In this document: in pieces, positions 1-64,000 of the stretch | How positions within the stretch are numbered: the first letter of the stretch is position 1 | Layout: the number at the start of each line of letters is the position of its first letter | NCBI RefSeq assembly: GCF_001898575.1 | Contig: NZ_MKUD01000020.1 | Location: forward strand, 62,001 to 126,000 | Source: Spirosoma sp. 48-14 | GTDB taxonomy: Bacteria; Bacteroidota; Bacteroidia; Cytophagales; Spirosomataceae | Direction: 5' to 3' | DNA: 64,000 nucleotides | Notes under the pieces: generated by a model | The model's input: only the letters and a program-made list of their open reading frames with translations | Databases searched by the model: none | Told to the model about the DNA's origin: nothing | Translations under genes and position numbers: made by a program

Positions 1-1
1 G

Positions 2-1288
2 TTGGGCATTCGTTTCAGTGGGGGGATCGACGGTATTAGTATCCTGCTGGTATTGCTGACCGGCTTGCTGGTTCCATTCATTATCCTTTCTACCTTCAAT
101 CGGTCCTATAAGCAACCCGCTACTTTTTATGCGCTGATGCTGTACATGCAGGCTGCGCTGATGGGTGTCTTTACAGCCCGTGACGGATTTTTGTTCTATC
201 TGTTTTTTGAGGCAGCGCTGATTCCCATCTATTTCCTCGCAGCTATGTGGGGCGGAGAAAATCGGATTCCGGTTACCTTCAAGTTTTTTGTTTATACCAT
301 CTTCGGAAGCCTGTTCATGCTGGTTGCACTAGTTTATCTATACTACCAGACACCTGCTACCTTAACGGCCCCCCATTCGGCGGCTATCGCTGATTTTTAC
401 AAGCTAAAGCTGACTCCCGAAGCCCAAAACTGGCTGTTCTGGGCGTTTTTTATTGCTTTTGCTATCAAGATGCCGGTGTTCCCATTCCATACCTGGCAAC
501 CTGACACATACGTCGAATCGCCCACACCAGCTACCATGCTGCTGGCAGGTATCATGCTCAAAATGGGCGTTTATGGCCTTATCCGGTTTATTTTACCGAT
601 TGTTCCATTGGGTGTTGAAGCGTGGGGCAAAACGGCTATCATTCTGTCGGTGATTGGCATTGTTTACGGATCAATTATTGCTATTCGCCAGCGCGATATG
701 AAACGATTGATTGCTTACTCATCGTTTTCGCACGTTGGTTTGATGGCGGCTGGTGTATTTTCGCAAACCGAAACAGGTATGCAGGGAGCCTTGGTACAAA
801 TGCTTGCTCACGGTATCAACGTGGTCGGTATGTTCTTCGTGGCCGACGTAATTTTCTCACGTACCAATACGCGTCAGCTCGATCAGCTCGGTGGTATCAC
901 ACAATCGACGCCTAAACTGACTGTCTTTTTCATGATTATGCTGCTGGGCAGCGTAGCGCTTCCGCTGACCAACGGTTTCGTAGGCGAGTTCCTGCTGCTA
1001 CATGGCGTCTTTACGTATAATCATTATCTGGGTTTGGCGGCTGGTTTCACCATCATTTTTGGGGCGGTATACATGCTGCGCTTATTCCAGAAAAGTATGT
1101 TTGGCCCGACCACATCCCGCACCGACACCTTTGCGGACCTGACCAGTTCCGAAAGTTGGGTATTTATTCCGCTGGTTGTTATGGTATTCTGGATTGGTGT
1201 TTATCCTAACACATTTTTGAAATTAACCGAACCTGCCGTTGCTAATCTGATGAAATACATTGGTACAACAGCGGTATCTATGAAATAA
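2..1288 (+). CDS. nuoM: NADH-quinone oxidoreductase subunit M (5' end outside the window)
   Basis: Membrane subunit of respiratory complex I, one of the antiporter-like proton-pumping subunits. The visible 428 residues are almost all hydrophobic helices. They include the family's conserved stretches: a Phe-rich helix with FFEAALIPIYFL near residue 70, FPFHTWQPDTYVESPTPATMLLAG around 160-185 with the functional Lys just after it, and YSSFSHVG near 240. NuoM is usually about 480-500 residues, so the N-terminus lies upstream and the first in-frame TTG is not a true start. The stop at 1286-1288 is close to nuoN, the standard nuoM-nuoN order. Family assignment is secure. Confidence 0.93.
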   Translation: MGIRFSGGIDGISILLVLLTGLLVPFIILSTFNRSYKQPATFYALMLYMQAALMGVFTARDGFLFYLFFEAALIPIYFLAAMWGGENRIPVTFKFFVYTIFGSLFMLVALVYLYYQTPATLTAPHSAAIADFYKLKLTPEAQNWLFWAFFIAFAIKMPVFPFHTWQPDTYVESPTPATMLLAGIMLKMGVYGLIRFILPIVPLGVEAWGKTAIILSVIGIVYGSIIAIRQRDMKRLIAYSSFSHVGLMAAGVFSQTETGMQGALVQMLAHGINVVGMFFVADVIFSRTNTRQLDQLGGITQSTPKLTVFFMIMLLGSVALPLTNGFVGEFLLLHGVFTYNHYLGLAAGFTIIFGAVYMLRLFQKSMFGPTTSRTDTFADLTSSESWVFIPLVVMVFWIGVYPNTFLKLTEPAVANLMKYIGTTAVSMK

Positions 1289-1369
1289 AGCGGTCTGTTG
1301 GTAGGAGTAGCCATAGAGTGGCTAGCCTTCCTGCTAACAACCATTGATTATCGACTAATTACTGAAGGT

Positions 1370-2776
1370 ATGCTTCCCATCGTTTTGTTATCGGTTTTTG
1401 GTATTGGGTTGTTGTTTCTGGGCTTTATGAAGTCGAGAGCTATACTACTGCCTGCCACCTTATTGTTTCTGGTTGTTGCACTAGCCGTTAATTTCATAGA
1501 CTGGAATAAGTCCTATCTGTATTTTAATGACATGCTGCGCACCAATAACCTGGCGATGGTTTTTACAGCCATCATACTTCTTTCGGCCTTTATGGTAGTA
1601 GCGTTGTCGAGCAATTTTCTGAACGACGAGTCAGCACAACCCGCTGAATATTATGCTATTATCTTATTTTCGCTGGTAGGCGCCATCATGATGGTGGGCT
1701 TTGAGAACCTGATCATGCTTTTTGTTGGGGTCGAAATCCTGTCCATATCCATGTACGTTCTAACCGGGAGCGATAAACGGAACCTGCGCTCGAACGAAGC
1801 AGCCATGAAGTATTTTCTGATGGGTTCCTTTGCTACTGGTATTATGTTGTTCGGGATGGCGTTGCTGTATGGCGCTACTGGTTCATTTACCATTGCAGGC
1901 ATTGCGTCGTATGCTGCTCATCCGCAGGTGGGCCTTTCACTATTGCTATATGTTGGCTTGTTGATGCTCCTGATTGGGCTATTATTCAAAGTGTCGGCGG
2001 CTCCTTTCCATTTCTGGACTCCCGATGTGTATGACGGAGCCCCTACCATTTTCACCGCTTTCATGTCGACGGTGGTAAAAACAGCGGGTTTTGCGGCACT
2101 GTTTCGGCTGTTATCATTTTCATTTGGTGGAGTCTATACCTTCTGGTGGACGATCCTGGCCATTATCACGGCCATTACGCTGGTTGCTGGCAACATCACC
2201 GCCGTTTATCAGAATAGCTTTAAACGGATGATGGCTTACTCCAGCATCTCACATGCGGGTTATCTTCTGATAGGGCTGGCCTCATTAGGGACGAATACGA
2301 AACAGGCTATTGTCTTTTATTCGCTGGCTTATTCCGTTGCAACCATTGCTGCGTTTGGCGTACTGCTTCTGGTTGCCCAGCAAAGAAGTACACAGACGAT
2401 CACCAGCGAAGGGGTGGTCACTGAAAATTTTGATTCGTTCAATGGGTTGGCACGTCAAAACCCGCTGCTAGGAATAGCCATGACCGTTTCAATGCTTTCG
2501 CTGGCCGGAATTCCATTAACTGCTGGCTTCTGGGGGAAATTCTATATGTTTTCAACGGCTGTAGAGCGAGGCCAAATCTGGTTACTAGTTGTTGCTGTGT
2601 TGATGTCGGCCGTTGGTATATACTATTATTTCCGGGTAATCATCGCTATGTATTTCCGGGATGGAGGAAATGACCCCATTCAGGTTGCGCCTTTTTATCG
2701 GTATGTTCTGGTGGCAGCTACTATACTGACATTAGGACTGGGTATTGCTCCGGGCTTGCTGGAAGGCCTGTTTTAA
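1370..2776 (+). CDS. nuoN: NADH-quinone oxidoreductase subunit N
   Basis: Antiporter-like membrane subunit of complex I, cotranscribed with nuoM. About 14 hydrophobic helices are visible, with the family's FKVSAAPFHFWTPDVYDGAP segment near the middle and AYSSISHAGY later. I prefer ATG 1370, because the protein then opens directly with the first membrane helix (MLPIVLLSV), as NuoN proteins of this phylum do. The frame is open back to TTG 1298, 10 nt after the nuoM stop, and that longer start cannot be excluded. It is the last nuo gene: what follows is a 225-base gap and an unrelated gene. Confidence 0.92.
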   Translation: MLPIVLLSVFGIGLLFLGFMKSRAILLPATLLFLVVALAVNFIDWNKSYLYFNDMLRTNNLAMVFTAIILLSAFMVVALSSNFLNDESAQPAEYYAIILFSLVGAIMMVGFENLIMLFVGVEILSISMYVLTGSDKRNLRSNEAAMKYFLMGSFATGIMLFGMALLYGATGSFTIAGIASYAAHPQVGLSLLLYVGLLMLLIGLLFKVSAAPFHFWTPDVYDGAPTIFTAFMSTVVKTAGFAALFRLLSFSFGGVYTFWWTILAIITAITLVAGNITAVYQNSFKRMMAYSSISHAGYLLIGLASLGTNTKQAIVFYSLAYSVATIAAFGVLLLVAQQRSTQTITSEGVVTENFDSFNGLARQNPLLGIAMTVSMLSLAGIPLTAGFWGKFYMFSTAVERGQIWLLVVAVLMSAVGIYYYFRVIIAMYFRDGGNDPIQVAPFYRYVLVAATILTLGLGIAPGLLEGLF

Positions 2777-2954
2777 GCGTAGCTCCCTGGGTTTGGTGGG
2801 GGGAGTGATCGAAATGTTTTTGAAGAAAACGCTAATCGTCAAAAAGCTATAAGGCTTATAACAGCCTCAGAACTAGCCACAATTTTTATACTTACTGAAT
2901 GACCGTAGCCTAAGTAACCTATCGCCAGAACATACACGTTTGCATTTGAGTTTG

Positions 2955-2962
2955 TACTTTTG
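2955..2962 (+). promoter_or_regulatory. Possible Bacteroidota -7 element before the GtrA-like gene
   Basis: TACTTTTG matches the TAnnTTTG consensus of the Bacteroidota primary sigma factor. It would place a transcript start about 35 nt before the TTG at 3002. I see no good TTG -33 element at 17-23 nt, so this is weak. The rest of 2777-3001 shows nothing else. Confidence 0.3.
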
Positions 2963-3001
2963 GGTTTGATAACGAGTCAATTCTAGCTAATTCAGTATAC
3001 T

Positions 3002-3514
3002 TTGTCCGGTCAACTTGTGAACGTGAGCAGCATCGAACAGCCAAAACCTAAAGAATATAAGGACTTTTTCTCGTTCTTTCTGACGGCTTTGCTGGGTGCG
3101 TCAATTAATTTCATCAGTCGGATTTTCTATCGGCAATTCTTTGATTTTGACGTAAGCGTTTTCTGCGGCTATCTGACGGCTACAGTATTGACCTTTATTC
3201 CGACGAAGAAATATGCATTTTCGGCTGGAAAGACGGGTAATACAGGACGGGAGGCAATCAAGTTTTTAGCCATTGCCTTACTGGCGCTTATCGTACAGGT
3301 ATACGTCTCTAAATATGTGTTAGATTGGGTTGCTACCCCTTTACTGCCAGATCCTGGCCAAAAAATATGGCGTGAAACGGGCTCACATGTGGTAGGTATG
3401 GGTATGAGTTTCCTGGCTAATTATTTTGGGCATAAGCTCCTGACGTTCCGAAGTACAGGTATGTACGACAAAATTCGGTCGCGATCATCAAAGGAAAAAG
3501 AGGAACAGCTATGA
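3002..3514 (+). CDS. GtrA-like membrane protein
   Basis: Small polytopic membrane protein of the GtrA/DPMS-like family, which is thought to move lipid-linked sugars across membranes or act with glycosyltransferases. Four hydrophobic segments are visible after a polar N-terminus of about 20 residues. The family's typical spacing is present: FFLTALLGASINF in helix 1, a Phe/Lys-rich turn after helix 2 (PTKKYAFSAG), and a final helix ending LANYFGHKLLTF. The C-terminus is basic and acidic (SRSSKEKEEQL). No ATG is present near the 5' end; TTG 3002, GTG 3017 and GTG 3023 are all possible. No glycosyltransferase gene is adjacent, so its substrate is unknown. Confidence 0.7.
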   Translation: MSGQLVNVSSIEQPKPKEYKDFFSFFLTALLGASINFISRIFYRQFFDFDVSVFCGYLTATVLTFIPTKKYAFSAGKTGNTGREAIKFLAIALLALIVQVYVSKYVLDWVATPLLPDPGQKIWRETGSHVVGMGMSFLANYFGHKLLTFRSTGMYDKIRSRSSKEKEEQL

Positions 3515-3596
3515 GCGATATCTCTGATAAATTCAATTCCGAATATAACTTTTTGGATACAAAGTCCAGATTCTCACAAAATTATTAAGAGACATA

Positions 3597-3625
3597 TTGG
3601 ATTTACTGTAAAAAAACTATATTTG
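3597..3625 (+). promoter_or_regulatory. Promoter of the small lipoprotein gene (TTG-N18-TATATTTG)
   Basis: TTG at 3597-3599, an 18-nt spacer and TATATTTG at 3618-3625 match both parts of the Bacteroidota promoter consensus. The start codon at 3659 lies 33 nt downstream. Confidence 0.7.
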
Positions 3626-3658
3626 CCACCGGAAACCTAAAATAGCATTTTCAGTCAA

Positions 3659-3850
3659 ATGAAAAAAGTATTCGCTCTATTGTTCGTTGGCAGCATGCTG
3701 ACCTTCGCTGCTTGCCAAAGCAAACCTAAGACGGAAGAAACCACCACTGATTCGACCGCTACGATGTCGACCGACACCACCACGATGGCTACGGATTCGG
3801 CTTCTACGATGGCTACGGATTCAGCTGCTGCTGACACTACGAAGAAATAA
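3659..3850 (+). CDS. Small Thr/Asp/Ser-rich lipoprotein
   Basis: A 63-residue predicted lipoprotein: MKK start, hydrophobic core, lipobox FAAC with Cys19, then a low-complexity tail of Thr, Asp, Ser, Ala and Met with no hydrophobic segment. Part of the tail comes from a tandem 24-bp DNA repeat (3782-3805 and 3806-3829, differing at only a few bases) encoding the repeated MATDSA word. Short lipoproteins of this composition are frequent in Bacteroidota and have no assigned function. The gene stands alone, with a strong promoter before it and a perfect terminator after it, so it is probably well expressed. Exposure on the outer membrane is inference. Confidence 0.75.
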   Translation: MKKVFALLFVGSMLTFAACQSKPKTEETTTDSTATMSTDTTTMATDSASTMATDSAAADTTKK

Positions 3851-3870
3851 GTTTCTTCTCCACAGCATGC

Positions 3871-3900
3871 AAAAAAGCCTTATTTTTATAAGGCTTTTTT
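3871..3900 (+). terminator. Rho-independent terminator after the lipoprotein gene
   Basis: A perfect 12-bp inverted repeat (3871-3882 and 3889-3900, core AAGCCTTA/TAAGGCTT) with a 6-nt loop. The downstream arm ends in six T. Confidence 0.85.
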
Positions 3901-3912
3901 GTTTTTTAGACT

Positions 3913-4536
3913 TTGACAGACGTATTTTCCACCCATGTACCATCGGCAGCTGTCGAGTACTGCGACCAACTCAGGCAATCGTACCAATTCGGTTTTCGAA
4001 TAGTAAAACCTCGTCGAACGCGGCTGGGGGATTTTCGGGTTCTACCTCAAAATCAAACGCAAATCACGGTCAATACGAATCTAAATCCGTATGCGTTTCT
4101 AATTACGTATGTGCATGAAGTAGCTCATGCCGATGTCCATCATCAATATCGTTTGCAGCGAAGAATCAGACGGGTAAAACCACATGGGCGGGCCTGGCAA
4201 ACGGCTTTTCAGCGATTGATGCATCCGCTACTTACAGAAGCCGTATTTCCTGCAATCGTTCTGGAGCCACTGAAACAATACATGTCTAATCCAGGTGCTA
4301 CCACCTATACAAATCAGCATCTCATGCTGGCCTTGCGCCAATTCGATAAACCAATCAACGAGGTTGTGTCTGCGAACCGGGTGTTGCTTCGGGATGTATT
4401 AGAAGGAAATTCATTTCGATTGGCACAAAAGACCTATGTTCGGGGTACGCTACGACGCACTCGTGTCGTTTGTAAGGAGATCGCATCCGGTAGATCATAT
4501 GCCATTCTGGCGCACGCATGGGTTGAAGTGAATTGA
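3913..4536 (+). CDS. SprT-like zinc metalloprotease domain protein
   Basis: A 207-residue protein with a SprT-like zincin core. The metal-binding helix reads YVHEVAHADVHH near residues 66-76, giving HExxH followed by further His. A second His comes later in KPHGRAWQTAFQRLM, typical for SprT proteins, where it is the third ligand. The C-terminal part carries a small basic beta domain. SprT proteins are related to the DNA-protein-crosslink protease Spartan, but the bacterial function is unsettled. No ATG lies near the 5' end, so TTG 3913, just past the preceding terminator, is the likely start. It runs into the porU region with only 6 nt between its stop and the first possible porU start. Confidence 0.75.
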   Translation: MTDVFSTHVPSAAVEYCDQLRQSYQFGFRIVKPRRTRLGDFRVLPQNQTQITVNTNLNPYAFLITYVHEVAHADVHHQYRLQRRIRRVKPHGRAWQTAFQRLMHPLLTEAVFPAIVLEPLKQYMSNPGATTYTNQHLMLALRQFDKPINEVVSANRVLLRDVLEGNSFRLAQKTYVRGTLRRTRVVCKEIASGRSYAILAHAWVEVN

Positions 4537-4654
4537 TGAATAATGAACAATGCACAATGTAAAATGAGTAATGAACCTATGCAGCGTCAGCTTCGATGGG
4601 CATATTGGCTATCCATACTCGTTACTCATTTAACATTATCCATTATTCATTATA
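4537..4654. repeat. Heptad-repeat inverted repeat overlapping the 5' end of porU
   Basis: The left arm (about 4540-4577) is five consecutive 7-nt units of the form AATGNNN. The right arm (about 4621-4654) is the matching series of ATTNNNC-type units. Apart from a few mismatches the two are complementary over about 33 bp, with a loop of about 43 nt. The element lies over the porU start codons and encodes part of its signal peptide. It belongs to the hairpin family at 9309, 11571, 14550, 16888, 27542, 47658, 47909 and 56671. Confidence 0.75.
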
Positions 4655-7600
4655 AAGCCCATTCGCAATCGGTATTACGAGAAGGAATTTGGGTAAAGAT
4701 TGCGGTCACCGAATCGGGTGTTTATCGACTTAGCCAGGCTCAATTAACAAAGATTTCTCCTGCCTTTTCAACGGCCGACCCCCGAAAGTTGCGCTTGTAC
4801 GGGAATGGGGGGGCTGTTCTACCGCAGTCGAATGCTATAGCCAGATCCACTGATTTAACTGAAAATGCAATTCAGGTAATTGGTGAGGCCGATGGTCGGT
4901 TCGATGCGGAAGATTATGTGCTGTTTTTTGGTCAAAGTCCCCATGTAGTTCGATACGATTCAGTAAGCCAGCGATTTACGCATCAAATCAATCCCTATTC
5001 CGACACTACCTTTTATTTCCTGACAATTGGTACTTCTGCTGGACTCCGAATTACTGAGCGATCAGCAGGAGCGGTAGGAGGGGCATCTACTGTAACTACC
5101 TTCAACGATTATCAATTTCATGAGCAGGATCTGACCAAAGTGCCAGCCGTTCGCTCAGGCCGAGAGTGGTTAGGTGAATACCTGACTACCGATACAACAA
5201 AGGTCGTTTCATTTGATGTGCCGGGCCTTGTGGCCAACACACCTATCCGGCTAACCGCTTCGGTGGTGGCTGGGGCTACAGTGGCTACGCAATTTCGCGT
5301 GCAACTAAACGATCAACAGATTGGAACAATGCCAATGGCTCCGGTCTCAGGGTATGAGTATGATTATCAGGGGATCGCAAGAACCGACACCTTTCTGACC
5401 AGACTTGCCGCGGGCGATAGTCCTATTCGGTTAGCGGTAACCTTTCGAAAAAATGGCTTGTATTCGGCGCAGGGCTATTTGAATTATCTGGGTGTACAAA
5501 CCCAACGGGAGCTACGGCAAGTTGATCGGCCAACGTGGGTGCGTCGGTCTCCGGCAGGGCAGTACAAAGTCAGGCAGGCCAGTAGTAGTCTGCGTATCTG
5601 GGATATTACCAATCCGTTAGCTCCTATATCGCAGGCATATGAGTTGTCGGCTAGTCAGGAAGCGGGTTGGGGAGCCACCAAACGAAGTGATTATTTTCTT
5701 TTTACGGATACTCAACTGCTTTCGCCTGTTTTACTGACAGTGGTTGCCAATCAGAATATACGTAGCCAGGATACCCCCGATTTGCTCATTGTGACGCCAG
5801 CATCCTGGAAAACGCAGGCTGATCGGTTGGCCCAATTTCGACGCGATCATGATCAGTTGTCGGTGATTGTTGTAACAACACAGCAACTGTATAACGAATT
5901 TGGGTCTGGTTTGCCCGATCCTACGGCCATTCGGGATATGGCCCGCTACTTCTACCAGAAGCAGCCTACGAAACTCCGCTACTTATTACTTTTTGGTGAT
6001 GCTACCTACGACTATCGGAATATAGCCGGACAGGTTAGTGCGTCGCAACTGGCCAATATGGTGCCAGTATATGAAAGTCGGGAATCACTTCATCCGGTAT
6101 TAAGCTATTCCTCCGACGATTATTTTGGCTTTATGGATGTCAATGAGGGTGAATGGCCCGAGAACGATCAGGGGGATTATCGGATGGATATTGGCGTCGG
6201 TCGTCTTCCTGTGAAATCTGTAGATGAAGCTCAAACGGTTGTTGACAAGCTGATTCGGTATAGCTCAGACCCGTCTATCACGGGCGATTGGCAAACAAAA
6301 GTAATGTTTGTCGCCGACGATGGAGACTATAATATCCATCAACAGGATGCCGATCAAATGGCTAAAATCGTAGAGAGAACCTCTCCGGCCTACCGGCCCG
6401 AACGAATATTTCTGGATGATTTTGTGCAGGAAAATACATCCAGTGGACAGAAAGCTCCGCTAGTTAATCAGGTTATTGATCAGGCCGTTACGAACGGCCG
6501 GCTGATCATCAACTATAGCGGCCATGGTGGAATTGTGGGCTTGGCCGATGAGCAGATCGTAACCCTTCAGGATATTCTTGGGTGGCGAAATAGCCGTTTG
6601 CCGTTATTTGTTACGGCTACCTGTCAGTTTGGGCGATACGATGACCCAAGTGTTACCTCGGGTGCTGAACTTACGCTATTAAGCCGGACGGGGGGCGGAA
6701 TTGGGTTGCTGACAACAACACGGCCTGTGTATGCCAATACGAATCTGCTCCTGAATGAAGCCTTCTACAATGCTGTTTTTACGCCTATCAATGGCCAGAT
6801 GCCCCGGCTTGGCGATGTAATGAGGCTGACAAAGAACAATAGTTTAACCGGGCCGGTCAATCGGAATTTTGCGCTACTGGGCGACCCCTCCATGCGATTA
6901 GCGTATCCAAAGGCCCAGGCTGTGCTCACGCAGGTAAATGGTAAGACTATTTCTGCAAACCGAATAGATACACTGCATGCCTTACAAACGGTTGACCTAA
7001 CAGGACAAATTCAGCAGGCAGGCCAGCAAATAACTGCGTTTACAGGCACCGTCCGTTTGTCATTATACGATAAAGCGGCTACCCACACCACGCTTGGCTC
7101 TGAAGCCGGGGCTCCCAAGATGACATATCAGGCATTTAGTAATCCAATTTTTACAGGGCAAATCCCCGTTCAACAAGGGCAGTTTACAGCACGCTTTACT
7201 ATTCCTAAAGATATTGACTATACAGTCGGGAACGGAAAGTTGTATCTCTACGCCGTTCGGGCTGATAGCCTGCTGGATGCGGTCGGGAGTTATGATAGTT
7301 TGCGGATTGGTGGCAGTGTATTTACTGATAGTATCGATACGCAACCACCTTCAATGACGCTGGCTGTGGTTGGTGGAACAACGGCAGGTGAAAGTGTACG
7401 GATTGCCGGCCCAGACGTAACCCTACGGATACTGCTTAAAGATAATCGGGGAATAAACATTGCCCGTTCGGGTTTAGGACATGAGCTAACAGCCCAATTG
7501 GCCTCGCAGCCAGCGGTTATTTTAAACGACAACTATGTGGCCAATGGAGCCGATGGCCGACAGGGTGAAGCCTTGTATACATTCCGAAATTTGTCGGCCG

Positions 7601-8001
7601 GTCAATATACAGTACGGGTTAAAGCCTGGGATATTAACAATAATTCAAGTGAGGGTACGTTGACCATAATAGTTTCTGACCGTCCTGGATTAGCTTTGCG
7701 GGCGTTTCGGGTAAGCCCGAACCCAATGACTGAACTGGCAACGTTAACGGCTGAGTTGAATCGGTCGGGTGAGCCACTGGATTGGGTGCTGAGTGTATAT
7801 GACTTATCCAGTCGGTTATTGAGCCAGAAAACAGGGCAGTGTACGAATTGTGATGCCGCTATAGCAGTGGGATCATGGAACGGCCGAACCGATGCCGGTC
7901 AGCTAATGCCAAATGGATTATATATCGTCCGGCTTGACATTCGCTCAGCGGTAGACGAAACAACGGCCATCGGCACTAGTCGAATTGTAATAACAAGATG
8001 A
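4543..8001 (+). CDS. porU: Type IX secretion system sortase PorU
   Basis: Cell-surface cysteine protease (peptidase family C25, gingipain-like). It removes the C-terminal sorting domain from T9SS cargo and attaches the cargo to the surface. The full-length frame is 1152 residues, normal for PorU. A signal peptide ends at AHSQS; then come an N-terminal beta region and the C25 catalytic domain with His661 in NYSGHGG and Cys694 in TATCQFG (numbering from ATG 4543). A C-terminal CTD-like domain ends in VSPNP and NGLYIVRLD. Three in-frame ATGs are possible (4543, 4564, 4579); ATG 4579 gives the most compact signal peptide. All three lie in a large imperfect hairpin. porV follows 115 nt downstream, the usual pairing. 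Confidence 0.93.
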   Translation: MNNAQCKMSNEPMQRQLRWAYWLSILVTHLTLSIIHYKAHSQSVLREGIWVKIAVTESGVYRLSQAQLTKISPAFSTADPRKLRLYGNGGAVLPQSNAIARSTDLTENAIQVIGEADGRFDAEDYVLFFGQSPHVVRYDSVSQRFTHQINPYSDTTFYFLTIGTSAGLRITERSAGAVGGASTVTTFNDYQFHEQDLTKVPAVRSGREWLGEYLTTDTTKVVSFDVPGLVANTPIRLTASVVAGATVATQFRVQLNDQQIGTMPMAPVSGYEYDYQGIARTDTFLTRLAAGDSPIRLAVTFRKNGLYSAQGYLNYLGVQTQRELRQVDRPTWVRRSPAGQYKVRQASSSLRIWDITNPLAPISQAYELSASQEAGWGATKRSDYFLFTDTQLLSPVLLTVVANQNIRSQDTPDLLIVTPASWKTQADRLAQFRRDHDQLSVIVVTTQQLYNEFGSGLPDPTAIRDMARYFYQKQPTKLRYLLLFGDATYDYRNIAGQVSASQLANMVPVYESRESLHPVLSYSSDDYFGFMDVNEGEWPENDQGDYRMDIGVGRLPVKSVDEAQTVVDKLIRYSSDPSITGDWQTKVMFVADDGDYNIHQQDADQMAKIVERTSPAYRPERIFLDDFVQENTSSGQKAPLVNQVIDQAVTNGRLIINYSGHGGIVGLADEQIVTLQDILGWRNSRLPLFVTATCQFGRYDDPSVTSGAELTLLSRTGGGIGLLTTTRPVYANTNLLLNEAFYNAVFTPINGQMPRLGDVMRLTKNNSLTGPVNRNFALLGDPSMRLAYPKAQAVLTQVNGKTISANRIDTLHALQTVDLTGQIQQAGQQITAFTGTVRLSLYDKAATHTTLGSEAGAPKMTYQAFSNPIFTGQIPVQQGQFTARFTIPKDIDYTVGNGKLYLYAVRADSLLDAVGSYDSLRIGGSVFTDSIDTQPPSMTLAVVGGTTAGESVRIAGPDVTLRILLKDNRGINIARSGLGHELTAQLASQPAVILNDNYVANGADGRQGEALYTFRNLSAGQYTVRVKAWDINNNSSEGTLTIIVSDRPGLALRAFRVSPNPMTELATLTAELNRSGEPLDWVLSVYDLSSRLLSQKTGQCTNCDAAIAVGSWNGRTDAGQLMPNGLYIVRLDIRSAVDETTAIGTSRIVITR

Positions 8002-8048
8002 ATTAACGCCTTAAAATCACTCATTTTTTCTAATCCAAGGATTCATTG

Positions 8049-8056
8049 TAATTTTG
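8049..8056 (+). promoter_or_regulatory. -7 element upstream of porV
   Basis: TAATTTTG matches TAnnTTTG, and a T-rich stretch sits near the -33 position without a clean TTG. A transcript starting just after it would exclude the upstream in-frame TTG at 8054 and supports ATG 8117 as the porV start. Confidence 0.5.
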
Positions 8057-8116
8057 ACCGCACAGCCCTGCCGTACTTACCACAACCAGTGGCTGTCGTT
8101 GACCAACACTCTTTGT

Positions 8117-9310
8117 ATGAAGCGCACTTTTTTCCGTGTTATACTCGGCGTCTGCAGTTTCTTCCCACTCGTCGCATCTGCTCAAAATAATCTTAACGGC
8201 CAGCCTCTTAATGTTCCAACTTCATCTGTTCCATTTCTGAATTTTACGCCTGATGCTCGTTCGGGTGCATTGGGTGATGCGGGCGTGGCTTTGGGCGATG
8301 CAGACGCTAACTCGGTGTTCTGGAATCCATCGAAGCTGGTTTTTGCCAAAGAGAGTAAGGGGGTAGCGCTTTCATATACACCCTGGTTGCGGAATCTTAT
8401 CGGCGATATGTATTATACGTATCTAAGTGGTTACTCAAAAGTGGGTAAAAACACGGCTATATCAGGATCGCTGCTTTACTTCGATCTCGGAACCGTGGAT
8501 TTTACAACTGCCAATGGGGTTGCAGCCGGGACGTTTAACTCGCGAGAATATGCCATTACAGCTTCGGTTTCTCAACGGCTTTCCGAAACGTTTTCTCTTG
8601 CCGCCAGCTTTAAGTACCTTAACTCTAACCTGGCAGCAGGCAGCAGCAGTCCAGGGCTGAAACCAGGTTCAACTGCTGCTGCTGAAATCAGTGCGTATTA
8701 TCATGACGAAGCGCGTGATAATGCAACGGGTAAAGGTGTAGGCTGGGCCTTTGGTGGTATGATTTCTAACTTAGGAGGTCGACTGAACTATGGCGGTACG
8801 CAGAGCTATTTCATTCCGACAAACCTTCGCTTAGGGACTTGTCTGACCCTGTTTGCCGACCAGTATAATAAATTCAACTTCGTGTTGGATGCTAATAAAC
8901 TGATGGTCCCAACGCCAAACTATCAGACTGTCAATGGGCAATTGGTTAATGTAAATGCCAACAAAAATTATTTTGATTCGATCTTTGGGTCGTTTGCTGA
9001 TGCACCGGGTGGATTTAGCGAAGAACTGAAAGAGATTACCTTGTCGACAGGGGTTGAATACTGGTATAATGACCAATTTGCAGCACGGGTCGGCTATTTT
9101 AACGAATCGAACGAAAAAGGAGGGCGCAAATACGTAACAACTGGTATTGGCCTTCGGCTTCAACAGCGCTTTGGCGTCGACTTCTCATACCTAATTCCGG
9201 TTAAACAAGGTAGCCCGCTGGCCGATACGTTCCGTATTTCGCTGGTTTTCAACTTCGCTAAAGGAAATGGTATCGGTGGTGACGACGAAGCCTTAAACGA
9301 CGAAAATTAA
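8117..9310 (+). CDS. porV: Type IX secretion system outer membrane protein PorV (LptO)
   Basis: Outer-membrane beta-barrel of the FadL-like fold. It collects T9SS cargo from the translocon and shuttles it to PorU. From ATG 8117 it is 397 residues with a signal peptide ending VASAQ. The conserved N-terminal mature motif VPFLNFTPDARSGALGDAG, with ANSVFWNPSKL after it, is diagnostic of PorV/PorQ-type proteins. Alternating beta-strand patterns fill the rest, and the protein ends in an acidic tail. It follows porU directly, and its stop codon lies inside the perfect 35-bp hairpin at 9309-9396. Together with porU it explains how the sorting-tailed subtilases at 56.8-63.7 kb would reach the surface. 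Confidence 0.93.
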   Translation: MKRTFFRVILGVCSFFPLVASAQNNLNGQPLNVPTSSVPFLNFTPDARSGALGDAGVALGDADANSVFWNPSKLVFAKESKGVALSYTPWLRNLIGDMYYTYLSGYSKVGKNTAISGSLLYFDLGTVDFTTANGVAAGTFNSREYAITASVSQRLSETFSLAASFKYLNSNLAAGSSSPGLKPGSTAAAEISAYYHDEARDNATGKGVGWAFGGMISNLGGRLNYGGTQSYFIPTNLRLGTCLTLFADQYNKFNFVLDANKLMVPTPNYQTVNGQLVNVNANKNYFDSIFGSFADAPGGFSEELKEITLSTGVEYWYNDQFAARVGYFNESNEKGGRKYVTTGIGLRLQQRFGVDFSYLIPVKQGSPLADTFRISLVFNFAKGNGIGGDDEALNDEN

Positions 9311-9396
9311 AGAGTGAAATAGCGAACGAGTGAATGAGTGAAATAAGCTTTCTTTAGCATTTTTCACTCATTCACTCGTTCGCTATTTCACTCTTT
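9309..9396. repeat. Perfect 35-bp inverted repeat built from 8-nt words
   Basis: Arms 9309-9343 and 9362-9396 are exact reverse complements with an 18-nt loop. The left arm is a degenerate tandem of 8-nt words of the form GNGAANNA and begins inside the porV stop codon. It should form a very stable RNA hairpin that could end porV transcription or protect the 3' end. There is no T-run directly after the stem, so it is not a textbook terminator. Confidence 0.9.
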
Positions 9397-9404
9397 CCTT
9401 TTAT

Positions 9405-10685
9405 ATGACTCTCGATAGAACACAATCTCCCGCCTTTCAGGCCATTCACGAAGTACATTTACCTTCTGTTCAATCGCATCGCTTAGACAATGGTGTTCCG
9501 CTGCACTTAATTTCGGTAGCGCAGCAGCCCGTCCTTCGCCTGGAATGCGTTTTTGAGGCTGGAACCTGGTATGAGCAAGTGCCAGGCAGTGCATTTTTTG
9601 CCGTAAAGATGCTTGCTGAAGGAACTGCATCGCGCTCATCAGCTCAAATCAGTGAATACATCGATCGATATGGGGCCTTTCTGGAACTGAATAGTGGACC
9701 CGATCGAGCGAGTGTGGTTATTTACTGCCTTACCAAGTTCCTGCCGAACGTTTTACACTTATTGAGAGAAATGCTCAATGAGCCAACCTTTCCGCAAAAG
9801 GAACTGGAGGATTTACGGAATATTACACTGCAAAATCTGCGAGTCAATTTTGAAAAGAATGCGTATCTGGCTGGTATTCTGCTTCGCGAAAAACTGTTTG
9901 GAGCCGATCACCCCTACGGACGTAGCCAGCGACCTGCTGCTATTGAACAGTTAAATCGTGATCAGGTGGTAGCGTTCTATGAACGAGTCATTCAAAACCG
10001 ACCGTTCCAGATCATACTGGCTGGGCAGGCTACCGAAACCGAAGTAATACTTATCAATCAGGTATTGGGCCAGTCGTTTATCCGAACAGATAGTTTACTT
10101 CCTTTGGCAGATAAGCCGTCAGAATCAGATGAGCGGGTTGTGCTGGCAGAGAAACCGGATAGCCTACAATCGTCCATACGGATAGGGCGTCGGCTGTTTA
10201 CACGTTCTCATCCCGATTTTTTTCGGATGCTCGTGACAAACGAGGTACTGGGAGGTTATTTTGGTTCGCGACTAATGAAGAATATTCGGGAAGAGAAAGG
10301 CTTTACGTATGGTATTTCATCGAATATGCCGTCGTTCCGACGTGATGGGTATTTTATGATCGGTACAGATGTCAACAAAGAAAATACTCAACAGACCTTA
10401 GACGAGATTCAGAAAGAAATTCATACGTTGCAGACGGAACTGGTTTCAGACGACGAACTTGACATTGTAAAAAATTATATGGCTGGCGAATTTGTTGGCT
10501 CACTCAACACTCCATTCGAGATTGCCGACCGCTATAAGGTGATTTTACTGGATGGTATGCCTGCCGATTTTCTGACAACGTATATTTCACATATTCGATC
10601 TGTTACCTCGGAAGATATTATGGAAACTTCTAGGCAGTATTTAGATATAAATAGTCTAAAAGAGATAGTTGTTGGCGGTAAATAG
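9405..10685 (+). CDS. M16 family zinc peptidase-like protein lacking the HxxEH motif
   Basis: A 426-residue member of the pitrilysin/insulinase-like M16B family: N-terminal M16 domain (about 25-175) and C-terminal M16_C domain (about 180-360) with the substrate-pocket segment EEKGFTYGISS. Where active members have HxxEH this protein reads FFAVK (in SAFFAVKMLAEGT), so the zinc ligands and the general base are missing. In this family such non-catalytic chains normally pair with an active partner, like the beta subunit of mitochondrial processing peptidase. No active M16 partner lies nearby. ATG 9405 starts just after the porV hairpin. It has no visible promoter of its own. Confidence 0.85.
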   Translation: MTLDRTQSPAFQAIHEVHLPSVQSHRLDNGVPLHLISVAQQPVLRLECVFEAGTWYEQVPGSAFFAVKMLAEGTASRSSAQISEYIDRYGAFLELNSGPDRASVVIYCLTKFLPNVLHLLREMLNEPTFPQKELEDLRNITLQNLRVNFEKNAYLAGILLREKLFGADHPYGRSQRPAAIEQLNRDQVVAFYERVIQNRPFQIILAGQATETEVILINQVLGQSFIRTDSLLPLADKPSESDERVVLAEKPDSLQSSIRIGRRLFTRSHPDFFRMLVTNEVLGGYFGSRLMKNIREEKGFTYGISSNMPSFRRDGYFMIGTDVNKENTQQTLDEIQKEIHTLQTELVSDDELDIVKNYMAGEFVGSLNTPFEIADRYKVILLDGMPADFLTTYISHIRSVTSEDIMETSRQYLDINSLKEIVVGGK

Positions 10686-10737
10686 GAGTTGATTATAACT
10701 TATTCGCTATATGACCTTGGTTTGTAATCGAAAAAAA

Positions 10738-10768
10738 TTGGCCGTTTAGTAACAATCCCTTAATTTTG
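10738..10768 (+). promoter_or_regulatory. Promoter of plsY (TTG-N20-TAATTTTG)
   Basis: TTG 10738-10740, a 20-nt spacer and TAATTTTG 10761-10768 match the Bacteroidota consensus. The plsY start lies about 80 nt downstream. Confidence 0.65.
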
Positions 10769-10847
10769 GGGTTACATTCCTTTACAGAACCTGCTGTTTT
10801 TGGCGGACAGTTTCTTTATCCAATAAGTACCTACTTTAGTTGAATTG

Positions 10848-11498
10848 ATGAACGTTCTGTTAATTTGCCTTACCACCGTAGTAGCTTATTTGTTAGGCTC
10901 AATCCCAACCGCAGTTTGGTATGGGCAGGGATTTTTTGGAATTGATATCCGAAAATTCGGAAGTGGTAATGCTGGGGCGACCAATACGTTTCGGGTACTT
11001 GGAAAACGAGCTGGAACCATTGTGATGCTGGTTGATGTGATGAAAGGCTACACAGCGGCTGTTTTGTCTACCCTTCTATGGTATGCCGATGTAATCACCG
11101 AGACCGAAATACTTACGTTTAAAATTGTTTTTGGGCTGGTTGCTGTAATTGGGCACCTGTATCCGGTTTTTGCCAATTTTAAAGGTGGTAAAGGCGTGGC
11201 TACATTGCTTGGTATGGTGCTGGCAACGCACCCCGAAATGGCGCTGGTGTGTATCGGAATTTTCCTGCTTGTAGTGATTGCCTCGCAATATGTATCGCTT
11301 GGCTCTATCATGGCCGCTTTAGCGTTCCCTGTATTGCTGCTTCTACAGATTTTCGGTCAGAAAGAAAATCCACTGCTGATTGTATTCGGTTTTGTGATTT
11401 TTCTACTGGTCGTATTTACTCATCACAAAAATATTGGTCGCCTGCTTCGGGGTGAAGAAAACCGAACCGTTCTGATCCGTTTTCGCAAAAAGCAGTAA
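10848..11498 (+). CDS. plsY: Glycerol-3-phosphate acyltransferase PlsY
   Basis: Inner-membrane enzyme that transfers an acyl group from acyl-phosphate to glycerol-3-phosphate, the first step of phospholipid synthesis. All three cytoplasmic motifs are visible: GSGNAGATNTFR (about 41-52), GHLYPVFANFKGGKGVAT (about 105-122) and HHKNIGRLLRGEEN near the C-terminus. Between them are about five to seven hydrophobic helices. At 216 residues the length is normal. ATG 10848 is preferred over the adjacent TTG 10845. It has its own promoter and a terminator, so it is probably monocistronic. Confidence 0.95.
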   Translation: MNVLLICLTTVVAYLLGSIPTAVWYGQGFFGIDIRKFGSGNAGATNTFRVLGKRAGTIVMLVDVMKGYTAAVLSTLLWYADVITETEILTFKIVFGLVAVIGHLYPVFANFKGGKGVATLLGMVLATHPEMALVCIGIFLLVVIASQYVSLGSIMAALAFPVLLLLQIFGQKENPLLIVFGFVIFLLVVFTHHKNIGRLLRGEENRTVLIRFRKKQ

Positions 11499-11517
11499 GC
11501 CTTTTTTCTATACACTC

Positions 11518-11570
11518 AGTTTTGCCCCGTGGTTGCGCGAAAAGTCCGTAACTTCGGGGCAAACTTTTTT
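11518..11570 (+). terminator. Terminator after plsY
   Basis: TTTGCCCCG (11521-11529) pairs with CGGGGCAAA (11555-11563), followed directly by CTTTTTT. The 25-nt loop is long but the stem and T-run are clear. Confidence 0.7.
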
Positions 11571-11646
11571 GGATGTATGATATATGATATAGGAAGTTTG
11601 ATGTATTAATGGCTGAGCTATATCATACATCATACATCATACATCC
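11571..11646. repeat. Heptad-repeat inverted repeat with unequal arms
   Basis: The left arm from 11571 consists of 7-nt units of the type GATRTAT. The right arm (11618-11646) repeats the complementary unit ATCATAC and carries one 7-nt copy more than the left arm needs. The outer ends (GGATGTATGAT) match exactly. The heptad register continues through the loop. It directly precedes the dipeptidase start at 11651. Confidence 0.8.
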
Positions 11647-11650
11647 AGAT

Positions 11651-13012
11651 ATGACTACCTACCTTGAAGCCAACAAACAGCGATTCCTGGACGAATTGTT
11701 TGATTTACTGCGCATTCCATCGGTTTCGGCTGATTCTGCGTTTAAAGCAGATGTACGTCGGGCGGCTGAGTTTGTAAGAGATAAGTTAACGGCTGCCGGC
11801 CTTGATAAGGCAACTTTGTATGAGACTCCAGGCCATCCGATCGTCTATGCCGAAAAAATAGTTGACCCTACAAAGCCAACGGTTTTGGTCTATGGTCATT
11901 ACGATGTGCAGCCAGCCGACCCCTACGAACTTTGGGAGTCTCCTCCGTTTGAACCAACCATCCGTAACGAACGCGTGTATGCACGGGGCGCCTGCGACGA
12001 TAAAGGGCAGTTTTATATGCACATCAAAGCGGTCGAAGCAATGGTAGCAACCGACGGCTTACCCTGTAACGTGAAAGTAATGATCGAAGGTGAAGAGGAA
12101 GTCGGTTCCGATCACCTGGGTATGTTCGTGACGGAAAATAAAGATCTGCTCAAAGCCGATGTGATTCTGATTTCGGATACCAGCATTATCTCAAACGAAA
12201 CCCCTTCGCTGGAAATGGGCCTACGTGGTCTGTCGTATGTAGAAGTTCAGGTGACGGGTGCCAACCGAGATCTGCATTCGGGTGTATATGGAGGTGCTGT
12301 AGCCAATCCGATCAATGTGCTGGCCCAAATGATTGCGTCGCTTCATGATGAAAACGGACGGATCACGATTCCCGGTTTCTACGATAAGGTTGAAGACCTG
12401 ACTGATGAAGAGCGGACTGAACTGGCGAAAGCACCGTTTGATCTGGAAGAGTATAAACGTGATTTGGGAATCAAGGATGTAATGGGCGAAACAGGCTATT
12501 CGACCAATGAACGTACATCGATTCGGCCTACGCTGGATGTGAACGGTATCTGGGGGGGCTATATTGGCGAAGGAGCTAAAACAGTTCTGCCGTCCAAAGC
12601 ATCGGCTAAAATCAGTATGCGTTTAGTGCCTAATCAGACGCCCGACGAAATCACAGACTTGTTTACAAAGCACTTCCTGTCAATTGCTCCTCCGGGAGTT
12701 ACGCTTACAGTGACCCCTCACCATGGTGGAATGCCTTACGTTACACCGGTCGATTCAGTCGAATTTGAAGCAGCCAGTAAAGCGTTTGAAGATGCCTGGG
12801 GTAAAAAACCGATTCCAACCAGAGGGGGCGGTAGCATTCCCATTACGGCGTTGTTTGAGAAAGAACTTGGTATCAAATCGATTCTGATGGGTTTTGGGCT
12901 GGATGCCGATGCGCTTCACTCCCCCAACGAGAGTTACGGCCTGTTTAATTTCTACAAAGGCATCGAAACCATTCCTTATTTTTATAAGCATTACGCAGCC
13001 CTGAAGCAGTAA
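11651..13012 (+). CDS. M20 family dipeptidase
   Basis: Cytosolic zinc dipeptidase of the M20 (carnosinase-like/PepV-CNDP type) family. It hydrolyses short peptides with a two-zinc site. The visible ligands and catalytic residues are His in VYGHYDVQP, bridging Asp in ARGACDDKG, catalytic Glu pair in EGEEEVGS, and the C-terminal His in DALHSPNES. A dimerisation domain lies between (about 190-350). From ATG 11651 it is 453 residues, normal length. The frame is open upstream to 11609, but that stretch is the arm of the heptad hairpin, so 11651 is the better start. Confidence 0.9.
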   Translation: MTTYLEANKQRFLDELFDLLRIPSVSADSAFKADVRRAAEFVRDKLTAAGLDKATLYETPGHPIVYAEKIVDPTKPTVLVYGHYDVQPADPYELWESPPFEPTIRNERVYARGACDDKGQFYMHIKAVEAMVATDGLPCNVKVMIEGEEEVGSDHLGMFVTENKDLLKADVILISDTSIISNETPSLEMGLRGLSYVEVQVTGANRDLHSGVYGGAVANPINVLAQMIASLHDENGRITIPGFYDKVEDLTDEERTELAKAPFDLEEYKRDLGIKDVMGETGYSTNERTSIRPTLDVNGIWGGYIGEGAKTVLPSKASAKISMRLVPNQTPDEITDLFTKHFLSIAPPGVTLTVTPHHGGMPYVTPVDSVEFEAASKAFEDAWGKKPIPTRGGGSIPITALFEKELGIKSILMGFGLDADALHSPNESYGLFNFYKGIETIPYFYKHYAALKQ

Positions 13013-13060
13013 TCAGTTGTGCATCGCAAACCCTTCAAGCCTAATCCTGTCTTGTCTTAT

Positions 13061-14551
13061 ATGAAAAAAACGCTGTTGGCTCTTTCAATAAGTTTCATTG
13101 CTGCCAACTGGGCTTTGGCTCAGCAGGCTCCCACGTCGCAGCCGACTCGTGTCCTGACCCCCGCCGAGCAACGTCAGAAAGAAAAAATAGAGCGAGAAAT
13201 TCAGCGGGAACGGCAAATTCGGGCAGAATGGTTGCAGAAACAGCGTGAGTACGAAGCCAAACAGGCTGAGAAAGAACGGCAGAAACAGGCCAAAAAAGCA
13301 GCAAAAGATAACCCGCAGCCGGAAACGGTCAAGCCGGTCCCGGCTGCGGTAACACCACCCGCTGCGCCATCAGTAGTTCCACCTGTTGTTAGTCAACCTG
13401 CCGAAACAACACCAGCAGTGGCTGAGCCATCACGAAAAGAGCTACGCGAGAAACGGAAGCAGGAAGAGCAGGAGGCCAAGGCTGCAAAAGCTGCACAGGA
13501 CAAAGCCGATCGGGAAGCGAAAGCGGCAAAAGCTGCGCAAGAGAAGGCTGAACGTGATGCCAAAAAGGCTGCTGAATCGAGTTCGGCGTCCCCTCGTTCG
13601 TTTGCGCCACCAGCCCCAGTAGCACCGGCTCCAGTTGCGGCTGAACCCGTAGCTCCACCACAAACCGAAAAGGCGCAGCGTCCAAGAAAGGAAAAGAAAG
13701 CGGCTCCGGTTAAACCTGACTCCATAGCCGAAGTACTTGCCAATTCAGCAACACCATCGGTTGTTCGGGCCAATAAGGAGTTTTTGCCGAAAGGCCATTT
13801 GTTCGAGCCTATTTTGCTGGACCCTCTGGAAGCGCAAACATACGGTAGTGTTTTCCCTGCTTACTGGACTGAAGGTGAAAAATATAAAGGAAGTATAGTG
13901 CCTTTTGCGTTTGGTTTTGCCAAGCCCTTTTATCGACATACAAGTGCGCCCGACCGAGCCGAAGAATGGGTACTGGATTTAGCTTCATTTACCCAGTTTG
14001 AAGCCTACCATGACGCGGTGGCTAACAAAGCCCGTCGGCGGATTATGAACACGGATTACAAAATCAGTATCATCTATAATATCCGGCGGGGCGAGAACAA
14101 TTACCGAATTCGGGTTTATCATCTATCGTCGCACCTGGGAGATGATTACATTTTTCGGAATCAAATAACGGCTCCTTCCCCGAATGCCGTAAACTACGAA
14201 TTGCTGGATTTTACCTATAGCCGAACGGTAAACAACTGGCGGCTCTATGGTGGAGCAGGGGTTGTACTGCGTAAAACCGAGGAACGGAAGCCCCTGAGCG
14301 CTCAATTTGGTACATTTTACAAAAAGCCATCTACCAGAGCAACGCGATTAGTAGGTGGTGTAGATGTTAAATTCTGGCAGCAGACCAACTTTCGGCCAGG
14401 TATTCATGGTGGCATTGGCTTCGAACTGGGCCGTACACAAAATAATTTAACGTTTCTTCTGGAGGGGTATTCAGGATTCAGGCCGTACAGCCAGTACGAA
14501 GATCAACAAACAGCCTGGATTGGCCTGGGACTGTACCTGAACCCGTTCTGA
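13061..14551 (+). CDS. DUF1207-like outer membrane protein with a long Lys/Ala/Glu-rich coiled-coil segment
   Basis: From ATG 13061 the protein has 496 residues. A signal peptide ends WALAQQ, and about 200 residues of charged Ala/Lys/Glu/Gln coiled-coil sequence broken by Pro/Ala-rich linkers follow. A C-terminal domain starts near HLFEPILLDP and contains YRIRVYHLSSHLGDDYIFRN and LLDFTYSRTVNNWRLYGGAG. That pattern resembles DUF1207, a family of predicted periplasmic or outer-membrane proteins of unknown function. The C-terminus ends in Phe, as outer-membrane barrels often do. The coiled-coil part is unusual for the family and could span the periplasm; that is inference. The gene is 48 nt downstream of the dipeptidase and may share its transcript. 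Confidence 0.6.
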   Translation: MKKTLLALSISFIAANWALAQQAPTSQPTRVLTPAEQRQKEKIEREIQRERQIRAEWLQKQREYEAKQAEKERQKQAKKAAKDNPQPETVKPVPAAVTPPAAPSVVPPVVSQPAETTPAVAEPSRKELREKRKQEEQEAKAAKAAQDKADREAKAAKAAQEKAERDAKKAAESSSASPRSFAPPAPVAPAPVAAEPVAPPQTEKAQRPRKEKKAAPVKPDSIAEVLANSATPSVVRANKEFLPKGHLFEPILLDPLEAQTYGSVFPAYWTEGEKYKGSIVPFAFGFAKPFYRHTSAPDRAEEWVLDLASFTQFEAYHDAVANKARRRIMNTDYKISIIYNIRRGENNYRIRVYHLSSHLGDDYIFRNQITAPSPNAVNYELLDFTYSRTVNNWRLYGGAGVVLRKTEERKPLSAQFGTFYKKPSTRATRLVGGVDVKFWQQTNFRPGIHGGIGFELGRTQNNLTFLLEGYSGFRPYSQYEDQQTAWIGLGLYLNPF

Positions 14552-14644
14552 TGTAGGATATATGATGTATGTTATAAGCTGTAGGTGACATTATACTAAG
14601 CCTTATAGCATACATCCTACATCCTACATCACATATCATACATC
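14550..14644. repeat. Heptad-repeat inverted repeat between the DUF1207-like gene and purB
   Basis: The left arm (14550-14578) consists of 7-nt units GATGTAG, GATATAT, GATGTAT. The right arm (14602-14644) is a longer run of complementary units with repeated ATCCTAC words. The inner 15 bp (GATGTATG and TATAAG) pair almost perfectly; the outer part pairs out of register. The word is the same as in the element at 11571. It overlaps the last base of the upstream stop codon and ends 5 nt before purB. Confidence 0.75.
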
Positions 14645-14649
14645 ATTTT

Positions 14650-15990
14650 ATGAGTTTATCTGCATTAACAGCCATTTCACCAGTCGATGGACGGTATCGG
14701 TCTCAGGTTGAGGCACTGGCTCCTTATTTTTCAGAACTTGGCCTGATTCATTACCGGGTACGCATCGAGATCGAATACTTTATAGCACTTTGTGAATGGC
14801 CGATTCCTCAGTTGTCAGGTGTTGATTCGGTACAGTTCCCGGCTTTGCGAGCGTTGTATGAGAATTTTTCGGAGGCCGATGCCCTACGGATTAAGGAAAT
14901 TGAAAAGACAACCAATCACGACGTAAAGGCTGTCGAGTATTTTATCAAAGAGAAACTGAAAGGCTCGCCAGTAGAGCCTTATCTTGAATTTGTTCACTTT
15001 GGGCTTACCTCACAGGATATTAACAATACGGCTATCCCGCTGCTATTAAGTGATGCCTGCGAAACTGAAATAAAACCATTATATCAGCAGATTTTTGTTC
15101 GGTTACAGGAACTGGCAGAACAATGGAAAGACGTACCTATGCTGGCGCGTACGCACGGGCAACCTGCGTCGCCAACCCGGTTGGGTAAGGAAATCCAGGT
15201 CTTTATTGAGCGCATTGAGAAGCAGTTGCACTTACTGTCGGATATCCCTGTAGCGGCCAAATTCGGTGGAGCAACGGGCAATTTCAACGCCCATTTTGTT
15301 GCCTATCCACACGAAGACTGGAAGAAGTTTGGCGATACCTTTGTCGAGAGCCTGGGTATGGTACGTAGCCAGTTTACAACGCAGATTGAGCATTACGATA
15401 TGCTGGCGGCTACGCTTGATGCCTACAAACGCCTGAACACAATCCTGATCGATCTGGACCGTGACATCTGGACCTATGTGTCCATGAACTACTTCAAACA
15501 GAAATTGAAGGCGGGTGAAGTTGGCTCATCGGCTATGCCGCATAAGGTCAATCCGATTGATTTTGAAAACTCAGAAGGAAATCTGGGTATTGCCAATGCC
15601 TTGTTTGAGCACCTATCGGCCAAATTGCCTATTTCCCGGCTACAGCGCGACCTGACCGATTCGACCGTTTTACGGAGTATTGGTGTTCCGTTTGCCCATT
15701 CGGTTATTGCGTTGAAATCGTTGCTGAAAGGGTTGAATAAGCTAGAGTTGAATCAGGCTGCTATTCATGCCGATTTGGAAGATAATTGGGCCGTTGTTGC
15801 CGAAGGTATCCAAACCGTGCTCCGCCGTGAAGGATACCCGCAGCCCTACGAAGCCTTGAAAGCCCTAACGCGTACAAACGAGAAAATTACCGAGCAGGTG
15901 ATTCAGCAATTTATTAATGAGCTGAATGTATCCGATGCTGTAAAAGCTGAACTTCGGGCTATTACACCGTTTAGTTATACAGGACTGTAA
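14650..15990 (+). CDS. purB: Adenylosuccinate lyase
   Basis: Cytosolic enzyme of purine synthesis. It cleaves SAICAR to AICAR and adenylosuccinate to AMP, releasing fumarate. The fumarase/aspartase superfamily signature is present as GEVGSSAMPHKVNPIDFEN near residues 292-310. Other family motifs are TTNHDVKAVEYF (about 94), HFGLTSQDINNTA (about 119) and ARTHGQPASPT (about 168). At 446 residues it matches the E. coli-type enzyme. ATG 14650 directly follows the heptad hairpin. Converges on proC with a shared terminator. Confidence 0.96.
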   Translation: MSLSALTAISPVDGRYRSQVEALAPYFSELGLIHYRVRIEIEYFIALCEWPIPQLSGVDSVQFPALRALYENFSEADALRIKEIEKTTNHDVKAVEYFIKEKLKGSPVEPYLEFVHFGLTSQDINNTAIPLLLSDACETEIKPLYQQIFVRLQELAEQWKDVPMLARTHGQPASPTRLGKEIQVFIERIEKQLHLLSDIPVAAKFGGATGNFNAHFVAYPHEDWKKFGDTFVESLGMVRSQFTTQIEHYDMLAATLDAYKRLNTILIDLDRDIWTYVSMNYFKQKLKAGEVGSSAMPHKVNPIDFENSEGNLGIANALFEHLSAKLPISRLQRDLTDSTVLRSIGVPFAHSVIALKSLLKGLNKLELNQAAIHADLEDNWAVVAEGIQTVLRREGYPQPYEALKALTRTNEKITEQVIQQFINELNVSDAVKAELRAITPFSYTGL

Positions 15991-15994
15991 TGTG

Positions 15995-16064
15995 AGCGGA
16001 AGCCCGCTTTTCTAAGCGTACATTTGTCGTGTAGTACAGTTAGAAAAAGCGGGCTTCTGTCCGC
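15995..16064. terminator. Bidirectional hairpin between purB and proC
   Basis: AGAAGCCCGCTTTTTCTAA-type arms at 15995-16014 and 16040-16064 are near-perfect complements (core AAGCCCGCTTTT). They lie between two convergent genes, so each could use it. Confidence 0.75.
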
Positions 16065-16068
16065 GTTA

Positions 16069-16872
16069 CTAGCCTTTCGAAAGTTCGGTGGCCCGGATCT
16101 GGGCTGCCTTGATACCAGCAACTAACGTATCGGCCAAAGCGCCATTTTCAAACGTTCGTAGAGCGGCTTCGGTTGTGCCGCCTTTGGAGGCTACCGCTTT
16201 AATGAGATCATCCAGCGACTTGTCTGCATTATTGATCAGGTGATAAGCGCCAAGCATAGTCTGTTTAACCAATAAGGCAGAAACGGCATCATCGAAGCCC
16301 ATCTGCCTGCCAGCATCAACCATTGCTTTTACCACATAGTAGAAATAGGCAGGGCCGCTACCACTCAAGGCCGTAACGGCATCGAGCATGGCTTCGTCTT
16401 CCAGAAAAATGGATCGCCCGGTGGCATTGATCAGGTTTTCGACGCGACGCAGGTTGGCTAGATCAACTTCTTTAGCAGCTGTGAAACCCGTAATACCCAT
16501 ACCCAGCATAGCGGGGGTATTAGGCATCGCCCGCACAACCAGCGGATGCCCGAGTTTTTCCTGAATCTGCGCGATTGGAATACCCGCCATAATCGATAAA
16601 ATCACCTGATTTGGCTGGATTATGGCCCGGAGAGATTCGTGAACACTGTTGAAATCCTGTGGTTTGACAGATAAGATAATCAGATCCGTTTCGCCAACGT
16701 GCGGTCCGATGGTTTCTACCACAACACCGGCCTTTTCGGCCTTCAGCGCTTCTGAGCGATCCGCACTTTTTTCAATTAAAAGCAGGTTTTCTTTTTTTAC
16801 CAGATCGTACTGTAAAAACGATTTGGCAAATGCCATACCCATGTTGCCGCAGCCAACAATAGCGATTTTCAT
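16069..16872 (-). CDS. proC: Pyrroline-5-carboxylate reductase
   Basis: NAD(P)H-dependent enzyme of the last step of proline synthesis. The N-terminal Rossmann motif VGCGNMGMAF (about 5-14), VVRAMPNTPAMLGMGITG in the middle, and the C-terminal helical domain with SGSGPAYFYYVVKAMVDAG (about 169-187) and SKGGTTEAAL are diagnostic. At 267 residues it is normal length. It is the last gene of a minus-strand run gatB, TlpA-like, proC, separated from the TlpA-like gene by a heptad-type hairpin. Confidence 0.95.
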   Translation of the reverse strand: MKIAIVGCGNMGMAFAKSFLQYDLVKKENLLLIEKSADRSEALKAEKAGVVVETIGPHVGETDLIILSVKPQDFNSVHESLRAIIQPNQVILSIMAGIPIAQIQEKLGHPLVVRAMPNTPAMLGMGITGFTAAKEVDLANLRRVENLINATGRSIFLEDEAMLDAVTALSGSGPAYFYYVVKAMVDAGRQMGFDDAVSALLVKQTMLGAYHLINNADKSLDDLIKAVASKGGTTEAALRTFENGALADTLVAGIKAAQIRATELSKG

Positions 16873-16887
16873 AATGGATGGGGAAAT

Positions 16888-16957
16888 GGATAAAGGAAGA
16901 AAGGGACGAAGAGAGTGAGATAAGCTTTCTCCCCTTCGTCCCTTTCTTCCTTTATCC
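16888..16957. repeat. Perfect 24-bp inverted repeat with purine-rich arm
   Basis: Arms 16888-16911 and 16934-16957 are exact reverse complements with a 22-nt loop. The purine-rich arm is a degenerate run of about 7-nt words (GATAAAG, GAAGAAA, GGGACGA). It lies between the TlpA-like gene and proC and starts 7 nt past the TlpA-like stop. Confidence 0.85.
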
Positions 16958-16963
16958 TTTCGT

Positions 16964-18097
16964 TTATTTTACTTGTAACACTTCTTCTAATTTTTGCTCG
17001 AGCGCTTCTCCTCGCAGGTTTTTGGCAATGATCTTACCGTCTTTGTCGAGTAGGAAAGTAGCCGGAATCGCTTGTACGCCATACTGCTGGGCTGCTGCCG
17101 ATTGCCAGAATTTCAGATCCGAAACGTGTGTCCAGGTCAGGTTGTCGTTGCGAATGGCTTTTACCCACTTGTCTTTTGTCTGGTCGAGCGATACACTGTA
17201 AATGGCAAAGCCGTGATCTTTAAACTTATTGTACATTCGGACCACATTGGGGTTTTCGGCGCGGCAAGGGCCACACCACGATGCCCAAAAGTCGATCAGT
17301 ACGTATTTGCCGCGCAAAGACGAGAGGAGTATCGGATTTCCGGTGGTATCGCTCAGGGCAATTTCAGGAGCAGAGGCACCGATGGCAACGCCTTTGATTC
17401 GGGCAACCCGGCCAATTAGTGATTTAGCATGAGGACTATTCGGATTCTCTTTCTCGAACTTCTGCGCCAGTTGGTCGTAAACAGCAAAATCGGTATCGAT
17501 ATTAATGAAATTCAGCGCAAATAACGATACCAGCGAGGTGCCCATTTCGGGTAGCATGGCTTTTACTTTGTTGACTACATCCTGCTCGGCGGCCTGGTAT
17601 TCCTGCTCAATCTGAGCAATCCGCTTATTATCTTTCTTTTCCGTAGCAGCCGCAACCTGTTTGTTCCACGTCTGTACTTTGGCTTCCATATCGGTACGGA
17701 GCGTATTCAGCTTCTCGTAATACTCCATGTTTTTGGAACCTATAATGGTAGCCTTTCCCATCTGGCCGGTTTTTTGATCCATTCGAAAGCCGTCGGCCGT
17801 TACTTTCAGGGTTTCGCCCCCTTCAACCAACAGGGCCATTTTTTGTCCACCTCCTACATTAAGAATGAATACTTCTCCACCATCGGCTACTTTGCCATTG
17901 AGGGTGAAGCTATTATCGGTTCCAACTTTTGTGGAGTCGATTTTACGCGTAGGTTGGGAGTTCGCTTCCAGGTAGACATAACTGCCCGGTGTTGCTTTGG
18001 CGATTTTTCCAGTTACGGTAAAAGGCTTTGTGTTTTGTGCGTTGGTTGTCAGGCTTAGGGCCATAAGGCTCGCCAGGCAGCATACTAAATGTTTCAT
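16964..18097 (-). CDS. TlpA family thioredoxin-like protein with N-terminal DUF4369
   Basis: A 377-residue secreted or periplasmic thiol-disulfide protein. A signal peptide ends TTNAQ, then a DUF4369-type beta domain (about 25-120), a helical charged linker (about 120-210) and a TlpA/AhpC-type redoxin domain with the active site FWASWCGPCRAENP. The resolving cis-Pro region (YGVQAIPATFLLDKDG) is intact, so it should be redox-active. Such proteins are abundant in Bacteroidota and reduce or isomerise periplasmic disulfides; the partner is unknown. Its ATG overlaps the gatB stop (ATGA at 18094-18097), which suggests translational coupling to gatB. Confidence 0.88.
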   Translation of the reverse strand: MKHLVCCLASLMALSLTTNAQNTKPFTVTGKIAKATPGSYVYLEANSQPTRKIDSTKVGTDNSFTLNGKVADGGEVFILNVGGGQKMALLVEGGETLKVTADGFRMDQKTGQMGKATIIGSKNMEYYEKLNTLRTDMEAKVQTWNKQVAAATEKKDNKRIAQIEQEYQAAEQDVVNKVKAMLPEMGTSLVSLFALNFINIDTDFAVYDQLAQKFEKENPNSPHAKSLIGRVARIKGVAIGASAPEIALSDTTGNPILLSSLRGKYVLIDFWASWCGPCRAENPNVVRMYNKFKDHGFAIYSVSLDQTKDKWVKAIRNDNLTWTHVSDLKFWQSAAAQQYGVQAIPATFLLDKDGKIIAKNLRGEALEQKLEEVLQVK

Positions 18098-19584
18098 TTT
18101 TTTTGTAGGGTCTTCGCTAACAACTCATTCACTAATTTGGGGTCGGCCGATCCTTTCGATTTTTTCATAACCTCACCGACAAACAGGCCCATTAAACTCT
18201 TTTTGCCTTTTTGAAACTGCTCTACTTTGTCGGGCCAGGCAGCCAGTACTTCTTCTACCAACGTTTGTAATGCATCGGTATTGCGATTCTGAATCAGTCC
18301 GTTGGCTCGGGCCAATTCTTCCGGCGATGCATCAGGCTGGGCAACTAACAGACCAAATACTTGTTGGGCCGCTGTCTGACTAACCGTTCCGTTGGCGACC
18401 AGCTCAATTAAGGCCGCTAATTGACTAGCCGAAACCGGAAACTGACGTTCGCGTAATGTTTTTTCTGTAAGCTGGCCTTTTACGGGACCCATAATCCAGT
18501 TCGATACGGCTTTATATTGGGTAGTATGCTGACAAACGGCTTCAAAATAGTCGGCCAGTTCCTTAGCATCGGTCAGTATAGCTGCATCGTACTCAGGTAA
18601 ACCATACGTAGTGGTTAATTTTTGGAACAAAGCTGCTGGCAGCATAGGCATCCGGGCCTGAATGTCGGCCAGCCACTCGTCCGAAATAACCACGGGCGTC
18701 AGATCAGGATCGGGGAAGTAACGATAGTCATTCATCGTTTCTTTCTCCCGCATGGCGTAGCTGAGGCCCGTTGCTGCGTCGAAGGTGCGTGTTTCCTGAG
18801 TAATAGTTCCACCCGTTTCTACCAGTTCGACCTGTCGCCGGAACTCGCCATCCACTGCCCGCATAACGTTCCGTATGGAGTTCAGATTTTTTACTTCAAC
18901 CTTCGTGCCGAGTTTTGTTGCCCCCTTCGGGCGAATCGAAACATTCACATCACAACGCAACGAACCTTCTTCCATATTTCCATCGCAGATGTCCAGATAC
19001 CGAACCAGCCGCCGAACTTCGGTCAGGTATTGCCCAGCTTCATCGGCTGTACGGATACAAGGTTCAGTCACCATTTCAATCAGGGGTGTACCAGCCCGGT
19101 TATAATCGAGCTGAGTGGCCCATTCATCGCCATCGTGGATGCTTTTACCGGCATCTTCTTCAAGGTGAATATGGTGAAGCTGGATGGTCGTTTGATACGG
19201 TTCTCCCGTTGCAGGATCTTTTGCTTTTACCAAAATACCTCCGCCTACACAGATGGGACCTTTATCCTGTGAGAGCTGGTAGCCTTTAGGAAGGTCGGGG
19301 TAAAAATAATTTTTACGGGCAAATATATTTCGACGTGTGATTTCGCTTCCGCAGGCTATACCGATTCGAACAGCGTACTCAACGGCTTTCCGGTTCAGTT
19401 TGGGTAACGTGCCCGGATGCGCCAGCGTAATAACACTAATGTTCGTATTGGGTTCTGCCCCAAATGAGTTGGCATCGGCTGCAAAAATTTTGCTTTCTGT
19501 AAGCAACTGGCAGTGTACTTCCAGTCCGACAACCGCTTCGTATCGGGAAAGAATATCTGGCGAGAGGGCTGCTTCGGCTACCAT
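18094..19584 (-). CDS. gatB: Aspartyl/glutamyl-tRNA(Asn/Gln) amidotransferase subunit B
   Basis: Kinase/transamidase subunit of the GatCAB complex that converts Glu-tRNA(Gln) to Gln-tRNA(Gln). Family motifs are YEAVVGLEVHCQL at the N-terminus, RKNYFYPDLPKGYQLSQ, HLEEDAGKS and DYNRAGTPLIEMVTEP, followed by the helical YqeY-like C-terminal domain. From ATG 19584 (MVAEAALS) it is 496 residues. The frame is open to 19626, but a -7 element at 19607-19614 would place transcription start near 19600, which favours ATG 19584. It forms an operon with the overlapping TlpA-like gene. Confidence 0.95.
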   Translation of the reverse strand: MVAEAALSPDILSRYEAVVGLEVHCQLLTESKIFAADANSFGAEPNTNISVITLAHPGTLPKLNRKAVEYAVRIGIACGSEITRRNIFARKNYFYPDLPKGYQLSQDKGPICVGGGILVKAKDPATGEPYQTTIQLHHIHLEEDAGKSIHDGDEWATQLDYNRAGTPLIEMVTEPCIRTADEAGQYLTEVRRLVRYLDICDGNMEEGSLRCDVNVSIRPKGATKLGTKVEVKNLNSIRNVMRAVDGEFRRQVELVETGGTITQETRTFDAATGLSYAMREKETMNDYRYFPDPDLTPVVISDEWLADIQARMPMLPAALFQKLTTTYGLPEYDAAILTDAKELADYFEAVCQHTTQYKAVSNWIMGPVKGQLTEKTLRERQFPVSASQLAALIELVANGTVSQTAAQQVFGLLVAQPDASPEELARANGLIQNRNTDALQTLVEEVLAAWPDKVEQFQKGKKSLMGLFVGEVMKKSKGSADPKLVNELLAKTLQKK

Positions 19585-19606
19585 AGGTAGATAGTATGAT
19601 TTTACG

Positions 19607-19614
19607 CAAAGATA
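19607..19614 (-). promoter_or_regulatory. -7 element of the gatB promoter
   Basis: TATCTTTG on the minus strand fits TAnnTTTG. No clear TTG is found at the -33 distance. The 5' leader would be about 15-20 nt. Confidence 0.45.
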
Positions 19615-19769
19615 GCTAGAAATCAAACAGAGGGCGTAATGATTGCCAGAGTATCAATTACTAAACGAAACCACCGAACAATAAATACGCAGGAGGGGAG
19701 TTGTCCATGTCGGTAAACTTAAAGTCTAAAGTATAAAATGACTTTTTTGTCTACTGACCAACCCATAAG

Positions 19770-20657
19770 ATGGATACCCAAACAGTTGAACTGGTTCGTG
19801 AAGGAGCCCTGGTTGTTGAGAAGAAATACAATTTAAGTTACGAAGAGTTTGCGGAAAAGCATCTTTTCGGCAATTATCCGGTCGTTATTGGTGATGCTTG
19901 CGCTGCCTGGTCGGCAAAGAATAAGTTTACCCCTGAATTCTTTAAGAAACATTATAGCGATCGAAAGGTAGAGATTAGCGGGAAGAGCTATACGCTGGGC
20001 GAATACATCGACTGGATGCTGACGGGTACAGAGGAGAATCCAGCCCCTTACCCGTGTACACTTCAGATTGAGCGGGATTACCCCGAACTGTTGCCCGACG
20101 TTTTACCTCGCTTTAAATACGCACTGCCCGATCGAATCAACAGTAAACTGCTGCCCAAACGATTTTTGTCGGGGGCGAACACACTGGAAATATTTTTTGG
20201 TAGTCCGGGTGCTCAGTTCCCCTACGTGCATTACGATTACATGTGTCTGCATGCCTACATTACGCAGCTATATGGCGAGAAAGAGTTTACGGTAATTCCT
20301 CCCGATCAGACACCCTATGTGTATCCCCGGCCCGATAATCTGTGGGTGTCGCAGGTTGATGATATCTGGAATCCAGATCTGGAAAAGTATCCTCTTTTTG
20401 CGAAAACTACACCTATAAAATTTGTGGTTGGCCCTGGCGAAACCCTGTTTATTCCCTGTGGCTGGTGGCATACGGCCCGTTCGTTAACGCCTACTATTTC
20501 GGTTGCGCTCGACTGCCTGAATGGTTCCAACTGGAAAAATTTTATGAACGAGGTCGATATGAATATACAGCAACGACGCCCTAAGCTGGCTGGTGCTGTT
20601 CAGACCTACCTGTCTGTAATCGGCTCAGTATTGGGCACAGTGGAAAAAATGGCGTAA
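19770..20657 (+). CDS. Cupin-like (JmjC-type) Fe(II)/2-oxoglutarate oxygenase
   Basis: A 295-residue protein with a cupin_8/JmjC-like fold. Visible pieces are the N-terminal entry segment YPVVIGDACAAW, the metal-binding HxD in VHYDYM near residue 153, the following YGEKEFTVIPPDQ, and the second-His segment GETLFIPCGWWHTARSL near 233. With HxD...H all three iron ligands are present, so it should be an active hydroxylase. Relatives hydroxylate proteins or tRNA, and the substrate here is unknown. It is transcribed away from gatB and towards crtB, and the about 140-nt upstream gap shows no clean promoter. Confidence 0.75.
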   Translation: MDTQTVELVREGALVVEKKYNLSYEEFAEKHLFGNYPVVIGDACAAWSAKNKFTPEFFKKHYSDRKVEISGKSYTLGEYIDWMLTGTEENPAPYPCTLQIERDYPELLPDVLPRFKYALPDRINSKLLPKRFLSGANTLEIFFGSPGAQFPYVHYDYMCLHAYITQLYGEKEFTVIPPDQTPYVYPRPDNLWVSQVDDIWNPDLEKYPLFAKTTPIKFVVGPGETLFIPCGWWHTARSLTPTISVALDCLNGSNWKNFMNEVDMNIQQRRPKLAGAVQTYLSVIGSVLGTVEKMA

Positions 20658-20686
20658 GGAAGCACTGCTTTTCCAGACTACCAGTA

Positions 20687-21523
20687 TCAGATTACGTTAA
20701 GTCGATATTTCAGATACGTTTGCGCTAACAAGGCAATTTTTTGCGGATTAGGCACTCGGATTCGCTCGTTCTGAATCCGGGATGCTGGGAGTTGTTTAAT
20801 CTTATTGAATAAGGTCTGGTAATACATATATGCCAGATAAACACCCATTCGTGCACCACGAGGCAGGTTCATAATCCCGATGTAGGCCTCGTCGAAGTCG
20901 CGCTGAATATCGCATTCGATGCACTGTTTAACATCCAGATCGAAATTGCTGAAGTCAATACCCGGAAAGTACGTACGTCCCCGCTCCACATAGTCACTTT
21001 TCATATCCCGCAGAAAATTCACCTTCTGAAAGGCAGCGCCCAGTTTACAGGCTGGTTCGCGCAGACGATTGAACTCTGCCGGGTCGCCTTCGCAAAAAAC
21101 ACGAAGACACATTAAGCCAACGACTTCTGCCGAGCCATAAATGTATTGCTGATACCCTTCGGATGTATAGTTCTGATGGTAAAGGTCCATCTCCATACTT
21201 TTCAGGAAGGACTCGATCAGTTCATGCTCAATTTTGTATTGTCTGACCACCAACTGGAACGATTGTAGTACTGGATTCAGACTGATGCCTTCTTTGATGG
21301 CCTGATACGTATCGAATTTGAAACGATCAAGCAGCGTCTTTTTATCATAGTCGTGGAACGTATCCACAATTTCGTCGGCATATCGAACGAATCCATAGAT
21401 AGCGTAGATCGGAAAATGAAATTTACGATCGAGGGTTTTGATGCCAAGCGTAAATGACGTACTGTAACGTTCCGTAATCAGCTTACTACATTCCAGTGCG
21501 GTTTTATTGAACAACGCCATCAT
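20687..21523 (-). CDS. crtB: Phytoene synthase
   Basis: Condenses two geranylgeranyl diphosphates to phytoene, the first committed step to carotenoids. Both Asp-rich prenyl-binding motifs are present: YADEIVD (about 48-54) and NFLRDMKSDYVERGRTYFP (about 168-186). The helical trans-isoprenyl synthase fold is predicted throughout. At 278 residues it is typical of Bacteroidota CrtB. It follows crtI in the same direction with a gap of about 126 nt. No crtY, crtZ or cruF neighbours are present, so later pigment steps must be encoded elsewhere. Confidence 0.93.
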   Translation of the reverse strand: MMALFNKTALECSKLITERYSTSFTLGIKTLDRKFHFPIYAIYGFVRYADEIVDTFHDYDKKTLLDRFKFDTYQAIKEGISLNPVLQSFQLVVRQYKIEHELIESFLKSMEMDLYHQNYTSEGYQQYIYGSAEVVGLMCLRVFCEGDPAEFNRLREPACKLGAAFQKVNFLRDMKSDYVERGRTYFPGIDFSNFDLDVKQCIECDIQRDFDEAYIGIMNLPRGARMGVYLAYMYYQTLFNKIKQLPASRIQNERIRVPNPQKIALLAQTYLKYRLNVI

Positions 21524-21649
21524 AGAGTTTATAGCAGGAAGGGTTTAATGAGTAAATGCCCAAAAAGATACGAATCCTAAGTGTAAAGGCTATACATTCT
21601 TAGTAAATTCGATTTTATGTCATTTTGTTTAGTTATTTGGCTTATAAAG

Positions 21650-23122
21650 TTAAACAAATTCTTTAGCAACTTCATCAGCAACGACTAATCCTGAAATTAA
21701 TGATGGTGGAACCCCCGGCCCTGGTACAGTAAGTTGACCCGTATAAAAAAGATTATTGACCTGTTTATTCTTTAACGAAGGCTTTAGAATGGCTGTTTGT
21801 CGGAGTGTATTGGCCAGGCCATAGGCATTACCCCTAAAGGCATGGTAATCGTTTTTGAAATCGCTGTGGGCATAGCTCCGTTTAAACACGATATGACTGC
21901 GAATTTCCTCGCCTACATAGGCTTCCAGCCGATCCATGATCATGTTAAAATAATGCTCGCGCGTTTCTGTATTATCGGTAAGATCGGGGGCTACGGGGAT
22001 CAGCAGAAACAAGTTTTCACAGCCTTCGGGTGCTACACCAGGATCGGTTTTTGACGGCGCTGAGGCATAAAACAGCGGTTTGCTTGGCCAGCGTGGCGTT
22101 TCATAGATTTCCTTTGCGTGTAGTTTGAAATCCTCGTCAAAGAAGAGGTTATGGTGTTGTAAACGGGGAATTCGCTTGTTCACACCAATATAGAACAACA
22201 GCGACGACGGGGCCATTATACGTTTCTGCCAATAAGCGTCGTCGTAATTCCGATAGGGCTCTTCAAGAAGTTGCGTATCGACATGATGATAGTCGGCTCC
22301 GGCTATAACAACATCCGTTTCAAAAATTCCATTTTCGGTAATTACCCGCTTTGCATTTTTTGTGGCTATCTCAATTGACTTTACAGGCTGATTCAGCAAT
22401 AATTTAACCCCTTTTTCTTCGGCCAGGCTAACCATTGCTTTTACTATTTCGTACATGCCGCCCATAGGATACCAAGTGCCCAACGCCATTTCGGCATAGT
22501 TCATAAGACTATACATGGCGGGTGTATTCTCGGGGGTGGCACCCAGAAAAAGGATCGGAAACTCAATAATCTCGAGCAATCGTGGATGCTTGAAGAATTT
22601 ACGGGCGTGGGTAGCGAAGGATTGAAAAACATCCAGCCGCGTAACATCATAAAGAAGTTTCAGGCTCAGAAATTCGGTGATAGATCGGCTGGGCTTCCAG
22701 ACAAATTTATTCATGCCTACCTCATACTTGTAGGAAGCCTGCTTTAGAAATTGGTGAAGTTTCGCCCCACTGCCTGGCTCGATCTGATCAAAAAGCTTCT
22801 CCAGATTTGGGATACCGGCGGGTAGATCAATGACCTCTGTAGAGCTGAAAATGACTGAATAGGATGGGTCGAGCCGAACAAGCTTATAATAATCAGAAGT
22901 TTTCTTGCCAAAACGCGAAAAATAGGTGTCAAAAACATCAGGCATCCAGTACCAGCTTGGACCCATGTCGAATGTAAAGCCTTTGGCCTGAAAAACCCGT
23001 GCCCGGCCACCTGGCATTTCATTTTTTTCAAGAACTGTAACATCATAGCCTTTGTCGGCAAGGCTGGTTGCGGCAGCCAGGCCCGCGAATCCGGCTCCAA
23101 TAACAAGTACGCGCTGAGGCAT
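21650..23122 (-). CDS. crtI: Phytoene desaturase
   Basis: FAD-dependent desaturase that converts phytoene to a polyene such as lycopene. The N-terminal dinucleotide-binding motif VLVIGAGFAGLAAATSL runs into EKNEMPGGRARVF, with DMGPSWYWMPDVF soon after. The C-terminus has the family signature FYTGQLTVPGPGVPPSLISG, which contacts FAD. At 490 residues it is normal length. It probably heads a crtI-crtB transcript. The ECF sigma gene upstream is in the same direction but is separated by a terminator. Confidence 0.94.
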   Translation of the reverse strand: MPQRVLVIGAGFAGLAAATSLADKGYDVTVLEKNEMPGGRARVFQAKGFTFDMGPSWYWMPDVFDTYFSRFGKKTSDYYKLVRLDPSYSVIFSSTEVIDLPAGIPNLEKLFDQIEPGSGAKLHQFLKQASYKYEVGMNKFVWKPSRSITEFLSLKLLYDVTRLDVFQSFATHARKFFKHPRLLEIIEFPILFLGATPENTPAMYSLMNYAEMALGTWYPMGGMYEIVKAMVSLAEEKGVKLLLNQPVKSIEIATKNAKRVITENGIFETDVVIAGADYHHVDTQLLEEPYRNYDDAYWQKRIMAPSSLLFYIGVNKRIPRLQHHNLFFDEDFKLHAKEIYETPRWPSKPLFYASAPSKTDPGVAPEGCENLFLLIPVAPDLTDNTETREHYFNMIMDRLEAYVGEEIRSHIVFKRSYAHSDFKNDYHAFRGNAYGLANTLRQTAILKPSLKNKQVNNLFYTGQLTVPGPGVPPSLISGLVVADEVAKEFV

Positions 23123-23342
23123 TAGTCAGAAAATTGTTGATTGAGACAACACTATGCAGCTGAGGAAGCTATTTTTTTTTGTGAACCTACTCGAAAAATG
23201 ATGAAAAAGCAGCCAGAGGCATGAATAAATATCGGCTACTACAGAAATAGAAAGAAGGGAAGTATGTTTCCGTAAACCTTTTGGAAAGCATATAGGAGCT
23301 GTACTAGCTATTGCAAGTGTCTGATTGGCAGGGGGTAAAAAC

Positions 23343-23375
23343 AAAAAAAGTTGGGCGGATGCCACCCAACTTTTT
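23343..23375 (-). terminator. Terminator after the ECF sigma factor gene
   Basis: AAAAAGTTGGG (23345-23355) and CCCAACTTTTT (23365-23375) form a perfect 11-bp stem with a 9-nt loop. Read on the minus strand it ends in seven T. The 329-base stretch 23123-23451 between crtI and the sigma gene holds this hairpin and presumably the crtI promoter, which I could not locate. A frame at 23126-23410 looks like noise. Confidence 0.85.
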
Positions 23376-23451
23376 CGAACCTTCCTCTTTTTTAACCAAA
23401 AACTACTCAATCAATATCTCTTAGACGGAGGGTCAGCAAAAAAGTATCACA

Positions 23452-23967
23452 TTACGAATTAAAATATGCGTAAACTTTTAGCTGATCTTTCAATTCTTTC
23501 CGGGCAATATGAATCCGGTTTTTTACCGTACCAATAGGAATATTGAGTTTAGCTGCAATCTCGTGGTATTTAAATCCACGGAAATGCATCATAAATGGGG
23601 TTTTATATGTATCATCAAGTCCGTTGACTGCCCGATTGATATCATCCTGCGCAAACGACGAGTAGGCCAGGTTATCGGTGCTGCTCTCCATGGAATTGAT
23701 ATAATGCAGGTTGTCAGTTGTATCAATAAACGTGTTCTTACGAACCATGCGCTGATAGTTTGTAATGAATGTGTTTTTCATGATCGTATACAACCAAGCT
23801 TTCAGATTGGTACCATCCGTATATTTATCACGATTGGTAAACGCTTTCAGCAGGGTGTCTTGCAACAGATCGTTTGCATCTTCAACATCTTTTGTTAAAC
23901 GCAACGCAAATGGGCGTAAAGACTTAGACACTTTGCCAATATGGTTAGTAAATTCGAGAGCTGTCAT
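23452..23967 (-). CDS. ECF-type RNA polymerase sigma factor
   Basis: A 171-residue sigma-70 family factor of the extracytoplasmic-function type. Region 2 spans about 8-75 (DANDLLQDTLLKAF, then LKAWLYTIMKNTFI). Region 4 spans about 110-165, with the helix-turn-helix FKYHEIAAKLNIPIGTVKNRIHIARKEL. No anti-sigma gene is adjacent. In many Bacteroidota a sigma factor lies next to the crt genes, and control of crtI-crtB is a reasonable guess, but nothing in the sequence shows it. A candidate -7 element lies about 130 nt upstream, giving a long leader. Confidence 0.9.
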   Translation of the reverse strand: MTALEFTNHIGKVSKSLRPFALRLTKDVEDANDLLQDTLLKAFTNRDKYTDGTNLKAWLYTIMKNTFITNYQRMVRKNTFIDTTDNLHYINSMESSTDNLAYSSFAQDDINRAVNGLDDTYKTPFMMHFRGFKYHEIAAKLNIPIGTVKNRIHIARKELKDQLKVYAYFNS

Positions 23968-24098
23968 GGCTGTTTAGTTTTTCTGTTGAATCACATCTGA
24001 CCTGTTTAAGACAAAAAAACAACCAGTCTCGTTAGAAGAATGGGGAATACGGCTATTTTTTATAGTAACTCATTGAAATACAAACGTTTAATTTTTGG

Positions 24099-24106
24099 CA
24101 AAATTA
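24099..24106 (-). promoter_or_regulatory. Candidate -7 element upstream of the ECF sigma gene
   Basis: TAATTTTG on the minus strand fits TAnnTTTG but lacks a TTG at the -33 distance. The leader would be about 125 nt. Confidence 0.3.
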
Positions 24107-24241
24107 TTTTTGTGAACAGAGTTAGCATTAATCTGTTGTAGCAAGTGTGGAATAATTCCCCCATTATGTGGAACGGAAGTGTGGATTTTGTTTAAAGTTT
24201 GTGGAAAATGATTGAACAAGTTCAGTAAATAAGGCGATCCG

Positions 24242-25225
24242 CTATACTAAACCTTCTTTTAACAGATCGTGCAAATGAATGAAGCCATATAATTGTCCAG
24301 ATTCGGCAACAATAAGTTGTGTAATATCCCGCTCCTGCATTAGTTGTAAAGCGGCCACTGCATAGTCGTCAGGAGCTACGCAAACGGGCTGTTTGGTCAT
24401 GACATCACAGGCACAAAGGTTCCAGAAGGAACTATGGTCATAAGCCATCCGACGAATATCGCCATCCGTTACAATACCGATTAAAGAACCGGCCTCATCC
24501 ACAACGGCAGTGGCTCCCAGACGATTAGCGGAAATCGTAAAGATTACTTCCCGAACCGGTGTGCCTGATAAAACTCTTGGGCACTGATTGTGTGGAAAAA
24601 TATCCGCTACTTTTAAATACAACTTTTTACCGAGTGAGCCACCCGGATGGTAACGAGCAAAGTCCTGCCGGGTAAAGCCGCGTAGTTCTAACAGGCTCAC
24701 AGCCAGAGCATCGCCTAAAGCCAGGGCAACGGTTGTGCTCGTTGTCGGGGCCAGATTGAGAGGGTCTGCTTCGCATTCGACATAAGCATGAAGAACATAA
24801 TGGGCATGACGAGCCAGATATGAATCCCGATCACTGACCATCGCAATCAGCCGAACACTGGTCCGCTTTAATAAAGGCAACAAAACTTTAATCTCAGCTG
24901 TATTGCCACTTTTGGAAATTATCAGGACGACATCATTATCCTGGATCATTCCCAGGTCCCCATGAATAGCATCGGCTGCATGCATAAATAGGGCAGGTGT
25001 ACCTGTTGAATTCAGCGTTGCTACTATTTTCTGCCCAATCAGGGCGCTTTTCCCCACGCCTGTTACAACCAGACGTCCGGTCGTATTGAGCAACAGATCG
25101 ACAGTAGCATCGAATTGATCGTCAAGTAAATCGACGATGTTACGAATGGCTTCGGCTTCGGCCAGCAGTACCGAACGAGCAATTGTGTTAGGATTTTTTA
25201 TTACTTTCAATGTCAGATTTAGCAA
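24242..25225 (-). CDS. kdsD: D-arabinose 5-phosphate isomerase (KpsF/GutQ family)
   Basis: Interconverts ribulose 5-phosphate and arabinose 5-phosphate, the precursor of Kdo for lipopolysaccharide. The SIS domain (about 35-180) has VVTGVGKSALIGQKI, HAADAIHGDLGMI and ISKSGNTAEI; two CBS domains fill about 205-325 (GIVTDGDIRRM). At 327 residues it is typical. There is no ATG at the 5' end: the first TTG is at 25225, and a second TTG at 25210 would give an N-terminus MKVIKNP. It diverges from recQ; a minus-strand TATCTTTG at 25267-25274 could be its -7 element. Confidence 0.9.
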   Translation of the reverse strand: MLNLTLKVIKNPNTIARSVLLAEAEAIRNIVDLLDDQFDATVDLLLNTTGRLVVTGVGKSALIGQKIVATLNSTGTPALFMHAADAIHGDLGMIQDNDVVLIISKSGNTAEIKVLLPLLKRTSVRLIAMVSDRDSYLARHAHYVLHAYVECEADPLNLAPTTSTTVALALGDALAVSLLELRGFTRQDFARYHPGGSLGKKLYLKVADIFPHNQCPRVLSGTPVREVIFTISANRLGATAVVDEAGSLIGIVTDGDIRRMAYDHSSFWNLCACDVMTKQPVCVAPDDYAVAALQLMQERDITQLIVAESGQLYGFIHLHDLLKEGLV

Positions 25226-25317
25226 TCAGGAAATGTTTGCTGCGTATATTCGCTAACTTTATAAAACAAAGATACAGCAAGCAAAGAGAGTAAAGTAACT
25301 TTTGTACGATTTGTAGA

Positions 25318-27528
25318 ATGATGCAGGTTGATGAGTCGATTCATACGTCGCTAAAAGAACGACTAAAAGAAATATTTGGGTATAGTCAATTTCGGGGAGA
25401 ACAAGAGGCCATTATTTATAGTATCCTGTCGGGACGTAATACCTTCGTTATTATGCCTACAGGTGCCGGTAAATCACTGTGTTATCAGCTTCCTGCAATT
25501 GTTAGCAATGGTACTGCGGTGGTTATTTCTCCACTTATTGCCCTGATGAAAAACCAGGTCGACCAGCTAAATGCCTTTGGGATCAACGCGCAATTTCTGA
25601 ATTCAACGCTGTCAAAAGCGGAGATGAATAAGGTTAAAAAGGATACGCTGAATGGCTCTCTTAAGTTACTGTACATTGCGCCTGAGTCGCTTACGAAAGA
25701 AGAGAATTTGGACTTTTTAAAGAAGGCCAACATTTCCTTTGTGGCTATCGATGAAGCACACTGTATTTCGGAATGGGGACATGATTTCCGGCCGGAGTAT
25801 CGCAAAATTCGGGGTATTGTCGACAACATCGGTAATTTGCCCGTTATTGCGCTGACCGCTACTGCTACGCCTAAAGTACAACAGGATATCCAGAAAAACC
25901 TCCAGATGGAGGATGCCAACCTCTATAAAACGTCGTTCAATCGGAAGAATCTTTACTACGAAATCCGCGCAAAAGTTGACGCTAAAAAGCAACTGATCAA
26001 ATACATTAAACAGAATAAAGGCAAATCGGGTATTGTGTATTGCCTGAGCCGTAAGACGGTTGAAGAAATTGCTGAGCTGCTGAATGTTAACGATGTAAAG
26101 GCACTGCCTTATCATGCCGGACTCGATCCGCAGACCCGGATGAATAACCAGGATGCGTTTCTAAACGAAGACGTGGATGTCGTCTGCGCTACGATTGCCT
26201 TTGGTATGGGTATCGACAAGCCCGATGTACGGTTTGTCATTCACTATGATGCACCCAAATCGCTCGAAGGGTATTATCAGGAGACAGGTCGGGCTGGTCG
26301 CGATGGTCTGGAAGGCAACTGCCTCATGTTCTACAGCTACGACGATATCGTTAAACTGGAGAAGTTTAATAAAGATAAACCCGTTACGGAACGGGATAAT
26401 GCCAAGCATTTGCTCACCGAAATGGTGTCGTATGCCAATCTGGGTGTGTGCCGCCGTCGGCAATTGCTGGGCTATTTTGGTGAGTTTCTGGATAAGGACT
26501 GTGGCTTTTGCGATAACTGCATGAAGTCCACCGAAAAGTTTAAAGCGCAGCACGAAGTGGTGTTAGCGCTGCAAACGGTACTCCAGACCGATCAGCGGTT
26601 CGATGTGACGCACCTGGCCGATGTGCTGACAGCAACTAGCAACCAGTACGTGACCAGTTATGAACACGACAAACTGGCGGTATATGGAAAAGGGCGTGAT
26701 TTTAGTGACGACTGCAATTTCTGGTGCTCGCTCATCAAACAAATTACCATTTACGGTTATCTGGAAAAGGATGTCGATAACTACGGAGTGCTGAAGCTGA
26801 CGCAGAAAGGGCTGAATTACATCGAGGATCCGTATCCGGTAACGCTGGCTAAAGATCACGATTACGAGCAGTTGAACACCGAAACCAAGGACGATGACGA
26901 CCGGGATTCGACACCTGCCGGTGGGGGGGCAGCCTATGATGAAGAATTATTAGGGCTGCTGAAAGCACTTCGGAAAAAAATTGCCAAAGAAAAGAACTTG
27001 CCTCCCTATGTCATCTTCCAGGAAACATCGATGGAGGAAATGGCAACGACTTACCCCACCACGCGCGAAGAAATGGCGCAGATCAACGGGGTTGGTATGG
27101 GTAAAGTGCAGAAATTTGGCCGACCTTTTATCGATCTGATTGCCAAATACGTTGAAGAAAATGAAATAGAGACTGCTAAGGATGTAGTCGTTAAGTCGAC
27201 GGTTAATAAATCAAAAGTCAAAATCTTTATAATTCAGCAGATTGACCGTAAAGTTGATTTGGATGAGATTGCCGAATCCAAATCCATAAGTATGGAAGAT
27301 CTGATGGAAGAGATTGAGCATATCTGTTATTCAGGTACACGACTTAATCTCGATTACTATATCAATCAAGTCATGGACGAAGACCGACAGGACGAAATCT
27401 ACGACTACTTTATGAACGCCGAAAGCGACAATATTGCTGTTGCTATGCGTGAGTTTGGTGGCGATGATTTCACTGAACAAGACCTACGCCTGATGCGTAT
27501 CAAATTCCTGTCGGAAGTAGCCAATTAA
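25318..27528 (+). CDS. recQ: ATP-dependent DNA helicase RecQ
   Basis: 3'-5' DNA helicase for recombination and fork repair. Helicase core: Walker A MPTGAGKSLCYQLP (about 46-59), DEAH box IDEAHCISEWGHDFRPEY, TATATP, then motif VI YYQETGRAGRDG. The RecQ C-terminal zinc region has four Cys (CRRRQLL ... CGFCDNC) followed by a winged helix. An HRDC domain spans about 540-625, and a further C-terminal helical/HTH extension spans about 640-730, as in many Bacteroidota RecQ proteins. Length 736. Two ATGs in a row open the frame (25318, 25321). It ends just before a heptad-type hairpin. Confidence 0.96.
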   Translation: MMQVDESIHTSLKERLKEIFGYSQFRGEQEAIIYSILSGRNTFVIMPTGAGKSLCYQLPAIVSNGTAVVISPLIALMKNQVDQLNAFGINAQFLNSTLSKAEMNKVKKDTLNGSLKLLYIAPESLTKEENLDFLKKANISFVAIDEAHCISEWGHDFRPEYRKIRGIVDNIGNLPVIALTATATPKVQQDIQKNLQMEDANLYKTSFNRKNLYYEIRAKVDAKKQLIKYIKQNKGKSGIVYCLSRKTVEEIAELLNVNDVKALPYHAGLDPQTRMNNQDAFLNEDVDVVCATIAFGMGIDKPDVRFVIHYDAPKSLEGYYQETGRAGRDGLEGNCLMFYSYDDIVKLEKFNKDKPVTERDNAKHLLTEMVSYANLGVCRRRQLLGYFGEFLDKDCGFCDNCMKSTEKFKAQHEVVLALQTVLQTDQRFDVTHLADVLTATSNQYVTSYEHDKLAVYGKGRDFSDDCNFWCSLIKQITIYGYLEKDVDNYGVLKLTQKGLNYIEDPYPVTLAKDHDYEQLNTETKDDDDRDSTPAGGGAAYDEELLGLLKALRKKIAKEKNLPPYVIFQETSMEEMATTYPTTREEMAQINGVGMGKVQKFGRPFIDLIAKYVEENEIETAKDVVVKSTVNKSKVKIFIIQQIDRKVDLDEIAESKSISMEDLMEEIEHICYSGTRLNLDYYINQVMDEDRQDEIYDYFMNAESDNIAVAMREFGGDDFTEQDLRLMRIKFLSEVAN

Positions 27529-27541
27529 AAAGGAGTCAGGA

Positions 27542-27614
27542 GTTAGGAGCGAGAAGTGAGAATCTCTCCGGTAGCGTTTAGCTTGCGCCAGCATTCTCAC
27601 TTCTCACTTCTCGC
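27542..27614. repeat. Heptad-repeat inverted repeat between recQ and purD
   Basis: Arms 27542-27563 and 27593-27614 are perfect 22-bp complements with a 29-nt loop. The left side, including bases before the perfect arm, reads as 7-nt units of the form GGAGNNA followed by GAAGTGA. It starts 14 nt after the recQ stop and ends 20 nt before purD. Confidence 0.85.
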
Positions 27615-27634
27615 TCCTAACTACTCAACTAAGA

Positions 27635-28921
27635 ATGAATATACTTATACTAGGGTCGGGAGGACGCGAACACGCTTTTGCCTGGAAGTTAGCGCAAAGT
27701 CCCTTATGTGATAATTTGTTTGTAGCGCCCGGAAATGCCGGAACCACGCAGATCGCTACGAATATTCCCATCAGCTATAATGATTTTCCGGCTGTCGCTA
27801 GTACGGTTCGGGATAAGAAAATCGACCTGTTAATTGTCGGGCCAGAAGAACCGCTGGTGAAAGGAATCGTTGATTTTCTACGCCAGCAGCCTGATTTGGC
27901 AGATTTACGGATTGTAGGACCCGATGCCGAAGGGGCGCAATTGGAAGGCAGCAAGGATTTTTCCAAGCAGTTTATGCTACGACACGGAATCCCAACGGCT
28001 GCCTCAAAATCGTTCACCGCCGAAACATTGCAGGAAGGGCTAGCGTATCTGGAAACTCACAGCCTGCCGATTGTCTTGAAGGCTGATGGGCTGGCTGCCG
28101 GAAAAGGCGTGATTATTGCAGAAACAGTAGCTGAGGCTCAATCGACGCTGACCGATATGCTCGATGGCCAGACGTTTGGCGCTGCAGGGAGTAAGGTAGT
28201 GATTGAGCAGTTTTTGCGTGGTATCGAACTATCGGTATTCGTGCTGACCGATGGCGAGAATTACAAAATTCTGCCTGAGGCCAAAGATTACAAGCGTATC
28301 GGTGAAGCAGATACTGGTCCTAACACGGGTGGCATGGGAGCCGTTTCGCCCGTCGTATTCGCGAACCAGACCTTCCTGAAAAAGGTTGAAGATAAGGTGG
28401 TTAAGCCAACGCTATTGGGGCTGCAACAGGAAAATATTCGCTATCAGGGGTTTATTTTCGTAGGGCTGATGAAAGTGAACGGCGAGCCTTTTGTTATTGA
28501 GTATAATGCACGCATGGGCGATCCTGAAACCGAGGTGGTTTTGCCACGGATTCAAAATGATTTTGTTCAGTTAATGACCGCAACGGCGGATGGTGAACTG
28601 GATAAACTATCGGTGCAGGTGTCACCACAAACGGCTGTTACCACAGTACTGGTGTCAGGTGGCTATCCTGGCGATTACCAGACCGGTAAAGCTATTTCTG
28701 AGTTGGAGCGTTTGGAGGATGTAACTGCCTTTCATGCTGGAACACTGGCAAAAAATGGACAGGTAGTAACGAACGGTGGGCGAGTACTGGCTATTACAGC
28801 CCAGGCAAACTCGCTCGAAAATGCCGTCAGGAAGTCGCAGGAAGCGGCCCGGATGGTGCAATTTGAAGGAAAACAGTACCGGAAAGATATAGGGTTAGAC
28901 CTGCTCCGGTACGCTGACTGA
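27635..28921 (+). CDS. purD: Phosphoribosylamine-glycine ligase
   Basis: GAR synthetase, the second step of purine synthesis, with an ATP-grasp fold. Diagnostic segments are NILILGSGGREHAFAWKL at the N-terminus, VGPEEPLVKGIVD (about 69), LKADGLAAGKGVIIA in the ATP-binding lid, and NTGGMGAVSP plus EYNARMGDPETEVVLPR in the catalytic region. Length 428 is normal. It lies between the recQ hairpin and ricT with no visible promoter, so it may depend on readthrough from recQ. Confidence 0.96.
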   Translation: MNILILGSGGREHAFAWKLAQSPLCDNLFVAPGNAGTTQIATNIPISYNDFPAVASTVRDKKIDLLIVGPEEPLVKGIVDFLRQQPDLADLRIVGPDAEGAQLEGSKDFSKQFMLRHGIPTAASKSFTAETLQEGLAYLETHSLPIVLKADGLAAGKGVIIAETVAEAQSTLTDMLDGQTFGAAGSKVVIEQFLRGIELSVFVLTDGENYKILPEAKDYKRIGEADTGPNTGGMGAVSPVVFANQTFLKKVEDKVVKPTLLGLQQENIRYQGFIFVGLMKVNGEPFVIEYNARMGDPETEVVLPRIQNDFVQLMTATADGELDKLSVQVSPQTAVTTVLVSGGYPGDYQTGKAISELERLEDVTAFHAGTLAKNGQVVTNGGRVLAITAQANSLENAVRKSQEAARMVQFEGKQYRKDIGLDLLRYAD

Positions 28922-29014
28922 GTTTTCTGCTTTTAGTGTATGCGTCTACTGCCAGATGAAAATGGGAGCTTGACGGTAAAGCCCTGGAAGCTGAAAACCA
29001 TAAACTGAAAATGT

Positions 29015-30205
29015 ATGTCTTGTAAGTCCTGTGCAACCGGCGGGTGTGGAACCCAGCGTGGTGCATCCGACGGTGAGAAAACAGCCACCAAAGGATGCGG
29101 CAGCGGAGGGTGTGGCACTGCGGGCTGCAATAAATTGAATTCGTTCGACTGGCTGAGCGATGTAGCCATGCCTGGAAAAAGTCGATACGATGTTGTAGAA
29201 GTAAAGTTTAAAGGTGGGCGGAAAGAATATTATCGGAATGTTCATCAGCTCGACCTGACTACGGGCGATTATGTCGTGGCCGAAATGCAATCGGGGTTTC
29301 ATATCGGTGCGGTGTCGCTGCAAGGTGAACTGGTACGATTGCAGGTAAAAAAACGGGCCATAAAGATTAATGACGATACCAAAGTTATTCATCGGATTGC
29401 CACGCCGAAGGATATGGAACGTCATGAGCAGGCTATTCTGCGAGATCTGCCCGCTTTGTATCGTTCCCGTGAAATTATTCGGGAGCTAAAACTGAATATG
29501 AAGTTATCGGACGTTGAGTTCCAGTCCGATAACACCAAGGCAACGTTCTATTACTCGTCGGAAGAGCGGGTCGATTTCCGGGAGTTGATTAAAATGCTTG
29601 CCAGTGAGTTCAAAGTGCGCATCGAAATGCGGCAGATTAGCCTCCGTCAGGAAGCGGGCCGGCTTGGGGGCATTGGTTCCTGTGGCCGCGAGTTGTGTTG
29701 CTCCACCTGGCTCACGGATTTCAAAAACATTGCTACGTCGGCGGCTCGGTATCAAAACCTGTCGTTGAACCCCGCTAAGTTATCTGGTCAGTGTGGACGG
29801 TTGAAGTGCTGCCTGAACTATGAGTTGGATACCTACATGGATGCTCTGCGGGATATTCCAACGATAGAAAAGCCGCTAGAAACCCAAAAGGGGAGGGCTT
29901 TCTTGCAGAAAACCGATATTTTCCGCAAGCTGATGTGGTTTGGCTATAGTGCCGAAAGTACCTGGCATGCCCTTCCTATTGCCCGTGTGCTCGATATTGT
30001 TGAGCTGAATAAAAACGGAATTATCCCTGAGTCATTCGAGGTGCTGACGCCCATTACAGAGAAAGAACCTGTTACGGCAGCAGCCCTGAATAGCGATTTA
30101 CAAAAACTGGATGCCAAATACACAGCCCGATCTGGCAAAAAGAAAAAGAAAAAGTCGAAAGGGGCTGATAATCAAAAGCCAGCGCCAAACGGCAAAGCAT
30201 CCTAA
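29015..30205 (+). CDS. ricT: PSP1-domain regulatory iron-sulfur protein RicT
   Basis: A homologue of Bacillus YaaT/RicT, part of the Y-complex that binds iron-sulfur clusters and affects RNase Y-dependent RNA processing and development. The PSP1 domain is recognisable by IGSCGRELCCSTWL and SGQCGRLKCCLNYEL, with the typical paired Cys. Length 396. The N-terminal 40 residues are a Gly/Cys-rich stretch with Cys3, 6, 11, 28, 33 and 38, well suited to bind a cluster or zinc. The C-terminus is Lys-rich. It follows purD after 93 nt. Whether it works with an RNase here is unknown. Confidence 0.78.
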   Translation: MSCKSCATGGCGTQRGASDGEKTATKGCGSGGCGTAGCNKLNSFDWLSDVAMPGKSRYDVVEVKFKGGRKEYYRNVHQLDLTTGDYVVAEMQSGFHIGAVSLQGELVRLQVKKRAIKINDDTKVIHRIATPKDMERHEQAILRDLPALYRSREIIRELKLNMKLSDVEFQSDNTKATFYYSSEERVDFRELIKMLASEFKVRIEMRQISLRQEAGRLGGIGSCGRELCCSTWLTDFKNIATSAARYQNLSLNPAKLSGQCGRLKCCLNYELDTYMDALRDIPTIEKPLETQKGRAFLQKTDIFRKLMWFGYSAESTWHALPIARVLDIVELNKNGIIPESFEVLTPITEKEPVTAAALNSDLQKLDAKYTARSGKKKKKKSKGADNQKPAPNGKAS

Positions 30206-30247
30206 AATCAAGAAACCAGCTCTTTAGGCTGGTTTCTTGATTTTAGG
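30201..30247. terminator. Bidirectional terminator between ricT and the BlaR1-tail gene
   Basis: A perfect 20-bp inverted repeat (30201-30220 and 30228-30247) with a 7-nt loop lies between convergent genes. It includes the ricT stop codon and gives a TTTTAG end on either strand. Confidence 0.85.
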
Positions 30248-30259
30248 AATAAGCTGCCT

Positions 30260-31207
30260 CTAGAAATCTCCAGTGTAAAAAGGACTAAAAACGTAATAAG
30301 TACTGTCGCGTTTGGCCCGTTTAGGCGATGTATGGATATTGAGCACAAACCGAGAGAGGGGATTGTCAGGGCGCAGCCACTCCAGGTACGGTCGTTCTTT
30401 TGCATACAGGCGAGCTACTTCGCGAACATGAATAGTTTTTACATCGGCTGGCGTGGCAGGTAAGTTGTTAATGAACACATCGACCGACTTGGCATATTCG
30501 TCGTAGATGCTTAAGTGCTCATTCTTAGTGCGCTCGACCAGCGCATTTTTATTATGGAAGAAAGTGGCTTCCAGTAATTGATTCATGTTGAAGGAATGCG
30601 TCTCGCCCAGTGGATTTTGCGAGATTGCTGCCGCCCGTAATAAACTGAAAAACTGCTCCCGTCGGTCGTTGGTTGGAACGCGTTGTGGGCTGGTTTGAAT
30701 CATAATCTGATAAGGTTTGGCATCCTGATCAGCATCCGCAAAATTCTCCCATTGGTGAATCACAAATACCTCACTTACAAAATCGGGCGATAGGCTTTGA
30801 AGCGCTTCGATCGGAGTCTCTTTCCCATCGATATAAACTGCCGACGAGTATTTATAATCCTCGGGCAAGACAAACCGTTTGTCTTTAAGCTGAAGAACGA
30901 CGGGCTTACCGACTACGACTTCGGTACCAAATTTGTCATTAAACAAGGCCATATGGCGATACCACGTCTGCTGATCTTCCAGATCAACTACCCGCCCGCG
31001 AGTGGGATTAATGGCAGGTAGCGTCGTTGGACTAAGGATTTGCTCAGACCGGCTTTGCTTATGCCGACAGGCAAATGCCATAACTACCATCAATACCACC
31101 CAAATGCTATACCGCCACCAGACAGCAAAGCCCGAACGGTGACTATTCATCATAAGCACACGTTCACGAAGTGATGGACCACTAAATCGATTCGTAAAGG
31201 AATACAT
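30260..31207 (-). CDS. Membrane-anchored protein resembling the post-peptidase tail of BlaR1-type M56 proteins
   Basis: A 315-residue protein opening with NRFSGPSLRERVLMMNS, one hydrophobic helix (about 31-47) and an extracytoplasmic region. The opening matches the segment just after the peptidase domain of the adjacent M56 protein (NHFSRSELKSRILMLNR followed by a helix). The C-terminal VFINNLPATPADVKTIHV matches its VFINNEPADPRAIRMWKV. There is no HExxH and no room for a peptidase domain, because the M56 gene stops 8 nt upstream. It therefore looks like a partial duplicate of blaR1. It may be a sensor or regulatory partner; function unknown. It is cotranscribed with the M56 gene and blaI. 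Confidence 0.6.
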   Translation of the reverse strand: MYSFTNRFSGPSLRERVLMMNSHRSGFAVWWRYSIWVVLMVVMAFACRHKQSRSEQILSPTTLPAINPTRGRVVDLEDQQTWYRHMALFNDKFGTEVVVGKPVVLQLKDKRFVLPEDYKYSSAVYIDGKETPIEALQSLSPDFVSEVFVIHQWENFADADQDAKPYQIMIQTSPQRVPTNDRREQFFSLLRAAAISQNPLGETHSFNMNQLLEATFFHNKNALVERTKNEHLSIYDEYAKSVDVFINNLPATPADVKTIHVREVARLYAKERPYLEWLRPDNPLSRFVLNIHTSPKRAKRDSTYYVFSPFYTGDF

Positions 31208-31215
31208 GGTTCGTA

Positions 31216-33096
31216 TTAGTTACCGTTATCTTCGTTAAAGTAAAAGAGTAAATAACGTATACCGGGGCGTTTGCCTGAATCTGAATTCCCGTATAGAACA
31301 AGTAGTGTGTAAAGCTGATTTACCTTCCACATTCGAATCGCTCGGGGATCCGCAGGTTCATTATTGATGAAGACTTTAGCATAGTCAGCAGTCTCGTCTA
31401 CTGAAAGGGTGCTATCAGGCTGAACGATCAGATAGCTATTATTTCCAGACTGTCTTATAATTTCTTCTCTACTAAATCGACGAGGCCCAACACCCAAATG
31501 GCCATATTTATGTTGACCAGCTTGAACTAGCTTTTCCATCGCTTGATCGTTCACAAGCTTTGTGATAAATTTTTCATCTTCAGTAGCCGTTTTGCGAAGC
31601 TGTTCAGGAATCTCATAATCTTTGTAGTATCGCAGCCCACCTGTACCGCCTGTATGAGACTTAAGGCCAATACCTACAAATCCTGCAATTGACGGAATTG
31701 GTTTATCATCGTTATTTAGCTCGTCGCAACTTGTTCCACCTCCTGAGGGTCGTTTAACGGATACCTGAAGCCGGGTGATGTAAGCATACAGCGGATCGTA
31801 TTTAATCTCATTCAGCTGCATATTATGCCCATGTTTGGCAAATTCCTGCTTCATAACTATCAGATCATCGAACGTAGTTTTAGGAGTTATAATCCAGAAT
31901 AACCAGTTACCTTGATACTGGATATAACGAGAAGGGCTAGTACGAACAGAATCTTTATCAATTAATACCTCTTCTGATTGAATTGGTAGTTCAGCTAGTT
32001 GTTCAAGCTGCTGTGGGGGCCTTTGGGATGCAGTATTGGGTCTATAAGTTTCGGCCTGATAAATGATTTCTCTATCATCACTTGAATCGGTTGCTTTATT
32101 CGAAGTTGCCATTGTTACGATTGACGTTGCAATGGGTTTAGGTAAGTAATGACTTAAGGTTTTAATATGATGTGGACGAGCAAAAGCTGAGGCTATGGTC
32201 AAGGCCGCAATAAAGAAAACAGGGTACTTCAGCCAGCTGGTTTTGGATGATTGCCGTCGGTTGAGCATCAGGATACGGGATTTGAGTTCCGATCGGCTAA
32301 AGTGGTTAATGACCCCTGATTGCCCTGAAGCGAGACTAACTTTCAATAGATTATACTGATACGCTTTTGCATCGACTCCTTCTGCCAGTACGCTGCGGTC
32401 GGCACTAAACTCAAGCGTTTGATGAACGAGGTGCCGAAATAGGTAAGCCGCCGGATTAAACCAGAAAACGATGCAAACTAGTTCGGCACCGATCATGTCG
32501 AAGCTATGCCGCTCCCGAACGTGCACCCGCTCATGTCGTAAAATTTGATCCAGCTCGTTGTCTGTATGCTGAGTAGGATTGAGAACTACCCAGTTGAAAA
32601 AGGAAAAGGGTGAGGTTACCTGCTCATTCGTAACCAAAGTAAACTGGTCGTATGGCTCATGAACCGATTGATGGATAAGCTTTCGGAGCGATACGACCTG
32701 TAAGCTAAATCGGAGCGCTAAAATCAGTACACCTACTATGTAAAGCAGCATCAGAGATAACTGCCAGGACCATCTAAACGGCCTCGGAAGATTCTGAAAA
32801 GCATGATACGTTTTTTGATTCGGAAAAGTAATCGTCACGCTAGGTTCTGTAGTTGATTGGCTCGGCAGTACCTTCGGGACAATGATCTGGGCTGTTTTAT
32901 GCATAACCGTCCGTACGCGCTGCGGACGCCAGTCTGGCAATTCGAGCAGGGGAAGAATCAGCGCACCTGCCAGCCCAACCCATAACGCTACTCGATTAGC
33001 TACGAAAAACGTTTCGCGCCGGAGCAAAACGTAATAAGCAACGCTCACAACGGCCAAAAGGCCATTGACTAGCACGATGTAGCGAAGGGTTTCCAT
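31216..33096 (-). CDS. BlaR1-type M56 membrane metallopeptidase
   Basis: Integral-membrane signal-transducing peptidase that on stimulus cleaves a BlaI-type repressor. Three N-terminal helices are followed by the cytoplasmic zincin HERVH at 188-192 with the downstream glutamate ligand in EFSADR at 229. A fourth helix (about 290-305) leads to an extracytoplasmic region of about 310 residues. This region is not a penicillin-binding sensor domain, so the signal is probably not a beta-lactam. Length 626. It is located 96 nt after blaI on the same strand, the standard pair. Target genes beyond its own operon are not visible. Confidence 0.85.
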   Translation of the reverse strand: METLRYIVLVNGLLAVVSVAYYVLLRRETFFVANRVALWVGLAGALILPLLELPDWRPQRVRTVMHKTAQIIVPKVLPSQSTTEPSVTITFPNQKTYHAFQNLPRPFRWSWQLSLMLLYIVGVLILALRFSLQVVSLRKLIHQSVHEPYDQFTLVTNEQVTSPFSFFNWVVLNPTQHTDNELDQILRHERVHVRERHSFDMIGAELVCIVFWFNPAAYLFRHLVHQTLEFSADRSVLAEGVDAKAYQYNLLKVSLASGQSGVINHFSRSELKSRILMLNRRQSSKTSWLKYPVFFIAALTIASAFARPHHIKTLSHYLPKPIATSIVTMATSNKATDSSDDREIIYQAETYRPNTASQRPPQQLEQLAELPIQSEEVLIDKDSVRTSPSRYIQYQGNWLFWIITPKTTFDDLIVMKQEFAKHGHNMQLNEIKYDPLYAYITRLQVSVKRPSGGGTSCDELNNDDKPIPSIAGFVGIGLKSHTGGTGGLRYYKDYEIPEQLRKTATEDEKFITKLVNDQAMEKLVQAGQHKYGHLGVGPRRFSREEIIRQSGNNSYLIVQPDSTLSVDETADYAKVFINNEPADPRAIRMWKVNQLYTLLVLYGNSDSGKRPGIRYLLFYFNEDNGN

Positions 33097-33192
33097 AGTT
33101 AAGGCGTCAGTTGTTGGTGTTGATGGTCATTTTATTGTCATTGACTACTATCTTCCTTGATCAGCGAATGACCACCAAATGACCATTTATGA

Positions 33193-33552
33193 CTATTTTT
33201 TTTCGATCATTGCCAGGATTTCCCGTAGCTCATCAGCCGAAATCTTTTCATTTTTAGCAAAGTAGCTGACCAGATTTTTATACGAGTTGTCAAAGTATTC
33301 GTCTACTACTTTTTTCAGAACAAACCTATTCTGATAGGCTTCTTTACTAATAATTGGGTAATATTCATGCGTATTTCCGTAAGCCCGATGGCCTACATAG
33401 CCTTTTTCTTCCAGATTACGGACAATAGTTGATACTGTATTGTAGTGGAGAGGAGGGTCCGTAAACTGAGGAACCATGTCTTTTACATACGCTTGCTCCA
33501 TTTTCCAGAGCACCTGCATCACTTCTTCTTCTTTGGCTGTTAGCTTTTCCAT
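33193..33552 (-). CDS. BlaI/MecI family transcriptional repressor
   Basis: A 119-residue winged-helix repressor: LTAKEEEVMQVLWKMEQAYVKDM at the N-terminus, the recognition helix with HYNTVSTIVRNLEEKGYVGHR (about 36-56), and a C-terminal dimerisation helix pair. The proteolysis-sensitive linker expected for a BlaR1 substrate lies between the two parts. It heads the blaI, M56, BlaR1-tail transcript. Its start codon is only about 5 nt from the -7 element, implying a leaderless or nearly leaderless mRNA, and palindromes in the promoter suggest autorepression. Confidence 0.9.
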   Translation of the reverse strand: MEKLTAKEEEVMQVLWKMEQAYVKDMVPQFTDPPLHYNTVSTIVRNLEEKGYVGHRAYGNTHEYYPIISKEAYQNRFVLKKVVDEYFDNSYKNLVSYFAKNEKISADELREILAMIEKK

Positions 33553-33556
33553 AGAG

Positions 33557-33586
33557 CAAAGCTAGAACTATTTTTATCGTTTGCAA
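33557..33586 (-). promoter_or_regulatory. blaI promoter (TTG-N19-TAGCTTTG), near-leaderless
   Basis: On the minus strand TTG at 33586-33584, a 19-nt spacer and TAGCTTTG at 33564-33557 fit the full consensus. The ATG begins at 33552, so transcription would start at or within a few bases of the start codon. Confidence 0.7.
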
Positions 33587-33602
33587 ACTATTTCAATAGT
33601 TT
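33566..33602. promoter_or_regulatory. Probable BlaI operator: two dyads 20 bp apart
   Basis: AAACTATTTCAATAGTTT (33585-33602) is a perfect 8-bp dyad with a 2-nt centre and overlaps the -33 element. A second, imperfect dyad of the same form (AACTATT plus TATCGTT, 33566-33581) fills the spacer towards the -7 element, starting 20 bp away. BlaI/MecI repressors bind paired dyads in their own promoters. Confidence 0.65.
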
Positions 33603-33609
33603 TTTGCCA

Positions 33610-33641
33610 TTTGAAAAGCCAGCCCGCCCGTCGTAGTTTTG
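33610..33641 (+). promoter_or_regulatory. gldH promoter (TTTG-N20-TAGTTTTG)
   Basis: TTG 33611-33613, a 20-nt spacer and TAGTTTTG 33634-33641 fit the consensus. It lies next to the BlaI operator on the other side, so the repressor could also affect gldH; that is inference. It supports ATG 33660 as the start. Confidence 0.65.
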
Positions 33642-33659
33642 TGTAATATTTCTGGAAAT

Positions 33660-34142
33660 ATGAAGCAATTAAGTTTGGGGCTGCTAATGGTCTTGTTGAT
33701 GATTGGCTGCGACACGAATGCCGTTTATAAAGAATACACCGACATCGATGAGGGTAAATGGTATATCAAGAACGCACCATCGTTCACGTTTGAAATCACT
33801 GATGCTGCCATACCGTATAACATCTATTACAACCTGCGCAACAGCTTGTCGTACGGCTACTATAATTTATACCTAACGCGTTATCTGCGCGATGCCAATG
33901 GCAAGGAAATCGAATCGAGGCTCGATGAATTAATTCTGATGGATCCTAAAACGGGTAAGCCGAATGGTGATGGGCTAGGCGACCTGTTCGACCATAAGTT
34001 TCTGATGAAACGCAACTACCGCTTTCCGAAACCCGGAAAATATACCATGCAGATTCGGCAGTATATGCGTCAGGACCCTCTGCTTAACATCTTGAGCGTA
34101 GGTATTACCGTCGAAAAAGCTACTCCCCCGTCTTCTCACTAA
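33660..34142 (+). CDS. gldH: Gliding motility lipoprotein GldH
   Basis: A 160-residue lipoprotein: signal peptide with lipobox MIGC and Cys17, then a single beta-rich domain. The start of the mature region (YKEYTDIDEGKWYIKNAPSFTFEI), YNIYYNLRNSLSYGYYNLY and the DLFDHKFLMKRNYRFPKPGKYTMQIRQYMR end are characteristic of GldH. It is needed for gliding in Flavobacterium, where it supports the motility/T9SS machinery, although its exact role is unclear. ATG 33660 is chosen because the upstream in-frame TTG 33639 lies inside the promoter. Confidence 0.88.
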   Translation: MKQLSLGLLMVLLMIGCDTNAVYKEYTDIDEGKWYIKNAPSFTFEITDAAIPYNIYYNLRNSLSYGYYNLYLTRYLRDANGKEIESRLDELILMDPKTGKPNGDGLGDLFDHKFLMKRNYRFPKPGKYTMQIRQYMRQDPLLNILSVGITVEKATPPSSH

Positions 34143-34211
34143 GCGCTACACTGCAGGAAGCGTCGGCGGCACAGTCCATCCTTCTTACCTGAGCTGGCAA
34201 AACGTTAACGA

Positions 34212-34850
34212 ATGCTACTTCACTTAATCCGTAAAAACTGGCTTTTCTTTCTGCCCTATGCGGTTCTACTGGTTGTTGTGGGTTTGCTGCAACTGATGTA
34301 TTCGCAGGCACAGCTCATGCAATGGGTGAATATCCGCAATAGCTTGCTGGCCGATCGAGTATTTCCGTACATCACGTACTTAGGCGATGGCGCAACTTTT
34401 GTTATTGCTTGTGTGCTACTGGTTATTTTCAACTGGCGTTTTGGCGCAATGGCTTTCGGTAGTTTCCTTTTGTCGTCACTGACATCAGAGTTTTTAAAGA
34501 AAGTTGTATTTAATGGATCACCCCGGCCGCTAAAATATTTTGAGCATTCAACCTTTCAGTATCACCTGATCGAAGGGCTCGATATTCACAGCTACAACAG
34601 TTTTCCGTCGGGACATACCATCTCGGCTTTTGCCATGTTTAGCCTGTTCGCTTTTCTATACGCTCGCAAGGAATTGGGCTGGTTTTTTCTGTTTTTAGCC
34701 GCTCTGACCGGTTTTTCACGCGTTTATCTATTCCAGCATTTTGTTGAAGATGTATATGCCGGATCGGTAATCGGTACGGTTTCATCGGTAATTATTTATT
34801 TACTAATGCGCCGATGGGTAATGAAAGGATCAAAATTTAACAGCAACTAG
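34212..34850 (+). CDS. PAP2 family membrane phosphatase
   Basis: A 212-residue integral-membrane phosphatidic-acid-phosphatase-type enzyme. All three active-site segments are present: KKVVFNGSPRP (K-x6-RP form), PSGHT near residue 138, and SRVYLFQHFVEDVYAG (SR-x5-H-x3-D) near 172. About six membrane helices are predicted. It could dephosphorylate phosphatidate, undecaprenyl diphosphate or lipid A; the sequence does not decide. It lies 69 nt downstream of gldH and is probably cotranscribed. Confidence 0.85.
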   Translation: MLLHLIRKNWLFFLPYAVLLVVVGLLQLMYSQAQLMQWVNIRNSLLADRVFPYITYLGDGATFVIACVLLVIFNWRFGAMAFGSFLLSSLTSEFLKKVVFNGSPRPLKYFEHSTFQYHLIEGLDIHSYNSFPSGHTISAFAMFSLFAFLYARKELGWFFLFLAALTGFSRVYLFQHFVEDVYAGSVIGTVSSVIIYLLMRRWVMKGSKFNSN

Positions 34851-34863
34851 CAACGCTTTTATA

Positions 34864-34871
34864 TACCTTTG
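34864..34871 (+). promoter_or_regulatory. Candidate -7 element upstream of the PurF-like gene
   Basis: TACCTTTG fits TAnnTTTG but no TTG is found at the -33 distance. The leader to ATG 34966 would be about 90 nt. Confidence 0.35.
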
Positions 34872-34965
34872 TTTAGTGCTGCGTCGAACCATTGTCGATG
34901 TAGCACCGTTACTGCTTTAGTACTTCATTACTGACGAGAACCAACGTGCTTCGACACTCTCTCTC

Positions 34966-36858
34966 ATGAGCGACGCCATCAAACATGAGTGCGGAATTGC
35001 CCTGATTCGGCTCCGCAAACCTTATCAATATTACATCGACAAGTACGGAACCCCTCTGTACGCAGCCAACAAGCTTTATCTGCTAATGGAAAAGCAGGTA
35101 AACCGAGGCCAGGATGGAGCCGGTATTGCCAACATCAAACTTGATGTGCCAGCCGGTCGCCGTTATATCAGCCGATACCGCTCTGTCGATCAGCGCCCTG
35201 TAACCGACATCTTTGAGAAGGTGAACAAAAAGTTCAGAAAGGCACTGAAAGGCAATAAGCACAAGGCTAAAGATGCCAAATGGCTTCAGGAGAACATTGC
35301 CTTTACGGGTGAGGTATGGATGGGGCACCTGCGTTACGGAACCCACGGGGCCAATGAAATCGAGAACTGCCATCCTATGCTTCGTCAAAACAACTGGCGG
35401 AGCCGGAATCTGGTCGTAGCGGGTAACTTCAACATGACCAACGTAGACGAGCTATTTGATAAACTCGTTTCCTTGGGCCAGCATCCAAAAGATAAGGTCG
35501 ATACTGTAACGGTAATGGAAAAAATCGGGCACTTCCTGGATGAAGAGAACCAGCGCGTGTTTGATCGGTTTAAGGGAATTTACGAAAACCCTGACCTTTC
35601 CGACATTATCGAAGATAATATGGATCTTCAGCGTGTGTTGCATCGGTCATGCCGTGATTTTGACGGGGGCTATGCAATGGTAGGTATGACTGGCTACGGG
35701 GCTGCTTTTGTGGCACGTGACCCGGCGGGTATTCGCCCGGCCTATTATTACGCCGACGATGAAATTGTTGTTGTAGCCTCGGAAAAGCCAGCGATCAAAG
35801 CGGCTTTTAATGCTGACTATAATGCCATTAAGGAAGTTCAGCCTGGGCATGCACTCATCATTGACAAGTATGGTGAGTATGCAGAGCAGCAGTTTGTAGA
35901 GCCTATTGAAAAAAAATCATGCAGTTTCGAGCGGATTTATTTCTCGCGAGCTACTGATCCCGATATCTACAATGAGCGGAAGGCACTGGGTAAACTCATG
36001 ATTCCGCAGATTTTGAAAGAAGTCGATTACGACCTCGAAAATACCGTCTTCTCCTATATTCCCAATACGGCCGAAACCGCCTTCTTTGGCATGGTCGAAG
36101 GGTTGGAAGAATACCTCTATAAGCAGCGTAAAAAAGCGATTATGGAAGGTATTCTGTTTGAAGAAGAATTAGACAGGGTACTGTCGTTCCGGCCAAGAAT
36201 TGAAAAGCTGGTAGCTAAAGATGTTAAGCTTCGGACATTCATTGCCGACGATTCGCAGCGCGACGATATGGTGGCGCATGTGTACGATACGACCTTTGAA
36301 GTTATTAAAAAGGGAAAAGACAACGTTGTTGTAGTTGATGACTCGATCGTTCGTGGTACTACGCTTGAAAAAAGTATTCTGCGTATGCTGGACCGGCTTG
36401 GGCCAAAGAAGATCATTATTGTGTCGTCGGCCCCCCAGATTCGGTTCCCCGACTGCTACGGCATTGATATGTCGAAGTTTAGGGAATTTATAGCGTTCCG
36501 GGCAGCGCTTGAACTCCTCCGGGATCGTGGTCAGGACTATTTACTCGATGAAGTATACGCTCAATGTGTGGCGGCTATCGAATCGGGTAATGCTACCCAG
36601 CAAAACTATGTGAAGGCTATCTTTGATCCGTTTACCCACGAAGAGATTTCGAAGAAGGTGGCGGAGATTGTTACCCCCGACGATTTAAAAGCCGAGGTCG
36701 CCGTAGTGTATCAAACCGTTGAAAACCTGCACAAAGCCTGTCCAAACCATTCGGGCGATTGGTATTTCACGGGTAATTATCCGACTCCCGGTGGAAATAA
36801 TGTTGTTAATAAAGCCTTCGTTAACTTTATGGAGGGTAAGTTGGTAAGAGCTTATTAG
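34966..36858 (+). CDS. Long PurF-like amidophosphoribosyltransferase
   Basis: Two-domain glutamine amidotransferase/phosphoribosyltransferase. The N-terminal Ntn-hydrolase half has Cys9 in KHECGIAL as the likely nucleophile (after removal of 8 residues), RGQDGAGIA, MGHLRYGTHG, and GNFNMTNVDEL. The C-terminal half has the PRPP-binding motif VVVVDDSIVRGTTL and SAPQIRFPDCYGIDM. At 630 residues it is about 120 longer than ordinary PurF, with extra sequence in both halves and a distinct C-terminus (CPNHSGDWYFTGNYPTPGGNN). Such long forms occur in Bacteroidota, apparently besides normal PurF. It may do the first step of purine synthesis or a related transfer. Confidence 0.8.
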   Translation: MSDAIKHECGIALIRLRKPYQYYIDKYGTPLYAANKLYLLMEKQVNRGQDGAGIANIKLDVPAGRRYISRYRSVDQRPVTDIFEKVNKKFRKALKGNKHKAKDAKWLQENIAFTGEVWMGHLRYGTHGANEIENCHPMLRQNNWRSRNLVVAGNFNMTNVDELFDKLVSLGQHPKDKVDTVTVMEKIGHFLDEENQRVFDRFKGIYENPDLSDIIEDNMDLQRVLHRSCRDFDGGYAMVGMTGYGAAFVARDPAGIRPAYYYADDEIVVVASEKPAIKAAFNADYNAIKEVQPGHALIIDKYGEYAEQQFVEPIEKKSCSFERIYFSRATDPDIYNERKALGKLMIPQILKEVDYDLENTVFSYIPNTAETAFFGMVEGLEEYLYKQRKKAIMEGILFEEELDRVLSFRPRIEKLVAKDVKLRTFIADDSQRDDMVAHVYDTTFEVIKKGKDNVVVVDDSIVRGTTLEKSILRMLDRLGPKKIIIVSSAPQIRFPDCYGIDMSKFREFIAFRAALELLRDRGQDYLLDEVYAQCVAAIESGNATQQNYVKAIFDPFTHEEISKKVAEIVTPDDLKAEVAVVYQTVENLHKACPNHSGDWYFTGNYPTPGGNNVVNKAFVNFMEGKLVRAY

Positions 36859-36874
36859 GACAAGGAAATCGAAT

Positions 36875-36930
36875 AAAAAGTTGGGAACAGAAAGGACAAA
36901 CAGTGTAGCCCTTTCTGTTCCCAACTTTTT
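36875..36930. terminator. Perfect 21-bp terminator hairpin
   Basis: Arms 36875-36895 and 36910-36930 (ending CCCAACTTTTT) are exact complements with a 14-nt loop. It serves the PurF-like gene and, on the other strand, the haloperoxidase frame that ends at 36934. Confidence 0.9.
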
Positions 36931-36933
36931 CTA

Positions 36934-38355
36934 TTAGCTATTGGACTTAGCCCAAACCAGTGCATTCACATTGGCACCAATCTTTTTACCTTCGGTCAGC
37001 CCGGTTTCGTTGTCCTGATGCGTGTGAATATTGCCATAGAAACGCGAATCGGCAGACTCTTGAGCAGCTTGTACAAATGAGCTAAAGGATCAGGCTTTAA
37101 ATTCAACATTGCGCTGAGCATCTTTCGCTCTGCCTATATGAGAGTCATCTGTAAAGGCAAAGTTATCTCCATAAAGGGCAGTCAGTACGGTGGCTGAAGC
37201 TGACGATTGCGTAGCGTGCCCGGATGGATAACCCGGAAAAGGTGGAGCGGGCCAGAAAGGGACCCACTTAGGGTCGATAGTCAGGCGTACGTAGGTGTAG
37301 GGCCGTAAATTATTATAGGTGTATTTACAGCGCCAGCATAAGATAAAAGCATCGGCTACTGAAATTCCTGTTCTGGCAAATGTTTCAGCCGCTTTTCCCA
37401 AGTCTGCTTTCGCCGTGGTTATAGCGATACGAGCAATGCTGTACGAATGTCCGGGAGGGGTAAAGGTTTCTGCCGGATTATCGGCCCACCAGACAGCTAT
37501 TTCTTTTTCTGTCTGAGTTAAGGTCTGCGATTTCTTGTATACATCCAGATATTGGCCGAATATAGTTGACTTAACATCTGTCGAGTAGGCGAGTGGTTTG
37601 GGCATAGGTAAGGCGTTGTTGGCCTTCACAAACGTCCGAACCTGACCCCAATAGGGTTGCATTGGTATCTTCTGTCCGTTTTCGGTAGGTTGCCACAGGC
37701 CCGGCCCGGTCGGCACTACATAGCTTGCTGGAAAATTGCGTGTGTATCCTTCATGGCCGCCATCCGTTTTCGACCAGTCAAAAATGGCATCGGCAATTTT
37801 TTTTCCAAACTCGATTGACCGTTGATTAACCGCATCATCTGTATCCTTATTGGCATTCAGGTTGACGGTTTCCAGGGAATCAATCAAGGCTTTATTGGCG
37901 GCACTTGTGGTAGGGTATAGGCTGCGTAGGATGGCCGCTTCGGCCGCATTGGCACTTAAGGCCCAGTTGTAGGTTTTGCCTGACTCAACTTGTGGTAGTG
38001 CTGTCAACCCCTGGAGTTGGCCTACCAACGATTTTCGGTTGGCAATACCCGGTACGACCGCTTCATACATGGTAACGCCAGCATAGCCGTATGCGCGTGA
38101 AGCAACGGGGGGCGTAAAGCCAGCCGTTGTTTTGGTTAATTTCAACTGCAAAGCAGCCCAGGCAGTGGCGACATCGTTTTTATATTCGGTTGCAGGTTTT
38201 CCCGCTCCTATTGTTGGTTGTACGTCGTCGGTAGGTTGTTTCCGGCAGGCCTGCAATAAAGCGACTAACAGTACTACTGCTAAAATATTTTGGTAGCTAT
38301 GGTTGATCGATCGGGTTGAAGAGTGGTAACGTTTCGAACGGAGACCTGTGTTCAT
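36934..38355 (-). pseudogene. Vanadium-dependent haloperoxidase/PAP2-type lipoprotein, interrupted by an in-frame TGA
   Basis: The intact part (38355 to 37093) codes for 421 residues: lipobox LLQAC with Cys37, a helical haloperoxidase domain, and the first vanadate/phosphate-site residues (Lys and Arg in CKYTYNNLRPY, 7 apart; GYPSGHAT). A TGA at 37092-37090 stops it after RNVEFKA. The same frame then runs on for 51 residues to TAA at 36936-36934. It reads SFSSFVQAAQESADSRFYGN and then IHTHQDN, with the missing R-x5-H pair of the active site. A single C-to-T change (CGA to TGA) would explain it. As it stands the protein should be inactive unless the stop is read through. Confidence 0.85.
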
Positions 38356-38431
38356 GGGATTGACGGAGTAAAGGTGTCCTTACATTAACTAGTCATTTAA
38401 TTGTCAATCAGGACACTTACAAAAACACTGC

Positions 38432-38439
38432 CAAACTTA
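38432..38439 (-). promoter_or_regulatory. Candidate -7 element upstream of the haloperoxidase frame
   Basis: TAAGTTTG on the minus strand fits TAnnTTTG, about 77 nt before the start codon. There is no TTG at the right -33 distance. Confidence 0.3.
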
Positions 38440-38498
38440 CCTGCTGATCAAGGGGATAGTATTTAGAAGTCGAAAGTGAACGAACTCCAGTTTCGTTG

Positions 38499-38506
38499 TA
38501 CATTTG
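38499..38506 (+). promoter_or_regulatory. Candidate -7 element of dnaG
   Basis: TACATTTG fits TAnnTTTG, 27 nt before ATG 38534. A -33 TTG is not obvious. Confidence 0.4.
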
Positions 38507-38533
38507 ATATACTGATTAAACCAAGCCTACTCA

Positions 38534-40612
38534 ATGCGCATTCCTGAAGAAACAGTAGAACGAATTCGCCAGTCTGCCGATATTCTGGAAGTAATCAACG
38601 ACTTTGTTTCGCTGAAGAAGCGCGGTAGCAATTATATTGCCTGCTGCCCTTTTCATAATGAGAAAACGCCGTCGTTCAACGTGAACCCCAGTCGACAGAT
38701 CTACAAATGCTTTGGTTGTGGAAAGGCTGGCGATGCGGTTCGGTTTGTAATGGACATTGAAAATATTGGCTATGGTGAGGCCCTTCGTTATCTGGCTAAA
38801 AAGTATGGCGTTGAAATCGAAGAGCAGGAGCAAACGCCCGAGGACTTACTGCGCCAGAATGAGCGTGAAAGCCTACTGATCGTCCTCAATTTTGCCAAAA
38901 CGTTTTTTCAGGAAACACTGCTCAACTCCGATGAAGGGAAGAGTATAGGGCTCAGTTATTTTCGTGAGCGCGGTTTTTCAAACCCCACTATCGAAGCGTT
39001 TGAGTTGGGCTACACACTCGATCAGTGGGATGTGCTGTTGAAGGAAGGCCAGCGACGAGGATATAGTGTGGAGTTACTGGAAAAGGCTGGTCTTGTTTTA
39101 AGTAAAGAAGGAGCCGAGGGTAAAGACCGTAAAATATTTGACCGTTTTCGGGGAAGGGTCATGTTTCCGATCCATAATGTATCAGGGCGTGTCATTGCGT
39201 TTGGAGCCCGAATCCTGAAAACGGATAAGAATCAACCCAAATACCTCAACTCGCCCGAAACGACTGTTTATCATAAAAGTCAGGTCTTGTATGGGATCTA
39301 TCAGGCTAAACAAACCATCCGGCAGGAGGATGTCTGTTACCTGACCGAAGGGTACACGGACGTGATTTCGCTGCATCAGGCTGGAATCAAAAACGTAGTT
39401 GCTTCCTCAGGAACGTCGCTAACCACGGAGCAAATCCGGCTGATTTCCCGCTTTACACCAAACGTTACCATTCTGTATGATGGAGATGCGGCCGGTATCA
39501 AAGCGGCTCTGCGTGGTCTTGATATGGTGCTGGAAGAAGGGCTAAATCTCAGACTCCTGCTATTGCCCGATGGCGAAGACCCGGATAGCTATGTGCATAA
39601 AGTCGGAGCCGAAGCGTTCAAGTCATACATTCAAACCCACTCGCAGGATTTTATTGATTTTAAAGCGAGTCGTTGGCTAACGGAAGCAGGTGACAATCCG
39701 CTGAAACGAGCCGAAGGTATTTCAGATGTATGTGCAAGTATTACAAAAATTCCGGATCCACTCAAACGGCAGACACTTTCGCAGCGAGTAGCCCAAGTCT
39801 TTCATGTGAGTGAACAATCGGTTATTTCCGAAATAAACCGATTACTGAGAAAGCAGCAGGATCAGCATAAGAAGGACTACGAACGACAACAGCAACGTAG
39901 TTCTCCTAATAAGACCTCTGCTAATTCAAGTAATACTTTAACAGCTGGTGAGCCTTCACTGGACGACATCAATGCGCTCCTGGATGGCTTTAGTGAAGAA
40001 GCTCCAGAAATGGCTGGCTTTGGGGATACAGCCCCGCCAGTGCAATCATCGGCTAATCTTTCAAAAGCTGTCAGGACGCCTATATCCTATCAGGAGGAGG
40101 AATGTATTCGATTGTTGATGAACTATGGAGCTCGCGAATTGGAGCCTGGCATTTCACTGTGCCAGTATGTGCTTGATGAACTGCACGAAATAGAGTTTCA
40201 GACAGCCCCTTACAACGTCATGCTGGCACTGTTTCGGGAAGCCTATAGCAGGGGCGAGATCTTAACAGCCAATGATTTCCTTAATCGTAAGATAACGGAT
40301 GAAACGGACTTGCAAAACCGAGCTATTCACCTAACGACCCCTCGGTATGAGATTAGTGAGGGGTGGTTAAAACATGAGATTTTCGTGCCTTCGGAGGAGG
40401 AAATAAGCATTCTAGCCGACGCTGCCTATCGGAATATTCTTCGAATCAAGAAAATGATGGCTGAGAAGCGAATGGGCGAACTACAACAGTTAATGCGAGA
40501 ATCTCGTAATAAATCACCCGAAGAAGCGGATCAGATTCTACTGGAGTTCATGCACTACAAGCGCATTGATATGCAAATTTCAGGGCTATTGGGGACCGTA
40601 ATTTCCGGTTAA
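38534..40612 (+). CDS. dnaG: DNA primase
   Basis: Synthesises RNA primers at the replication fork. Zinc-binding domain with Cys38, His41, Cys59, Cys62 (CCPFHNEKTPSF, YKCFGCGKAGD). The RNA-polymerase/TOPRIM core has FRGRVMFPIHNVSGRVIAFGAR, LTEGYTDVISLHQAG and LYDGDAAGIKAALRG. A Ser/Asn-rich linker near 455-500 precedes the C-terminal DnaB-binding helical domain. Length 692. It has its own promoter-like -7 element and a terminator behind it. Confidence 0.96.
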   Translation: MRIPEETVERIRQSADILEVINDFVSLKKRGSNYIACCPFHNEKTPSFNVNPSRQIYKCFGCGKAGDAVRFVMDIENIGYGEALRYLAKKYGVEIEEQEQTPEDLLRQNERESLLIVLNFAKTFFQETLLNSDEGKSIGLSYFRERGFSNPTIEAFELGYTLDQWDVLLKEGQRRGYSVELLEKAGLVLSKEGAEGKDRKIFDRFRGRVMFPIHNVSGRVIAFGARILKTDKNQPKYLNSPETTVYHKSQVLYGIYQAKQTIRQEDVCYLTEGYTDVISLHQAGIKNVVASSGTSLTTEQIRLISRFTPNVTILYDGDAAGIKAALRGLDMVLEEGLNLRLLLLPDGEDPDSYVHKVGAEAFKSYIQTHSQDFIDFKASRWLTEAGDNPLKRAEGISDVCASITKIPDPLKRQTLSQRVAQVFHVSEQSVISEINRLLRKQQDQHKKDYERQQQRSSPNKTSANSSNTLTAGEPSLDDINALLDGFSEEAPEMAGFGDTAPPVQSSANLSKAVRTPISYQEEECIRLLMNYGARELEPGISLCQYVLDELHEIEFQTAPYNVMLALFREAYSRGEILTANDFLNRKITDETDLQNRAIHLTTPRYEISEGWLKHEIFVPSEEEISILADAAYRNILRIKKMMAEKRMGELQQLMRESRNKSPEEADQILLEFMHYKRIDMQISGLLGTVISG

Positions 40613-40630
40613 GCGGTACTACCACGTAAA

Positions 40631-40662
40631 AAGCCCTGGCTATAAAGTTATAACCAGGGCTT
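40631..40662. terminator. Hairpin between dnaG and the convergent small gene
   Basis: AAGCCCTGG (40631-40639) and CCAGGGCTT (40654-40662), extended by TATAA/TTATA inside. On the minus strand the stem is followed by TTTTT, so it fits best as terminator of the gene at 40690. Confidence 0.75.
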
Positions 40663-40689
40663 ACCTTTATCATTAGGAGAGGGTGAACG

Positions 40690-41085
40690 CTATGCCTGGG
40701 CGACCGTCATGGCGCCAATTACGCCGACTAGCTCGGCGTCGATTTTACGGTTTAATTCACGCAAAAGATTTGCATGAGTATGCAGTTGGCCGGGCTTGGA
40801 AGGAAGCGCCGAGCGGCCTGACTTTGACATGGGAGCCATATCGAACAACAGGGTCATGAGTACGTCGCTCATTTGTTCACGCAGTTCGATTAACTTCCGC
40901 AAGCGGGTTCGGCTCACTGTCGATTGACGAGAGGACGAAGCCTGTAATGAATGAATGACCTGGTTCAACTTAGCATAACGACGATGGAAAGCATCCGTTG
41001 CGCTTGCCCATTCCATAACCAGTTTCTGAATTTCCTCAGCCGACGCTTCGTAGCCGAAAAATTTTGTTGCTTCCTCCTGATTCAT
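40690..41085 (-). CDS. Small helical protein of unknown function
   Basis: From ATG 41085 (MNQEEATKFFGYEAS) it has 131 residues, highly helical and charged, with no signal peptide or membrane segment. A heptad-like helix runs over about 15-85 (MEWASATDAFHRRYAKLNQVIHSL, then LRKLIELREQMSDVL). I do not recognise a family. The frame is open upstream to 41199, but that part reads like noncoding DNA and comes close to the repeat array. It diverges from the LuxR-type gene at 41403, and the six-copy direct-repeat array lies between the two, so both may be under the same control. Confidence 0.6.
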   Translation of the reverse strand: MNQEEATKFFGYEASAEEIQKLVMEWASATDAFHRRYAKLNQVIHSLQASSSRQSTVSRTRLRKLIELREQMSDVLMTLLFDMAPMSKSGRSALPSKPGQLHTHANLLRELNRKIDAELVGVIGAMTVAQA

Positions 41086-41166
41086 CACCCTTGCTTGAGA
41101 ATTTCTGTTTGTGCGATTGACTGAATCAAAAGTATGTCTGTTCCCTTGCTGTAAGCAAATGGTCAT

Positions 41167-41286
41167 GCGTGAAATCACCCATTTTGAGTATGAAATCACC
41201 CATAAAGTGCGAAATCACCCTGGATTTCGCGTGAAATAACGCCTAAAGCCGTCTGAAGTCACGGTAGGCTATGCGTGAAATCACTG
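41167..41286. repeat. Six helically phased direct repeats (consensus near GTGAAATCACCC)
   Basis: 10-nt cores on the plus strand start at 41171, 41192, 41211, 41233, 41255 and 41277: GAAATCACCC three times, then GAAATAACGC, GAAGTCACGG and GAAATCACTG. Start-to-start spacings are 21, 19, 22, 22, 22 bp, about two helix turns. Most are preceded by GCGT or GT. The sequence between copies is not conserved, so this is a row of protein sites rather than a simple tandem repeat. It lies between two divergent genes, 117 nt before the LuxR-type start. Spacing of 21-22 bp between direct repeats is what LytTR-type regulators use. Confidence 0.85.
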
Positions 41287-41343
41287 TTAACAATTAAGCT
41301 TTAGTGGACACTTTTGTCTGAAAATGGAGTATTTAGTTTATAT

Positions 41344-41375
41344 GGTGTTACCATTATTGAAGAATTGGTGTTACC
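41344..41375. promoter_or_regulatory. Pair of GGTGTTACC direct repeats
   Basis: GGTGTTACC occurs at 41344-41352 and 41367-41375, 23 bp apart, 28 nt before the LuxR-type start codon. It differs from the GAAATCACCC array and may be a second operator. Confidence 0.5.
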
Positions 41376-41402
41376 TTCATGCACCCATATATGTAATCGA
41401 TC

Positions 41403-42098
41403 ATGAACCAATCAACTGGTGTCCAGGAGGGCACTAAAAACTTTGCTATTCGCAGGCGAGACTTTTCGATTCTCGTCGCTCAATCGGAGTTATTCAACTG
41501 CGAGGTATTGAGTCAGCTTTTACGGGAGCAGGGGTATAATGTCGTCGGCCGGGCGGTCGAGATGGAAGATACCCTACAGCAGATTCGGGTCAAACGCCCT
41601 AAATGCGTTATTGTCGAATCAGAAATTTCAGGACAGGGCAGTCTGGATATCGTAGAGCAAACTCGAAGTGCCAATCAGCAGACCCGATTTATTCTATACA
41701 CCCGTAAGCCTGATCTGCGTACCATCGCATATGCTATGCAAAAGGGCTTTTTTGGCTTCCTTTACGCTTCCGACGGGCTTGATGAACTCTATCGCTGCTT
41801 CCAGACGGTAAGTAATGGTGGTTGCTACTACAGCAACGGTTTTATGGACTTGTTGCGGAATTTCGGCGTTAATGTCATTTCCGACGACACACGCGAAGAA
41901 CTCAATCGGCTGACTGATAGAGAACGGGAAGTATTACGTATGATTGCGAGTGGGGATACCTGCGCTGATATTGCTGAACGATTAAATATTAGCTATCGGA
42001 CAGCAGTAAACCACAAAGCGCATATTGCCCGGAAGCTAAACCTGAAAAGCTGCCGGGAATTACCCCGCTATGGTATCTCTGTAAAGAACTATCTATGA
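41403..42098 (+). CDS. LuxR/NarL-type regulator with a degenerate receiver domain
   Basis: A 231-residue protein with response-regulator layout. The receiver-like domain (about 20-145) is followed by a LuxR helix-turn-helix (about 160-225: LTDREREVLRMIASGDTCADIAERL, then ISYRTAVNHKAHIARKL). The receiver has lost its phosphorylation site: the acidic pair after strand 1 is QSE (27-29), the phospho-Asp position is Glu72 in VIVESE, and the conserved Lys is Tyr or Ala in GFLYAS. Thr100 remains. It should be a phosphorylation-independent, possibly constitutively active regulator. No histidine kinase is adjacent. Its promoter carries the six-repeat array. Confidence 0.8.
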   Translation: MNQSTGVQEGTKNFAIRRRDFSILVAQSELFNCEVLSQLLREQGYNVVGRAVEMEDTLQQIRVKRPKCVIVESEISGQGSLDIVEQTRSANQQTRFILYTRKPDLRTIAYAMQKGFFGFLYASDGLDELYRCFQTVSNGGCYYSNGFMDLLRNFGVNVISDDTREELNRLTDREREVLRMIASGDTCADIAERLNISYRTAVNHKAHIARKLNLKSCRELPRYGISVKNYL

Positions 42099-42108
42099 GT
42101 TAGATAGG

Positions 42109-42225
42109 TTAGCTTACTTCAAGTAATTCTTTATTTTCTTTCTGCACCCACTCACGAAGCTCCTGCATCCTCGTGCGTGGAATTACTATGTCTTGATTTT
42201 TTGGGTATTGTGAAGTAAGGAGGTT
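42109..42225 (-). pseudogene. Remnant of a LytTR DNA-binding domain gene
   Basis: Reading the minus strand towards TAA 42111-42109 gives 38 residues containing IPRTRMQELREWVQ. The intact LytTR regulator at 43435 has VPRVRMQEFREWLQ, and the preceding NLLTSQYPKNQDIV aligns with its YIVTLNNPGHHEII. A stop (42228-42226) cuts the frame, and I find no further upstream homology. It is therefore the 3' end of a lost paralogue lying tail-to-tail with the LuxR-type gene. Confidence 0.7.
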
Positions 42226-42252
42226 TTATTTACTGATCATCATTTCTATGAC

Positions 42253-42402
42253 TCAATACGTATTTATCATAAAGTATAACCCTATCATACTAATTAGTAT
42301 TAACGTTCTCCTGTCAGTTGTATTGGTACTTCCAATAAAACCTGCCTTATATGTAAAGTAAAGGATTCCAATTACACCAATTATTACTAATCCCAGCTTC
42401 AT
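42253..42402 (-). CDS. Putative 49-residue two-helix membrane peptide
   Basis: ATG 42402 to TGA 42253 encodes 49 residues. Helix 1 is LVIIGVIGILYFTY, a polar turn contains STNTTDRR, and helix 2 is LILISMIGLYFMI. Two clean membrane helices around a basic turn are unlikely by chance in a frame this short. The composition is AT-rich (ATA, TTA codons), unlike the flanking core genes. I do not recognise a family. It could be a small membrane protein or part of a decayed gene. Confidence 0.4.
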   Translation of the reverse strand: MKLGLVIIGVIGILYFTYKAGFIGSTNTTDRRTLILISMIGLYFMINTY

Positions 42403-42981
42403 AATAACTAAATATGATGTATTACTCTGAATAGATTGTTTTTACAATGTACCTATTTGCTTCTATATACTTGCACATGAGAACCAATGATTGAAAATAG
42501 CCTAAGTTTTACAAGTGCTATCAGTCCCCACTACAATACCCCCAATTCCTATCTGAATCTGTTGAGTTTTGTGTGATAATTATCCAGATCATGATGGATT
42601 TTGTTTCTATTTAATGTCTGTCACTGATCTATATCTTATAGCAATTATAAATATCCAATGCCAATTTCTAAAGTTAATAGGCTTTTTAGCTTCTGCTTTT
42701 ATCTCGCTTAAACAAGACAAAGGCGATTGTTCAGCGACTTAAGTGTTTGTCCCTTAGCTACTATGGTGATACTTTTTATTGTTGGCTAATGCACGATAAT
42801 AGGCTTGGAGCTTTTATTTACTCAATCATCGTACCGTATTGAAATGAGAGAGGTAAAATTAGTATTGCTAGTCCTAGTTGGTCCCTTCAGAATTTACAGT
42901 AAGGCGTATATACAATAAGGGAGATTGGTGTTGAATGTTGAAAGTAGTATGTATTGACCCAGAAACAAACCTGAGATGTGT

Positions 42982-43033
42982 AAAATCACCATTTCACTGG
43001 ACGAAATCACTAAAAAAAGACGCGAAAGGCTGA
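42982..43033. repeat. Second GAAATCACC direct-repeat group, 21-bp phase
   Basis: AAAATCACCA at 42982 and GAAATCACTA at 43003 are exactly 21 bp apart in plus orientation. A weaker GAAAGGCTGA at 43024 continues the 21-bp phase. Same motif as the array at 41167. Confidence 0.6.
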
Positions 43034-43174
43034 ACTAATGCTGAATAGGATACAAAACCGGTGAGTAAGAGGGGACGAGTCCCTAAAGTTGCTTCGTGTC
43101 TGGATAAATAATCAGATTTTGATGCTTAAACAGGTGTCTGACCAGGAAAGCTTACATATACTTACTATATAGTT

Positions 43175-43201
43175 GATTTCGCGCACGAAATGAGTGATTT
43201 C
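43175..43201. repeat. Third repeat pair on the minus strand, 21-bp phase
   Basis: GATTTC at 43175-43180 and 43196-43201 are the reverse complement of GAAATC, 21 bp apart. Read on the minus strand they give TGAAATCACTC and GCGAAATCAAC, matching the array motif. Confidence 0.6.
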
Positions 43202-43434
43202 AGGCGATAGGTATTTTGTTTATTAAACGGACTACTAATCTTTGTTCAGGGGAGCCGAAGTAGTATATGCAGTGATAGGTGGATGTGGCTGGTGTCAGGC
43301 TTGAGGAGTGAAGCTTACGTAGTTTCGTCTTATCAGTTAAGACGCATTTAAGATGCTTCCTTCGTCGGCATGACAAAAGCGATATACCAAAATTAAAGGC
43401 TGGGTTGTAGAGGTGATTGTGAAGAGAAACTGCC

Positions 43435-44439
43435 TTATAAAGCGTTTGCAGGTTCAGGTTTACCGGCTGAATCCCGGCCTTGCAGCCACTCACGGAACTC
43501 CTGCATGCGTACACGCGGCACGATGATTTCGTGATGGCCTGGGTTATTCAGTGTAACAATGTATTTGCCGTTTTCCCAATAGGAGTAGTGCAAAACGGCT
43601 TGTCGGTTCACAATATAATCGCGTTTGATACGGAAAAACTGGGAAGGATCCAATTCCGCTTCCAATTCATTAATGGTCTTATTGACCATATACCGTTCTT
43701 TGATCGTTTCGGCATAGTAAGCGCGTTCTTCCACCGTGAAGTAATATGCTTCGTTGACAGGGAAATCGAATTCTCCCAAATTACTCTTGCCTTTGAGATA
43801 GCTTAGGTATTTTGAAGGTATAGTAGGTTTTGGTAAGAACGTTTCGGATAGCTCCAAGTACTTCTGAGCGGCTTCTGCTGCATCGGCTTCTGCTTTCTCC
43901 TGAGCTTCTTTCCGTTGATTTAGGTAGTCTTTAAGTAACGAAATGTTTAGCGCTAAGTATCCTATAAGTAGTACAGGGAAGAGGTATTTGAAATACATCA
44001 ACCATGTGAAAGTATATAAAATGTAGCCATTTATATATTCATTGAGGGTATAACCTTGATATTGTTCTAAAAAGAATCGAACAGTCTGTGTAATAGGATT
44101 AAAAAATAAAAAAGCTATCAAGAAAACCGGAAGAAATTTTAATTCGTAACGGCCAATCGAACGCCATGAATTTTCGATTGTAGAGATATTTCTAACTCGA
44201 TGATAGAAGTTTATTAAAGAGAACGTAATATATACAGTTATTGATTCTGGAATAATGATGCTTCGAAAAAACTTGCTGATATAAGGTAATACGCCACCTT
44301 CATTAGCGACATGCTGAATTTTTATTCTATAGCCAATCGACCAAGAAACAGCCTCATAAACTATTACAATGCTAAGCATTATAAATAGGCTATTTACCGG
44401 TTTACTTAGGAAGTTCCGGGTCAGTCGAATTTCCTTCAT
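43435..44439 (-). CDS. Membrane-anchored LytTR-type transcriptional regulator
   Basis: A 334-residue protein. Four predicted membrane helices lie in residues about 15-190, followed by a short charged coiled coil (about 195-225, RKEAQEKAEADAAEAAQKYL) and a C-terminal LytTR DNA-binding domain (about 235-325: IKERYMVNKTINELEAEL, FFRIKRDYIVNRQAVLHY, IIVPRVRMQEFREWLQ). There is no receiver or kinase domain, so it would sense its signal in the membrane and bind DNA directly. LytTR proteins bind direct repeats about 21 bp apart, as found nearby. It diverges from the peptide and acyltransferase genes. Confidence 0.85.
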   Translation of the reverse strand: MKEIRLTRNFLSKPVNSLFIMLSIVIVYEAVSWSIGYRIKIQHVANEGGVLPYISKFFRSIIIPESITVYITFSLINFYHRVRNISTIENSWRSIGRYELKFLPVFLIAFLFFNPITQTVRFFLEQYQGYTLNEYINGYILYTFTWLMYFKYLFPVLLIGYLALNISLLKDYLNQRKEAQEKAEADAAEAAQKYLELSETFLPKPTIPSKYLSYLKGKSNLGEFDFPVNEAYYFTVEERAYYAETIKERYMVNKTINELEAELDPSQFFRIKRDYIVNRQAVLHYSYWENGKYIVTLNNPGHHEIIVPRVRMQEFREWLQGRDSAGKPEPANAL

Positions 44440-44543
44440 GCTGTCGCCTTAATCAAAACTCGTACTAATATAGTGGTAATATTTAACTAATTGCAACTCG
44501 TAATTGTGACTTTTTAGCGATGGATGCCCTTTGATTGAGCTGG

Positions 44544-44551
44544 TAGCTTTG
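44544..44551 (+). promoter_or_regulatory. -7 element upstream of the small peptide gene
   Basis: TAGCTTTG fits TAnnTTTG exactly; the -33 TTG is poor. Transcription would start near 44557, so the in-frame TTG 44531 cannot be the start and ATG 44603 is favoured. Confidence 0.45.
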
Positions 44552-44602
44552 TATCATCAAAAACAAGCAACTGCTTATCAATTATACAAGATACAAATCG
44601 CC

Positions 44603-44773
44603 ATGAAAAAACAATTCGCAATCAAGCCTGTCCAGATCCTCAAAACTGTTGTTAAATCTGTTAATCAGCCTGAGTCTAACACATTATCGAATAGAATACT
44701 TGCTGCTGGTGGATGCTGCGAAAACGTAACATTTGATTTCCACCGCCTTTCCAAGCCCGTTTTCTCGCTTTAA
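44603..44773 (+). CDS. Putative double-glycine leader peptide (56 residues)
   Basis: From ATG 44603 the peptide has 56 residues. A basic leader starts MKKQFAIKPVQILK, continues through a polar NQPESNTLSN stretch and ends RILAAGG. After the Gly36-Gly37 pair follows a 19-residue segment starting CCENVTFDF and ending in aromatic and basic residues (HRLSKPVFSL). This is the layout of GG-type precursors of bacteriocins and signal peptides. No peptidase-ABC exporter (C39) lies in the window, which weakens the idea. The adjacent acyltransferase-like gene starts 12 nt downstream, so the two are probably cotranscribed, and a membrane LytTR regulator diverges upstream. Confidence 0.55.
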   Translation: MKKQFAIKPVQILKTVVKSVNQPESNTLSNRILAAGGCCENVTFDFHRLSKPVFSL

Positions 44774-44785
44774 TTTCTTACCATA

Positions 44786-45898
44786 ATGCGTACTACACGT
44801 CAACTTTACAAGCAGGAGTTGGAGCGTTGTCGCGCCCACTTCGAGCAGATCGACCTGGAGAAAGAACGGGGGTATTTGATGAAATACACCACCTTTTCGG
44901 CCAATGTCGAGAACCTGCTGCCTGCCATTCCCCGTCAGGAACATGATACGTTGTTCCGCGAGCTACTGTTGCAGCAGATGTTCACCTCATTCGATCAGCA
45001 GTGCCTTACGGCTGGTGATTTGGTAAAGTTGCGTGGAGCAGATCATCTGCTCGAAAAAGAGTATAGTCCCCGGATTTACTGCACCTATCACCTCGGTTCG
45101 TACCGGATGCTGACCAGCGTGCTGTTTCGTAAGGGAGTCGATTGTGTACTGCTGGTTGGCAGTAATATGAATCGCAATCAGGGGGACGGAATGACCGAGC
45201 ACATTGAAGGGTTGCGGCAAAAACATGGCCTTACCAATGTATTTCGGGTGGTTGAGGCCGGAAGTCCTACGGCTGGGCTTACGGTACTACGGGAATTAAA
45301 AGCAGGGCGGTCGCTGATTGTGTACGTCGATGGGAGCCCCGAAACGGGTCCTAAACCCGGTGAAGAATCCCAATTTCTTTCTGTTCGCTTTGGGCATCGT
45401 CGGATGCTCACCCGGAAAGGAGTTGGTTACCTGTCGCACGCTGCGGGCGTACCAATCGTACCCGTCGTCAGCTATCGTCGGTCCGATATGGCCAATGTGC
45501 TGCATTGCCTGAAGTCGATCAAGCCGATTCCACAAAGTGATCGAGAGCTATACTGCCAGGAGGCCATGCAACAATTGTACGATGCGTTCTGGCCATTTTT
45601 GAAGCAGTATCCAGGCCAATGGGAAGGCTGGAACTATGTGCATCTATTTTTAGAACCAGAAAAAGCGAAGAAGACGTATATGGGTTACCGGAAGCAGGTC
45701 GCTTTCAATGAAAACCGCTATACGCTATGCGATCTGGAAGAGGCCCCTATTCTGTTCGACCGCCGATTGTATCAGACCTATGAGATTACGGAAGATTTAC
45801 GGGACTTGCTCCTGAATCTTTCTGAGGTAGAGTCAGTTGAGGAACTCTTAGGTCGGGAGATGTTTAGTGAATTAATGGAAATGGAAGTACTGTATTAA
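44786..45898 (+). CDS. LpxL/HtrB-like acyltransferase-superfamily protein (tentative)
   Basis: A 370-residue soluble-looking protein. Its middle part resembles lysophospholipid/lipid A acyltransferases: YHLGSYRMLTSVL at the position of the catalytic H-x4-D/E, LIVYVDGSPETG, then GVGYLSHAAGVPIVPVVSYRR. The acidic partner of the catalytic His appears to be Arg, so activity or the reaction may differ. The N-terminal 80 residues and the C-terminus (about 290-370, ending in acidic helices) are not part of that fold. It follows the putative GG peptide by 12 nt; peptide acylation would be an attractive role but is only inference. Confidence 0.55.
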   Translation: MRTTRQLYKQELERCRAHFEQIDLEKERGYLMKYTTFSANVENLLPAIPRQEHDTLFRELLLQQMFTSFDQQCLTAGDLVKLRGADHLLEKEYSPRIYCTYHLGSYRMLTSVLFRKGVDCVLLVGSNMNRNQGDGMTEHIEGLRQKHGLTNVFRVVEAGSPTAGLTVLRELKAGRSLIVYVDGSPETGPKPGEESQFLSVRFGHRRMLTRKGVGYLSHAAGVPIVPVVSYRRSDMANVLHCLKSIKPIPQSDRELYCQEAMQQLYDAFWPFLKQYPGQWEGWNYVHLFLEPEKAKKTYMGYRKQVAFNENRYTLCDLEEAPILFDRRLYQTYEITEDLRDLLLNLSEVESVEELLGREMFSELMEMEVLY

Positions 45899-45922
45899 GT
45901 CGCTTCTACCATCAACTATAAA

Positions 45923-45961
45923 CGCCGAGGGATTACCAGATAGTCTGGTAATCCCTCGGCG
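45923..45961. terminator. Bidirectional terminator between the acyltransferase-like gene and rng
   Basis: Perfect 18-bp arms (45923-45940 and 45944-45961, starting CGCCGAGGG) with a 3-nt loop, between convergent genes. Confidence 0.85.
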
Positions 45962-45976
45962 GTATTCTGATAAAAC

Positions 45977-45994
45977 GTAGTAAAATTTTACTAC
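45977..45994. repeat. 18-bp perfect palindrome after rng
   Basis: GTAGTAAAATTTTACTAC is a complete palindrome, followed on the plus strand by ATTTTT. It lies 4 nt beyond the rng stop codon. It may be a second termination signal or a binding site. Confidence 0.6.
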
Positions 45995-45998
45995 ATTT

Positions 45999-47561
45999 TT
46001 AAGCATTATTACTGAGTTCGATTTCTTCTCCCTGCTTGTTAAAGAACTTAAAGTTAACAATTCCTAACGAACTGTCCTTAATTACTTTAACCCATGTTTT
46101 ATATTTCATATACCATTGCACTTGTTTGGAGTAAATACCCTTAGTGTAATAAGCATATAAAAGTGGGTTCAAAGAAATCGAAATGCCCCGTTCATTTTGC
46201 TTGGTCAGAATATAATCGAGATTGTTTTCGATTACATCCGTCACTAACACGCTAGCCTGAATGGTCCCTGTACCACCACAGGTTGGGCACACTTCCCGCG
46301 TCACAATATTCATTTCAGGCCGAACACGCTGACGGGTAATCTGCATCAGCCCGAATTTGGTAAGTGGCAGAATCGTAAACTTCGAGCGCTCGGGTTTCAT
46401 TTCGTCGCGCATGATATCCTGCAGAAGTTTTTTGTTTTCTGCCTTCTTCATGTCGATGAAGTCAATGACAATAATGCCACCCATGTCGCGCAGCCGAAGC
46501 TGCCGGGCAATTTCCTTGGCTGCCTCCCGATTCACACTAATAGCGGTGGCCTCCTGGTCTTCTTCGGAGTTCGACTTGTTGCCGCTGTTAACATCAATCA
46601 CGTGGAGCGCTTCGGTATGCTCAATAATCAGGTAGCCACCACCTGGCAAGCTCACCGATCGGCCAAACAGCGATTTAAGCTGTTTTTCCAATCCTAATGC
46701 CTCAAAAATTTTCGTTTTGCCTGTATAGAGCTTAACGATTTTTTCTTTCTCGGGAGCTATGGTGTGAATATAGTCTCTGATTTCGTCGTACGATTCACGC
46801 GTATCGACAGTAATACTTTCGAACGATTCGTTGAGCATATCCCGCAGAATCGACGAAGCCCGGTTCATTTCGCCCAGAACCCGATCGCGCGGTTTAGCTT
46901 CGCTCAGTGACTTAATGGCCTGATCCCACTTGGCTAATGAGTTCTGTAGGTCGCGGTCAAGTTCCTCTACGTCTTTGTCCTGAGCTACCGTTCGAACAAT
47001 AACGCCGAAATTTTGCGGTTTTAATGACGACATGAGCCGCATCAGCCGCGACCGTTCGGCACGGTCGGTAATCTTTTTGGAAAGGTTTACGCCATCTGAG
47101 AATGGCACCAGCACTAAATAGCGGCCAGCAATTGAGATATCGCAGGAAAGGCGTGGACCTTTGGTTGAGATAGGTTCTTTAACTACCTGAACCAGGATGG
47201 GAGCGTTTTTCGTCAGTACCTTATCGATTTTCCCAATTTTCTCGATAGGTGGCTCAAGCTTCATACCACTGAGCCGCCCGGTTGTGACGCGCTTGGCGAT
47301 TACATCTTTGACCAGTTTGTTGAGCGAATTAACATTCGGCCCCAGATCCTGATAGTGCAGGAAACCATCTTTTTCGTGACCAACGTCGACAAAGGCCGCG
47401 TTGAGACCGGAAGATAATTTCTTGACTGTTCCTAAGTAAAGATCGCCAACGGTGAAGCTGCTGTCTAACTCTTCTTCGTGATACTCCAGCAGTCTCTTGT
47501 TTTGCAAGAGCGCAATCCGATCACCTTTCTGAGTAGAACTGATAACTAATTCATTACTCAC
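45999..47561 (-). CDS. rng: Ribonuclease G
   Basis: Endoribonuclease of the RNase E/G family that matures 16S rRNA and cleaves mRNA. An N-terminal S1 domain (about 38-120, with GDLYLGTVKKL and AAFVDVGHEKDGFLH) is followed by the catalytic domain with the two metal Asp in VIDVNSG and IVIDFIDM, and the zinc-link CPTCGGTG near 425. The C-terminus is the small domain only, so it is G-like rather than a full RNase E. Length 520. The start is GTG 47561. A terminator-like hairpin lies 32 nt upstream of the start codon. Confidence 0.94.
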   Translation of the reverse strand: MSNELVISSTQKGDRIALLQNKRLLEYHEEELDSSFTVGDLYLGTVKKLSSGLNAAFVDVGHEKDGFLHYQDLGPNVNSLNKLVKDVIAKRVTTGRLSGMKLEPPIEKIGKIDKVLTKNAPILVQVVKEPISTKGPRLSCDISIAGRYLVLVPFSDGVNLSKKITDRAERSRLMRLMSSLKPQNFGVIVRTVAQDKDVEELDRDLQNSLAKWDQAIKSLSEAKPRDRVLGEMNRASSILRDMLNESFESITVDTRESYDEIRDYIHTIAPEKEKIVKLYTGKTKIFEALGLEKQLKSLFGRSVSLPGGGYLIIEHTEALHVIDVNSGNKSNSEEDQEATAISVNREAAKEIARQLRLRDMGGIIVIDFIDMKKAENKKLLQDIMRDEMKPERSKFTILPLTKFGLMQITRQRVRPEMNIVTREVCPTCGGTGTIQASVLVTDVIENNLDYILTKQNERGISISLNPLLYAYYTKGIYSKQVQWYMKYKTWVKVIKDSSLGIVNFKFFNKQGEEIELSNNA

Positions 47562-47593
47562 AAGATGAATACACGGTTAGAAAATGGCTGAGT

Positions 47594-47643
47594 AAAAAAA
47601 TAGAAGCCACGTTCGGGCTTTACAGACCGGCCGAGGCTTCTAT
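47594..47643 (-). terminator. Terminator-like hairpin just upstream of rng
   Basis: A 9-bp stem (47600-47608 and 47635-47643, TAGAAGCC/GGCTTCTA) with a second inner TCGG/CCGA pairing. On the minus strand it is followed by seven T (47600-47594). It lies between the COX24-type gene and rng in the direction of rng transcription, only 32 nt before the GTG, so it may attenuate rng. Confidence 0.65.
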
Positions 47644-47657
47644 AAAATAAGTTTTAT

Positions 47658-47744
47658 GTTTACGGTTTACCGGTTACGGTTGGCCAATGCGACTATAGAT
47701 TATAGCGTCAGCCAACCGTAGACTGTAAACCGTAAACCGTAAAC
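47658..47744. repeat. Heptad-repeat inverted repeat with unequal arms
   Basis: The left arm (47658-47684) is GTTTACG-type 7-nt units. The right arm (47711-47744) contains one unit more (three GTAAACC-type copies). Ends GTTTACGGTTTAC and GGTTGGC pair perfectly. It starts 7 nt beyond the COX24-type stop codon. Confidence 0.8.
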
Positions 47745-47750
47745 TATAAC

Positions 47751-47840
47751 CTATTTTTTCTTATGCCGATTCTTTCTAAGCCGCTTCTTCCGTTTGTGAG
47801 TAGCAATCTTGTGCCGTTTCCGTTTCTTACCGCAAGGCAT
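47751..47840 (-). CDS. AURKAIP1/COX24-domain protein, 29 residues, probable ribosome-associated peptide
   Basis: ATG 47840 to TAG 47751 encodes 29 residues starting MPCGKKRKRHK and ending RHKKK, with 18 or more Lys/Arg/His. This matches the very short, extremely basic AURKAIP1/COX24-domain proteins that are conserved in Bacteroidota. Relatives are the mitochondrial small-subunit protein mS38 and mycobacterial bS22, so a place on the 30S subunit is likely. It is easily missed because of its size. It lies upstream of rng on the same strand, and rRNA processing by RNase G would fit that context. Confidence 0.85.
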   Translation of the reverse strand: MPCGKKRKRHKIATHKRKKRLRKNRHKKK

Positions 47841-47908
47841 AATCGATAAATGTTTTTAATGGTTGAAAATTCGTGTCGGCCAAACCACTCGGTTTAGCCC
47901 TTAAAATC

Positions 47909-48002
47909 AATGTATAATGAAAAATGAATAATGTAGAATGTGTTGATCGGGAGTATGTATCCTGATCCATTTACACTGTTCATTGTACATTCTTTATTTT
48001 AG
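47909..48002. repeat. Heptad-repeat inverted repeat with an inner hairpin
   Basis: The left arm (47909-47942) is five AATGNNN units, the same word as at 4537 and 56671. The right arm (47968-48002) carries the complementary units, pairing out of register. Between them GATCGGGA and TCCTGATC form an inner stem. The right arm overlaps the last codons of the TPR gene. Confidence 0.65.
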
Positions 48003-48848
48003 CCGTTCCTCATATTCCTGAACAGCCGCCAGAATCTGCGGGTCTTTCTCCTGCTTCTTCACTTGCGCCAGAACTTGTCTGGCTTCAGCCTTCTGACCCG
48101 CTTCGGCTAAACTTACACCTAAATAAAACTGCGCTTTCCGACTGGCTGGATTTGTAGCCAGAATTTGTCGGAACCGTTCAATGGCCCGCTCATACTGATT
48201 CGACCGCATGGCCAGTAAACCTAAATTAAACAGAGCCAGTTCATTCGTTGGGTCCTGTTTGATAACCTCCCGCAGTAGCATAATCCCCTGCATGGGGGTG
48301 TCGGTATTGACATAAGTCATAGCCATATTCGCTTTTGCCGACAGTAAATTTGGGTTTTTGGCGAGTGCCTGCCCGTAATACTCACGGGTTTTCTGCCCCA
48401 GAAGCGCTGTTTTCTTTTCATCAACGGCAAAACTGTAGGCTTCGAAAAACGCATCGCCAGCTCGTAGCAGATTACGCTCATTAGGCACTGATTTGACCAG
48501 TTCTTCAGCATAATAGGCCGCACTATCGTAGCGGGTAACTTCATGCAAAAGGGTAATCAGTTTTTCGGCAATAGCTTCTTTCTGGGTAGAATTAGCTTTG
48601 GTAAATTCTGTCTCCAGCGTAGTTAGCCGTTTTTGCTGCTCGGTCGATAATGGTTTTTCATGTACAGATGCACCATTACCCGATGCCGTACGTGATTCGG
48701 TCTTCGACGGATTGGTAGCAGGAGCCTGCATGGCACGACCACCAAGCTGCTTGTTATCATTTCGTACGACAACCTTCGGTAAGGAGTACAATCCTACCGT
48801 GAGGGCCGAAGCCAATACGATAACAAGCAGCACGGATTTATTCATCAT
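47994..48848 (-). CDS. Membrane-anchored TPR protein
   Basis: A 284-residue protein with one N-terminal membrane helix (about 5-24), a Ser/Thr/Ala-rich linker to about 65, and tetratricopeptide repeats over about 75-280. Clear repeats include AKANMAMTYVNTDTPMQGIMLLREVIKQDP and ALFNLGLLAMRSNQYERAIERFRQILATNP. It probably serves as an extracytoplasmic scaffold. Its position between the HU and COX24-type/rng genes suggests cotranscription with HU. Two consecutive ATGs at 48848 and 48845 are possible starts. The function is not known. Confidence 0.8.
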   Translation of the reverse strand: MMNKSVLLVIVLASALTVGLYSLPKVVVRNDNKQLGGRAMQAPATNPSKTESRTASGNGASVHEKPLSTEQQKRLTTLETEFTKANSTQKEAIAEKLITLLHEVTRYDSAAYYAEELVKSVPNERNLLRAGDAFFEAYSFAVDEKKTALLGQKTREYYGQALAKNPNLLSAKANMAMTYVNTDTPMQGIMLLREVIKQDPTNELALFNLGLLAMRSNQYERAIERFRQILATNPASRKAQFYLGVSLAEAGQKAEARQVLAQVKKQEKDPQILAAVQEYEERLK

Positions 48849-48915
48849 GGATGGTCGTCACGGGCAAATGTCTGTACTGGCTTAGCCAGCCCTTCTGCCG
48901 TCGGAGCTACGTCGA

Positions 48916-49218
48916 TTACTCAGCGGTTACTTTAGCTTTCTCGCTGGTTTTTACTTGTTCAACAAAAACCTTGGCAGGTTTGAAGCTAGGAATAAAGTGC
49001 TCATCAATTACCATAGCGGTATTTTTCGAGATATTCCGGGCTACCTTCTTAGCGCGCTTCTTATTGATGAAGCTGCCGAACCCTCTTACATAAATGTTCT
49101 CTCCCTCGGCCAATGAGTCCTTAACTACTGAAAAGAAGGTTTCCAATGTGTTTGTTACTTCTGCCTTATCAATGCCAGTCTTATCGGCGATCTCGGCAAT
49201 TACATCTGCTTTCGTCAC
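48916..49218 (-). CDS. HU/IHF family DNA-binding protein
   Basis: A 100-residue nucleoid protein: MTKADVIAEIADKTGIDKAEVTNTLETFF helices, then the DNA-binding arm region with GFGSFINKKRAKKVARNISKNTAMVIDEHFIPSFKPAK. A polar C-terminal tail (about 10 residues) is added. It bends DNA as a dimer. It is separated from the divergent mutY by 140 nt containing its -7 element. Confidence 0.93.
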   Translation of the reverse strand: MTKADVIAEIADKTGIDKAEVTNTLETFFSVVKDSLAEGENIYVRGFGSFINKKRAKKVARNISKNTAMVIDEHFIPSFKPAKVFVEQVKTSEKAKVTAE

Positions 49219-49279
49219 GACTTCTTAAACTTTAACGTTTTCTGTGTTGTTGAAAATTCGGGTCTCAAAAATGGGAGCA

Positions 49280-49287
49280 CAAAGGTA
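49280..49287 (-). promoter_or_regulatory. -7 element of the HU gene promoter
   Basis: TACCTTTG on the minus strand fits TAnnTTTG; leader about 55 nt. The -33 region is A/T-rich without a clean TTG. Confidence 0.45.
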
Positions 49288-49358
49288 GGGCTTTCCTCTA
49301 AATTTAAAAAGTCCGGTCTTCCATTTTTCCTCCTAACGTTCTATTTTTCTGTTTTATT

Positions 49359-50477
49359 TTGGATTGGCAATCAGACATTAACAAAACCGAAGTCACCTTC
49401 GCGCCCGTATTGGAGAGGTGGTATGAGGTTCATAAACGTGACCTGCCGTGGCGGCACACCCGTGATCCGTATCGTATCTGGTTATCGGAAATAATCCTTC
49501 AGCAAACCCGCGTTGCACAGGGAAAACCCTACTACGAACGCTTTGTAGAAGCTTATCCAACGATAGCTGATATGGCTCGGGCCGACGAGCGTGAACTGCT
49601 TCGGCTCTGGCAGGGCCTAGGTTATTATTCCCGTGCCCGCAACTTGCATCAGACTGCTCGTTATGTAACTCTTCAATTGAATGGAAAGTTTCCGTCTACT
49701 TATCACGAGCTTCTGAAAATGAAGGGTATAGGCGTTTATACGGCAGCCGCTGTAGCCTCCTTTGCGTTTGGCGAGCGGGTGCCAGTGGTAGATGGGAATG
49801 TATATCGGGTGTTGGCTCGTGTATTTGGCATTGCCGATGATATTACAACAACGGTAGCTAAAAAAACATTTGCCACGTTGGCTAACCGACTGATTCAGTC
49901 GGCTACTGATCCGGCTACTTATAATCAGGCTATTATGGAGTTTGGTGCTATTCATTGTACCCCCATAGCGCCGGATTGCTTGCTTTGTCCGCTCCAGCAG
50001 AGCTGTATAGCCTATCAGACAGGTCGTCAACATCTGTTGCCGGTAAAAGCGAAGAAAGCACCTGTGCGGGAACGATTCTTTTCGTACCTGGTTTTTCGGC
50101 ACAATGGGCAACTTGCCATGCGGGAGCGAACGGCTCGCGACGTTTGGCAGAATCTCTATGACTTTTACCTATGCGAAACCAGCGAATCGCTTTCTCTAAG
50201 TATTTTAGCGGATGATCTGGAATCTTTCTGGTTACAATTGTCGTTACCTGAACCAATCCTTGCCGCTGTAAGGAAAGGAACTTTGATTGGTTCACCCAGT
50301 GAGGTCACACAATTATTGTCGCATCAGCGAATACGTGCCCAGTTTTACCTGATTGATTTGCCAGAAGATGCTATTTCCCTTTTAACCAATGATTTACACT
50401 GGTTTAATGAGGAACAGGTAAGTATACTGCCTAAGCCTGTATTGATTACAAACTATTTGAAAGATCTGTTTGGATAA
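49359..50477 (+). CDS. mutY: A/G-specific adenine glycosylase
   Basis: Removes adenine paired with 8-oxoguanine. The HhH-GPD core has WLSEIILQQTRVAQG with the catalytic Glu, GLGYYSRARNLH, LKMKGIGVYTAAAVASFAFG (HhH), and VPVVDGNVYRVLARVFG with the catalytic Asp. The iron-sulfur loop CTPIAPDCLLCPLQQSC has the expected C-x6-C-x2-C-x5-C spacing. The C-terminal NUDIX-like MutT domain (about 225-370) recognises oxoG. Length 372. The only upstream start is TTG 49359. ssb and gldE follow, the usual order in this phylum. Confidence 0.94.
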   Translation: MDWQSDINKTEVTFAPVLERWYEVHKRDLPWRHTRDPYRIWLSEIILQQTRVAQGKPYYERFVEAYPTIADMARADERELLRLWQGLGYYSRARNLHQTARYVTLQLNGKFPSTYHELLKMKGIGVYTAAAVASFAFGERVPVVDGNVYRVLARVFGIADDITTTVAKKTFATLANRLIQSATDPATYNQAIMEFGAIHCTPIAPDCLLCPLQQSCIAYQTGRQHLLPVKAKKAPVRERFFSYLVFRHNGQLAMRERTARDVWQNLYDFYLCETSESLSLSILADDLESFWLQLSLPEPILAAVRKGTLIGSPSEVTQLLSHQRIRAQFYLIDLPEDAISLLTNDLHWFNEEQVSILPKPVLITNYLKDLFG

Positions 50478-50500
50478 GTCGGTATAATTGGGTATCTTTA
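50470..50500 (+). promoter_or_regulatory. Candidate ssb promoter (TTG-N20-TATCTTTA)
   Basis: TTG 50470-50472, a 20-nt spacer and TATCTTTA 50493-50500, one mismatch from the consensus, 52 nt before ssb. Confidence 0.45.
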
Positions 50501-50552
50501 ATCTTCTTTAACGCCACATAAGTTAATTCGTAACACCAACAATACAAACAGC

Positions 50553-51077
50553 ATGGCCAGTCTTAATAAGATGATAATAATCGGTAACCTGGGTGCCGAT
50601 CCTGAAGTGCGGTACCTGGATGGCGGAGCCGTGGTAGCTACCTTCAACGTCGCCACTACCGAGAAATTCACCAACCGAAATGGGGAAAAAGTAGAGCAGA
50701 CAGAGTGGTTTCGGATTGAATTATGGAATGAACAGGCCAAAGTGGCTGAAAAATATTTAAAGAAAGGAAATTCAGTTTATGTAGAAGGGCGGCTGCGAAC
50801 AGAAGCCTGGACGGACAAAGAAGGAAAAGAACGGACATCGCTGCGTGTTCGGGCCAATACCATGCAGTTGCTGGGTAGCCCTAATAGTGATCGGCCGGAT
50901 GAAGTGCCTTATGAAGCGCCCCGTCAACAGGCCGCACCAGCTCAGTCCACGAATGCCCCTCGCCCGCAGGCTGCGCCAGCGCCCCGTCAGCAGCCCACCG
51001 GAACACCAGACCGCCGACGAGAGCCGGAGCCTGTGCCTTTTGAGAGCAACAGTGGTGATGATGACCTTCCTTTCTAA
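50553..51077 (+). CDS. ssb: Single-stranded DNA-binding protein
   Basis: OB-fold protein that coats single-stranded DNA in replication and repair. N-terminal OB domain to about residue 110 (NKMIIIGNLGADPEVRYL, VEQTEWFRIELW, LKKGNSVYVEGRLRTEAW), then a Pro/Gln/Ala-rich linker and the acidic tip DDDLPF that binds partner proteins. Length 174. Lies between mutY and gldE in the same direction. Confidence 0.96.
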   Translation: MASLNKMIIIGNLGADPEVRYLDGGAVVATFNVATTEKFTNRNGEKVEQTEWFRIELWNEQAKVAEKYLKKGNSVYVEGRLRTEAWTDKEGKERTSLRVRANTMQLLGSPNSDRPDEVPYEAPRQQAAPAQSTNAPRPQAAPAPRQQPTGTPDRRREPEPVPFESNSGDDDLPF

Positions 51078-51119
51078 TCATCGCACAGACGCTCTATTGT
51101 TGAACGAGAACTGATATAC

Positions 51120-52463
51120 ATGGATCCTGGTGACCCACTTCCTCGACAGGTGCTCCCAGCCGTAGATGGCTGGAGCACCTATTTTGATTTATACGCCCCT
51201 TACACGGCTTTAATTTTACTGCTGCTCACGCTGGCCGGTCTGGTATCAGCGTCCGAAGCCGCCTTCTTCTCGCTATCGCCCGACGACCGTGCTCAGTGTC
51301 GGGAGAGCGCTAAAGCGCCTGATCAACGAATTGCTCAGCTGTTGGAACGCCCTAAGCGTCTGTTAGCTTCGTTGGTTATTTTTAATAATCTCCTCAATAT
51401 TGCCATTGTAGTTATTGTTACCTACCTGACATGGGAGTTTTTGCAGGGGGTAGCTAATGCCGATTGGATATTGATTGGGGTGACCCTGACAACAACTATT
51501 GCTATTGTTTTATTCGGGGAGATCGTTCCAAAAGTATATGCCAGTCAAAACAACTTAAGCGTGGCTCGTCAGACATCTGCTTTAGCGCAGATTGGCCTGA
51601 TGGTTTTCCGTCCGTTGGCTATGATGCTGGTTAATCTAAGTAACCAGGTAGACAAACGGATTCAGCGACGTGGGTATAAGCTATCCGTCGAAGAACTGAG
51701 CCAGGCAGTAGAATTGACCGGGGCGAATGCAACCGTCGAAGAAAAAGAAATACTTAAGGGAATCGTTAATTTCAGCAATCTAACGGCCCGGCAGGTGATG
51801 CGTACTCGGCTCGATATTTCGGCTGTAAAAGATCAGTTGCCATTCGGTGAACTGTTGGCGCAAATCAACGCATCAGGTTACTCCAGAGTGCCTGTTTATG
51901 GTGAGTCGCTGGATGAAATAGAAGGGATTCTTTATATCAAAGATTTGCTACCGCATATTCATGAATCGGACGACTTTAGATGGCAATCGTTGTTGCGTCC
52001 AGCCTTTTTCATTCCCGAAAATAAAAAAGTCGATGATCTGCTTCAGGACTTCCAGAAGCGTCGGGTTCACATAGCTATTGTTGTCGATGAGTATGGTGGT
52101 ACCCGTGGCCTGGTGACACTGGAAGATATTATTGAAGAAATCTTTGGTGATATCAACGATGAATTCGATGAGGAAACGCCCGTAGGCTACCGACGTGAAG
52201 ATCCGCAGACGGTTGTTTTCGAAGGTAAGATGCCTTTGACCGATGTATGCCGAATCCTGAATGTGGATGCCACTACGTTTGAAGACGTACAAGGAGATAG
52301 TGAGTCGCTGGGAGGGTTACTACTCGAACTGTTTCATCGATTGCCAAAAGCAGGTGATGAAACTACATACGATGGATTCGTTTTTCAGGTGCTTTCGGCC
52401 GATGATAAACGGATCAACGAAGTTCGAGTTCGAAAAATCGATGTGGTTGCTCAGGAACAATAG
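51120..52463 (+). CDS. gldE: Gliding-motility-associated protein GldE (CNNM/CBS membrane protein)
   Basis: A 447-residue membrane protein: CNNM-type transmembrane domain (about 25-190, with LVSASEAAFFSLSP and FGEIVPKVYA), tandem CBS domains (about 210-340, VMRTRLDISAV, GYSRVPVYGES, VDEYGGTRGLVTLEDIIEEIFGDI), and a C-terminal CorC/HlyC-type domain. In Flavobacterium GldE supports the lipoprotein GldD in gliding, and the order ssb-gldE-gldD is common. Here gldD does not follow; an oppositely oriented gene does. The assignment rests on the mutY-ssb context as well as the domains; HlyC/CorC is the generic alternative. Confidence 0.85.
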   Translation: MDPGDPLPRQVLPAVDGWSTYFDLYAPYTALILLLLTLAGLVSASEAAFFSLSPDDRAQCRESAKAPDQRIAQLLERPKRLLASLVIFNNLLNIAIVVIVTYLTWEFLQGVANADWILIGVTLTTTIAIVLFGEIVPKVYASQNNLSVARQTSALAQIGLMVFRPLAMMLVNLSNQVDKRIQRRGYKLSVEELSQAVELTGANATVEEKEILKGIVNFSNLTARQVMRTRLDISAVKDQLPFGELLAQINASGYSRVPVYGESLDEIEGILYIKDLLPHIHESDDFRWQSLLRPAFFIPENKKVDDLLQDFQKRRVHIAIVVDEYGGTRGLVTLEDIIEEIFGDINDEFDEETPVGYRREDPQTVVFEGKMPLTDVCRILNVDATTFEDVQGDSESLGGLLLELFHRLPKAGDETTYDGFVFQVLSADDKRINEVRVRKIDVVAQEQ

Positions 52464-52506
52464 CCTAATTTTATAGAGTATGGCGCATAGGCTTTGTCTA
52501 CGACAG

Positions 52507-53604
52507 CTAGACCCACAAACCACGGCCCTGATTGTAATCCGTACTCATTTGTCGGACTTCTTTTACGGAATAGGTCATAAAGCCAATCTGTCGAAGCCGA
52601 TGAAGGCGACTTTTTTCAAGCCGTGATAACCGACCATCAATCAATGCACTGAACACAACAAGTCGCTCCAGGCTACGACGCACTGCAACGGGGGCTTTAG
52701 GAGCTTGTTCGGTAAACATACCAGCAATGGCTGTCTCTGATCGAAGTTCGAATCGGTCTTTCAGTGTTTCGGTAAGCAGGAAATGGGCATAATTGTAAGG
52801 TCGGTCCAGAATGGACATGTACTGTAGCGCTTCCAAAATCAGTGGGCGAAACTGATCATTTTTTCCCCATTCTTCATATAGCTCGTGTACAAATTCGCGG
52901 ATGGTGATAGGGGCCATAACGCGTACCTGTGCTTCGTGTAATACCTGTCTGGACGACCAGACATTCCATAGCGCGTAAATTGGTAGCCCAATAAGGTCTG
53001 AAGCCGGTTGTCCAATAAATGGTTGGGCTATAAACCGTACGATCAGAGCAGTTAAAGACGCCTTAATTATATTGAGCAAGAAAAAAAGGGTTAATCCCCA
53101 GCGAGGCATGGTTAAGTAAGGGTCAATGCCGAAGCGAAGAAAGCCCGGTTGCGATTTCTCGAAAGCCGCTGTTGCCAGAGCCTGTAAATGACGTTCGTAC
53201 TGGGCATCATGCGCACGGGGAAACTGACAGACTTCCATGATAATCTTGGTCCCCCAGCCATTTATAGCCAACAATAAGTTGATTTCCAGATAAACCAGCA
53301 GCAGTGTGTATAATGTCGTAATTAGGGGTAACTCGTAAGTGTTTCCAAACAACCCTATCGTTGTATGGCTGAATAGTTCAGGCCAGGTGTACTGGGGCAA
53401 ATACAACAATAAGCCACCGAACACCCCTAGTAGAGCTGCCATGGTTAAGGTTGTGAGTTTTGCACGTCGAATTACCCGGTATTCAACCGGATTGAATACA
53501 AAAGGCTCGTCGCTTGGATGCGGTATATCAAGTGCCTGCCGCAAATAGCGTAAGGATAGGTGGTCGAATGGACCCGTACTGTTGTTCGGAGGCCGGGTGG
53601 ACAT
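52507..53604 (-). CDS. Conserved membrane protein of unknown function
   Basis: From ATG 53604 (MSTRPPNNSTGPFDH) it has 365 residues, with about four to five membrane helices: two at about 50-80 and 100-125, then two around 175-225. The C-terminal half is soluble and helical (about 235-365; FVHELYEEWGKNDQF, ALIDGRLSRLEKSRLHRL), which recalls TerB-like helical domains. I do not recognise it firmly; it might belong to the LBF_2804-type family. The frame extends to 53634. It converges on gldE with 43 nt between the stops and no clear terminator. Confidence 0.55.
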   Translation of the reverse strand: MSTRPPNNSTGPFDHLSLRYLRQALDIPHPSDEPFVFNPVEYRVIRRAKLTTLTMAALLGVFGGLLLYLPQYTWPELFSHTTIGLFGNTYELPLITTLYTLLLVYLEINLLLAINGWGTKIIMEVCQFPRAHDAQYERHLQALATAAFEKSQPGFLRFGIDPYLTMPRWGLTLFFLLNIIKASLTALIVRFIAQPFIGQPASDLIGLPIYALWNVWSSRQVLHEAQVRVMAPITIREFVHELYEEWGKNDQFRPLILEALQYMSILDRPYNYAHFLLTETLKDRFELRSETAIAGMFTEQAPKAPVAVRRSLERLVVFSALIDGRLSRLEKSRLHRLRQIGFMTYSVKEVRQMSTDYNQGRGLWV

Positions 53605-53780
53605 GATCGTAGTTTGTAACAGTGAGTTGTGCATTTAACAAGGAAAATACCCAGGTTGTTGGAAAACAATGGGATATAATTAACCCGCTTTGACAGAATG
53701 GTAAACCTTCCGGCAATCGTCAATAGGTAAATGCAACCGCAAAGCCCCTTTACAACTTATTGGATAAATGCCCTTCTCCT

Positions 53781-54899
53781 ATGAAACATGTATTTTTTCT
53801 CGTTGGCTGCCTATTGGCTGGGCATCTGCACGTATCGGGTCAGGTTGCTCCTTCGCCCAGCACACGGCCTGTTCAACAACGAACAAAAGACGAGATGACA
53901 AATGCTGCCAGAACGTTTCTGGCGATGCTCACGCCTGAGCAGAAGCAAAAAGCTACCTTCGCCTTTGGCGATGAAGAGCGATTTAACTGGCATTTTGTGC
54001 CCAGAACCCGAAAGGGACTGCCGCTGAAAGAAATGACGGCCGAACAGCGAAAGGCGGCTATGGAGTTGCTCAAAACAGGGCTGAGTGTGCAGGGCTATGA
54101 GAAAGTGACGTCCATTATCGATATGGAAAATGTTCTCCGTGTTATCGATAATCGGCCACCCAATGATACCTATCGCGATCCGGAAAATTACTCGTTTACT
54201 GTGTTCGGCGATCCTTCCAGCAAAGACCCCTGGGGTTGGCGCATCGAGGGGCATCACCTGTCGTTGAATTTTTCGAGTGCCGACGGAAAAGCTCTGGCTT
54301 ACACGCCAACGTTTTTTGGCAGTAACCCTGGTGTTTTGCAGTATGATACCCAAATGGCCGATAAACGCATGTCGGACCCACGGGTGAAAGATCTCCCCCA
54401 GAAAGGAAGAGAGATTCTGAAGCCGGAAACCGAGCGGGCATTTGCTTTGCTGAAAACACTTTCCGACGATCAGCGAAAACAGGCGATCCTCGATCCAGTG
54501 GCTTACCCGGAAATTGTGACCAGCAACAAGCGGAAAGCATCATTGGAAAAAATGGATGGGCTGACGTACGCCGACATGAATGCCCAGCAGAAAAAACTGT
54601 TTAAAGATCTACTACAAGCCTATCTGGCAGCTTATCGGATTACACTGGCCAAGCAGCAGATGGATAAGCTGGAGAAAGCTGGATTGGATAATCTCCGATT
54701 TGCCTGGGCCGGTGATCTGACGCCCGAGCTGGGCGCTGGTAAAGGTTGGTATTATCGCATTCATGGCCCGACCATTCTGATTGAGTACGACAACACACAA
54801 ACAAATGCTAATCATATCCATACGGTGGTTCGGGACCTGACCAACGATTGGGGCGAAGACGTATTGGGCGAGCATTATCAGAATACCAGTCACAAATAG
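53781..54899 (+). CDS. Secreted DUF3500 protein
   Basis: From ATG 53781 the protein has 372 residues: signal peptide ending HVSGQ, then a DUF3500 domain over most of its length. Typical parts are FLAMLTPEQKQKATFAFGDEERFNWHFVPRTRKGLPLKEM, WGWRIEGHHLSLNFS, FFGSNPG, and near the end GWYYRIHGPTILIEYDNTQTNANHIHTVVRDLTNDWGEDVLGEHY. The many conserved His, Glu and Asp suggest a metal site. The function of the family is unknown. It ends in a strong terminator and looks monocistronic. Confidence 0.85.
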   Translation: MKHVFFLVGCLLAGHLHVSGQVAPSPSTRPVQQRTKDEMTNAARTFLAMLTPEQKQKATFAFGDEERFNWHFVPRTRKGLPLKEMTAEQRKAAMELLKTGLSVQGYEKVTSIIDMENVLRVIDNRPPNDTYRDPENYSFTVFGDPSSKDPWGWRIEGHHLSLNFSSADGKALAYTPTFFGSNPGVLQYDTQMADKRMSDPRVKDLPQKGREILKPETERAFALLKTLSDDQRKQAILDPVAYPEIVTSNKRKASLEKMDGLTYADMNAQQKKLFKDLLQAYLAAYRITLAKQQMDKLEKAGLDNLRFAWAGDLTPELGAGKGWYYRIHGPTILIEYDNTQTNANHIHTVVRDLTNDWGEDVLGEHYQNTSHK

Positions 54900-54917
54900 T
54901 CTACTGCGTCGATCGCA

Positions 54918-54965
54918 TAAACAATGGCCTTCGGAATGCACTGTTTTTCCGAAGGCCATTGTTTA
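54918..54965 (+). terminator. Terminator after the DUF3500 gene
   Basis: Perfect 19-bp arms (54918-54936 and 54947-54965, core GGCCTTCGGAA) with a 10-nt loop. No long T-run follows, but the stem is very strong. Confidence 0.8.
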
Positions 54966-55054
54966 TATGGTCGACCTAATAATCATTTAACAACTTTTAA
55001 GCCTTTTTGTAGGGTACTTCTTCGTAATTTGTGAAGATTATTTGTTATCAATTC

Positions 55055-56659
55055 ATGAAGAAACTCCTTATCAGCGCGTCGGCTTGTCTATTTTCATTGG
55101 CAGCCCTGGCGCAGCAAACGCAGTGGTATCTGCAAGATAAAACCGATAATACGGCCGGAATTAGCGTGGAGCGTACCTATCGCGAACTGCTGAAAGATCG
55201 TAAACCTACGCCTGTTGTTGTGGCCGTTATCGATGGCGGGATCGATACAACGCACGAAGATCTTCGGCGGATACTGTGGGTGAATCCGAAAGAGATTGCC
55301 GGTAATGGAAAAGACGATGACAAAAATGGCTATGTGGATGATGTACACGGCTGGAACTTCATTGGTGGTAAAGACGGGCGCAATGTCAGCTACGAAACGG
55401 CTGAAGTGACCCGATTATATGTCCAGTTAAAGCCCAAGTATGAAGGCAAAGACCGGAAAAGTCTGAAACCCGACGAGCAGAAAGAGTACGACCAGTATGT
55501 GAAGGCGAAGGAGGAAGTCGAAAAGAGCCAGTCAAAATATAAGGCAGAATATCAGGGTATCAGCCAATTCTATAGCCAGTATTCGTCGGCGGTCGATAAC
55601 CTCAAAAAAATGTTGCACGTAACGAAGCTCGACACAATGACCCTCCGCAAGGCTGCCGATACGCTTAGCGATGCCGCTATGAAACGACCTGTGTTGGGTG
55701 TACTTCGGTTATTGCGTCAGCAGGGGGCTCCCGATGCCGATGTTGTACTGGAAGAGCTTGAAAAATACAATGAGCAGTTAAAGTCGCGGGCCGAATACAA
55801 CTACAATCCAGATTTCGATGCACGCTCAATTGTTGGCGACAACCCGAATGACCTGAATCAGCGTGATTACGGGAACAATGATATTGCTGGCCCTCGCCCT
55901 GATCATGGTACGCACGTTGCGGGTATCATCGCGGGCGATCGTACAAACAATCTAGGGATTATGGGCGTCGCCGATGCCGTACGAATCATGGGCGTTCGGG
56001 CCGTACCCGATGGCGACGAGCGTGATAAAGATGTGGCTAATGCCATTCGGTATGCTGTTGATAATGGTGCCCAGATCATCAACATGAGTTTTGGGAAAGA
56101 CTATTCGCCCCAGCGTAAGGCGGTTGAGGATGCTGAGCGGTATGCCCTTTCGAAAGGCGTGCTTCTGGTCCATGCCGCTGGAAACGATGGAAAAGACATC
56201 GACACAGCGGCCAATTACCCCGCTCCGCGCTTTATGGATGGAACCGCTATTCCAAATGTGATTACGGTAGGTGCCAGTGCCGAGCCAAATAACGCTGAAC
56301 TGATTGCCAGCTTTTCGAACTATGGAAAGCAGAATGTCGATGTCTTTGCGCCAGGCAAGGATATTTACTCCACCGTACCGGGTAGCAAATACGAGAACAA
56401 TAGCGGAACCAGTATGGCATCGCCCGTAGTGGCGGGCGTGGCGGCTGTGTTGAAAGCCTATTTTCCCAAGCTGACCTACGCCGATATTAAACGCATTATT
56501 CTGCAATCGGCGACTCCGTACACCACCAAAGTAACCCGGCCTGAATCCAGTGATTTAGTAGCCTTTAATACGCTGTCGAAAACCGGCGGTATTGTGAACC
56601 TGTATGAGGCTGTAAAACTGGCGATTGCCCAGGAAGCTGCATCGGGCAAGGGTAAATAG
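55055..56659 (+). CDS. Secreted S8 family serine protease (subtilase)
   Basis: From ATG 55055 it has 534 residues: signal peptide ending ALAQQ, then a subtilisin domain. The triad is visible: Asp in VVAVIDGGIDTTHEDL, His in RPDHGTHVAGIIAG, Ser in NNSGTSMASPVVAG, with the oxyanion Asn in HAAGNDG. Between Asp and His an unusual charged helical insertion of about 170 residues (KPKYEGKDRKSLKPDEQ and following) is present. No T9SS sorting tail is seen: the protein ends shortly after the domain. It is probably periplasmic or outer-membrane bound. Precedes a heptad hairpin that separates it from the convergent subtilase. Confidence 0.9.
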   Translation: MKKLLISASACLFSLAALAQQTQWYLQDKTDNTAGISVERTYRELLKDRKPTPVVVAVIDGGIDTTHEDLRRILWVNPKEIAGNGKDDDKNGYVDDVHGWNFIGGKDGRNVSYETAEVTRLYVQLKPKYEGKDRKSLKPDEQKEYDQYVKAKEEVEKSQSKYKAEYQGISQFYSQYSSAVDNLKKMLHVTKLDTMTLRKAADTLSDAAMKRPVLGVLRLLRQQGAPDADVVLEELEKYNEQLKSRAEYNYNPDFDARSIVGDNPNDLNQRDYGNNDIAGPRPDHGTHVAGIIAGDRTNNLGIMGVADAVRIMGVRAVPDGDERDKDVANAIRYAVDNGAQIINMSFGKDYSPQRKAVEDAERYALSKGVLLVHAAGNDGKDIDTAANYPAPRFMDGTAIPNVITVGASAEPNNAELIASFSNYGKQNVDVFAPGKDIYSTVPGSKYENNSGTSMASPVVAGVAAVLKAYFPKLTYADIKRIILQSATPYTTKVTRPESSDLVAFNTLSKTGGIVNLYEAVKLAIAQEAASGKGK

Positions 56660-56670
56660 TTGAGAAACTC

Positions 56671-56725
56671 CTAATTGAAAATGAGCAATGGCCTTATAGA
56701 TTGGTCATTGCTCATTTTTAGTTAG
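56671..56725. repeat. Heptad-type inverted repeat between convergent subtilase genes
   Basis: Arms 56671-56693 and 56703-56725 pair over 23 bp with three mismatches, all G-T compatible in RNA; core AAAATGAGCAATG. The left arm shows AATGNNN units, as at 4537 and 47909. Probably a bidirectional terminator. Confidence 0.75.
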
Positions 56726-56759
56726 TAGCCTCTATTGAGACTTAGCGTTGGGCAAAGGC

Positions 56760-59579
56760 TTATTTCTTAATAAATCGACTGGTTTGCGAGGTGAGACCAT
56801 CCGTTAATTGAAGGATGTATAATCCGGGGGGTAAATCGCCAACCGAAATGGCTCCTTCAAACTGACCATTAGGGGCGGTTAGGGATACTTGGTGGTGCTG
56901 GAAAACACCGTGCAGGTCGAATATGCCAATTTGGACCTGTCTTGACGCTGGATTCACGTAACGAATCGAGAGAGTCGTTTCGGCCGGGTTTGGGTAAAAC
57001 ATGATTAGGTTAGTTGGGTCGGGGTTAGTAGCAGTAAGGAGAGCGGTTGTTCGAACCGAGCGAACGGTTGACCAGCCTACACAGGTGTGTTGTGTCACCT
57101 GCACTTTATATACACCCGCCTGAGCAACGGCAAGACGATACTCACGGGCGTTGGCAATGGCCTGATCGTTTCGATACCATTGGTACTGATACGAGGTATC
57201 GATGGGGGCTTTTAGTGTTACTGTGGCCCCTTGTGGCAGATATAAGTCAGTTTCTTCGGGTAATAAGGTGAGACTATTGACTGATGATGACAGAAGGACT
57301 GTTGTGTTGGAAACAGCCTGACAACCATTTTGTGTGACCTTTACCTGGTATCGGCCGGGCTGGTCCGCATTAAGTGTGCTGGAATGAGCGTCGTTAATGG
57401 CTGTTCCATCGCGTAGCCAGTCGAACGTGGCGCTGGTGAGGATTCCTCCCTTGATCGGGATCACGGCCAATTGTACCTGACTGTTGGTACTGCAAAGTAG
57501 CTGATTACCCAATGGAGTAAGGCTGATTTCGGCGTTCCGAAGGGTAATTGTCACGGGTAGTGAGGTGGCAGAACAGCCGTTTTCGGATGTAATCCGGAGT
57601 TTATATGAACCCGCCTGCGTGGCCTGATAGGTAGACTTAGTAGCGCCAGTCAGGAGCGTATCGTTCCGAAACCATTTGTATTGCGTAGCCGTAGAAGCCG
57701 TATCCGACTGTAAAAGCAGTGTAGCCCCTGGACAGATGGTAGTATCCTGCGTTGGTACAATGCGAGCGGTCAGTTGGCAGTTTATCCGATAAAGACCGCT
57801 GACAATAATCGAGTAAGGCTGGCTGGAGTAAGTCATCTTACCCTTATGCGAAACCGTGATGGTATATGTTTTGCCAGGTATCGGATTGGCAATATATACC
57901 TGCTCGACATTGTCGCGGATGTTATCGCCCCGTGTAGCAGCCTGAGCAGGCTGAGCCGGATTCAGGACAAAAGGCAGCGTGGTTTGCTGGCCGTCGCTGA
58001 TTCGCAGATCAAGGTCATTGACCAGTTTGGGCGTTCGGCTGTTGACCGAAGCAGGGGTAATACTAGTTGCAGTACTTTCTGGATCAGTCCAGGCTAAGGT
58101 AACGACGAGTGGCTCGTTGCCTTGTGCTACAACCGATTTCGTGAAGGTGCTGCCCGGTGTCAGGCTTTGTTCCAAAAAAAGATGTGCCCGGTTTTCATTT
58201 AGTACTATTCGGGCAGCCGCTTCGGTATTGAGCAGGCCCCAACCCTGGCGGTAATCGGGGCCGACTTCCGGGTTTGGTCGGTCGGCTGTATGAAGGACCA
58301 GCCCTTTCAGCGTAGCAGCCCGCATAAATTGCCCCCCCGATAGGGCACCAGCAGCCCGCTGACGTGCATATAATTCCTGTAACAGAAATAAAGAACCCGA
58401 TACATTGGCCGAGGCCATGGAGGTGCCGCTATAGGTGCCGTAGGCGTTCACACCGCTGCCTACTGACGAGAATACGCTCGTGCCAATGCCAAGTAAGTCA
58501 GGCTTGATTCGGCCATCGTCGGTAGGGCCCCAGCCACTGTACGAGGCTGATCCGACAAGTACAGGCTCACTTGGGCCAGAATACGTAATATTGGCAGCGC
58601 CAACTGTCAGGACATTTTTGGCGGTGGCGTCGGCCGGAATCACATCATACGTATCATTTCGGCTCCGGGCTACTGTACTCTGTACGTCCGTATTTTTCAG
58701 GTAATAGGCTGTGCCATCGGGAGGGCCTGTTTCGGCTCGTTTGTTATCGGCCGAACGAACCATCAGAAAGAATGGGTTATTATAAGCCAGTTTGTCCAAG
58801 TCCTGAGTCTTGGTCGAATAAAAGCCGAACAGGTAATCTTCCGTCGCGTTAATGGATGGAGTGCCCCACCATTCCCACTTAAGGTCCGGATTTTTTCCTG
58901 GTCTTGAGTCATTATATACCCAGCCTGCTACGGGGCCATAAGCATGGTTAGAAATCAGTAGATTGGGAGCCGCAGTAGTCAGTTCGCTAATGTCATCAGT
59001 ATAATCCCATACTGATAATTGGGCACCGAAAGCCATCCCCTTTGCACTGGCATTGATGCCTTGAGCTACCAATGTACCTGCTAGATGGGTGGTGTGATCG
59101 TTAACCGATGCTCCATTGTCTTTCTGGATAATCTTGGCGTTTCCATAGGGCGTCCCCGCAAATTCCTGATGTGTATTGAGCACCCGACCACCATCCCATA
59201 AACCCAGCCGGCCTTCCACTAAAGTCGAATTACCCGACAAGGCAATTGACAAAGAGCCGCCAGCCTGTAAGGCTTGCGTCCGGGTGCCCTGAGCCGCTTC
59301 GACATTATGCAGCGAATAATAAACGGGTTGCCCCAGTGGGTCAATTTCCTGCAGGGTAAGAACACGTTGATTGGAATAGTTTTTGCGGATAGGCCAGTGA
59401 TACCGACGGGCAAATTGACGTGTTTGTTTGCGGTTCTTTTCGTATCGTTTAAGTAAATCGGTTTGCCAATTCGGTACGTCGTTTTGTTGAGAACGTTGTG
59501 CCCAGGCAGAGCTATGGGTAGCCCCTGCAAAAAACGCCACATAGATACACAGCAGCAGGCCGAAACCCCTGAAATTCAT
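56760..59579 (-). CDS. Secreted subtilase (S8) with Ig-like modules and T9SS sorting tail
   Basis: From ATG 59579 (MNFRGFGLL) it has 939 residues. Parts in order: signal peptide ending SSAWAQ; propeptide-like region; S8 catalytic domain with Asp in LGLWDGGRVLNTHQEF, His in VNDHTTHLAGTL and Ser in YSGTSMASANVSG; a Kp43-type beta-sandwich (RTPKLVNDLDLRI, ATRGDNIRDNVEQV). Then come three Cys-containing Ig/PKD-like repeats (pattern YKWFRNDTLLTGATKSTYQATQAG) and a C-terminal sorting domain opening FYPNPAETTL and closing LPPGLYILQLTDG. The His motif is DHTTH instead of HGTH. Surface release by PorU is expected. Lies directly behind a longer paralogue. Confidence 0.9.
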   Translation of the reverse strand: MNFRGFGLLLCIYVAFFAGATHSSAWAQRSQQNDVPNWQTDLLKRYEKNRKQTRQFARRYHWPIRKNYSNQRVLTLQEIDPLGQPVYYSLHNVEAAQGTRTQALQAGGSLSIALSGNSTLVEGRLGLWDGGRVLNTHQEFAGTPYGNAKIIQKDNGASVNDHTTHLAGTLVAQGINASAKGMAFGAQLSVWDYTDDISELTTAAPNLLISNHAYGPVAGWVYNDSRPGKNPDLKWEWWGTPSINATEDYLFGFYSTKTQDLDKLAYNNPFFLMVRSADNKRAETGPPDGTAYYLKNTDVQSTVARSRNDTYDVIPADATAKNVLTVGAANITYSGPSEPVLVGSASYSGWGPTDDGRIKPDLLGIGTSVFSSVGSGVNAYGTYSGTSMASANVSGSLFLLQELYARQRAAGALSGGQFMRAATLKGLVLHTADRPNPEVGPDYRQGWGLLNTEAAARIVLNENRAHLFLEQSLTPGSTFTKSVVAQGNEPLVVTLAWTDPESTATSITPASVNSRTPKLVNDLDLRISDGQQTTLPFVLNPAQPAQAATRGDNIRDNVEQVYIANPIPGKTYTITVSHKGKMTYSSQPYSIIVSGLYRINCQLTARIVPTQDTTICPGATLLLQSDTASTATQYKWFRNDTLLTGATKSTYQATQAGSYKLRITSENGCSATSLPVTITLRNAEISLTPLGNQLLCSTNSQVQLAVIPIKGGILTSATFDWLRDGTAINDAHSSTLNADQPGRYQVKVTQNGCQAVSNTTVLLSSSVNSLTLLPEETDLYLPQGATVTLKAPIDTSYQYQWYRNDQAIANAREYRLAVAQAGVYKVQVTQHTCVGWSTVRSVRTTALLTATNPDPTNLIMFYPNPAETTLSIRYVNPASRQVQIGIFDLHGVFQHHQVSLTAPNGQFEGAISVGDLPPGLYILQLTDGLTSQTSRFIKK

Positions 59580-59642
59580 GCCCTGTGCCTTATAATATGT
59601 ACTTGACGTGTGCCTGTAGAGCCGTTCCAGATGCCGTTGCAA

Positions 59643-62600
59643 TTAGTGTTTGCGAATCCGTTTTACCTGAACGCTTTGCGTTCGGTCGTCTTCAACAACC
59701 ACAAAAAACGTACCGTCGGGCAAGTCACTTACATCAACTACCGCTGAATAACTTTTTCCATCCTTTTGTAACGTGGCTCTCCGAAGAATGCGACCCTGCA
59801 GATCGGTGAGTTGGAAACTAGGGAGCTGAGGCAATGTAGCAACTGTCCAGGAGATAGTCATCTCCTTCGTGGCTGGGTTCGGGTAGACGCTCAACCCTTC
59901 TTCGGCGCTGGTGGGCTCCGTAGCCAGAATACTAATCACGACTTCGCTGGATGTAGCTACCCCGCAACCATTCACATTTCCCTGAACCGCATACCTTCCC
60001 GACTTAATTGCCGTGTAACTGGGGGAAGTAGCTCCACTGATCGGTACACCATCCACCAGCCATTGGATCGTGGAAACCGCATTGGAGGTAAGCGTAATGC
60101 CATTAGCCGTTACGGTCGGAGTTTGTGGTGTATTGACCGCAACAGTTATAGCCGACGAACTGACTGGCAGGCAGGTGTTGGCTACCCGTACGGTGTAATT
60201 ACCAGTTGTACTGGCCTGAAAAATGCTGCTTGTGGCGCCAGAAATGAGTTGGCCATTTCGATACCACTGGTAAGTCAGTCCGGTTACGTTCGTTGTTTGT
60301 AAGGTTAGGCTGGCTCCCTGACAAATACTGGCTGAGCCCGATGGACTGATGGAAGCAGTTGGGTAAGTGCCCGTCGAAATACTTACGGGTGTGCGTTGTG
60401 GGTTCGGGCAGTCCAGCGACCGGACTTTGAGGTTGTAGAAATAATACCAGGACGTTGTAAGCGTATCGGTTGAGGTGCCATTATTGAATAGGGCGCCTTT
60501 AAGGGTAACGATGGGTTGCGCGTTCTGCGCTTTGAGTTGATAAGGAACACCAGTAACCCCACTATTGCTCCGAAAGATAGACGCTCCACCTGAGTATGAA
60601 ATCGTGATCTTGTAGTCGCCTGCTGCCGGAATACGCAGATTTAGCGGATAAATAGCGCCCGGATCGTTGGGGTCGTCCAGTAAATTGCCATTGCTGGTTG
60701 TAGCGGTCAGACTTTGGTCACGGGTAGGGGTAACGTCCAGTGTAACGCTTGAAATCGTGGTATTGTCGTACTTAGTGACTGTGAACGTAATCTGACCCGC
60801 ATCGCCGATGTAAAGTCGGGCGCTTTCAATAAGTAGTGGAACCGTAGTAGAAATGAGTGGGGCTGGTGTATAGGCACCATAGTAGGTTCCGCCACCAAAT
60901 ACAGATTTAGTAGCCGGGCCAATCGTTCCCGAAAAGTCGTTGAGAGCCACGTAAAACTGTCCTGCCGACGGCACTCGTTGTGCAAACGTCTGATTACCGG
61001 CTGCTAGCAGGTTGCCACCTATGGGCGTATCGTACCAGAAAGCCGTACCCTCGCCTGTGTTTCGGAGTGAAACCAACGTATCAGAACCGCAGCGGGTAGC
61101 TGTAAAGATCCCATTCGTTGGTGTATTGCCTGTGGTTCTGGTTTCGATGATACTGTTGTTAGTGGTATTTTGGTCGGAGTTTAGACTCGTGCTGATCGTA
61201 AATCGATACGTCTGTCCGGCAAGCAGTGATGTACTGGCTGGTTTGTTCAGGGTTAAAATACCATCCCGAAAAGCCGAAAGTTTAGGCAGGGTTCCGGTCA
61301 GTGTCGTTACGTCGGTATTATTGGTATCCGTAATTTTTACCGTGACGGGCACGTTGGTCTGGTCGACAGAACCGTAATTGTGCAAGCGGACCGTTATGGC
61401 CAGATCGGACGTGGTCAGACCACAGAAATTGGCATCGGGCGAAATCAGGGCCGTGGCACCAACGTCGTTTAGTGTCTGGATGATGGTTAGGGTATAATCC
61501 TGGGTTTCGCCATTGCCGTAGGTGCCGCAAGCCACCACATTGGCAGGGTTATCGGTTTCGGTTGCCACAATTCGTAAGCGAATCGTCTGTCCGTTCTGAA
61601 CGTTTCCCGGAATGGTTACCGTGGTAGAAAACTGATCAGAATTCGGCAAAACACTCGATGTCGCGATGGTTTCGCCCGCATCGTCGAAATTGCCGTTCTG
61701 GTTCCAGTCGGCAAACGCTTTCACAACGACGTTTTTGACGCTCCCGCATGTGCCCAGCGATACAATCAATGGAATCGGCTGGTTGGCCTGAACGCTTGTG
61801 CTAACCTGTGAAAAATCGGTATAGGACGTACAGCCATCGGCTCCGGCCTGGTTGATGCTCCCGAACTGAACCCGGCTGATTTTGGTGTCGGCTGTTGAGT
61901 TGGCTTTCGATTCGCAATATACTTTCCCGCCGATGCCGCTCACCACCAGTGCATAATCCTGCTTACTTCCATTCAGGGTACCTTTGTGTGAAATAATTAG
62001 CGTGTAAGTCTTTCCCGGAATGGTGTTGGTTAGTAACACCTGTTCGATATTGTCGCGGATGTTATCGCCCCGTGTCGCGGCATTGGCCGGGTTTTCGGGG
62101 TCCAATATCCAGGGTTGCCAGGTTGTGGTGCCATCATTGATACGAATATCGAGGTCGTTGACCAGTTTGGGAGTTCGATTGTTCAATGAGGCAGAAACGG
62201 CAGCAGCCGGGTCGTTCCAGCAGATGGTCGCAACAAGCTGGCCCCGCCCCGATGCTACTACCTGAATGGTATCGCGCTGCCCCTGATTAAGTGTACGTTC
62301 ACTGAGCAGGTGGTTCTGGCCGGTGTTGCCAATAACCTGGGCTGCTTTCTCCATATTCAGAAGTCCCCAGCCATATCGGTAGTCTGGGCCGGGCGAAGGA
62401 CCAGCTTCACTGGCCGTATGCAACACCAGCCCACGAAGGGTCGACGACCGCATAAATTTACCCGCATTGAGCTGGTTGTAATATTCCTGAAGGAGCAATA
62501 GAGAACCTGAGACGTTTGGGGATGACATTGAGGTGCCACTCAAACTCACATAGGCACTGTCCGTCCTGGAATTGGCCGACAGCAGGTTGACCCCTATCCC

Positions 62601-63701
62601 TACAATATCGGGTTTGATTCGGCCATCGTCGGTAGGTCCCCAGCTACTAAAATCCGCGAGTTTAATATCGGATGCTTGATTATAGCCATAAGTCAGGTCG
62701 TTCACGGCACCTACGGTCAGGATATTTTTCGCTACGCCGTTTGTTGAAATCTGGTCATAGCCGGTTTGGCGGTCGCGGGTTACAGTACTGAGTTTATTAC
62801 CGTGATTGACCAGGTAGTACGACTGTCCTCCACCTGGATACCCATCGGCTCCGTGGTCGTTCCCGGCCGATTTTACGATCAAATAATACGGGGCTGCATT
62901 GGCAATCTGATCCCAGTTGCGGGCACGTGAGTCATAAAGGCCAAATTTATAATCGTAGACCTGACTGACGGTCGTATCGCCATACCACTGCCATTGGGTC
63001 GAACCCGTCAGATCTGGATTATACTGGTAGCCTGCCAACGAGCCATAGGAGTGATTGGAAATCAATAGGTTTGGTGACGCGGCAGTCATTTCCGATATAT
63101 CGCTCGAATAATCCCAGGCTTGTAACTTGGCTCCAAATGCCATACCTCGTGCCAGAGGATTTACCCCTGCACCGATCATCGTGGTGGCTACGTGGGTTGG
63201 GTGTTCTTCGTCATCGACAGCAGTGCTGGCTTTGTCGTTTTGGGTAATACGGCCTTTCAGTTCGACGTGGCTGCTCAGAACAGCGCCCCCATCCCAGATT
63301 CCCAACTTGTTTTGTACGGATGCACTGCTTCCCGACAGGTTCAACCCCAGACTCCCTCCCGAATACAACGACGATGTTTTAGTGCTATTGGCCGCCTGCG
63401 CATTGCCTACGATGGTCGTACCCTGATAGAGTAAATTCCCAAAATCATCGATGCCGACCAGCTCAACAATACGCCCATTGGAGCGTACCTCCCGCAATGG
63501 TCTTCCCAGTTGTTTGGCCAGCGAAACCGCCCGATTGTAGCTGGCATCATGGGCTTGCTGAATCAGTTGACGAAGCTGGGTGATCTGCTGCCGTTGCGCT
63601 GACGAATAAGGTATAGACTGAGCCGATACAACGGATTGAATACCTGCCAGTAAAAATGCCGAAAGTAGCCTGTATGGGTGAGACCGTAGAATGTGAAGCA
63701 T
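59643..63701 (-). CDS. Giant secreted subtilase (S8) with GEVED and Ig-like modules and T9SS sorting tail
   Basis: A 1352-residue surface protease. Signal peptide ending SVVSAQ; propeptide; S8 domain with Asp in LGIWDGGAVLSSH, His in DDEEHPTHVATTM, Asn in VKSAGNDHGADG and Ser in LSGTSMSSPNVSG; Kp43-like beta-sandwich (RTPKLVNDLDIRI, ATRGDNIRDNIEQV). A GEVED domain follows (ADWNQNGNFDDAGE, GNGETQDYTL), then a CARDB-like adhesive module (about 750-860), a further beta domain, two Ig-like repeats (YQWYRNGQLISGAT) and the sorting tail (GLSVYPNPATKEM to LPDGTFFVVVEDD). Closely related to the next gene on this strand, 63 nt away, including nearly identical DNA in places. Confidence 0.92.
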   Translation of the reverse strand: MLHILRSHPYRLLSAFLLAGIQSVVSAQSIPYSSAQRQQITQLRQLIQQAHDASYNRAVSLAKQLGRPLREVRSNGRIVELVGIDDFGNLLYQGTTIVGNAQAANSTKTSSLYSGGSLGLNLSGSSASVQNKLGIWDGGAVLSSHVELKGRITQNDKASTAVDDEEHPTHVATTMIGAGVNPLARGMAFGAKLQAWDYSSDISEMTAASPNLLISNHSYGSLAGYQYNPDLTGSTQWQWYGDTTVSQVYDYKFGLYDSRARNWDQIANAAPYYLIVKSAGNDHGADGYPGGGQSYYLVNHGNKLSTVTRDRQTGYDQISTNGVAKNILTVGAVNDLTYGYNQASDIKLADFSSWGPTDDGRIKPDIVGIGVNLLSANSRTDSAYVSLSGTSMSSPNVSGSLLLLQEYYNQLNAGKFMRSSTLRGLVLHTASEAGPSPGPDYRYGWGLLNMEKAAQVIGNTGQNHLLSERTLNQGQRDTIQVVASGRGQLVATICWNDPAAAVSASLNNRTPKLVNDLDIRINDGTTTWQPWILDPENPANAATRGDNIRDNIEQVLLTNTIPGKTYTLIISHKGTLNGSKQDYALVVSGIGGKVYCESKANSTADTKISRVQFGSINQAGADGCTSYTDFSQVSTSVQANQPIPLIVSLGTCGSVKNVVVKAFADWNQNGNFDDAGETIATSSVLPNSDQFSTTVTIPGNVQNGQTIRLRIVATETDNPANVVACGTYGNGETQDYTLTIIQTLNDVGATALISPDANFCGLTTSDLAITVRLHNYGSVDQTNVPVTVKITDTNNTDVTTLTGTLPKLSAFRDGILTLNKPASTSLLAGQTYRFTISTSLNSDQNTTNNSIIETRTTGNTPTNGIFTATRCGSDTLVSLRNTGEGTAFWYDTPIGGNLLAAGNQTFAQRVPSAGQFYVALNDFSGTIGPATKSVFGGGTYYGAYTPAPLISTTVPLLIESARLYIGDAGQITFTVTKYDNTTISSVTLDVTPTRDQSLTATTSNGNLLDDPNDPGAIYPLNLRIPAAGDYKITISYSGGASIFRSNSGVTGVPYQLKAQNAQPIVTLKGALFNNGTSTDTLTTSWYYFYNLKVRSLDCPNPQRTPVSISTGTYPTASISPSGSASICQGASLTLQTTNVTGLTYQWYRNGQLISGATSSIFQASTTGNYTVRVANTCLPVSSSAITVAVNTPQTPTVTANGITLTSNAVSTIQWLVDGVPISGATSPSYTAIKSGRYAVQGNVNGCGVATSSEVVISILATEPTSAEEGLSVYPNPATKEMTISWTVATLPQLPSFQLTDLQGRILRRATLQKDGKSYSAVVDVSDLPDGTFFVVVEDDRTQSVQVKRIRKH

Positions 63702-64000
63702 ATGGAAAAGGCCGCCTACAGATCAAGAACGAAAGCGTATGTATAGATACGAGAAAAGAGTGACTAATGTTGCGGCTGACTTCGAGTGATGAAATTAATT
63801 TGCTTTAACCCGTTCAGCTGATTAATCTTTGTTAGGACTTCGCCAGTGACGGAATACTTGGAGAACGGTCTAACTGGGCCATAAGTAAAGCCGTATGAAC
63901 TTCTCAAAAATATTATTAGGCTGTTTAGTCCTCCTAAATGGCGGCATAAAAATCAAAAAAATCTCCCACCTGCCGCCCCTTTGTATTACTGGTGAGTTTC
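63702..64000. other. Upstream region of the giant subtilase gene, no certain gene
   Basis: It presumably contains the promoter of the subtilase operon, but I find no TAnnTTTG on the minus strand. An open frame from ATG 63895 on the plus strand (MNFSKILLGCLVLL) runs to the window edge and may be the start of another gene; too short to judge. Confidence 0.4.

Follow-up and report, generated by a model that had tools for sequence, protein, structure and literature searches.

Hairpins with arms built from degenerate 7-nt words are already known in cyanobacteria, and the closest precedent in the sources cited here for the elements that we describe in Spirosoma is the P6b stem of the group I intron in the Nostoc tRNA-Leu(UAA) gene (PMC4476775). 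According to that report, the words TDNGATT and NNTGAGT form the same stem, shifts from one word to another have occurred repeatedly, and 7-nt repeats have been gained or lost on one side of the stem or on both. Heptamers also occur as TAACTGA direct repeats in intergenic DNA of Beggiatoaceae, cyanobacteria and five Bacteroidetes, where in certain genomes they lie immediately before start codons and differ by 7-nt indels between close strains (PMC4679880). Furthermore, heptanucleotides are the most abundant class of long simple sequence repeats in prokaryotes, a preference put down to polymerase slippage (Mrazek et al. 2007, cited in PMC4679880). Two other systems are relevant for their symmetry: REP elements, which measure 20-40 bp and are tagged by a terminal tetranucleotide, GTAG or CGTC (PMC3733652), and quasipalindromes, in which correction by template switching brings the arms of an imperfect inverted repeat into agreement (PMC7202029, PMC8604942).

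The window analysed here, a stretch of 64,000 nucleotides from Spirosoma sp. 48-14, was described in the initial annotation as containing nine intergenic hairpins of one architecture, with arms composed of tandem 7-nt words (8-nt at 9309). The corresponding features are:

4540..4653, + strand: heptad hairpin AATGNNN (arms 4540-4574/4619-4653; best lag 7); 5' arm in the porU start region, in-frame ATG (4579) in the loop
9303..9402, + strand: octad hairpin of GAGTGAAA/GAGCGAAC type (arms 9303-9349/9356-9402; best lag 8); overlaps the stop codon of porV (8054-9310) and is followed by a gene (9405-10685) with a below-cut-off YfmF match
11570..11647, + strand: heptad hairpin GATGTAT/GATATAT (arms 11570-11594/11623-11647; best lag 7); precedes a dipeptidase gene and overlaps the start of its mechanical ORF (11609)
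14549..14646, + strand: heptad hairpin GATGTAG/GATATAT (arms 14549-14578/14602-14631; best lag 7); flanked by an ORF ending at 14551 and by purB (14650)
16885..16960, - strand: purine-rich octad hairpin (arms 16885-16911/16934-16960; best lag 8, 0.68); flanked by minus-strand ORFs upstream (16964-18097) and downstream (16069-16872)
27531..27625, + strand: heptad hairpin GGAGNNA (arms 27531-27563/27593-27625; best lag 7); between recQ (stop 27528) and purD (start 27635)
47650..47745, - strand: heptad hairpin GTTTACG (arms 47650-47684/47711-47745; best lag 7); between a bTHX-like small ORF (47751-47840) and an RNase E/G gene (45999-47561), both minus
47909..47991, - strand: imperfect heptad hairpin AATGNNN, downstream of a TPR gene (47994-48848, minus)
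56663..56733, no strand given: hairpin with two or three AATG words (arms 56663-56693/56703-56733; best lag 7), between convergent genes

The initial observation is confirmed at its core, with corrections. The hairpin at 47909-47991 folds only with bulges (z of -3.5 on one strand and -3.6 on the other, against single-letter shuffles) and was not picked up by our hairpin finder, which is ungapped and therefore misses some hairpins; AATG words are present at its position in some relatives. The ninth, annotated at 56671, looks like an ordinary terminator of convergent genes and was counted as such rather than as a family member, its counterpart in the relative G038 being a hairpin without heptads. 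As to word length, the 8-nt unit at 9309 was read correctly, while the purine element at 16888 is also an octad. Placement is mostly intergenic, but the first element extends into the coding sequence, its 3' arm encoding part of the PorU signal peptide. Ordinary hairpins of the window had their best lag at 8 (0.54; position 30200) or at 10 or 12 (36875, 45923 and 54908).

These elements resemble the Nostoc stem in that their arms are degenerate 7-nt words, although in Spirosoma 8-nt units occur as well. P6b is a single locus in a self-splicing cyanobacterial intron, whereas the Spirosoma set is genome-wide, lies between protein genes and uses many words; none of the elements in the window holds a group I intron P6b position, as scans of the window gave no Rfam match at gathering score and no tRNA gene. 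With the TAACTGA repeats they share 7-nt words, a mostly intergenic location, which in some genomes is close to the next start codon, a patchy distribution and 7-nt indels between close strains, but those repeats are described as direct (with a single inverted case in that study's main genome) and as having one fixed word, whereas the Spirosoma words are heptads other than TAACTGA set in inverted arms, not tandem direct TAACTGA; the main text of that paper does not name Spirosoma (PMC4679880). Long simple sequence repeats, which show the same preference for 7 nt, are likewise tandem direct arrays rather than hairpin arms. Like REPs, the hairpins are palindromic, extragenic and dispersed, and lie near stop codons or supply them, but hairpins in the window span 61-114 nt, are word-built and carry no common tag (PMC3733652); inspected by eye, their feet are word-specific and show no terminal GTAG or CGTC tag on a 20-40 bp element. 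Quasipalindrome correction describes how mutations arise rather than a family of elements, and is a candidate process for keeping the Spirosoma arms alike. Our literature search found no report of heptad-arm hairpins in Spirosoma or its kin; in cyanobacteria the design was already known from the Nostoc trnL stem.

The arms of hairpins between Spirosoma genes favour periods of 7 and 8. In 157 arms pooled without selection from nine Spirosoma genomes, autocorrelation gave z = 10.7 at lag 7 and 5.8 at lag 8, with 5.6 at lag 14, 2.2 at lag 4 and at most 0.1 at the remaining lags, whereas 4916 windows of hairpin-free intergenic DNA gave -2.7, -0.9 and -2.2 at lags 7, 8 and 14. The shuffles behind these z values, the fold z values and the position-set statistics were of single letters. 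Outside the window, 20 stretches of 20 kb of the same genome contained 49 hairpins with arms of at least 18, of which 13 reached an autocorrelation of at least 0.6 at lag 7 and eight at lag 8 (shuffled arms: 0.30 and 0.32), with none at lags 3-6 or 9-12. Applied to 100 kb from each of eight further Spirosoma genomes, the same threshold gave 18 hairpins at lag 7, 12 at lag 8, four at lag 9 (three in G034), one at lag 10 and two at lag 12, so periods besides 7 and 8 do exist; one genome, G008, had no strong period 7 or 8 hairpin in the 100 kb scanned. These counts are samples of genomes: our own genome had 28 strong periodic hairpins in 464 kb, which by extrapolation would correspond to about 500 in total. 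The lag histogram by taxon used 68 of 80 loci (omitting L013, L030, L042-L045, L050, L052, L054, L074, L075 and L077).

Two word classes are dispersed in many copies. GGAGNNA forms a dispersed family in the genome of origin, in which all 20 relatives examined were hairpins with such arms, several with a common loop type. An AATG hairpin pattern gave 155 spans at period 7, nine at period 8 and none at period 6 (overlapping registers included), and the reversed control of the pattern gave none in this genome at any of the three periods; elsewhere this control was non-zero in one of 247 genomes (G181, 4) and, in a second survey, in three of 150 (G004, G360 and G397, 1 each). About five of the family's 36 genera carry the AATG type in abundance and it is rare in the others; its spans range from 0 to 155 across 18 Spirosoma genomes.

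Position relative to genes was analysed in nine genomes (1.26 Mb), with genes called by a simple ORF-plus-hexamer method, which missed the bTHX-like ORF at 47650 and thus gave wrong distances for that row. Of 62 periodic hairpins, 46 lay between co-directional genes, 11 in convergent gaps, two inside genes and only three in divergent, promoter-containing gaps, where 15.7 were expected by length (p = 2e-5). Ordinary hairpins were also rare in divergent gaps (6 against 28.3 expected), hence this avoidance is not special to the periodic ones. The residual gap was at most 40 nt for 36 of the 46 co-directional periodic hairpins as compared with 19 of 60 non-periodic hairpins, and the next start codon followed at a median of 13.5 nt (p = 2e-5 for distance), such that a periodic hairpin spans the gap from the stop codon almost to the following start.

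In different species the same gap often retains a hairpin although its word has drifted or been replaced. Between the bTHX and RNase E/G genes, a hairpin with z < -2.5 was present in 26 of 30 species and the best lag was 7 in 26 of 30, with varying words; the structure was also retained with a changed word at the recQ/purD and porV gaps, and the 11570 gap has a TTACGAT-type word in one relative (G014, L173) and another word in a second (G016, L177). Relative to G004, words differed at four loci with flanks 90-96% identical, and word differences were present even between sister species. A comparison of orthologous gaps in close relatives, as proposed in the initial annotation, found that sister species shared the periodic hairpin in 18 of 21 cases and, viewed in reverse, in 18 of 19 (largely the same loci); 40 of our 61 hairpins had an orthologous gap in the G004 stretches compared. 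The missing cases comprised octad remnants, decayed sequence and a different, longer sequence (one each). Six of eight hairpins compared with G038 were kept, those at 4540 and 27538 being absent. Of 30 Spirosoma porU gaps that were aligned, counting that of the window, 10 contained a lag-7/8 hairpin; none was found in the other 20, although the ungapped finder misses some. That words change while the hairpin often stays suggests that shape matters more than sequence.

Nevertheless, the pairing of periodic hairpins is loosely kept. In the comparison with G004, of 17 pairs in which both bases had changed, 14 remained Watson-Crick, while independent change of the two sides would give, by arithmetic from the comparison counts, about five double changes and fewer than two still pairing; the hairpin at 9303..9402 shows paired double changes relative to both G004 and G038. 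However, 21 periodic hairpins had 51 one-sided breaking changes against 14 paired double changes, as compared with 17 against 23 in 18 ordinary hairpins of the same genome. Substitutions per site, by arithmetic from the same comparison, were about 0.11 in stems and 0.15 in loops. Among sense-strand mismatches G.T exceeded A.C (87 vs 53, p = 0.005), an excess that stems mainly from one region in related species, around bTHX/RNase E/G (30 to 10, and 57 to 43 elsewhere). Indels of at least 3 nt, scored in 18 periodic and 14 other hairpins relative to G004, numbered 21, with 7 nt and 5 nt tied as the commonest sizes (four each) and six of unit size; eight of the 40 gaps (short or below 75% identity) were left out of this spectrum, including a word replacement at L157:16645.

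The arms also have a distinctive composition. As annotated, the first arm is G/A/T-rich: the 5' arm of periodic hairpins has 6% C, with G exceeding C in 59 of 62, while in 112 other hairpins G exceeded C in 67 and fell below it in 36, with nine ties. Because reverse complementation turns a hairpin into itself, the bias is the same on either strand; an almost C-free 5' arm implies an almost G-free 3' arm, so that the main pairing partner of each arm is the other arm. The shared tip motif GCTGACGC is enriched in hairpins (17 of 49 occurrences vs 0.7 expected), but was rejected as a defining core and is a minor tip, its inverted form occurring only 10 times in the genome. Stop codons in all three frames were found in 15 of 46 5' arms against 6.2 in shuffled arms, an excess that we set aside because the shuffle ignores the period.

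We consider it possible, with a probability of roughly 0.4, that Spirosoma and some related genera have intercistronic RNA hairpins which are kept as structures, renewed by slippage and arm-to-arm templating and partly spread by copying. The arrays could instead be selfish or neutral satellites, 7- or 8-nt inverted repeats built by slippage and template switching under weak selection and tolerated without function between cistrons, a reading that we hold to be somewhat less probable. Loose pairing with many one-sided breaks, the moderate difference between stem and loop substitution, the patchiness of AATG spans, the use of an arm for PorU signal-peptide codons and the increase of AATG spans with genome size (Spearman 0.67, 18 genomes) are what such satellites would show; the sharing of hairpins by sister species and, for one gap, their persistence through word changes in 26 of 30 species argue against it, as does the absence of period 7 from hairpin-free intergenic DNA, where slippage alone should leave it. 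The slippage invoked by the initial annotation is itself plausible, the unit-sized indels (6 of 21) pointing weakly to it.

That annotation coupled slippage to termination, and intrinsic terminators incidentally made of heptads seem very improbable. Periodic hairpins are strong (median MFE of -36.8), avoid divergent gaps as ordinary hairpins do and in part separate convergent genes, but most precede a co-directional start so closely that there is little room for a promoter, which fits a terminator poorly; their loops are larger than those of ordinary hairpins (median 22 vs 14), and at least five T in the next 8 nt followed only 6 of 46, a count that does not discriminate from ordinary hairpins (3 of 60) and is weak either way. 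It is also improbable that the hairpins are REP-like elements mobilised by a Y1 transposase (RAYT-type, Pfam PF01797). The dispersed GGAG family bears out part of the annotated self-propagation, stop codons are overlapped as reported for REPs (PMC3733652), PF01797 is matched in 29 of 36 Spirosoma genomes, and its counts rise with those of AATG spans (Spearman 0.65, 18 genomes). However, the spans correlate equally with genome size, from which the transposase link is not separable, and G032, with 20 AATG spans, and G001, with period-8 hairpins, have no PF01797 match. By eye, the word classes did not share a tetranucleotide at the foot, and 40 sister-species comparisons (largely the same loci, from both sides) revealed no clean empty site, as expected of a MITE or insertion element, for a periodic hairpin, whereas ordinary hairpins had near-empty gaps; together with the sharing by sisters, this is not like active transposons.

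Under the reading that we prefer, structures kept and renewed between cistrons, slippage would make arms longer and more uniform, template switching between arms would maintain complementarity, and occasional copying between loci would seed new gaps; a hairpin would persist where having its RNA form between two cistrons brings a benefit or, at the least, does no harm. Our guess at a function, made from sequence, is a sequence-independent RNA element between cistrons rather than a terminator. An RNA-processing signal, also among the annotated options, is compatible with the data and is the role we favour: a cut by a double-strand-specific RNase III-type enzyme, or a block to 3' exonucleases, might give two cistrons of one message separate fates. 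A stronger version, which we regard as rather unlikely, holds that what is inherited at each site is fold and period, not sequence, with the C-free and G-free arms as generative rule. Units of 7 or 8 nt and this composition would permit arms to be rewritten, and the hairpin between stop and start codon would outlast the rewriting.

If this were true, the cell would have hundreds of equivalent message-separating hairpins without a common sequence. Conserved non-coding elements are usually detected by conserved sequence, and searches of this kind would miss elements whose fold and position persist while the arms are rewritten. The hairpins would offer a natural series in which to ask how far an intercistronic RNA element depends on nothing but its shape, and they also bear on the upkeep of palindromes by arm-to-arm copying and on the preference for 7 and 8. 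Moreover, they may matter when operons and terminators are annotated in Spirosoma and its relatives, in which strong hairpins are readily labelled as terminators.

Nine hairpins in the window had been put forward in the initial annotation as intergenic elements with arms built of tandem words. All nine are confirmed as hairpins, with the following changes of class:

4537, overlaps the beginning of porU and is not wholly intergenic; an in-frame ATG (4579) lies within the loop, and the 3' arm codes for part of the PorU signal-peptide hydrophobic stretch
9309, octad arms, in agreement with the 8-nt words first noted
11571, hairpin as described
14550, hairpin as described
16888, octad unit in place of the purine heptad words proposed
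27542, hairpin as described
47658, hairpin as described
47909, imperfect hairpin, outside our list of 12 and recovered by separate folding
56671, two or three AATG words between convergent genes, treated as an ordinary terminator; its counterpart in the Spirosoma genome G038 is a hairpin lacking heptads

porU (4543) and porV (8054), two genes of type IX secretion, are adjacent (4543-9310), and a word-built hairpin borders each. For the 12 listed window hairpins, the best lag (autocorrelation distance within an arm) was 7 in six, 8 in three (9303, 16885 and, weakly, the ordinary hairpin 30200) and 10 or 12 in three. The window is 62001-126000 of contig C20 in an 8.68 Mb draft genome. A further 400 kb from that genome contained 49 hairpins whose arms reach 18 nt or more. 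Of these, 13 had an autocorrelation of at least 0.6 at lag 7 and 8 had one at lag 8, with no such hairpin at any other lag between 3 and 12; the shuffled-arm expectation is 0.30 for lag 7 and 0.32 for lag 8. With the cut again at 0.6 or above, eight other Spirosoma genomes (100 kb each) gave 18 hairpins at lag 7 and 12 at lag 8, besides exceptions at lags 9 (4), 10 (1) and 12 (2) that came mostly from one genome, G034. For the 157 arms measuring 20 nt or longer in the nine genomes, taken with no selection for periodicity, z was 10.7, 5.8 and 5.6 at lags 7, 8 and 14, versus -2.7, -0.9 and -2.2 in 4916 intergenic windows without a hairpin, which showed no excess. Lack of a lag-7 excess over matched inverted repeats had been named beforehand as decisive against the proposal; the excess is present relative to shuffled arms and to hairpin-free DNA. 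Hairpins from other genera formed a third comparison set, and strong period 7 or 8 was found in none of 32 from 15 Dyadobacter, 4 Runella and 21 other Cytophagales loci. A pattern for AATG-heptad hairpins matched 155 spans in the window's genome, overlapping registers within one element each being counted, and none when reversed; re-spaced to period 8 it gave 9 matches, and to period 6 none.

Across nine genomes (1.26 Mb), 62 hairpins were periodic, defined as autocorrelation of at least 0.55 at lag 7 or 8, and 112 were not. The periodic ones lie mainly in co-directional gaps (46, with 11 convergent, 3 divergent and 2 intragenic), versus 60, 42, 6 and 2 of the others, with 2 more at stretch ends. 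Divergent gaps hold fewer periodic hairpins than expected from intergenic length (3 versus 15.7, p 2e-5) and are likewise avoided by ordinary hairpins (6 versus 28.3). In co-directional gaps, periodic hairpins start a median of 3.5 nt past the stop codon and end a median of 13.5 nt from the next start; given these short distances, and a residual gap of at most 40 nt in 36/46 (19/60 for other co-directional hairpins), they mostly occupy the whole space between cistrons. Ordinary hairpins there are more often followed by a longer gap (median 63.5 nt).

The first arm had been described as G/A/T-rich, which is borne out: the periodic 5' arm contains only 6% C and 29% G in co-directional gaps, and G exceeds C in 59/62 periodic hairpins, versus 67 of the non-periodic ones (36 with less G than C, 9 ties). 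A C-poor arm opposite a G-poor arm would have few pairing options except its partner.

By sequence search, the closest relatives of the window's PurD are from Spirosoma (S. panaciterrae, 95%), and among the genomes searched G004 is nearest (PorU 95%). Among the records within loci L043, L045, L048, L049 and L013, those named Spirosoma fluviale are just 63-64% identical in PurD, and the one labelled Flavobacterium sp. SUN052 is 79% identical and has a heptad hairpin at recQ-purD; these names look wrong. Compared with G004, 21 periodic hairpins show 381 unchanged pairs, 66 one-sided changes (51 broken, 15 G.U) and 17 two-sided changes (14 Watson-Crick, 1 G.U, 2 broken), and 18 other hairpins show 335 unchanged, 28 one-sided (17 broken) and 26 two-sided (23 Watson-Crick). 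Compensation occurs in both classes, with more breaks tolerated in the periodic one. The ordinary hairpins of these sister species show more paired double changes (23) than one-sided breaks (17), and the ordinary convergent-gene terminator at 45923-45961 is rewritten in sequence across species, with 14 to 33 bp of perfect or near-perfect stem retained in its orthologues. On the sense strand, G.T mismatches outnumber A.C at orthologous gaps (59 versus 35) and with genome samples added (87 versus 53, p 0.005, a single region in related species supplying 30 versus 10), a weak sign of RNA-level selection.

The comparison of orthologous gaps in close species that had been proposed found a periodic hairpin in both this genome and G004 in 18/21 cases (18/19 from the other side), the sole missing copy leaving octad remnants, and retention in 6/8 against G038; at porU the search detected a lag-7/8 hairpin in only 10/30 aligned gaps. 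By eye, the word differs in 4/21 of the G004 comparisons, within flanks 90-96% identical. At L157:16645, AATGAAA-type words in one species stand against GATGTAT-type in the other, with near-equal lengths and identical borders; some differences, of one or two letters, could be drift and not exchange. The gap between the RNase E/G gene and an upstream ORF that we take to be bTHX-like gives z < -2.5 in 26/30 Spirosoma species and a best lag of 7 also in 26/30, with words including GTTTACG, GTTTGTG, GTTCGTG and GTAAGCA. Upstream of the same RNase E/G gene (47600-47643, minus strand), the Spirosoma rows listed largely share a hairpin GAAGCC...GGCTTC with a T-run after it, a possible regulatory leader or attenuator of that gene. 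The recQ-purD gap measures 66-100 nt in 12/13 loci (L001-L013, from which L008, measured wrongly, is excluded), and an ungapped finder detected a hairpin in 9/13, the words including GGAGTGA, AATGTAC and TGATGAA types, with TTAGTCG-type in L008 and TTAAGAG-type in L012. In 15 Dyadobacter loci this gap is 41-66 nt and such a hairpin is absent; four Runella loci have gaps of 80-102 nt, and five more remote loci have gaps of 4-10 nt. The porV octad arms carry paired double changes among the three closest species.

The recQ-purD GGAG hairpin has many relatives within its own genome. All 20 fetched (19 from the relatives' list, 1 from elsewhere) form hairpins of 22-47 bp whose arms are of the GGAG type, several with a common CCATCCGG-type loop or GCTGACGC-type tip, and so these copies are spreading or once spread. 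On contig C6 of this genome (about 136-147 kb; L257, L259, L264, L267), four GGAG hairpins with like flanks lie ~3.3-3.4 kb apart, apparently a row of duplicated genes with a hairpin beside each. The AATG pattern occurs in 8/247 genomes across the phylum, this one included (1-3 spans in the other seven), and in 40/150 genomes and 11/36 genera of the family, being abundant in about five genera and patchy within those. Periodic hairpins are not strictly limited to the family, since 16 loci from more distant Bacteroidota held six strongly periodic ones (four at lag 7, two at lag 8). Other palindromes, starting GTAGAGACGC...GCGTCTC (L156:5937, 9634, 17520; L232:4287), resemble GTAG-tagged REPs, repeats recorded in other phyla, Bacteroidetes not being among them in the accessible part of the source (PMC3733652). 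A further family of long hairpins, GTCATTCCGACG...GGAG.AATCT-like, occurs in several Spirosoma genomes (L228:6987, L231:19079, L216:13073, L226:16095).

According to the available text, heptad direct repeats are found in cyanobacteria, Beggiatoaceae and some Bacteroidetes (PMC4679880). Heptad hairpin arms, initially not known as described in this phylum, are known from the Nostoc trnL intron, which in the accessible portion of that paper shares with the Spirosoma hairpins both this build and word-to-word shifts (PMC4476775); for Spirosoma, the literature searched, a library with a minority of the subscription journals, yielded neither heptad hairpins between cistrons nor repeats of this kind.

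What the data show for these hairpins is a period, a place and a composition, persistence despite change of word, and one dispersed family. Their arms may be altered by slippage in whole units; among indels of 3 nt or more, whole units account for 6/21 in periodic versus 0/7 in ordinary hairpins, with 7 nt level with 5 nt among the sizes in periodic ones. Template switching from arm to arm, a known mechanism as far as the accessible texts go (PMC7202029, PMC8604942), may also act on them. That the repeats are a neutral satellite is a serious rival to the reading that these hairpins are retained for some use of a long intercistronic RNA hairpin. If they are so retained, RNase III is our guess for what cuts these stems. 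At about 20-38 bp, the periodic stems fall in the size class that RNase III cuts, and as it needs no sequence, freely rewritten arms would fit such cutting.
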